Source: a virus | Length of the DNA: 20,600 bases | Strand: one strand, 5' to 3' | Virus record (IMG/VR): IMGVR_UViG_3300025108_000483 | Span: 1-20,600 of that record | In this document: positions 1 through 20,600 of the stretch, one piece after another | Position numbering within the stretch: position 1 is the stretch's first letter | Layout of the letters: each line of letters begins with the position of its first letter | Notes under the pieces: model-generated | What the model saw: the letters and a program-made list of their open reading frames with translations, nothing else | Told to the model about the DNA's origin: nothing | Database searches by the model: none | Program-made: the position numbers and the translations under genes

Positions 1-318
1 GTTCGTCGTACTTTCCTCTATCTTGAGAAGATCACTAAGAAGACAATGCAGTTCTTCCTCTTTGAGAACAATACATTGTTCACTCGTACAAGAGTAGCTA
101 ATACTTTGACACCATTCTTTGAGCGTGTTAAAGCTTCTGATGGCTTGTATGACTTTATGATTGTCTGTGATGAGCGTAACAATACTGGTGAAGTAATTGA
201 CCAGAATGAGCTTGTTGTTGACATTTACTTGAAGCCAGTTCGTACTGCTGAGTTTATTCTCGTCAACTTTTACGCGACTAGAACAGATACAAACTTCGAA
301 GAGCTTGTTGGAAACTAA
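1..318 (+). CDS. 18: Tail sheath protein, C-terminal part (T4 gp18-like), 5' truncated by window
   Basis: The frame is open from base 1 and ends at TAA 316-318, giving the last 105 residues; the start lies before the window. The fragment contains RRTFLYLEKI, MQFFLFENNTLFTRTRV, DGLYDFMIVCDERNNT, VIDQNELVVDIYLKP and AEFILVNFYAT. In that order these match what I remember of the C-terminal domain of T4 gp18 (a helix, then FENN, YDFYVVCDETNNTP, VIDRNEF, KPARSINYITLNF). The sheath polymerises around the tail tube and contracts during infection; this domain makes the inter-subunit beta contacts. It is followed at once by a terminator and, after one intervening gene, by the tube gene, as expected for an 18-19 pair. 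An internal ATG at 46 is not the start because the conserved sequence continues upstream of it. Confidence 0.93.
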   Translation, partial: VRRTFLYLEKITKKTMQFFLFENNTLFTRTRVANTLTPFFERVKASDGLYDFMIVCDERNNTGEVIDQNELVVDIYLKPVRTAEFILVNFYATRTDTNFEELVGN

Positions 319-338
319 ATAGTTTGTCCAAACCAAAT

Positions 339-369
339 AGGAGGGGGTCGAAAGACCTCCTCTTTTTTT
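339..369 (+). terminator. Rho-independent terminator after the sheath gene
   Basis: An 11-bp stem (339-349 with 354-364, two G-U pairs) is closed by a GAAA tetraloop at 350-353 and runs into seven T at 363-369. It lies 20 bases after the sheath stop codon. The core GGTC-GAAA-GACC is the same design as the terminator at 1411-1438. Confidence 0.9.
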
Positions 370-390
370 GTGGAGAAATAGCTACAGTTG

Positions 391-398
391 CATAAATA
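391..398 (+). promoter_or_regulatory. T4-type late promoter (CATAAATA)
   Basis: CATAAATA differs from the T4 late consensus TATAAATA only at the first base. It sits between the sheath terminator and the ATG at 404, with 5 bases between motif and start codon. There is no Shine-Dalgarno sequence before the ATG, so by T4 spacing (motif about -13 to -6) the transcript would begin at or next to the ATG. Confidence 0.75.
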
Positions 399-403
399 AT
401 GGT

Positions 404-1384
404 ATGGCCCAACATAATAATTATGCCAAAGATAGAGACCTTATGATGGAAGCTTATGCCTCTGTTAGTGGTTATGTTCCGAGAACTTCAACTACTGCAT
501 TGCCACGTGGCTACGTTCTCACTGAAGCTCACTGCGATGAAGAAAGTTTAGAATCTGCTGAGCTTGGTGGTGACCTTTATGAAGTAGGTGCACCAGATCC
601 AAGTAATGAAAGCGAGCTTGTCATTTCTATTGTAAAACATGCTAATGGTTACATGATCACAACTGGTCAATTTAGCTCTCCAGAAGACTTTGTAACAAAA
701 GGTCCTGACAGTGCAATTGAAGCTGGTGGATATGCACTTACTCTTGATGGTAAGCTTATGGCGGAAGATGATCTTAAAGATGGTTTAGGTCATGAAGATA
801 ATGAGCGAGCAGAAGGAGCAGCTTATATGGCACCAGAAGGTATGGGGCCGGGTGAAGATGCTGAGCAGCGAGAGGGTGCTACACATAAGTATACTGTTAT
901 TGAAAATGACAAGGAAGGTAGCATTCAACCAATGGAATACAGGCAACCAGAAGGTGATCTTATCAAGACTGTTAAGAGTGGTGGTATGGTTAAGAAGTGT
1001 TATCAGCATCCAGCGGGTCGTGAGTGGGTTGTTGAATCTGATAGACCAATTGATTTTAATCAGGAAGGTAGCTGGACATGGGATGAAGATGCTGAGCAGC
1101 GAGAGGGTGCTACAAATGAGTTTCCTGATGGTGAAGGTAAGTATGAGGTAGCAAGCGTTGGTGGAATGCATGGCCAATCCATAATGAGAGGTAAGAAGTT
1201 TAACTCTTTGGCAGATGCATGTGCCCATGCTGGTTGTGATCTGAGTGAAGTTACTTCAGACAAGGATGGGTGGTTCGATATGGAGGGTGATGGTAAAACT
1301 CTTGAGTTTATGGTAGATGAAGATACAGCTATCGTTATGCATAAGAATCTTCCAGCCGAAGACAGCTCTTGCGCTTCCCACTAA
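404..1384 (+). CDS. Unknown acidic protein with repeated EDAEQREGAT joints, between sheath and tube genes
   Basis: A 326-residue acidic protein that I do not recognise. It begins MAQHNNYAKDRDLMMEAYAS. Three regions can be seen: about residues 25-145 (YVLTEAH, LVISIVKHANGYMITTG), about 161-226, and about 238-326 (KYEVASVGG, FNSLADACAHAGCDL, a probable small alpha/beta domain). They are separated by two copies of EDAEQREGAT, at 151-160 and 228-237, encoded by a perfect 31-bp direct repeat. I chose ATG 404 because the frame extends upstream only through a TTG at 368 inside the terminator, and because 404 lies exactly 5 bases after the late-promoter motif, as at other genes here. There is no signal peptide or membrane segment. 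The gene has its own promoter and its own terminator, so it reads as an insulated late unit inserted between gp18 and gp19. A virion or head-associated role is possible but is inference only. Confidence 0.8.
   Translation: MAQHNNYAKDRDLMMEAYASVSGYVPRTSTTALPRGYVLTEAHCDEESLESAELGGDLYEVGAPDPSNESELVISIVKHANGYMITTGQFSSPEDFVTKGPDSAIEAGGYALTLDGKLMAEDDLKDGLGHEDNERAEGAAYMAPEGMGPGEDAEQREGATHKYTVIENDKEGSIQPMEYRQPEGDLIKTVKSGGMVKKCYQHPAGREWVVESDRPIDFNQEGSWTWDEDAEQREGATNEFPDGEGKYEVASVGGMHGQSIMRGKKFNSLADACAHAGCDLSEVTSDKDGWFDMEGDGKTLEFMVDEDTAIVMHKNLPAEDSSCASH
853..883 (+). repeat. 31-bp direct repeat, copy 1
   Basis: This is identical over 31 bases to 1084-1114 and encodes EDAEQREGAT in frame. The first 18 bases (TGAAGATGCTGAGCAGCG) recur a third time at 13560-13577 in a different gene, again in the same reading frame. 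Confidence 0.95.
1084..1114 (+). repeat. 31-bp direct repeat, copy 2
   Basis: Perfect copy of 853-883, 231 bases downstream in the same frame, so the two encoded peptides are exactly 77 residues apart. The flanking sequence is not repeated. Confidence 0.95.
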
Positions 1385-1410
1385 TCTACATTAAAATATA
1401 ACTTTTTACA

Positions 1411-1438
1411 AGAGAAGGTCGCAAGACCTTCTCTTTTT
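1411..1438 (+). terminator. Rho-independent terminator before the tail tube gene
   Basis: A perfect 10-bp stem (1411-1420 with 1425-1434) with a GCAA tetraloop is followed by a short T run (1434-1438). It lies 26 bases after the stop codon at 1384 and just before the late promoter of the tube gene. Confidence 0.92.
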
Positions 1439-1450
1439 AAGTGCTCTAGA

Positions 1451-1458
1451 CATAAATA
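1451..1458 (+). promoter_or_regulatory. T4-type late promoter (CATAAATA) for the tail tube gene
   Basis: CATAAATAAT is the same ten-base string as at 391-400. Here 8 bases separate the motif from ATG 1467, so the predicted leader is only about 3 bases. No Shine-Dalgarno sequence is present. Confidence 0.75.
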
Positions 1459-1466
1459 ATAGTACA

Positions 1467-2006
1467 ATGCCAGTATCACAAAATATTCAAAACTTCTACC
1501 GTACCGCAGCTGATAAAGACTTCAGCCGTGATTTTCTTTTCCGTGTGACTCAGATGCAGTTGCAAGGTGTACCTGCTCTTAGTGAAAGTGATCTTATCTA
1601 TGTTAAGGCTGCTTCACTTCCAGGACGTAACATTGGTAACGTTGCTGTACCCTATATGGGTCTTAGCTTAAACGTTCCAGGTGCTGTAACTTATCCAGGA
1701 TCTGAAGCTTATCAACTTAGCTTCTACCTTGATGGTGAAAGCTCACTTCGTAACTTCTTTGAAACTGCTTCACGTGCACTCTTTAACGATGAGTCCTCTA
1801 CCGGTGAGTATGGTACACCTGATGATGATTTCTACATTCAGCTTGCTCAGCTTGATAAAGACCTTGAGCCTATCACCGAATATAAGCTAGTAGGAGCTTC
1901 CCTTCGTAATGTAAATCCAATCTCATATACGATTGCTGGTGGTACAGGTGCTACAGTTAGCGTTGATTGTACTATTTCTTACCACTTCTACACAAAAGAG
2001 CGTTAA
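1467..2006 (+). CDS. 19: Tail tube protein (T4 gp19-like)
   Basis: A 179-residue protein, close to the 163 residues of T4 gp19. It forms the stacked hexameric rings of the inner tail tube through which DNA passes. Diagnostic stretches are NFYRTAADKDFSRDFLFRVT near the N-terminus, VKAASLPGRNIGNVAVPYMG at about 51-70 (the tube-family LPA/LPG...IPV segment), LNVPGAVTYPG, and a C-terminal beta strand VSVDCTISYHFY. The gene follows its own terminator and late promoter, as expected for a high-copy structural protein. It is the first gene of a nine-gene tail block read on the plus strand. The ATG at 1467 is the only plausible start, near the promoter. Confidence 0.9.
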   Translation: MPVSQNIQNFYRTAADKDFSRDFLFRVTQMQLQGVPALSESDLIYVKAASLPGRNIGNVAVPYMGLSLNVPGAVTYPGSEAYQLSFYLDGESSLRNFFETASRALFNDESSTGEYGTPDDDFYIQLAQLDKDLEPITEYKLVGASLRNVNPISYTIAGGTGATVSVDCTISYHFYTKER

Positions 2007-2011
2007 TTTAA

Positions 2012-2737
2012 ATGCCTAATGCTATTCGAAAGCGTCTTCGTCTACACCAAGACTGGACAAACGACATCCCTCTCAAGAACATTTGGGGGATTAACTTCTC
2101 AGCTCGTACTGGCAGTGGAGCGATGGTTAATGTCGGTGACGCTATTGAATATTTCTTAGACATATATAGACCTAACACCTATAAGGTTGATAACGACCTT
2201 TTCGATAGAGTATCTGACTTTGATTCTGGCTTTCTTCTCGCACAAGATGTAAAAATGCCAGGATTAACTCTTAAAACAGATGAACAAAGTATACCAGGTT
2301 CTGGTGGTATGCCAGCTATGCAATATTCAAATCGTATAGCTGAGAATCATAAAATGACAATATCATTTCTTGAGACTAATAGAGATGTATTTTCTTTCTT
2401 TATACAGCCTTGGATTGTTGCTTGCTCATATGCTGGTTTGATCGAAGATGATAACGAACCGGATATTAAATGTAATATTGATGTTATACAATACTCTCGT
2501 ACAGCTGAGAAATATGGTGATAAACTTGGTGAGTCAAATAAACGTCGGCGTAGAAATGATTCAGTAGAGTATGGTATTCGTAAGATGCATACATTCTACG
2601 ATTGTGTACCTTATCAATATGATGGTGATAGGTTTAGTTACGGTAAACAGTCCTTATCTGACATAACACGAACCGTAGGCTGGAACTTTGCGCACTATCA
2701 ATTAAATACTCCAAGAGGAGTGTTAAATGGAATTTAG
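2012..2737 (+). CDS. Second tail-tube-fold protein, probable baseplate tube initiator (gp54-like?)
   Basis: A 241-residue protein starting 5 bases after the tube gene stop. The segment LAQDVKMPGLTLKTDEQSIP followed by MTISFLETNRDVFSFFIQPW resembles the tube-protein pattern (a VK..LPG strand, then a strand and helix beginning F...). A basic insertion SNKRRRRNDS lies near residues 176-185. T4 uses gp48 and gp54, both tube-like, to start tube polymerisation on the baseplate; this protein is shorter than T4 gp54 (320 residues), so the assignment rests on fold-like pattern and position. There is only a weak AAGAG 12 bases before the ATG, so it is probably co-transcribed and translated with gp19. 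Another tail completion or adaptor protein is possible. Confidence 0.6.
   Translation: MPNAIRKRLRLHQDWTNDIPLKNIWGINFSARTGSGAMVNVGDAIEYFLDIYRPNTYKVDNDLFDRVSDFDSGFLLAQDVKMPGLTLKTDEQSIPGSGGMPAMQYSNRIAENHKMTISFLETNRDVFSFFIQPWIVACSYAGLIEDDNEPDIKCNIDVIQYSRTAEKYGDKLGESNKRRRRNDSVEYGIRKMHTFYDCVPYQYDGDRFSYGKQSLSDITRTVGWNFAHYQLNTPRGVLNGI
2701..2708 (+). promoter_or_regulatory. Possible internal late promoter (ATTAAATA)
   Basis: ATTAAATA lies inside the end of the preceding gene, 18 bases before ATG 2727. This is the longer spacing expected for a transcript with a normal leader, and it is the one gene here with a good Shine-Dalgarno sequence. The motif is short and within coding sequence, so it could be chance. 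Confidence 0.4.
2714..2720 (+). promoter_or_regulatory. Shine-Dalgarno sequence (AGAGGAG) of the 2727 gene
   Basis: AGAGGAG ends 6 bases before ATG 2727. It is the only convincing ribosome binding site I found in the window, and it belongs to a gene whose start overlaps the preceding gene by 11 bases. Confidence 0.8.
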
Positions 2738-3536
2738 TATTGAAGTAAACTTACCATCAGGTAAGAGAGTTAGAGTTAAGGAGCTTAATAATGAAGAGTA
2801 TCTCGCTATTATTAAATTTGCGCAGAATAAAGACTTTAGAGGTCTTGGTGCGTTCCTTGATAATCTCTACATAAGACCAGATTTAAATATAGTTGATAGA
2901 ATATATCTTCTCATTTATATGAGAATGACATTTATCGAGCCAGATATTAACTTATCTATTAAAGAAAATTCAGTAGCAGTTAGTGTTGCGTCGATGCTAG
3001 ATAAGATTGAAGAGAGTTATGTTGACTTAGAGACAAATATATCTATAAATGGTATCGAGATTACATTAGATCTACCATGTATAACATATTATGAGAATAT
3101 AGATGAGCTACTCATTTCTACTATCAAGCATATTCAGATAGGTAATGACTCTATTGACTATAATGAACTAGATGATGAAGTCCAGGCAGAGGTATTGAGT
3201 AATCTACCTGCATCTGTATTTGAGTACGTTAACAAGTTTCTAGAAACTATACAAGAGAACTTACTAAATGTTGATCTTATTGAAAGTAACGATAGTATTG
3301 GGCTAGAGTCGACACGTATTAATCTATTGGCAAATAATGTGCTAGAGTTTATATCGAGCCTTTATGGTACAGATTTAGAAGGCTTCTATTCAATGATCTA
3401 TTCTTTCCAGAATACTATTATGCCTGGTAGTAATTATTTCTTTAAGATGTCACCTATTGAGTCACGTATTATAATGAACACTCATAGTAACAGAGTTAAA
3501 GAAGAGAATGACCGGTTGCAAAAGCAGCAACAGTAA
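2727..3536 (+). CDS. Baseplate hub/assembly protein (T4 gp26/gp51-type)
   Basis: A 269-residue acidic protein overlapping the preceding gene by 11 bases. It opens with a beta hairpin and helix, EFSIEVNLPSGKRVRVKELNNEEYLAIIKF, in the style of the T4 gp26/gp51 group (SGK..R.K......EYL..LK). It has a second beta pair near residues 100-115 (ISINGIEITLDLP), LPASVFEYVNKFL near 160, and a helical C-terminus ending in Gln-rich REN-type sequence. The next gene has the same overall plan, which suggests the two are paralogues. In T4, gp26 and gp51 act in assembly of the central baseplate hub, upstream of the tape measure gene 29; the order here agrees. The family call is from pattern and position, not from a strong motif. 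Confidence 0.6.
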   Translation: MEFSIEVNLPSGKRVRVKELNNEEYLAIIKFAQNKDFRGLGAFLDNLYIRPDLNIVDRIYLLIYMRMTFIEPDINLSIKENSVAVSVASMLDKIEESYVDLETNISINGIEITLDLPCITYYENIDELLISTIKHIQIGNDSIDYNELDDEVQAEVLSNLPASVFEYVNKFLETIQENLLNVDLIESNDSIGLESTRINLLANNVLEFISSLYGTDLEGFYSMIYSFQNTIMPGSNYFFKMSPIESRIIMNTHSNRVKEENDRLQKQQQ

Positions 3537-3543
3537 TTAAATA
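3536..3543 (+). promoter_or_regulatory. T4-type late promoter (ATTAAATA)
   Basis: ATTAAATA begins on the last base of the upstream stop codon (TAA 3534-3536) and ends 5 bases before ATG 3549. No Shine-Dalgarno sequence precedes the start. Confidence 0.72.
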
Positions 3544-3548
3544 ACTGT

Positions 3549-4289
3549 ATGAGTTCAACCGCTAGAAGCTTTCTAAACAAGCTTAAGGATATTAATGAGT
3601 CAAATACCGTTAACGTAAAAGTACCTTCCACAGGTGAAAAAGTAGATTTTAGGCTTATTAGTGTAAGTCAACAGAAAGCTCTCCTTCGTACAGCTTTTGA
3701 TGGAGTTGATGGTGTTATAGACAGAGCAGTAATAACGAATAAAATTATTAAAGATAATTCAACTATTGAAGATGAATTTCTAATTGTTGATAAGCCGGCT
3801 ATTTTCATCGCTCTTCGCAAAGAGTCTCTTGGCTCAAAGATTAAGATTAAGGATGAGGAGTATGACCTTGATAATGTAACACCGCTTGATAAGGCTGATG
3901 TAAAGCTTAAGCATACAATCGTGTTTGATGATATTAAGGTTAACTTGAAAGTACCTACCCTTACTATTGATAGTGAAGTAGCAGCGAAGCTTGCAAAGGA
4001 GATTGCCAAGGTACAAGGTACTGATGATAAAATTAAGCAGGGTATTGACACTGTTATATCACATGAATCTTGTAAGTATATCGATAAGGTATCAGTTGGT
4101 GAAGATGTTATTGAATTTGCTACAATTAGTGTACACGAGAGAGTAGATATTGTTAATAACCTACCACTATCACTAAACAATGAGATCGTTACTTATATTG
4201 GTAGTATTAAAACGGCCACAGATAAAGCTCTGACTGTGGCTGAGGAAGTAGTTGTAGAAATTGATGCAAGCTTCCTATCTGGTGATTAA
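3549..4289 (+). CDS. 26: Baseplate hub protein (T4 gp26-like)
   Basis: A 246-residue protein. The N-terminal pattern is NTVNVKVPSTGEKVDFRLIS followed by a helix beginning SVSQQKALLR, like the cyanophage/T4 gp26 pattern (LPSTG..V.FRP....EEK.LL). Near residues 95-135 lies a four-strand segment with LKHTIVFDDIKVNLKVPT, and near the C-terminus LPLSLNNEIVTYI. It shares its plan with the preceding gene (hairpin, helix, central beta segment, LP.S....V..). It probably works in assembly of the baseplate hub with the tape measure encoded next. Its own late promoter overlaps the stop of the gene before it, and its own stop lies inside the promoter of the gene after it. Confidence 0.65.
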   Translation: MSSTARSFLNKLKDINESNTVNVKVPSTGEKVDFRLISVSQQKALLRTAFDGVDGVIDRAVITNKIIKDNSTIEDEFLIVDKPAIFIALRKESLGSKIKIKDEEYDLDNVTPLDKADVKLKHTIVFDDIKVNLKVPTLTIDSEVAAKLAKEIAKVQGTDDKIKQGIDTVISHESCKYIDKVSVGEDVIEFATISVHERVDIVNNLPLSLNNEIVTYIGSIKTATDKALTVAEEVVVEIDASFLSGD

Positions 4290-4292
4290 ATA
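4285..4292 (+). promoter_or_regulatory. T4-type late promoter (ATTAAATA) for the tape measure gene
   Basis: The upstream stop codon (TAA 4287-4289) lies inside the ATTAAATA motif. The motif ends 5 bases before the GTG at 4298. The flanking 15-base string CTGGTGATTAAATAA recurs at 13680-13694 (promoter of the 13699 gene). Confidence 0.75.
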
Positions 4293-4297
4293 ATAAT

Positions 4298-5974
4298 GTG
4301 GCTGAAGACTCTACTAACCCATTTGCCAGTATATTAGGCGCTCTTTCTAGTAAGAAGGGCGATAAAGGCGTGAGGAAAGATAGCGACGTTAAAGTAAAAG
4401 CTCAATTAGTTCCAGCTGAAGTAGCTCGTTACGAGAGAATCTTCAGTATAATGAAGGAAGTGGTACACCCTGATCCTGAGGTGGGGAAGTTAGAAGAGGA
4501 TAAGGAAAAAAACGCCATGTCTGGTATGAACGGCGTGTTGAAGAGCTTAGGTATTGATAGTGGTTCAGGTGGAATAGGTAAATATACAGCTCTTTTAGGT
4601 GCTGGTCTGGCGGCTACAGCTTTAGCTTTCATGACCGATAAGGAGAAATTGTTAACAATGGCCTTTAAAGTAGCTAAGTTTCTTCCTATTAAGCTGCTTA
4701 AAGGTCTTCCTCTTGTTGGATCTCTTTTAAACTTTGGATTTGCTTATCAAGCATTTCAAGAGGATAAACCTTTAAAAGGAGTATGGGAGCTGACTTCCGG
4801 AATAGCTGGTCTCGTACCAGGAATTGGTACAGCTATATCAATTGGTATGGACATGATTATGTATATGTTCGAACAAAAAGAGGCGGAAGAGGCGGCGAAA
4901 GGTAAGAAAATAGACTTTAAAACATGGTTGGCAGACTGTGCCTCAAATATGGGGATGACTATCTTTAATAACATTAAGGATGGCAAGGTTCCTCTTTTAA
5001 GTGGGTTCTGGATGTTTGGTGAAGGTCTTGGCCATTTTTTGATTGCAGACTGGGACAAAGGACTTGAATGTTGGGAAAAGATTCTACCTGCTTTCTTAGG
5101 TCAAGCTAGTGATGAAGATAGACAGAGTTTCTGGGATGGTGTTAATGCTATGAACCAATTGACAGCAGATGGTGCTGAGATTGCTTATGAGAAAGCAAGC
5201 ACTTGGACTGGCGATGCTTGGAGCTTTGTTACAGCGTTCTTTACTGATGTAGGAGTGTCGATCCAAGGTTGGTTTAATGGTGTTATGGATTGGTTTGATA
5301 AGACACTTGACGAAGGCAAGAAGCAAATTAATCAGTTCACTAGCGATCTTTTTGGAAAGGAAATATTTGAACTCGAAAGTGAAAAGAACTTAACGAGTGA
5401 GACGAGTGCCGAGCGCAACTCAAGGGAGGCCCGCATCCGCGCCGAGATGGATGAGCAAGCAGCTGCTAATAAAATGTTCGGTTCGGAAAAAATGACAAAA
5501 GCTGAGTGGGATGCGATTATGAAACCTATTGATGCTGATGGTAGTGAGCTTTCTGGTGACGAACTCAATGCCTGGCGAAAGAGGAGGTCGGAAGCTTTTG
5601 CTGAAAACTTAAGTAAGTACAGAGCAGAAATGAAAAAGAGGGGTGATGCTTGGACAGCTGGTCAACTGGCTGGTAAATCAAATACAGAGATGGGCTATGG
5701 GGAACCACAAGCTGTCAAAGATGGTATTGTTCATCAGAATGGTAGGGCAACTCGTATTGATAGTGAAGATAGTGGAATCTTTGCTAAGCCAGGTGGTCCA
5801 ATCGACAAGATGCTTGATCAAAACTCTGCTGTTATGAAGACTATTCAGAGTATCAACGCTCAACAACTTAACGTATTAGTAGAGATTCGTAACGGAATCA
5901 ACGCCCTAAAGAGTAGTGGTGGTGGAGAATTAACCTTTGCTAGTGCAAATTTAACCCAAGAATTTTTTGAATAA
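4298..5974 (+). CDS. 29: Tail tape measure protein (T4 gp29-like)
   Basis: A 558-residue protein, close to T4 gp29 (590). Tape measure proteins set tail length and fill the tube lumen. Visible features: a charged N-terminus; three hydrophobic helical segments at about 92-112, 118-150 and 163-190 (LLGAGLAATALAFM, LPLVGSLLNFGFAYQAF, GIAGLVPGIGTAISIG); Trp-rich helices at 280-340; charged helices at 365-460; and a C-terminal motif at about 473-505 (VKDGIVHQNGRATRIDSEDS, then GGPI) of the kind found near the end of many tape measure and tail length proteins. The start is GTG: the ATG two bases earlier is in another frame and stops after 13 codons, while GTG is exactly 5 bases from the promoter motif. 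The stop TAA shares a base with the next ATG. Confidence 0.85.
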   Translation: MAEDSTNPFASILGALSSKKGDKGVRKDSDVKVKAQLVPAEVARYERIFSIMKEVVHPDPEVGKLEEDKEKNAMSGMNGVLKSLGIDSGSGGIGKYTALLGAGLAATALAFMTDKEKLLTMAFKVAKFLPIKLLKGLPLVGSLLNFGFAYQAFQEDKPLKGVWELTSGIAGLVPGIGTAISIGMDMIMYMFEQKEAEEAAKGKKIDFKTWLADCASNMGMTIFNNIKDGKVPLLSGFWMFGEGLGHFLIADWDKGLECWEKILPAFLGQASDEDRQSFWDGVNAMNQLTADGAEIAYEKASTWTGDAWSFVTAFFTDVGVSIQGWFNGVMDWFDKTLDEGKKQINQFTSDLFGKEIFELESEKNLTSETSAERNSREARIRAEMDEQAAANKMFGSEKMTKAEWDAIMKPIDADGSELSGDELNAWRKRRSEAFAENLSKYRAEMKKRGDAWTAGQLAGKSNTEMGYGEPQAVKDGIVHQNGRATRIDSEDSGIFAKPGGPIDKMLDQNSAVMKTIQSINAQQLNVLVEIRNGINALKSSGGGELTFASANLTQEFFE

Positions 5975-7185
5975 TGAGCACAGTATTAGTTAACACGACC
6001 GGTGGGTCTACATTTCAGGGCGGGACTTCAATAGCTGATTTTGGTGTAGATAATTCTGCTATTAAAGAATTAGGCCTTGAACTAAACGATGCAGATAAGA
6101 GACCAATACTCAAGCCAACTAGACAGGTAATCGATGTAGTTAATGACTTTAGTTGGTATGCTGGTCCTAAAGCCTCTCCTAAGGCTCTTAATAGAGTACC
6201 TTGCTGCTTTCTTACTGAGAGAGAGCAGCTACTTAGCTCTGTAATTGCTGGTAGTATTTACTATCTAAATGCTGGAGGGCAGTTTACAAAGGGTGTTTTG
6301 GAGAGTAAGTTTGTAACATCTCTATTGGGTAAGGCAGCAGAAAATACTGCTACTGATTCTGTTATTGGTGGAACAGCCAAATTCCTTGGCTCTGCAATTG
6401 ATGCTATTCAAAGTATTGCTGGTTCAGAGTTGGATAGAGGGCTTCTCACTCAACATAATCTTAATTCGTTACACGGTATCTACTACACCAAGCCAACAGA
6501 CTTTAAATATAGACTACCGCTTTATGCAGCACCTGAAGGGGAGTTGAGTGAAGGGTTCGGGACAAATAACGCTGGTCAGGTAGGTGAGATAGCTGGAAAG
6601 GTTATTAACAAAATAACTGATGTAGCTGAAATGATGGCTAAAGGTGTTAACTTTAGCCAGCCAGGAGTATATATTGAAAAACCACAATACTTTCAAGGTG
6701 CAGGTGGTAGATCAGAGACAGTGAAGTTTCCTTTATCTAATACAGTTAGACGTGGTACAGCATCTCCAATTCAACAGAACTATGAACTCTTATGGCTATT
6801 GGCATTTCAGAATAGACCGTATAAGACTACATTTGCAAGAACACCTCCACCAAAGCTATATACAGTTACTGTACCAGGCCACTTCTCTATGCCATATGCT
6901 TACATTGATAATATGTCTGTTGAGTTTGTGGGTACAGTTAGAAAGTCATACGTATATGTACCGTCCGGTGGTAGTGGTGAAGGAGCATTAACAGCTAAAA
7001 AGATTAAGACTGATGTACCTGAAGCATATCAAGTATCATTAACATTTAAATCCCTTCTCGGTGAGTACGGTAATACTATGGTTTCAAATGCGTTTAATAC
7101 ATCTTTTGATGATAACAAAGTATCGGTAGGGGACGCTCCTAACGAAGCGGATTTGCAGTTCAATAACGTCGAATCAGGCTTTTAG
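5974..7185 (+). CDS. 48: Baseplate tail-tube cap protein (T4 gp48-like)
   Basis: A 403-residue protein (T4 gp48 has 364). It directly follows the tape measure gene with a TAATG overlap, the same place that gp48 holds after gp29 in T4. The C-terminal part (about 305-380), with PPPKLYTVTVPGHFSMPYAY, IDNMSVEFVG and AYQVSLTFKSLLGEYGNTM, has the alternating-strand pattern of a tube-fold domain. The N-terminal part has LNRVPCCFLTEREQLL and Ala/Gly-rich helices that may contact the tape measure protein. gp48 with gp54 caps the hub and nucleates the tube. The 2012-2737 gene is the other candidate for one of these two roles, and which is gp48 or gp54 cannot be settled by eye. Confidence 0.62.
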   Translation: MSTVLVNTTGGSTFQGGTSIADFGVDNSAIKELGLELNDADKRPILKPTRQVIDVVNDFSWYAGPKASPKALNRVPCCFLTEREQLLSSVIAGSIYYLNAGGQFTKGVLESKFVTSLLGKAAENTATDSVIGGTAKFLGSAIDAIQSIAGSELDRGLLTQHNLNSLHGIYYTKPTDFKYRLPLYAAPEGELSEGFGTNNAGQVGEIAGKVINKITDVAEMMAKGVNFSQPGVYIEKPQYFQGAGGRSETVKFPLSNTVRRGTASPIQQNYELLWLLAFQNRPYKTTFARTPPPKLYTVTVPGHFSMPYAYIDNMSVEFVGTVRKSYVYVPSGGSGEGALTAKKIKTDVPEAYQVSLTFKSLLGEYGNTMVSNAFNTSFDDNKVSVGDAPNEADLQFNNVESGF

Positions 7186-7187
7186 AC

Positions 7188-7195
7188 GCTAAATA
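7188..7195 (+). promoter_or_regulatory. Probable late promoter (GCTAAATA)
   Basis: GCTAAATA begins 2 bases after the upstream stop codon and lies 27 bases before ATG 7223. The expected leader is about 22 bases, longer than at the other late genes here, yet without a Shine-Dalgarno sequence. The first bases are a weaker match to the late consensus. Confidence 0.5.
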
Positions 7196-7222
7196 ATAAA
7201 TTTATCCTCTATCAATTAAAAC

Positions 7223-7600
7223 ATGAGTACAATAATAAATGGTTCGAAGCAAAATGATGTTACAGAGTTAAAGTCACTTTCAAATGATATGTATGAAAAT
7301 ATCTTTAAAGTAAATGTTCTCGATACAGATATCACTAACCTTTACTTCTACAACTTACTTAATAAGGTAATCTTTCCAGAGAATATTTCTGATGAGATTG
7401 TAGATACTATTACACTACAGAATGATTTACCGTGGACTACCCTCTCTTATAAGCTATATGGTACAATTAATTTGTGGTGGACAGTTTACCTTTTGAATAA
7501 ACCTGACTATATATTTAAGGCGAAAGCTGCTATCGAGTATAAGTATATCAAGCCTGGTGCTATGAAAGCTGTACTTCAACAAATTACACTTAATAAATAA
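7223..7600 (+). CDS. 53: Baseplate wedge protein (T4 gp53-like)
   Basis: A 125-residue protein. The middle carries LPWTTLSYKLYGTINLWWTV, the signature I associate with gp53 (W..LSYK.YG..DLWW.I...N), followed by LLNKPDYIF. It is shorter than T4 gp53 (196), lacking about 70 residues. gp53 joins baseplate wedges together around the hub. The stop TAA overlaps the next start by one base (TAATG at 7598-7602), so the next gene is probably translationally coupled. Confidence 0.75.
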   Translation: MSTIINGSKQNDVTELKSLSNDMYENIFKVNVLDTDITNLYFYNLLNKVIFPENISDEIVDTITLQNDLPWTTLSYKLYGTINLWWTVYLLNKPDYIFKAKAAIEYKYIKPGAMKAVLQQITLNK

Positions 7601-10368
7601 TGGTCATCTACGGTAATAATCTGGCAGAGAAGTTACAGGGTCTTGCTATAAGTAAAGACTTCTTAAAGTATAATACACCTTTCTGTGATATTGTTGATGA
7701 CCCTGATTTTGAGGTTGATATTAATCTTGCGTTGGGCTTTAATAGTGCAATCACTGGTAACGAAGATGCAGCTATTAAATTTGTACAGGACCTTACTCTT
7801 AATTCAAATATGATGGATAACTCTTCAGTAGAGTTTTACGTTCATAAGATGACACATAACCCAATCTTTACTTCTGCCATCAAAGAGATGAGAATGAGAT
7901 GGGATGATTTAAATGGTGCCAGTGATGACTTTCAAGACAAACTTAAAGATGCTCTTAAGGATTGCTTAAACTCCCCCTGCAACTTATTTCAAGAGACCTC
8001 AGATAGTATGGGTCGAATGGCACAGTCCGCTTCTACAAGAACATCAGATAACACGATGGGGTCTTTAAGCTTTGCTAACAATTCCGGTAATCCAAATGGT
8101 GAGGGTGATGAAGGAGATAGTGGGGTAATTACTTCTCTAAAGAATATGGTAGATGGTATGGATCAAGCTATTACCAATAAGATACCTAAGATCTTTTCGA
8201 ACGCCTTTACGGAGGTTGTAAGTGTTGCTGATAAAGCTTTCACTAATACTCAAGATGTATTGATGGGTAAGAAGAACTTACAGGATCTTGTAACTAAAGT
8301 ACAAGAGGGTAAATCATTTAGAGACCCAGCTAAGGTATTTAGATATAGTCCAGATGTTAAAGCTAACTTTGATTACTCTGCTGCTGCTTCTAATGTATTG
8401 TCCAAGATTAAAGAAGACATTGGTGGTTGCTTCAACAGATTTGAGTTTAAGTATAGGTATAATCCATATGAGAATAACATGTCTCGACCAATTGGTTCAA
8501 GGGTAGGTAACTCTAATGGTAGGAAGTATGATTCTGATGCTACAGGTAATCCAAATAGATCTGCACAGTCTAACGGTTTTGGATTAGATAGACAAACTAC
8601 TACAAGTAATCCAGGTGACAACCTAAGAGCTAATACTGTTACATTAGGTAAAGCAATAACTACTGATACTGTTAAAGTATCTAAGTCATATTTGCTTGAT
8701 GGTAAGACGAAGAATAATAGACAGAATTACTCCATCTTCGCCTCTCTCATTGATACACAGACTAAAACATTGTGGTATGAGAAATATGATAAAACACCAG
8801 GTGACAAGTTAACACTTCAAGGAATGGGTAATCTCGGTCAAAACTTCCGAATTGGTGCTTCAGTGTTTGGTAACGACGGTGATTATATTAAGCGTGCATT
8901 AAATGATGCAGATACATCAGATCAGGAGAAAAAGAAGTATGGTACTACTACAATGATAGGTAACTATAATACTGGCTTTAAGCATCAACTTGATGATGAG
9001 GGTATGGAGACTCTCTTCAATACTCCTAACACAAAGATTCTTAATGATGGTGTTGCTATTAGTACAGCTCTATTTAGAGAGTTTATAAATGATCCAGATG
9101 CTGGAATTGGAGATGCTTCATATAAGGATCCACAACTTCAAAATGAGTTTTTTGTAGCAGCAAGACCTGTTGGTTCAACAAATGACTATAAATACTATAA
9201 GATTACTGATAGTAACGATCAGTCCAAGATCAATGTTGATTTTACAGTTGGTGCTTGGAGTCACTATATGAAGTCGTTTGGTTTGGGTGAGTTGCAGGCT
9301 GCTTCAGAGGGCGCTGCGAAGAGAGAAAAGATAATTGGTACGAAATGGACAAAGGTACAAAAGATCTTTACAAACCCTAAAGCAGGTCAAATGGAGGTTC
9401 GAATATGTACTGGTCCACTTGAGGAGGTTAAAGATGCTGTTAGCAGTGATACAACAGTTATAACAGCTGAGGAGCAAGCAGCTGCACTCGAACAACTTGA
9501 AACAGGAGTAGTTGCTAATACTGGTGGTAATGTCGTCTTCCAGCTGAAAGGTAAGAAGCGCTCAGGTCCGCTGCAGCCAAGGTTAGAGAATATGATTAGA
9601 GAGGCGAGTGAACGAACCGGTTATAAGATTGTAGTATTTTCAGGTGGACAAATGTCTAAATCTGAGGCCAGAAGTAAGGGTGCAGTAGTTAGAGGTGATG
9701 ATTGGTATTTAAATGGTAGGGTAGTTCGAACAGGTTCAATTAGACATGATAACGGCTACGCTGCTGATATTCAAGTATGGGATGGTGGTACAAGATTAAG
9801 TGCAGAGAATAGTTCACACTTTGAAAGATTACGTAATTTTGCTGGGCTGCTTAAGTCCTTAGGAATGGAAAGTTATGGTGCTGGTCCAGGTTATATGAAT
9901 GGTAACCATCACGTTGATATTGCCTTTAGCGCTTCACCGCCTACAACAGGTTCAAAGACATGGGGAACTGGTACGCGATCTGCCAATACCCCTCAATGGT
10001 TGAAAGATGGGTTTATAAATGGTAAATTCAAACCTACACCTCCTCTAGAGCGTCAGGATGGTGTTGCCTCTGAAGTAAGTACAGGTAATGGTGAAGTTCC
10101 GGCCCCGGTCACTCCTAATGCTGCAGCATCAACTCCTCCAGAAGAAGAGGATTATATTGCGAAACGAGCCCGTATCGACGCCGAAAATCGGAGGATTCAT
10201 AATAGTGAAGTGGATGTCGATGCCCTTGGTACTCCGTATCCTGCATATTTTAAGCAATGGACAACAACTGGCAGTGATGGTAAAAAAGCTATTATTTGGG
10301 CTAAAAGTCAGAAAGAAGCTGACGCTACTCAAAGAGGTTATGATAGCATTCGAGAGAATGGATACTAG
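7600..10368 (+). CDS. Large tail/baseplate protein with M15-type zinc peptidase domain
   Basis: A 922-residue protein. Residues 1-130 are mainly helical with CLNSPC; 130-185 are Ser/Asn-rich; 240-640 have no motif I recognise. Residues about 655-776 match a D-Ala-D-Ala carboxypeptidase/endopeptidase (M15) domain: SGPLQPRLENMIREASE, YKIVVFSGGQ, then HDNGYAAD with H716 and D723 as zinc ligands (HxxGxAxD), and GNHHVDIAF with H771 and D773 (HVD motif). About 815-860 is a Pro-rich linker and 860-922 a charged tail. M15 enzymes cut peptidoglycan peptide cross-links. In T4 the hub protein gp5 carries a lysozyme for cell-wall entry, and this domain may do the same job with a different chemistry; I see no gp5-type OB or triplex repeat. 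The start overlaps the gp53-like gene by one base. Its TAG shares the palindrome CTAG with the stop of the convergent gene. Confidence 0.78.
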   Translation: MVIYGNNLAEKLQGLAISKDFLKYNTPFCDIVDDPDFEVDINLALGFNSAITGNEDAAIKFVQDLTLNSNMMDNSSVEFYVHKMTHNPIFTSAIKEMRMRWDDLNGASDDFQDKLKDALKDCLNSPCNLFQETSDSMGRMAQSASTRTSDNTMGSLSFANNSGNPNGEGDEGDSGVITSLKNMVDGMDQAITNKIPKIFSNAFTEVVSVADKAFTNTQDVLMGKKNLQDLVTKVQEGKSFRDPAKVFRYSPDVKANFDYSAAASNVLSKIKEDIGGCFNRFEFKYRYNPYENNMSRPIGSRVGNSNGRKYDSDATGNPNRSAQSNGFGLDRQTTTSNPGDNLRANTVTLGKAITTDTVKVSKSYLLDGKTKNNRQNYSIFASLIDTQTKTLWYEKYDKTPGDKLTLQGMGNLGQNFRIGASVFGNDGDYIKRALNDADTSDQEKKKYGTTTMIGNYNTGFKHQLDDEGMETLFNTPNTKILNDGVAISTALFREFINDPDAGIGDASYKDPQLQNEFFVAARPVGSTNDYKYYKITDSNDQSKINVDFTVGAWSHYMKSFGLGELQAASEGAAKREKIIGTKWTKVQKIFTNPKAGQMEVRICTGPLEEVKDAVSSDTTVITAEEQAAALEQLETGVVANTGGNVVFQLKGKKRSGPLQPRLENMIREASERTGYKIVVFSGGQMSKSEARSKGAVVRGDDWYLNGRVVRTGSIRHDNGYAADIQVWDGGTRLSAENSSHFERLRNFAGLLKSLGMESYGAGPGYMNGNHHVDIAFSASPPTTGSKTWGTGTRSANTPQWLKDGFINGKFKPTPPLERQDGVASEVSTGNGEVPAPVTPNAAASTPPEEEDYIAKRARIDAENRRIHNSEVDVDALGTPYPAYFKQWTTTGSDGKKAIIWAKSQKEADATQRGYDSIRENGY

Positions 10369-10868
10369 ATGTCAATAACATCTTCCTGACCTTTATCAGC
10401 CTCTGGCTCCGGTGCTTTTAACATTGCCTCCATTAGTTCTTCACGAGACATTACCAGCTTAGTTTGATTATCAGCCATATTGAGCTGCTTCTTAGAGTCA
10501 ATGTCCATTGTCTTAAGCTCTTTACGAGCCTCGTTATTGGCTTTGTTAGCATGGATCTTCTGCATTGTCTCAATAGAGCTATTTGCTGATCTCATAAGTT
10601 CAGCTAGGGAAGCAACATCTCTATTCTCAGGCGCTGATGAGATATAGTCCTTAACATTATCAACAGCATCAAGTGTAGTATCAATAAGCTTTGCTGTCTT
10701 CTTAATAAGATACTCTTCAAGGTCCTCTACCTCAGGAATCTCTTCTTTTGACTTCTCCTGCCTTGTGATAGAGTGATGCTGAGTAGTCAACTGAGATAAG
10801 ATGTCATCAACTGCACCGTCGACTTCATTACCACCGTTAGGATCAAATGTAGAATCATACTCTTCCAT
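10365..10868 (-). CDS. 16: Probable small terminase subunit (T4 gp16-like)
   Basis: A 167-residue acidic, largely helical protein (T4 gp16 has 164). The central part, LIDTTLDAVDNVKDYISSAPENRDVASLAELM then SIETMQKIH, has the plan of T4 gp16 (helix, then ...[27 protein letters not shown]), where this region forms the ring oligomer. The acidic N- and C-terminal tails agree with gp16-type proteins. The small terminase recognises and positions DNA for the large terminase ATPase during head filling. It is the only minus-strand gene here, with its own late promoter. It overlaps the peptidase gene by 4 bases tail-to-tail and is divergent from dUTPase. A different head or scaffold protein cannot be excluded. 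Confidence 0.6.
   Translation of the reverse strand: MEEYDSTFDPNGGNEVDGAVDDILSQLTTQHHSITRQEKSKEEIPEVEDLEEYLIKKTAKLIDTTLDAVDNVKDYISSAPENRDVASLAELMRSANSSIETMQKIHANKANNEARKELKTMDIDSKKQLNMADNQTKLVMSREELMEAMLKAPEPEADKGQEDVIDI
10367..10383. other. Small hairpin at convergent gene ends
   Basis: AGATGT (10367-10372) pairs with ACATCT (10378-10383) around a 5-base loop. It sits on the overlapping stop codons of two convergent genes, but no T run follows on either strand, so a termination role is doubtful. Confidence 0.25.
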
Positions 10869-10873
10869 ACACT

Positions 10874-10881
10874 TATTTAAT
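10874..10881 (-). promoter_or_regulatory. T4-type late promoter on the minus strand (ATTAAATA)
   Basis: Read on the minus strand, ATTAAATA ends 5 bases before ATG 10868. The 20-base string GTGATTAAATAAGTGTATGG (10884 down to 10865) is identical to 13683-13702 on the plus strand, covering promoter, spacer and start codon of another gene. Confidence 0.8.
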
Positions 10882-10908
10882 CACTTAGCATTACTTTGCA
10901 ACATTTAG

Positions 10909-10936
10909 TTGATTATTGCCATTCATATGCCATAAT
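10909..10936 (+). promoter_or_regulatory. Possible sigma70-like early promoter of dUTPase
   Basis: TTGATT (10909-10914) and CATAAT (10931-10936) are 16 bases apart. The start ATG lies 8 bases after the -10 box, so the transcript would start about 2 bases before it; there is no Shine-Dalgarno sequence. The element lies in the 76-base divergent region shared with the minus-strand late promoter. The match is moderate. Confidence 0.5.
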
Positions 10937-10944
10937 AGTGTTAT

Positions 10945-11367
10945 ATGTTACTACAATTTGAAAAGACTCACGTAGATGCCGTTCTACCTGGTAAGAATCA
11001 TGATAGTGATACTGGTATGGATGTTACTTGTATCGAGGACTTTACTATTCCAGCTCACGGCTCTGCTGTTGTTGGTGTTGGACTTAAGTTTGCCTTTATC
11101 CAGCCAGGATATTGGGTTAAGGTAGAAGGTCGTTCTGGTCTTGGCTTTAAGCATGGTATCATGCCTCATCCTGGTATCATTGATAGCGGCTATCGTGGCG
11201 ATGCTGGAGTTAAGCTCTATAACCTTACTGATAAAGACTATGAAGGTAACGCTGGTGATCGTATTGCTCAGTTCGTTGTCTATACTAACCATGATGTTAT
11301 TGTAACTGAAGGTGATGTAGTTGATTCTGATCGTGGTGAGAAAGGCTTTGGTTCATCTGGTAAGTAA
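10945..11367 (+). CDS. dut: dUTP diphosphatase (trimeric dUTPase)
   Basis: A 140-residue protein, typical of trimeric dUTPases, with all five motifs in order: DSDTGMDV (20-27; Thr replaces the usual Ala of AGxD), EGRSGLGFKHGI (61-72), PGIIDSGYRGDAG (76-88, with catalytic D80 and base-stacking Y83), GDRIAQFV (104-111) and RGEKGFGSSG (130-139, the P-loop-like C-terminal motif). It hydrolyses dUTP to dUMP and pyrophosphate, keeping uracil out of phage DNA and feeding dTMP synthesis. It has no late promoter but a sigma70-like one, as expected for an early or middle gene. The clamp-loader gene follows after 21 bases. Confidence 0.97.
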   Translation: MLLQFEKTHVDAVLPGKNHDSDTGMDVTCIEDFTIPAHGSAVVGVGLKFAFIQPGYWVKVEGRSGLGFKHGIMPHPGIIDSGYRGDAGVKLYNLTDKDYEGNAGDRIAQFVVYTNHDVIVTEGDVVDSDRGEKGFGSSGK

Positions 11368-11372
11368 GGAAC

Positions 11373-11378
11373 TATAAT
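11373..11378 (+). promoter_or_regulatory. Possible sigma70-like -10 box (TATAAT) before the clamp-loader gene
   Basis: A perfect TATAAT lies 10 bases before ATG 11389. The best -35 candidate, TTGGTT at 11348-11353, is 19 bases away and weak. AGGA at 11367-11370 is too far from the ATG (18 bases) to be a ribosome site. If used, the leader would be about 4 bases. Confidence 0.45.
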
Positions 11379-11388
11379 ATAATTAGTT

Positions 11389-12315
11389 ATGGTAGAATTC
11401 GATAAGATCTGGGTAGAAAAGTATAGGCCATCTAAGTTAGATGATCTTATTCTTGATGAAGGCTCTCTTAGAGTTGTTAGTCAGTTCAAGGATGAGATTC
11501 CTAACTTGCTATTCGTAGGAAGTCCTGGTACTGGTAAGACTACTCTTGCTCGTATCATTGTTAATGATATTCTTGGATGTAACTTCCTATACATTAACGC
11601 TTCTGATGAGTCTGGTATTGATGTTATTCGTCATAACATTACTAACTTCGCTCAGACTAAGTCCTTTGATGGTGGTATTAAAGTAGTAGTTCTAGATGAG
11701 GCTGATGGACTCACCCCTCAGGCACAGGCTGCACTACGCAATACTATGGAGACGTACGCTAAGTACTGTCGCTTTATTCTTACTGCTAACTATAAGCATA
11801 AGATTATTCCAGCTCTTCAGTCAAGGTGTCAATCAATCGATCTTAAACCTGAGATCAAACAAGCAGCTAAACGTTGCTTTAACATATTAAAACAAGAAAA
11901 CGTAAACGTAAGTGATGAACAGAAAATTAAATTTGGTCAGTTGGTTAAAAGAACATTCCCTGACCTCCGAAAAACTATCAACGAGCTCCAAAAGTCGGTT
12001 GTTGATGGGGAGTTGTATATTGATAGCAGCGGGAGTGACAGTGAACTTCTTAAGGCAGTCACGCAAGGACTCAAAGAAGACTCGATTAAGGTAAGAAAGT
12101 ATCTTATCGAGAACGAAGATAGGTTTCAAGGAGACTATGATACTCTTCTTGCTAACTTGTTAGACTATCTTTATGAGCAGCCTATTGACGAGTTCAAGAA
12201 GAAGCAGATGATTACTGTCATTGCTGATCACCTCTATAAGAGCGCGTTCGTCGTTGACAAAGAAATTAATGCTTTTGCTTGTATTGTTGCTTTAGAATTA
12301 GCTCTTAAGGCATAA
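11389..12315 (+). CDS. 44: Sliding-clamp loader ATPase subunit (T4 gp44-like)
   Basis: A 308-residue AAA+ ATPase (T4 gp44 has 319). It starts VEKYRPSKLDDLI, a clamp-loader signature. Walker A is GSPGTGKTT (44-52), Walker B VVVLDEAD (99-106), sensor 1 ILTAN (130-134), and SRC (145-147) supplies the trans-acting arginine finger. The C-terminal region, about 210-308, is the helical collar domain. With gp62 it loads the gp45 sliding clamp onto primer-template DNA. In T4 the loaded clamp also activates late promoters, so this gene links replication to the late motifs seen here. The gp62 gene, usually directly downstream, is not present in the window. The stop TAA lies inside the next late promoter. 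Confidence 0.96.
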   Translation: MVEFDKIWVEKYRPSKLDDLILDEGSLRVVSQFKDEIPNLLFVGSPGTGKTTLARIIVNDILGCNFLYINASDESGIDVIRHNITNFAQTKSFDGGIKVVVLDEADGLTPQAQAALRNTMETYAKYCRFILTANYKHKIIPALQSRCQSIDLKPEIKQAAKRCFNILKQENVNVSDEQKIKFGQLVKRTFPDLRKTINELQKSVVDGELYIDSSGSDSELLKAVTQGLKEDSIKVRKYLIENEDRFQGDYDTLLANLLDYLYEQPIDEFKKKQMITVIADHLYKSAFVVDKEINAFACIVALELALKA

Positions 12316-12318
12316 ATA
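12311..12318 (+). promoter_or_regulatory. T4-type late promoter (CATAAATA) overlapping the gp44 stop codon
   Basis: The TAA stop of the clamp-loader gene (12313-12315) is part of CATAAATA. The motif ends 5 bases before ATG 12324. A nearer ATG at 12320 is in another frame. Confidence 0.75.
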
Positions 12319-12323
12319 TATGC

Positions 12324-13355
12324 ATGAAGTTTAACGACTCCTTCGATAAATACATGAGCCTCTATAATGAGGCTAAGGAAGCTCCTAAGGGTAAGCATTA
12401 CGATAAAGCTGGTAGACTTCAGTCTGGTGATGCAGATGCTGATGGTCGTGGAGGTCCTAAGTTTCGTTCCGATCCTACTTATGTAAATCCCAATGAGGAT
12501 GGAGAAAGTAGAGAGTTCTTCTTTGGTTATGATATTGAAAATGTTCATCCCGTTGAAGAGTTTGTAAAAGCAAATTACAAAGAGGGTGAGTATGAAATGT
12601 CTACTGGTTACGGTGATGATGTAATGAATCACTTTAAAGTTAATGTTGATCTCGATGATGAGAGAGGTAAGAAACTTTTAGACATGATTGAAGATTGTGA
12701 TGGTGAGGGTAATTACGATGAGGATGATTACGATGAGGATAACGAGACTGCTAAGAATATTGGTAAGGGAGCGTTAAAGCTTGCTGGTAAGACTCTTAAA
12801 GGAGCCGCAAAGTTGGCTGGTAAAGGTGCACTTGAGGTTGCTCATTTTGCAACAGATGATGTATATAGGAGTAAAAAATCATCTAAGGAAGATTGCGAAT
12901 CTTGTGGCTGTTCTGATGAAGAGGCAAGAGAAGATTGCGAAACATGTGGTTGTGAAGAGAATCCAGAGTATGGTCACTTAGATGATACTTACTCTAACTA
13001 CATTGATCAGTACGAGCCTAAAGACGAGTCTAAAGAGGATTGTGAGTCTTGTGGATGTGAAGATGCTGAAGCTGGTTGTGAATGTGGCAATTGTCCAGAC
13101 TGCACACCTAAAGAGGATGCTGAGAGGATCGATAAAGATCGTATGAAGTGTAACTCACCTAAGCGTGGTGGTAGTAAGAAGTTTGTTGTTAAGGCTTGTG
13201 AGAATGGTAAAGAGAAAATTGTGCGCTTTGGAGATCCAAACATGAGAATCAAGAAGAGCAATCCTAAAGCTCGTAAGTCTTTCCGTGCACGTCATAAGTG
13301 TGATCAGAAGAAGAGTAAGTTCTCTGCTGGTTACTGGAGCTGTAAGAAATGGTAA
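12324..13355 (+). CDS. Cys-cluster protein with C-terminal Lys/Cys module (marine T4-like phage type)
   Basis: A 343-residue protein of unknown function. In order: an N-terminal amphipathic segment MKFNDSFDKYMSLYNEAKEA; an Asp/Gly-rich stretch (KGKHYDKAGRLQSGDADADG); a small alpha/beta domain at about 70-125; an acidic run (NYDEDDYDEDNE); a Gly/Ala/Lys repeat helix (about 150-172); a Cys cluster at 191-260; and a basic module at about 276-343 with KFVVKACENGKEKIVRFG, DPNMRIKKSNPKARKSFRARH and WSCKKW. I recognise that last module as recurring in hypothetical structural proteins of marine T4-like phages. There are 18 Cys in all, 13 of them in the cluster. EDAER (264-268) stands just before the basic module. 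The start is fixed by the 5-base promoter spacing. A head-internal or metal-binding role is possible but unproven. Confidence 0.8.
   Translation: MKFNDSFDKYMSLYNEAKEAPKGKHYDKAGRLQSGDADADGRGGPKFRSDPTYVNPNEDGESREFFFGYDIENVHPVEEFVKANYKEGEYEMSTGYGDDVMNHFKVNVDLDDERGKKLLDMIEDCDGEGNYDEDDYDEDNETAKNIGKGALKLAGKTLKGAAKLAGKGALEVAHFATDDVYRSKKSSKEDCESCGCSDEEAREDCETCGCEENPEYGHLDDTYSNYIDQYEPKDESKEDCESCGCEDAEAGCECGNCPDCTPKEDAERIDKDRMKCNSPKRGGSKKFVVKACENGKEKIVRFGDPNMRIKKSNPKARKSFRARHKCDQKKSKFSAGYWSCKKW
12888..13103 (+). repeat. Three diverged copies of an EDCESCGC-coding repeat plus a CxCxxCxxC tail
   Basis: The repeats encode EDCESCGC (189-196), EDCETCGC (203-210) and EDCESCGC (238-245), followed by CECGNCPDC (252-260). 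The DNA copies have diverged at third positions (GAAGATTGC against GAGGATTGT), so the peptide rather than the DNA is being kept. Confidence 0.85.
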
Positions 13356-13356
13356 T

Positions 13357-13665
13357 ATGAATAATTTTAAAGAATACTTCGAAGAGAACTTTAAAGACGG
13401 TAAGGTTAAGGGTAAGTCCAGACCTGGTCGTGCTAAAAAGGCTGGTGTTGATTGTAGCAAGAGTAAGACGGAGCTTCGTAAGATTGCCAAGAACAGTTCT
13501 GGTGAGAAGCAGAAGATGGCTCACTTTTGTGCAAACATGAAGAAGTCTGATGAAGAAGCTGAAGATGCTGAGCAGCGCTTAGATGATAAGTGTTGGAAGG
13601 GTTATAAAAAGCAAGGCACCAAGATGAAGGGTGGCAAGAGAGTTAACAATTGTGTGAAGAAATAG
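13357..13665 (+). CDS. Small basic Lys/Cys protein, possible internal head protein
   Basis: A 102-residue, Lys-rich protein of unknown function. It begins one base after the stop of the previous gene, so the two are probably co-transcribed and coupled. The N-terminus MNNFKEYFEE resembles the T4 capsid-targeting peptide MKTYQEFIAE in its spacing of aromatic and Glu residues. A middle module has KSRPGRAKKAGVDCSKS and NSSGEKQKMAHFCANMK, and the end is CWKGYKKQGTKMKGG then NCVKK; both resemble modules I associate with marine T4-like phage proteins. EDAEQR (69-74) separates them. The frame is open upstream to 13285, but that would overlap the previous gene by 71 bases and add non-matching sequence, so 13357 is preferred. 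Confidence 0.75.
   Translation: MNNFKEYFEENFKDGKVKGKSRPGRAKKAGVDCSKSKTELRKIAKNSSGEKQKMAHFCANMKKSDEEAEDAEQRLDDKCWKGYKKQGTKMKGGKRVNNCVKK
13560..13577 (+). repeat. 18-bp third copy of the EDAEQR-coding repeat
   Basis: TGAAGATGCTGAGCAGCG is identical to the first 18 bases of the repeats at 853-883 and 1084-1114, more than 12 kb away, and in the same coding frame (EDAEQ/R). Confidence 0.9.
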
Positions 13666-13685
13666 TAGGAATTACTATACTGGTG

Positions 13686-13693
13686 ATTAAATA
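13686..13693 (+). promoter_or_regulatory. T4-type late promoter (ATTAAATA)
   Basis: ATTAAATA ends 5 bases before ATG 13699, within a 20-base block (13683-13702) identical to the minus-strand promoter/start of the small terminase gene. It lies in the 33-base gap after the stop at 13665. No Shine-Dalgarno sequence is present. Confidence 0.8.
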
Positions 13694-13698
13694 AGTGT

Positions 13699-15096
13699 AT
13701 GGTCAAAACACTTAATACTGAGTTTCCAGTAGAGCATTGTAATGATAACGTTAATATCATCTATGTTGAGTCGCTTAATAATGTCTATAAAGACCTCTAC
13801 CATGCTACTACTAATGGTGAGAAGTCAGTATTAAAGGCAATTGAGGTTGGAGATGACTTTATTGTAGCAAGTATAAGCCTTACTGTTGAAGGTGAGACTA
13901 CTAAACAGTTAGTAAGAGTTGAAGAGGGTGCTAACCCAAAAGTGTATTTAAATGATAGCCTTTATAGTGTCATTGAAGAGTCTAAGAAGGCAGCAGAGTT
14001 AAAGGTTATTGAAGAGGAGAAAGCTGCTAAGAAAGCAAAGACAGAAGCTGTTACAAATCTTATTGTAGGTGCTCTTGATGAGCAAGTCAAAGCTGTTCAA
14101 GCAAAAGCTAAATTAGACTTTAATAAGGTTGTTGAAGAGAGTAAGAAGAGAGTTAAGGCAGCTAAGAAGAAGCCAGTAGCTGTAAAGAAAGAGGTTCAAC
14201 AAAAAGAGGAGGTTGTTGTTGAGCAGGCTAAACAAGAGCTTGAGAAGGTTGAAGATAAGATTACTGAAACAAGTAAGTATATTCAGCATCAGGTTATGGA
14301 AGATTATGCGCCTGAGAAAGGTGATAAGAGCTTCCAGAGTGATATGAAGGCTCTTAAGTCTGAGTTAGAAGCTAAGATTAACAATCTCTTTGATAATCAG
14401 ACAAGAGACATTCGCAAGATTGCTGAGATGTCTTCTGGTGGTGGTGGTAATGAATCACGCTCTATTCAGAATACTGCTGACATCGCTACATTGAGTGCCG
14501 ATGTTGGTGCTTTTGAGAATGTTACAGTAAGTCAACGTGAGCAGTTTCAAGGTTATATAGCTCTCCTCACACCAGTATACTTTGGTGGTAGTGCTACTAC
14601 TTTTGACATTCCACTTTCTGGTGTTAATCAGTTCCTCGATATTGAATTGGAAGTTGATCCAGCAGGAGAGTTTGATTACCGTGTTACTTCAATGACAGAA
14701 GCTACTGGACTATCTGGTGGCTATACTGGAACAGGTGCTGATGGAGATCCAATCATCTTCTTACTCGAAGGTCTTGAACTAACATCTTCAGCTGATGTAC
14801 GTGTATCAATGAGTTTTAACCCAGATGATGATGGTGGTCGTCTTGATAGTAGACTTAACTTCTTCCGACACTCAGGTACAACTCCTTCAGATAACTTCCA
14901 TATTGAAGCTTCTTCAATTGCAATGGAATCAGGTGCTGAAGAGGATTATGCCTACACTCCTGATATTAAGTTCTTCATCGGTGATACAATCGATACTAAC
15001 GCTCCTGGAGATGCTGGCAGAGTATGCTTTCAGATCAAATCAGATGTACCAGGTACAGTCACAATCAATGAAATAGCAATGTTCATTCAGAAATAA
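13699..15096 (+). CDS. Coiled-coil plus beta-domain virion protein, candidate fibre or whisker component
   Basis: A 465-residue protein of unknown function. Residues 1-92 form a small beta-rich N-terminal domain (VNIIYVESL, KVYLNDSLYSVIEES). About 93-245 is a long Lys/Glu/Ala helix with coiled-coil character (AAELKVIEEEKAAKKAK, VEQAKQELEKVEDKITE). A glycine linker (SSGGGGN, 245-251) is followed by a short trimer-like segment (QNTADIATLSADVGAFENVT, resembling fibritin-type heptads). About 285-465 is a beta-rich C-terminal domain (YFGGSATTFDIPLSG, FLDIELEVD, RVSMSFNPDDDGG, ending TVTINEIAMFIQK). The layout N-domain, coiled coil, beta tip is usual for trimeric phage fibres. The giant fibre gene follows after 45 bases, so the pair may form one appendage. 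No specific family is recognised. Confidence 0.72.
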   Translation: MVKTLNTEFPVEHCNDNVNIIYVESLNNVYKDLYHATTNGEKSVLKAIEVGDDFIVASISLTVEGETTKQLVRVEEGANPKVYLNDSLYSVIEESKKAAELKVIEEEKAAKKAKTEAVTNLIVGALDEQVKAVQAKAKLDFNKVVEESKKRVKAAKKKPVAVKKEVQQKEEVVVEQAKQELEKVEDKITETSKYIQHQVMEDYAPEKGDKSFQSDMKALKSELEAKINNLFDNQTRDIRKIAEMSSGGGGNESRSIQNTADIATLSADVGAFENVTVSQREQFQGYIALLTPVYFGGSATTFDIPLSGVNQFLDIELEVDPAGEFDYRVTSMTEATGLSGGYTGTGADGDPIIFLLEGLELTSSADVRVSMSFNPDDDGGRLDSRLNFFRHSGTTPSDNFHIEASSIAMESGAEEDYAYTPDIKFFIGDTIDTNAPGDAGRVCFQIKSDVPGTVTINEIAMFIQK

Positions 15097-15124
15097 CTAG
15101 ATTTAACGAAACAATACATTATAA

Positions 15125-15132
15125 TTTAAATA
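15125..15132 (+). promoter_or_regulatory. Probable late promoter (TTTAAATA)
   Basis: TTTAAATA lies in the 45-base gap before the giant fibre gene and ends 9 bases before ATG 15142. It is a weaker match than the others, and no Shine-Dalgarno sequence is seen. Confidence 0.5.
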
Positions 15133-15141
15133 CATAATATT

Positions 15142-18100
15142 ATGGGACAAATAAGAATATTCTCCGATACAAAGTCAGGTAAAGTTACCTTTGATGGGTC
15201 AACTATTACTGACAAGGAAATTGGATCAGTTGAAGCAGCAGCACACCCCACTCAATCAGATCGTATCATTATTAGATCAACACGTATCTTTAAACGTGGT
15301 TCTACTACTGAATACAGAGTCTTTTTGAAGCGCTTGAATGCTAACCGTGTTCAGAACGAAGCAGGTCAGACATTGACTGATGCTCCTACTCTATTCACAA
15401 GAGATCAGGTTGTTGATTACTTGAACGAGCAGATGTCAACTCCAATCATTACTGAATACTTTGAATACAATCCAACTACTGATAGACTTGTTGCTCAGAG
15501 AGATGTTCAGGTTGATAAGAATGGTTTCTTCTTAGGTGAAAAGCATAAGATGGCTTCTGGTGGTTCTAACATCTACTTCGAAGATCTTGATAATAGTGCT
15601 AACTCATATCCTATATTCGGTGAAGTTCTTGACCAATCTCTTTCAGCTAACCAACAGCCAGGTGAGGGTGTTACACTTCCAAAGAGTCGTATTTTCCAAG
15701 ACTTTAACCCAGTTCCACTCGGTGGTAATCCTGTTGATGATACTGCTATTGATTACGATGGTGATAACTTCTTCCCATTCAATATTAGTGGTCAGGGTAT
15801 TACTACAAGAGCAGGTGAAGCTCTTCTTGCTACACAGCAGTTGAAGTATGAGATTATTGTTAATGGTATTTCTGTTTATGTTCAGTACCTCCAGCCAGGT
15901 GCTTTAGCAATCAACGACCCTATTACATGGTACTTTGATCAGCCACTCGACATTGAAGCAGGTACAACTCTTCGTGCTACAATCTATAAAGTATCTATTG
16001 TTAATAACCAGGAAGTTATTGATGGTATCTTTAAGGTTAACGAAGGTGACGCTGTTCCAACTCGTTACCAGACTCAAGTGCTTGCTCGTCTCTTTACTGA
16101 TAAGCAAATTGCTCTTAAAGAGGATGTTGATCAGCTATTGAATGGTTCTATCTACAAAGGCTCTTATGATGCTACTGGTACTGGTACACCTGCACTTCCA
16201 ACTGGTACTGATGTACTTGGTGACTTCTATCGTGTTACCACTCCTAATGCTTTGAGTGGTTATAATACAGGTGACATTCTTGTATATAACGGTACTGATT
16301 ATGATCACGTTGCTGAGTCAAGTGCTACACAATCAGACATTAAGAACTCTGCTCTTCGTGTATACGACATTTACGTCAAGGCTGGTTATTCTGGTAGTGT
16401 TAAAGATGGCTCAGTACTCTACCCATATGATAGCATTGAGACAGCAGTTGCTTCTGCTAATGATGGTGATCAGATCTATCTAGAAGGTACATTTGAAATC
16501 TCTGGCGAGATTGAAATTCCTTCAACTTTGTCATTGTTCTTCTATGGTGCTGATGATGCTGTTATTTCTTATACATCTTATGATGCTGCAAATGCTAACT
16601 TGATTAAGTTTACAGGTACAGACAATACTAAAGAGTTTAAGTTTGTAAACATTACATTCAAGAATGCTGGTGAGTATGGAATGAAGATCCAGAAAGCTGC
16701 TAAGATTGAGATTAACGACTGCGTATTTACAAACAATGGTTGGAATGGTACAGCTCTTAATACTGTACTTCCTTCTACTACTACTGCACTACTTGGTTAT
16801 GATTCTACTGATACAGATCTTCAAGCTTTCTATGCTGGTGCTAATGCTTCTAACGGTGGTGCTATGCGCCTTGAAGAAATTACACAAGTCGTTATTACAG
16901 GTAATACAGTAACAAAGAACCTCAGAGGTATCCGTGTTCAGGATTGTGGTGTTGGTGGTGCTGGTGTTATTACACGTAACCAAGTTACACAGAACATTGA
17001 GTCTGGTATCTACGTTGCAGCTGGTTCTACTCATTCTGGTTCACAGAACATTACAGTAAGCATGAACGTTGTAGCATACAATGCTAACAACGGTCTTCTT
17101 GTAATTGGTGGTCTTAACAATAAGTTCTCCCAGAACGAAGTTAATGGTAACTGGAATGCTGGTGGTTGTTTCTGGGGTGCTGGTAATACTACTCTTCGTG
17201 ATTGTGGTCTTTATGATAACAACAGAAGTGCATTTAACGGTATTGGTAATCCAGGTGATGCTAAAGCATCCATTCAGATTAACGAAATTTATGACTATTT
17301 AGGTGATACTATTTCATTGAACGCAGATGCTCGCTTCATTGCTGAGATTCTTGATACACAAGTTCATTATACTGGTCTTGGTTCTAATACAGAAAAGATT
17401 GGTATCCTCATTACATCTGATGTTGGTGGTCTTGCAGATGATGATAAGAACATTATTAAGGTTGATGATGTTGGCTTTATTGGTCAAGACTATGCTATTG
17501 ACTTGAGTGAGGTTGATGTAACTAACTTGAGACTTTCACTTGGAGATAACTCCTACCAGTCAATTGGTGTTGCTGCTGTTAAGCCGCCATTAGTTGGTAA
17601 CTACAGTGAACTTCCTTTCAGTAACCATGTAATGAGTTGCCCTTCAGTTAATGTTGAAGTTGATACTCTTAATCAATCTGTTAAGTTGAAAGAATATGTA
17701 AGTGGTAATGTTATCAATGTTTATCACATTAACGAGCTTGTTGCTGTAGACAATGGAACAACTGCTGACATTCTTCAGAAAGATTCTGATAAGATTCAGC
17801 TTCGTGGCTTAACTCTTAACAATGTTTATGTTAATGATGTTGTTGCAGGTAATACAGTTACGTCAATGGTTAATACATTGAACTCTGCATTCGCAATGGA
17901 TCTTGTTCAGTATGAAGAATTCCTTACAACTACAGTTGGTGTAGCAAGTGCTGATGATGTGCAAGCATTAACTTTCTACTATATTGAATCTCCAGATGGT
18001 GTATTTACTTACCCATTATTCTCTACTGATACAGAGGCCAATACATTTGACCTTTCAGCTGGAGGAGATGGTTCAAGCATTGGTTATACTTTCCCTGATG

Positions 18101-20600
18101 AACCTACCAATACAACCTGGAATGGTCCAGTATCTGGATTTACTAATAATGCAACATCTGCACCATCTAATGGTATAGTAGGTGCCTTTACAAGTGTTAT
18201 TTGGAATGAGATTCCACAAGATGCAGATAGTGGTTCTGCTCCTTCCCCGTTTAGTGCTGCTTCAATTACATTGGATGAGCTAACAACTCTCAATAATCAA
18301 GTTCACCCATTAGGTGCACAGTTTACTACTACTATTGCTAATGCCCCAACATGGATTACACAAGCACAGACAAATGGTAACATTACTGGAACAGCTCCAA
18401 GTGTTACTGGTGATAGTACTAATTACCCATCTGAGACATATACAGTTGATATTGTTAGAACAAATGATTATGGTTCATCTACAGGAGTTCTTACAATTGT
18501 AGTTAATAACTTAGATGCTGCTCTCTCCCTTACAGGTGATACAGTTCATACAGGTTCTGCTGTTGCAGGAAGTGTTACTAACTCTGCTGGTAATGTATTT
18601 ACTGGTAATAGTTCCCTCTCTGGTCAGTTCGTAATGGATCTTCAGTATGCTCTTGAAGATGGTGATAAGCTTGAATGGTATCACCAAGAACAGTATATTG
18701 GTATTGGTATTGTTAGCTCTGGTGTTGATAAGACTACAGACATTCTTGATAAGGATTCAGCTCCAGGTTCACGTTGGGATCTACTTGCTCCATTTACTGG
18801 TGTTCCAAGTAATTCACAAGGTCAGAACTTTGGTAATGCTTATAGTATGGTTGGTTTAGTTCCAGTTGGTTGGGATGATAATACTAACCCACAAGCCATT
18901 CCAACACGTCCAGTTTATAATAGTTCTGATGTATGGTCATTGTTTAATAATGCTGGTACAATTGAGCTTTCACTCAATGGTGTATTGTTCAGAAGTAGTT
19001 CTTCTACACATACTGACCCAACAATTACATTTGCTACACCAGCATTCCTTAACGGTCAAACTATACCTATTCCAACATTTACCCATACTGCTAATGCTGC
19101 AAGTGCTCCATCAGGCTTTACTTTGTTGCAGGGTAATATGGATACAACAACTGAGCTTGCTGGTGATTCTGCAGCACAGTTTGATAACCTTACTCTTAGC
19201 CCTGGTCAGCGTTTGATCATTCCTAAGACTTATGCTAATACAAACATCCTACCTTCTCTTGATGGTGCAAGTGGTGAAGATAATAAAGCATTCATTGGTA
19301 TTCCAAAGTTTAGTGCTAACTGGAGTAGTGTTGGTCTTAATGATGACTTCTTTGCTGTTCATAGGTATGAGAATAATACAGTTAATACAACAGGAATGAC
19401 ATTCAGATATGCTGGCCTAGCACCAACTGAGAATACAGTTAATCATGCAAGTGATACGGATGCTAACTTCCACATGGGTATTGAATATATGCGTGATGGT
19501 AATATTGCAGTCTTCCGTGGTACTGATTCTACTGCTTCATTAACTACTGAGCCAGTTGTAGGTGGTACATTTGCTACTAATCCAGCTATTTGGAATAATG
19601 CTGACTTAATTATTGGTCTTAGTGCTCAGCCATTAGTAGCTGCTACTAAAGGTGCTGAAGCTGGTATGATTCTTACAGAAACAGGATTGTCCATTATTGA
19701 TGCTCCTCTACCTGCTAATGAGTTTAATGTTACTGAAGATACAAGTAGCTTGCCATTGTTTAGCTTATCAGCTGCTGGTGATATTACTTTGAATGCTGGT
19801 CAGACTTATAAGTTCTGGTTGACTGATTCATCTATTGAATCTACTGATGCTTTAGGTATTTGCCTTATTAGTGATAATAGTGATTATACTACTGGTGTTA
19901 CTGTTGTTGGTACTCCTGGTGAGTTTGGCTCTTATCTTGAGTTTGTTATTCCAAGTGATGTTCCTCCAGTTAAGTTCAAGTGGACTTCAAATGGTGTTGC
20001 TTATTATGCTACTCCGGTAGTTGCTGGTTCAACTTATACAGTAGCTGTTACAGGTGTTACTCCACAAGGTCCATCTGCTAACTTCTCTGGTACAGAAATA
20101 CTATCTGGTGAAGGAGGTTGGTTGTCTATTGATGATACAATTGCTGCTGGTCAACGTCTTGTGCTTGACTCTGCATTTATTACTGACTTACATGCTGCAA
20201 TGCCTGATTATAGTATGGCATTTGTTGGATTTAAAGCAGATAACTGGACTAATACAATGACCCCACTTGGTTCTTATTTTGGTTTTGCTGGTATTAGATT
20301 CTATAAGCAAAGTAGTGATATAGGTGCCGGTGGTATTTATATGATTGGTTATGCCAATGGTGGTACAACTAACCAGAGCTATACACTATCTCTTACTAAT
20401 GCTCAAGCATTTATTGAAATAACCGGCTCTGGTAATAACATAAGAGTTGGACATACTGCTTCATCTTCTTATGATGCAACTACAGATACTTACGGTAACT
20501 GGGATGCTAACTCCAAGGTTCAGACAGGTGAGCAAGGTTATGGCATTACAACAATCGATCCATATTTCTTCTGGACTGCTCTACCTGATAATGATACTGG
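15142..20600 (+). CDS. Giant tail fibre/appendage protein with beta-helix, Ig-like and repeated lectin-like domains, 3' truncated by window
   Basis: The frame is open from ATG 15142 to the window end, at least 1819 codons with no stop. Residues 1-330 are a virion-attachment-type beta region (MGQIRIFSDTKSGKVTFDG; VDYLNEQMSTPIITEYFEYN). About 334-400 is a fibre module (YKGSYDATGTGTPALPTGTD, GDFYRVTT, NTGDILVYNGTDYDHV) common in phage fibres. About 414-745 is a right-handed parallel beta-helix (PYDSIETAVASANDGDQIYL, then repeating short strands such as VVITGNTVTKN, GVITRNQVTQN, NITVSMNVVAYN), as in pectate-lyase-like phage adhesins. About 1055-1124 is an Ig-like (He_PIG type) domain (APTWITQ...NGNITGTAP...TYTVDIVRTNDYGSS). 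After 1150 come three related domains (about 1154-1285, 1327-1496, 1641-1819+). It probably binds the host surface. No chaperone or intramolecular-cleavage domain is visible, but the C-terminus is outside the window. Confidence 0.88.
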   Translation, partial: MGQIRIFSDTKSGKVTFDGSTITDKEIGSVEAAAHPTQSDRIIIRSTRIFKRGSTTEYRVFLKRLNANRVQNEAGQTLTDAPTLFTRDQVVDYLNEQMSTPIITEYFEYNPTTDRLVAQRDVQVDKNGFFLGEKHKMASGGSNIYFEDLDNSANSYPIFGEVLDQSLSANQQPGEGVTLPKSRIFQDFNPVPLGGNPVDDTAIDYDGDNFFPFNISGQGITTRAGEALLATQQLKYEIIVNGISVYVQYLQPGALAINDPITWYFDQPLDIEAGTTLRATIYKVSIVNNQEVIDGIFKVNEGDAVPTRYQTQVLARLFTDKQIALKEDVDQLLNGSIYKGSYDATGTGTPALPTGTDVLGDFYRVTTPNALSGYNTGDILVYNGTDYDHVAESSATQSDIKNSALRVYDIYVKAGYSGSVKDGSVLYPYDSIETAVASANDGDQIYLEGTFEISGEIEIPSTLSLFFYGADDAVISYTSYDAANANLIKFTGTDNTKEFKFVNITFKNAGEYGMKIQKAAKIEINDCVFTNNGWNGTALNTVLPSTTTALLGYDSTDTDLQAFYAGANASNGGAMRLEEITQVVITGNTVTKNLRGIRVQDCGVGGAGVITRNQVTQNIESGIYVAAGSTHSGSQNITVSMNVVAYNANNGLLVIGGLNNKFSQNEVNGNWNAGGCFWGAGNTTLRDCGLYDNNRSAFNGIGNPGDAKASIQINEIYDYLGDTISLNADARFIAEILDTQVHYTGLGSNTEKIGILITSDVGGLADDDKNIIKVDDVGFIGQDYAIDLSEVDVTNLRLSLGDNSYQSIGVAAVKPPLVGNYSELPFSNHVMSCPSVNVEVDTLNQSVKLKEYVSGNVINVYHINELVAVDNGTTADILQKDSDKIQLRGLTLNNVYVNDVVAGNTVTSMVNTLNSAFAMDLVQYEEFLTTTVGVASADDVQALTFYYIESPDGVFTYPLFSTDTEANTFDLSAGGDGSSIGYTFPDEPTNTTWNGPVSGFTNNATSAPSNGIVGAFTSVIWNEIPQDADSGSAPSPFSAASITLDELTTLNNQVHPLGAQFTTTIANAPTWITQAQTNGNITGTAPSVTGDSTNYPSETYTVDIVRTNDYGSSTGVLTIVVNNLDAALSLTGDTVHTGSAVAGSVTNSAGNVFTGNSSLSGQFVMDLQYALEDGDKLEWYHQEQYIGIGIVSSGVDKTTDILDKDSAPGSRWDLLAPFTGVPSNSQGQNFGNAYSMVGLVPVGWDDNTNPQAIPTRPVYNSSDVWSLFNNAGTIELSLNGVLFRSSSSTHTDPTITFATPAFLNGQTIPIPTFTHTANAASAPSGFTLLQGNMDTTTELAGDSAAQFDNLTLSPGQRLIIPKTYANTNILPSLDGASGEDNKAFIGIPKFSANWSSVGLNDDFFAVHRYENNTVNTTGMTFRYAGLAPTENTVNHASDTDANFHMGIEYMRDGNIAVFRGTDSTASLTTEPVVGGTFATNPAIWNNADLIIGLSAQPLVAATKGAEAGMILTETGLSIIDAPLPANEFNVTEDTSSLPLFSLSAAGDITLNAGQTYKFWLTDSSIESTDALGICLISDNSDYTTGVTVVGTPGEFGSYLEFVIPSDVPPVKFKWTSNGVAYYATPVVAGSTYTVAVTGVTPQGPSANFSGTEILSGEGGWLSIDDTIAAGQRLVLDSAFITDLHAAMPDYSMAFVGFKADNWTNTMTPLGSYFGFAGIRFYKQSSDIGAGGIYMIGYANGGTTNQSYTLSLTNAQAFIEITGSGNNIRVGHTASSSYDATTDTYGNWDANSKVQTGEQGYGITTIDPYFFWTALPDNDT

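Follow-up and report, generated by a model that had tools for sequence, protein, structure and literature searches.

Morons of lambdoid phages are, in the classical sense, host-derived genes of odd GC content. T4-type phages are also said to carry promoter-stem-loop (PeSL) cassettes, reportedly described by Arbiol in 2010 and Comeau in 2014. The internal proteins (IPs) of T4 are variable, are recognised by an N-terminal signal and are injected, with Ip1-3 acting as inhibitors of type IV restriction enzymes (PMC12373910). These proteins are basic and have propeptides of 10-19 residues; gp21 cuts after L/I-x-E, with a preference for Leu or Ile at P3 (PMC9026906). Homing beside essential genes and the co-carriage of neighbouring cargo are likewise known (PMC2988022, PMC10448857), and the junction between genes 18 and 19 is not among the twelve free-standing endonuclease sites of T4 (table in PMC2988022).

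The window, which is the whole stretch of DNA analysed here, spans 20.6 kb of a T4-like phage from a virus record, with the C-terminus of the tail sheath at its left edge. The initial annotation described positions 339-1458 as an insulated cassette with a single gene between sheath and tube genes. These coordinates run exactly from the first hairpin through the second late promoter, and the order given there was borne out: sheath stop codon (TAA, 316-318), terminator, late promoter, one open reading frame (hereafter X), terminator, late promoter and tube gene (Table 1). The start of X is most likely the ATG at 404, giving 326 aa, rather than the upstream TTG at 368 given by the ORF finder. Since X has its own predicted promoter and its own predicted terminator, its description as having the layout of a moron is correct. 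Further along, at 1467-2737 and 2727-4289, the window contains two tandem tube-like genes (phrog_45 in both cases) and then a pair of hub-like genes (phrog_150 in both cases), and it also contains an open-ended ORF of 1819 aa (15142-20598) with a right-handed beta-helix match, which is likely a fibre or spike protein.

Table 1. Features of the cassette, its borders and protein Y in the window
Feature	Position	Strand	Basis and remarks
Tail sheath gene (gp18-like), C-terminal end	1..318	+	PF17482 8.6e-13, phrog_23 6e-29; left border of the slot
Hairpin 1, predicted intrinsic terminator of the sheath transcript	339..364	+	11 bp, GAAA loop, -18.7 kcal/mol, folding z -4.0
T4-type late promoter CATAAATA of X	391..398	+	Sequence; 5 nt from the ATG of X
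Gene X (cargo)	404..1384	+	Modular late protein of 326 aa; pI 4.4, net charge about -39
N-terminal tag MAQHNNYAKDRDLMME↓AYASVSG (↓, predicted cut)	404..472	+	Tag HMM; predicted 16-residue capsid-targeting propeptide ending at a gp21-type site
Module A	539..796	+	Alpha/beta domain of ~80 aa; 38 viral loci; AlphaFold pLDDT 87.6 alone
Module B (231 nt, in frame)	850..1135	+	Between 55-nt repeat copies 850-904 and 1081-1135
Module C	1112..1381	+	Last residues PAEDSSCASH; shares 80% aa identity with the C-terminus of the L007 cargo
Hairpin 2, predicted terminator of X	1410..1435	+	11 bp, GCAA loop, -17.6 kcal/mol, folding z -7.0
Late promoter CATAAATA of the tube gene	1451..1458	+	Sequence; promoter also at this place in empty sites
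Tail tube gene (gp19-like)	1467..2006	+	phrog_45 6e-20; right border of the slot
Protein Y, second late modular protein	12324..13355	+	Same ED-x-E joints; module A in its L003 homologue

The two strong GNRA-loop hairpins reported on either side of X were confirmed. Both are followed by T runs, and they are the only tetraloop hairpins of at least 8 bp with a T run in the window, where Markov resamples had a mean of 0.12. A general terminator scan of bases 1-6000 is weaker evidence, with five sites versus 2.8 expected and hairpin 2 absent from its list. The GGTC-loop-GACC hairpin seen as hairpin 1 also occurs at many empty junctions, being near-identical in, for example, L008, L010, L017 and L020. 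Hairpin 2 resembles hairpin 1 in sequence, and a hairpin of the same type lies 3' of the X-like cargo in L009 and L015. The two promoters are identical at 13 of 14 bases. Across the window and related loci, the late box HTAAATA was located exactly 5 nt upstream of the ATG in 85 of 148 box-to-ATG spacings, making this the dominant spacing; examples in the window are 391-404, 3536-3549, 12311-12324 and 13686-13699. In T4 the late box spans -13 to -6 (PMC1524935), which would place the first base of these transcripts at the A of the ATG, so many late mRNAs of this phage group are predicted to be leaderless. Late transcription of the cassette and its termination are likewise predicted from these motifs.

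Related loci were collected through tube-gene searches, which retrieved 42 and then 80, and through matches in 11 long relatives; occupancy was counted over the 78 contigs containing both borders. The sheath and tube genes had been called a normally compact pair, and indeed 58 of the 78 contigs encoded nothing between them, with an empty junction of 15-158 nt that in near relatives consists of one hairpin and one late promoter. The annotated records agree: 16-97 nt separate gp18 and gp19 in four cyanophages, while a fifth, from a Campylobacter phage, was left out because no sheath gene is annotated beside its tube gene. All of the most distant rows were empty, and comparison of this interval among relatives, the check proposed for the moron reading, thus did not find the universal ancestral conservation named as its refutation. 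In a tree of the sheath end and the tube gene, the window falls in a clade of seven contigs (SH-aLRT 100), nested among empty ones, whose slots all hold X, X plus an endonuclease or other late cargo, so that a late non-endonuclease gene is present in all seven. The tree alone does not distinguish gain from loss, but this clade is surrounded by the empty state; the ancestral junction was most likely sheath, terminator, late promoter and tube.

The contents of the filled junctions were diverse. X-like genes occupy the slot in the window, L007, L009 and L015, and were partly seen in L016 and L051. Ala-rich proteins with the same N-terminal tag as X were found in L013 and L022, a short tagged gene followed by a second gene in L177, and that second gene alone in L231. 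In one clade (among L025-L031; L025, L026 and L028-L031), the junction contains baseplate-like genes that run on the opposite strand. GIY-YIG endonucleases above the Pfam cut-off were detected in the slot of L007, L018, L041 and L046, and a weak match below the cut-off in L201. Homing endonucleases of the phrog_3339 type are represented by two genes in L042, by similar ORFs in L216 and L219 and by a truncated one in L217. An endonuclease adjoins an X-like gene in L006/L007. The order in L007 is X, a hairpin belonging to X, a late promoter and then the endonuclease, each of the two genes having its own promoter. In L201/L202 (L201:1361-2183), the endonuclease-like gene lies between copies of a direct repeat of ~44 nt that includes a late promoter and ATG. 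X itself had no endonuclease match in Pfam or PHROG, and the window has no endonuclease.

The tree requires a minimum of five filled/empty changes and of four endonuclease changes. The compared contigs show a slot that was filled several times, with the sheath terminator kept and the late box before the tube gene usually kept, and they attribute about four of the slot changes to homing endonucleases. Read across these loci, the 18-19 junction is an optional-gene slot and an exchange site for accessory genes in an uncultured marine T4-like lineage. Exchange likely proceeded through the hairpin and promoter repeats with endonuclease help: recombination at these repeated sequences, in some cases prompted by endonuclease cleavage and its repair, would allow cargo to be gained, lost or replaced.

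No family match to X was retrieved from Pfam, PHROG, PADLOC or NCBIfam, nor by tblastn in 50,697 phage records, and no sequence match was found between X and phage proteins whose function is known. Searching solved structures by profile gave a single chance-level match (ferredoxin, E 0.59), and Foldseek found no significant PDB match to the whole X model; Sso7d- and cyanovirin-like Foldseek rows were weak and were not accepted as evidence. Although X has a predicted promoter and terminator to itself and separates two genes that adjoin each other in relatives, neither the distinct base composition nor the host origin of a moron was detected for it. Its GC content is only slightly raised (43.6% versus 39.0%, z 1.9) and its GC3 is normal. 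A host origin was rejected, given that one pattern-based scan of bacterial and archaeal genomes detected no relatives of module A and that X is built from modules of late phage proteins; as far as these comparisons reach, X is not visibly host-derived.

The closest relatives of X differ from one part of the protein to the next. The tag is closest to that of L007 (84% aa identity, versus 50% to L009), module A is closest to L009 (86%, versus 58% to L007), and module C is again closest to L007. Module B is missing from L007; the 55-nt in-frame repeat copies at its ends are 85% identical and encode the joint EDAEQREGAT. By these matches, X is a mosaic of interchangeable modules joined at ED-x-E, some of them common to Y and to other phages. 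Module A, whose fold had no significant Foldseek match in the PDB or the viral library, occurs not only in X but also in the Y proteins of other phages (L003/L004) and in many unrelated proteins of marine phages that start with different N-termini; the AlphaFold models of modules B and C were of low confidence. Among 573 late ORFs, ED[AGNCS]E occurred 96 times versus 15 expected in shuffles. The ends of local alignments lay near the ED-x-E joints (median distance 7 versus 26 aa; 47% versus 16% within 5 aa), though these ends are not independent of one another. The possibility that ED-x-E is mere DNA microhomology was weakened, in that the protein motif is maintained despite variation in its codons and in its middle residue. 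Y has seven such joints, a T4-CTS-like N-terminus and a basic C-terminus that is also found in roseophages and pelagiphages.

Other late proteins begin with a version of the N-terminus of X, MAQHNNYAKDRDLMMEAYASV. In X, the putative cleavage site is LMME↓AY, i.e. M-M-E↓A at residue 16, and a helix is predicted at residues 7-19, in a low-confidence region of the model. A profile HMM built from ten such tags retrieved 26 late-promoter proteins that fall into four mutually dissimilar body clusters: X; a family of 54-145 aa mostly ending in KGGN(I/V)EHD; the Ala-rich proteins; and L177. The tag is thus common to otherwise unrelated late proteins, as in T4 IPs. [LIM]-x-E↓[AT] was present in 25 of the 26, with propeptides of 11-17 residues, compared with 14 of 301 other late ORFs (4.7%), a contrast that is descriptive, as the HMM was trained on such tags and the tagged proteins are partly homologous and not independent. 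Several of these 14 were Y- or Z-type proteins. Many tagged relatives have L/I-x-E, and the fit of 25 in 26 requires that Met be allowed at P3, as in X. That unrelated bodies share the tag is not a product of the profile training.

Tagged genes are not confined to the slot. One lies at another locus of the empty-slot phage L088, and tagged genes follow the clamp loader in L088, L063, L003 and L085, whereas no tag match was seen in L081, L082 or L090, whose slots hold cargo. In these few contigs, the pattern is suggestive of a tagged gene having moved from its place behind the clamp loader into the slot. Module A is also found on 'NNFDLKKFLxENKLTxNSR' and 'TEKYRAVxEG' N-termini (L260-L285), which look like further tags shared in other marine phages, and a Flavobacterium phage (immuto) has an N-terminus of the first type. 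A gp21-type protease (PF03420) and gp23 were detected in two long, more distant relatives and had no match in the shorter contigs of near relatives; they are seen only at that distance because the window and the near relatives are fragments.

Taken together, a shared tag ending in a gp21-type site, the known propeptides and cleavage of T4 IPs and the presence of gp21-type protease and gp23 in relatives make it most likely, by analogy, that X works like a T4 internal protein. The mechanism as a whole, a T4 IP-like cargo gene carried by a late moron cassette in a junction that endonucleases visit, appears to us reasonably probable. X would enter the capsid and be injected from it. Residues 1-16 would act as a capsid-targeting propeptide, with the gp21-like protease of the lineage cutting after LMME, and the remainder would be a mosaic of small domains that X and other late proteins exchange at their ED-x-E joints. 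Once delivered into the next host, X may act against host factors, most plausibly those of defence. Its strong acidity, when T4 IPs are basic, and Met at P3 instead of the Leu or Ile preferred by T4 gp21 speak against this reading.

Other roles for X can be envisaged. It may be a late moron product that stays in the cell and is not packaged, such as a superinfection-exclusion or late host-modulating protein, whose tag would be a binding motif for a late phage or host partner. This would suit an optional gene with its own late promoter and terminator, the more so as packaging is something that we infer, but it leaves unexplained why several unrelated late bodies have a common tag ending in a site of the prohead-protease type, and we regard it as unlikely. 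A broader and quite improbable proposal is that X, Y and Z-like late proteins form a shuffled polyprotein system, in which small domains from a common pool are linked by ED-x-E joints that the prohead protease would cut, so that one gene would yield several separate injected effectors, with the 18-19 slot as one loading dock refilled with homing-endonuclease help.

The place of X between sheath and tube, its late timing and the presence of X or other late cargo in seven of seven clade contigs would also be expected of a tail or capsid accessory, for instance a tail-lumen or decoration protein kept beside the sheath and tube as their partner. Yet most relatives that share these sheath and tube genes lack X (the sheath ends are ~90% identical in empty-slot phages), unrelated bodies or endonucleases replace it, and L088 has a tagged relative elsewhere with its slot empty, all of which makes a structural role very unlikely. 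That X is a functionless passenger left behind by a homing endonuclease was suggested by the repeated use of the junction by such enzymes and by the one adjoining an X-like gene in L006/L007. However, the open frame, the promoter and terminator of its own, a dN/dS of about 0.3 to 0.5 in the window comparisons (with dN < dS in every module comparison made) and the late cargo throughout the clade point to selection, and this explanation is highly improbable.

Few phages have had their injected proteins characterised in detail. If X is a T4 IP-like protein, the combination of tag and defined optional slot makes it possible to compile candidate injected proteins from uncultured marine T4-like phages even where they do not resemble known ones. 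A testable picture of diversification is provided by the ED-x-E joints and the exchange of modules between late proteins at different loci, and the slot itself is a case of late-promoter cassettes being gained and replaced within an essential structural operon, at a junction used by homing endonucleases.

Among known systems, the hyperplastic region between g15 and g18 of cyanophages (PMC2984593) also has variable accessory genes within a structural gene module. However, that is a different junction, with metabolic host genes where 18-19 holds late modular proteins and endonucleases. PeSL cassettes of T4-type phages, as they are outlined via PMC4503421, similarly place a stem-loop and a promoter at gene borders as possible recombination seams; in that outline they are early and form dense arrays, whereas both promoters of the window are of the late type and a single junction is involved. 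Like the sites of free-standing homing endonucleases in T4-like phages (seg, mob; PMC2988022) and the HEG islands (PMC10448857), the junction of essential late genes holds GIY-YIG and other endonucleases in several lineages, and neighbouring cargo may be transferable together with them. It differs in not being a T4 site and, in the window copy, in having X without an endonuclease. With lambdoid morons (PMC1524935), the cassette shares the layout of one additional ORF, served by a promoter and a terminator of its own, within an operon that is otherwise compact, as well as a presence/absence polymorphism, whereas the late promoter of the phage family, the modules of late proteins, the near-normal GC content, the T4-like phage background and the lack of a detected host homologue set X apart. 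The closest parallel in function would be IPI, IPII and IPIII of T4 with their capsid targeting sequence (PMC9026906; PMC12373910). X is acidic, multi-domain and located between gp18 and gp19, and we do not file it as a member of the T4 internal proteins, given this acidity, its Met at P3 and a packaging that is a prediction. Nevertheless, it resembles them in a short N-terminal tag on unrelated bodies, a putative E↓A cut site with a hydrophobic P3, a predicted propeptide length within 10-19 residues and genes that are variable and optional.

What the first reader, a model, noticed from the sequence alone, without database searches (positions are those of the whole stretch)
391..13701. Late promoters at a fixed 5-base distance from start codons: predicted leaderless late mRNAs on both strands
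Directly seen: at six genes the octamer (C/A)(A/T)TAAATA ends exactly 5 bases before the start codon (starts 404, 3549, 4298 GTG, 10868 on the minus strand, 12324, 13699); 1467 has 8 bases and 15142 has 9. Established: the T4 late box TATAAATA spans about -13 to -6 and is read by gp55 with gp33 and the gp45 clamp. Inference: +1 falls on the first base of the start codon, so late mRNAs would be leaderless or nearly so. A fixed distance to the start codon is not expected if an independent leader with a ribosome site were needed. Only the 2727 gene has a clear Shine-Dalgarno sequence.
Basis: partly seen in the sequence, partly recalled or inferred. Interest (0 to 1): 0.85.

Follow-up and report, generated by a model that had tools for sequence, protein, structure and literature searches.

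The report
Promoters that sit on start codons
In a large, uncultured family of T4-like phages the late-gene promoter lies at a fixed distance that would put the first base of the RNA on the first base of the start codon, so many of these genes probably make messages with no leader and no usual ribosome-binding site.

Summary
All six N5 sites are real. TAAATA is not enriched in the window (28 vs 24.2 expected); only its placement is unusual. In the window plus related stretches, TAAATA-N5-ATG occurs 376 times, against 136 at N6 and 10-87 at the other spacings from 0 to 30. At motif-blind gene starts it is 52 of 254 or 58 of 243, against 2 of 327 in seven T4-like isolates. The base before the start codon is a pyrimidine in 84 of 88 protein clusters, as expected of a transcription start. 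T4's leadered late promoters have a purine at the matching base in 11 of 13, though other isolates calibrate less sharply. Shine-Dalgarno-like words are not enriched (14 of 243, control 26). A second promoter class (AAGGAAC-N5-TATAAT) also tends to end 5-6 bases before ATG. A 197-kb relative encodes gp55 and gp45 homologues. Gene content of one relative points to a Verrucomicrobiota host. I conclude: predicted leaderless late, and probably early, mRNAs across a phage lineage. No RNA was mapped; host tests were inconclusive.

The parts
391..398 (+). late box CATAAATA, 5 bases before ATG 404 (function of gene 404-1384 unknown)
   Evidence: no PHROG (E 0.001) or Pfam (E 0.01) match for the gene
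1451..1458 (+). late box CATAAATA, 8 bases before ATG 1467 (tail tube, gp19-like); 26 of 29 sites in its homologue cluster have spacing 5
2703..2708 (+). TAAATA inside the upstream gene, 18 bases before ATG 2727; a leadered exception
   Evidence: spacing 18 recurs in relatives
2714..2720 (+). AGAGGAG, the only clear Shine-Dalgarno, before baseplate hub gene 2727
   Evidence: AGGAG at distance 6 is seen at 5 distinct starts of the clade
3536..3543 (+). late box ATTAAATA, 5 bases before ATG 3549 (T4 baseplate protein, PF12322)
   Evidence: 27 different N5 spacers among 30 homologous N5 sites
4285..4292 (+). late box ATTAAATA whose TAA is the stop codon of the upstream gene, 5 bases before GTG 4298
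   Evidence: GTG in 15 of 17 homologous sites
7594..7599 (+). TAAATA directly before ATG 7600 (spacing 0); does not fit the rule
10874..10881 (-). late box ATTAAATA, 5 bases before ATG 10868 of the minus-strand gene (unknown function)
   Evidence: 28 of 44 homologous sites have spacing 5, 12 have 7
11366..11383 (+). early-type promoter AAGGAACT-N4-TATAAT, ending 5 bases before ATG 11389 (gp44 clamp loader)
12311..12318 (+). late box CATAAATA whose TAA is the stop of the gp44 gene, 5 bases before ATG 12324
   Evidence: 14 of 14 homologous sites have spacing 5
13686..13693 (+). late box ATTAAATA, 5 bases before ATG 13699
15125..15132 (+). TTTAAATA, 9 bases before ATG 15142 (large protein with a beta-helix stretch, likely tail fibre by inference)

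Best explanation
The boxes are T4-type late promoters (core TAAATA at -11 to -6) placed so that +1 is the first base of the start codon. RNA polymerase carrying the phage's gp55-type sigma should therefore make late mRNAs that begin with AUG or GUG, or have a 1-3-base leader where the spacing is 6-8. Translation would then start on a 5'-terminal start codon without a Shine-Dalgarno sequence. The same seems to hold for a second, early-type class (AAGGAAC-N5-TATAAT). The lineage thus appears to run a mostly leaderless programme, probably suited to a Verrucomicrobiota host with little Shine-Dalgarno use. Shown: box position, its conservation, the pyrimidine-purine step, lack of Shine-Dalgarno enrichment, and gp55/gp45 homologues in a relative. 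Inferred: actual transcript ends, gp55 recognition, late timing, leaderless translation and host.
For: Spacing peak at 5 with motif-blind starts: 52 of 254, 58 of 243. Gene-blind: 376 N5-ATG and 64 N5-GTG sites. Start codon at N5 with an ORF of 60 aa or more: ATG 353, GTG 63, TTG 2. One site per protein cluster: -1 pyrimidine in 84 of 88; at 1134 ATG starts without a box within 30 bases, -1 is T or C in 50%. In genes with spacing 7 and 8, base 6 after the box is a purine in 90% of 29 and 86% of 22 and base 5 a pyrimidine in 69% and 78%, so the step follows the box, not the ATG. In T4 the 6th base after the box is a purine in 11 of 13 (2 to 9 of 13 at positions 2-5 and 7-9); in HTVC008M/Melnitz/Mosig 17 of 19. 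Shine-Dalgarno-like words: 14 of 243 vs control 26 in the clade, 146 of 327 vs control 9 in seven isolates. 234 of 416 N5 sites have no co-directional ORF end nearby, so gene packing does not explain the spacing. The N5 peak persists in relatives with only 48-54% terminase identity (18 of 93). gp55 (4.6e-21), gp45 (1.1e-9), gp44 and gp43 homologues in G016.
Against: No RNA data. gp55 and gp45 were found only in G016, not in the window or its closest contigs, which are fragments; gp33 was not searched. Exceptions: spacing 0, 8, 9, 18 and 27 in the window; in the 74-76% gp44 group N6 is nearly as common (45 vs 65) and 18 starts have N3; spacing 10 holds 23 of 321 starts in the close terminase group; N6 sites lack a -1 pyrimidine bias at the predicted +1. 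Calibration is not uniform: position 7 is as purine-rich as 6 in HTVC008M/Melnitz/Mosig (17 of 19), S-PM2/OC/Mel-JY01 show no peak (13, 13 and 15 of 18 at positions 6, 7 and 8), and T4 has A rather than a pyrimidine at position 5 in 8 of 13. N5 is not exclusive to the clade: of 16 gene-blind N5-ATG sites in the isolates (spacings 0-30 hold 5-19 each, so no peak), four sit at annotated gene starts in HTVC008M (two), Melnitz and Mosig. Leaderless signature in candidate hosts is weak: 99 vs 67 sites at N5-7 vs N22-24, none in the best candidate G397, and no clear -10 peak. Raw counts include near-identical orthologues; only the per-cluster tests correct for that.
Confidence: 0.82

Rival explanations
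1. The fixed spacing comes from tight gene packing: the TAA of TAAATA is the stop codon of the upstream gene and the next gene follows at once, with no transcription meaning.
For: In 74 of 416 N5 sites the box TAA is the stop of an upstream ORF; two window boxes are of this kind.
Against: 234 of 416 N5 sites have no co-directional ORF end (80 codons or more) from -40 to +14. Packing does not predict a -1 pyrimidine in 84 of 88 clusters or the base preferences at -12 to -14.
Confidence: 0.04
2. TAAATA-N5 is a translation signal (an A/U-rich enhancer or S1 site) in a leadered mRNA made from a promoter further upstream.
For: Organisms poor in Shine-Dalgarno use may rely on leaderless mRNA and/or S1 (PMC5397173, passages). 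AT content is high from -12 to -1.
Against: One exact hexamer at one exact distance, matching the T4 late box positions -11 to -6. The pyrimidine-purine step follows the box, not the ATG, at spacings 7-8. The second class has AAGGAAC locked to its own -10 more tightly than to the ATG.
Confidence: 0.07
3. The promoters are real but initiation is shifted by several bases, or the predicted starts are wrong, so the mRNAs have short functional leaders.
For: Spacing 6-8 is a sizeable minority: N6 in 25, N7 in 27 and N8 in 28 of 134 clusters. The purine calibration is sharp only in T4. No proteomics.
Against: At N5 the codon is ATG or GTG with TTG almost absent (353/63/2), and homologues with divergent spacers keep the length.
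Confidence: 0.07

Closest known systems
T4 late promoters (gp55/gp33/gp45), as in T4, S-PM2, KVP40, Aeh1
   Same: Core TAAATA about one helical turn before +1, no -35 conservation (PMC2988020, passages and part of one section; no base above 43% at -21 to -15 here). gp55 and gp45 homologues in relative G016.
   Different: 13 leadered T4 boxes lie 14-35 bases before the gene and about half of T4 starts have a Shine-Dalgarno-like word (26 of 45). Here the box ends 5 bases before the start. Positions -13/-12 are mostly A or C / A or T instead of TA, with G at -14 in 58%.
Bacterial leaderless (TA-led) genes, e.g. Deinococcus and Actinobacteria (PMC3160421, passages)
   Same: A promoter element about 10-12 bases before the translation start, no Shine-Dalgarno.
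   Different: There the element resembles the sigma70 box TANNNT. Here the late element has T at -11 and no TANNNT in that register, and belongs to a T4-type phage promoter.
Leaderless phage transcripts (lambda, PMC3160421 passage; Thermus phages, recalled; AR9 as counter-example, PMC5312081, passages)
   Same: Phage mRNAs beginning at the start codon are known as such.
   Different: No report for T4-type late genes appeared in the listings of searches (listings of 14 and 74 were cut at 20 and 15 papers). AR9 has leaders of 26-491 nt.

Membership tests
T4-type late promoter | Box TATAAATA at -13 to -6 | tested here: inconclusive
   Core TAAATA fits. -13 is T in 9% and -12 is A in 60% of 416 N5 sites. 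T4 itself has A at -13 at nine of 50 sites and Aeh1 has other bases there (PMC2988020).
T4-type late promoter | No conserved -35 element | tested here: inconclusive
   Positions -21 to -15 show no base above 43%; the -35 region itself was not profiled.
T4-type late promoter | Phage encodes gp55 and gp45 homologues | tested here: met
   In relative G016, gp55 4.6e-21 and gp45 1.1e-9 (alignments). Not found in the window or its closest contigs, which are fragments.
T4-type late promoter | gp33 co-activator and coupling to replication | not tested
   No gp33 search was made; coupling needs an experiment.
Leaderless mRNA | RNA 5' end at the start codon | not testable with these tools
   Only indirect: spacing, pyrimidine-purine step and comparison with T4.
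Leaderless mRNA | No Shine-Dalgarno upstream | tested here: met
   14 of 243 starts vs control 26.
Leaderless mRNA | Promoter element about 10 bases before the start codon | tested here: met
T4-like myovirus | Shared structural and replication core | tested here: met
   Window: sheath, tube, hub, gp44, and a weak gp53-like match. G016: gp13, gp15, gp17-gp21, gp23, gp43-gp47, gp55, uvsW, uvsX, uvsY.

The most novel reading that the evidence does not exclude
A whole lineage of T4-like phages has largely abolished the mRNA leader. Two phage promoter classes, a T4-type late box and a composite AAGGAAC-N5-TATAAT early element not clearly enriched in the candidate host phylum, both initiate on or next to the start codon. 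Promoter position alone then fixes where translation begins, and late expression depends on 5'-AUG initiation in a Verrucomicrobiota host.
Probability: 0.58. Interest if true: 0.85.

Novelty: new variant of a known kind. Interest (0 to 1): 0.8.

Why it matters
T4 late transcription is a textbook system, and T4's late genes lie well downstream of their promoters with ribosome-binding sites common. A lineage in which the same box sits on the start codon in about 90 protein clusters would show that leaders can be lost across the genome of a large lytic phage. It gives a sequence rule that predicts transcript 5' ends and start codons to the base, would improve gene calling in these uncultured phages, and makes leaderless translation at high expression testable.

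Tried and rejected
Gene packing as the cause was tested and mostly rejected. Chance was tested by shuffles, other hexamers and other spacings. A host sigma70 -10 reading of the late box was rejected because -11 is T and the box is not TANNNT in that register. The hope that candidate host genomes would show the same leaderless signature failed or was weak: no clear hexamer or -10 peak in G397, G283 or G421, and 99 vs 67 pattern sites at N5-7 vs N22-24 in 194 genomes of the phylum of G397, some of them repeats (reversed-pattern controls 7 and 1). The early element is not clearly enriched in that phylum: 16 matches vs 11 reversed-pattern controls in 115 genomes. tblastn of the 5974 gene against phage isolates found nothing. 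A family search used a Pfam number guessed from memory that turned out to be an unrelated family and says nothing. Function of the 10868 gene was not resolved. A second look at isolates for N5 sites found no peak but four at annotated starts.

Rows dropped: identical sequence contexts were counted once; ORFs below 60, 80 or 100 aa (as stated in each call) and starts within 40-70 bases of a contig end were left out.
Full report
What the window is. The 20.6-kb record is a viral record, probably a fragment. It carries the end of a T4-type sheath gene, tail tube and tube-like genes, two baseplate hub genes, a weakly gp53-like gene, a dUTPase and the gp44 clamp loader, and a large protein with a beta-helix stretch. 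The nearest isolate by gp44 is 41% identical, and the sheath of relative L003 matches isolates over about a third of its length at 44% or less in the rows listed. Thirteen related contigs were found with the 5974 gene, 135 with gp44, of which 80 were kept, and 55 with the terminase; these lists overlap.

Checking the observation. The six N5 sites are exactly as stated. They are all the TAAATA-N5-(A/G)TG sites in the window; 300 dinucleotide shuffles average 0.79 with a maximum of 4. The hexamer itself is not over-represented (28 vs 24.2). Departures: spacing 8 at 1467, 9 at 15142, 18 at 2727, 27 at 7223 and 0 at 7600. The 2727 gene is the one with a leader and a Shine-Dalgarno.

Spacing in relatives. 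With starts chosen without regard to the motif, TAAATA at distance 5 is the top hexamer-distance pair: 52 of 254 longest-ORF starts and 58 of 243 ATG-only starts, about 1 expected per position. Without any gene calling, 166 stretches (the window and overlapping loci, 2.25 Mb, identical contexts counted once) give 376 TAAATA-N5-ATG sites against 136 at N6 and 10-87 at the other spacings from 0 to 30, plus 64 N5-GTG sites. The peak is present in every subgroup of more than one locus tested, from 88-100% gp44 identity (21 of 122 starts) to 74-76% (65 of 323; there N6 has 45 and N3 has 18), 111 of 321 in the close terminase group, and 18 of 93 in contigs with only 48-54% terminase identity. In seven T4-like isolates (50-kb blocks of T4, S-PM2, HTVC008M, Melnitz, Mosig, Ochrobactrum OC, Microcystis Mel-JY01) it is 2 of 327. 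Gene-blind, those isolates have 16 N5-ATG sites, inside the range of 5-19 at spacings 0-30; four of the 16 are annotated gene starts, two in HTVC008M (one the tail completion protein), one in Melnitz and one in Mosig. So single N5 genes may exist in SAR11 and OM43 phages, but not as a genome-wide rule.

Conservation by descent. 633 sites with spacing 4-8 fall in 134 protein clusters, 91 of them with at least one N5 site. Homologues tend to keep the length while the five spacer bases change, for example 27 different spacers among 30 N5 sites of the 3549 family. In 234 of 416 N5 sites there is no co-directional ORF end nearby; in 74 the TAA of the box doubles as an upstream stop codon.

Where transcription should start. 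At N5 sites the base before the start codon is T 81%, C 15%, against T 39%, C 11% at 1134 ATG starts without a box. Taking one site per cluster, it is a pyrimidine in 84 of 88. The start codon is ATG 353, GTG 63, TTG 2. When the ATG lies further off (spacing 7 or 8), base 5 after the box is still a pyrimidine in 69% and 78% and base 6 a purine in 90% of 29 and 86% of 22, so the step belongs to the box. In N6 sites base 6 is A in 70-73% but base 5 is not pyrimidine-rich, which fits less well. Calibration on leadered late boxes of isolates: the 6th base is a purine in 11 of 13 for T4, the most of any position; 17 of 19 for HTVC008M/Melnitz/Mosig, equalled at position 7; and 13 of 18 for S-PM2/OC/Mel-JY01, with no peak. 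T4 itself does not show a pyrimidine at position 5 (A in 8 of 13). The T4 review places the box about one helical turn upstream of the start and its first base at -13 (PMC2988020, part of the introduction), which agrees with +1 at the 6th base.

Ribosome-binding sites. Shine-Dalgarno-like words at -17 to -4 occur in 14 of 243 clade starts, fewer than in a control stretch (26). In the seven isolates they occur in 146 of 327 against 9.

A second promoter class. Small genes near one end of contigs G006 and G008 carry AAGGAACT-N4-TATAAT just before the ATG. The gap between AGGAAC and TATAAT is 5 in 95 distinct cases, 0 in 21, and 0-1 cases at each other gap up to 20; the first ATG follows at 5 or 6 bases in 64 of those 95 (71 of 109 in the slightly larger set). 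Because the element is fixed relative to TATAAT and less so to the ATG, it looks like a promoter element and not a Shine-Dalgarno. In the window it precedes gp44, while the N5 late boxes precede structural or unknown genes. It is not clearly enriched in Verrucomicrobiota genomes (16 vs 11 control matches in 115 genomes). By eye, some genes of G016, including gp55 and uvsX, show TTGAAA-like and TATAAT elements shortly before the ATG.

Machinery. The 196,877-bp relative G016 (gp44 74% identical) encodes homologues of gp55 (4.6e-21), gp45 (1.1e-9), gp43, gp44, gp46, gp47, uvsW, uvsX, uvsY and capsid genes. The best listed isolate match of its gp23 is 34% identical. In G016 the N5 peak is 27 of 200 starts and N6 is 10. 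gp55 was not seen in the window clade's own fragments, and gp33 was not searched.

Host. Contig G006 carries a DUF1549/DUF1553 gene and a DUF1501 gene. The 17 DUF1501 relatives found in bacterial genomes, only 29-40% identical, are labelled Verrucomicrobia (7), Planctomycetes including Kuenenia (9) and Hydrogenedentota (1) (the grouping of names is mine). Its P-II protein is up to 87% identical to a genome of the phylum of a Verrucomicrobiales MAG, G397 (387 genomes), against a best of 55-61% in each of six planctomycete genomes and 68% in one Hydrogenedentota genome. Other phyla were not searched with it. Some Verrucomicrobia have been listed among Shine-Dalgarno-scarce organisms (PMC10783764, passages), and Planctomycetes among those suspected of leaderless or S1-driven initiation (PMC5397173, passages). 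My own tests for leaderless genes in candidate hosts were inconclusive. Host assignment is therefore likely for G006 and only an inference for the window.

Prior reports. The listings of searches of the held open library showed no report of leaderless late mRNAs in T4-like phages; two of these listings were cut short. Leaderless phage transcripts as such are known: PMC5312081 says phage transcripts are often leaderless (passage). A marine Verrucomicrobia phage group of about 39 kb has been proposed from metagenomes (PMC3861242, passages). Most subscription papers are not in the library.

Judgement. The sequence case that late RNA starts on the start codon is strong (0.82). Late timing and gp55 recognition are inferred from T4. 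The new point is the lineage-wide placement, together with the second class. Each ingredient (T4-type late box, leaderless mRNA) is known, hence a new variant of a known kind.

Noticed in passing
window 11366-11388; L025 and L027 (many copies): Composite promoter AAGGAACT-N4-TATAAT with a fixed internal gap, ending 5-6 bases before ATG of gp44 and many small genes; not clearly enriched in the candidate host phylum, so the factor reading AAGGAAC may be phage-encoded.
   Followed up: partly
L023:12333-16759 (contig G006): Phage contig carries DUF1549/DUF1553 and DUF1501 genes; the DUF1501 relatives lie in Verrucomicrobia, Planctomycetes and Hydrogenedentota.
   Followed up: partly
L025:7870-8244 (contig G006): Phage-encoded nitrogen regulator P-II, up to 87% identical to a Verrucomicrobiota genome.
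   Followed up: yes
L309:15777-16193 (G016): A tmRNA gene with tag AANKVVDFVLPQAEPQFALAA, plus tRNA-Leu, -Met and -Arg genes in L310/L311.
   Followed up: no
window 4285-4292 and 12311-12318: One TAA serves as the stop codon of the upstream gene and as part of the late box of the next gene; 74 of 416 N5 sites in the clade are of this kind.
   Followed up: yes
window 2708-2721: The one leadered late gene has ACTCC-AAGA-GGAGT, a small inverted repeat that includes most of its Shine-Dalgarno; it also lies in coding sequence, so conservation may be due to the protein.
   Followed up: no
window 7594-7600: TAAATA directly touches the ATG of the 922-aa gene (spacing 0), also at a start in relative L018; it would not give a leaderless mRNA by the same rule.
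   Followed up: no
L033:25560 and 25831 (HTVC008M), L034:29042 minus (Melnitz), L368:14964 minus (Mosig): Four annotated genes of SAR11 and OM43 phages also have TAAATA exactly 5 bases before ATG, possible single leaderless late genes in cultured phages.
   Followed up: partly
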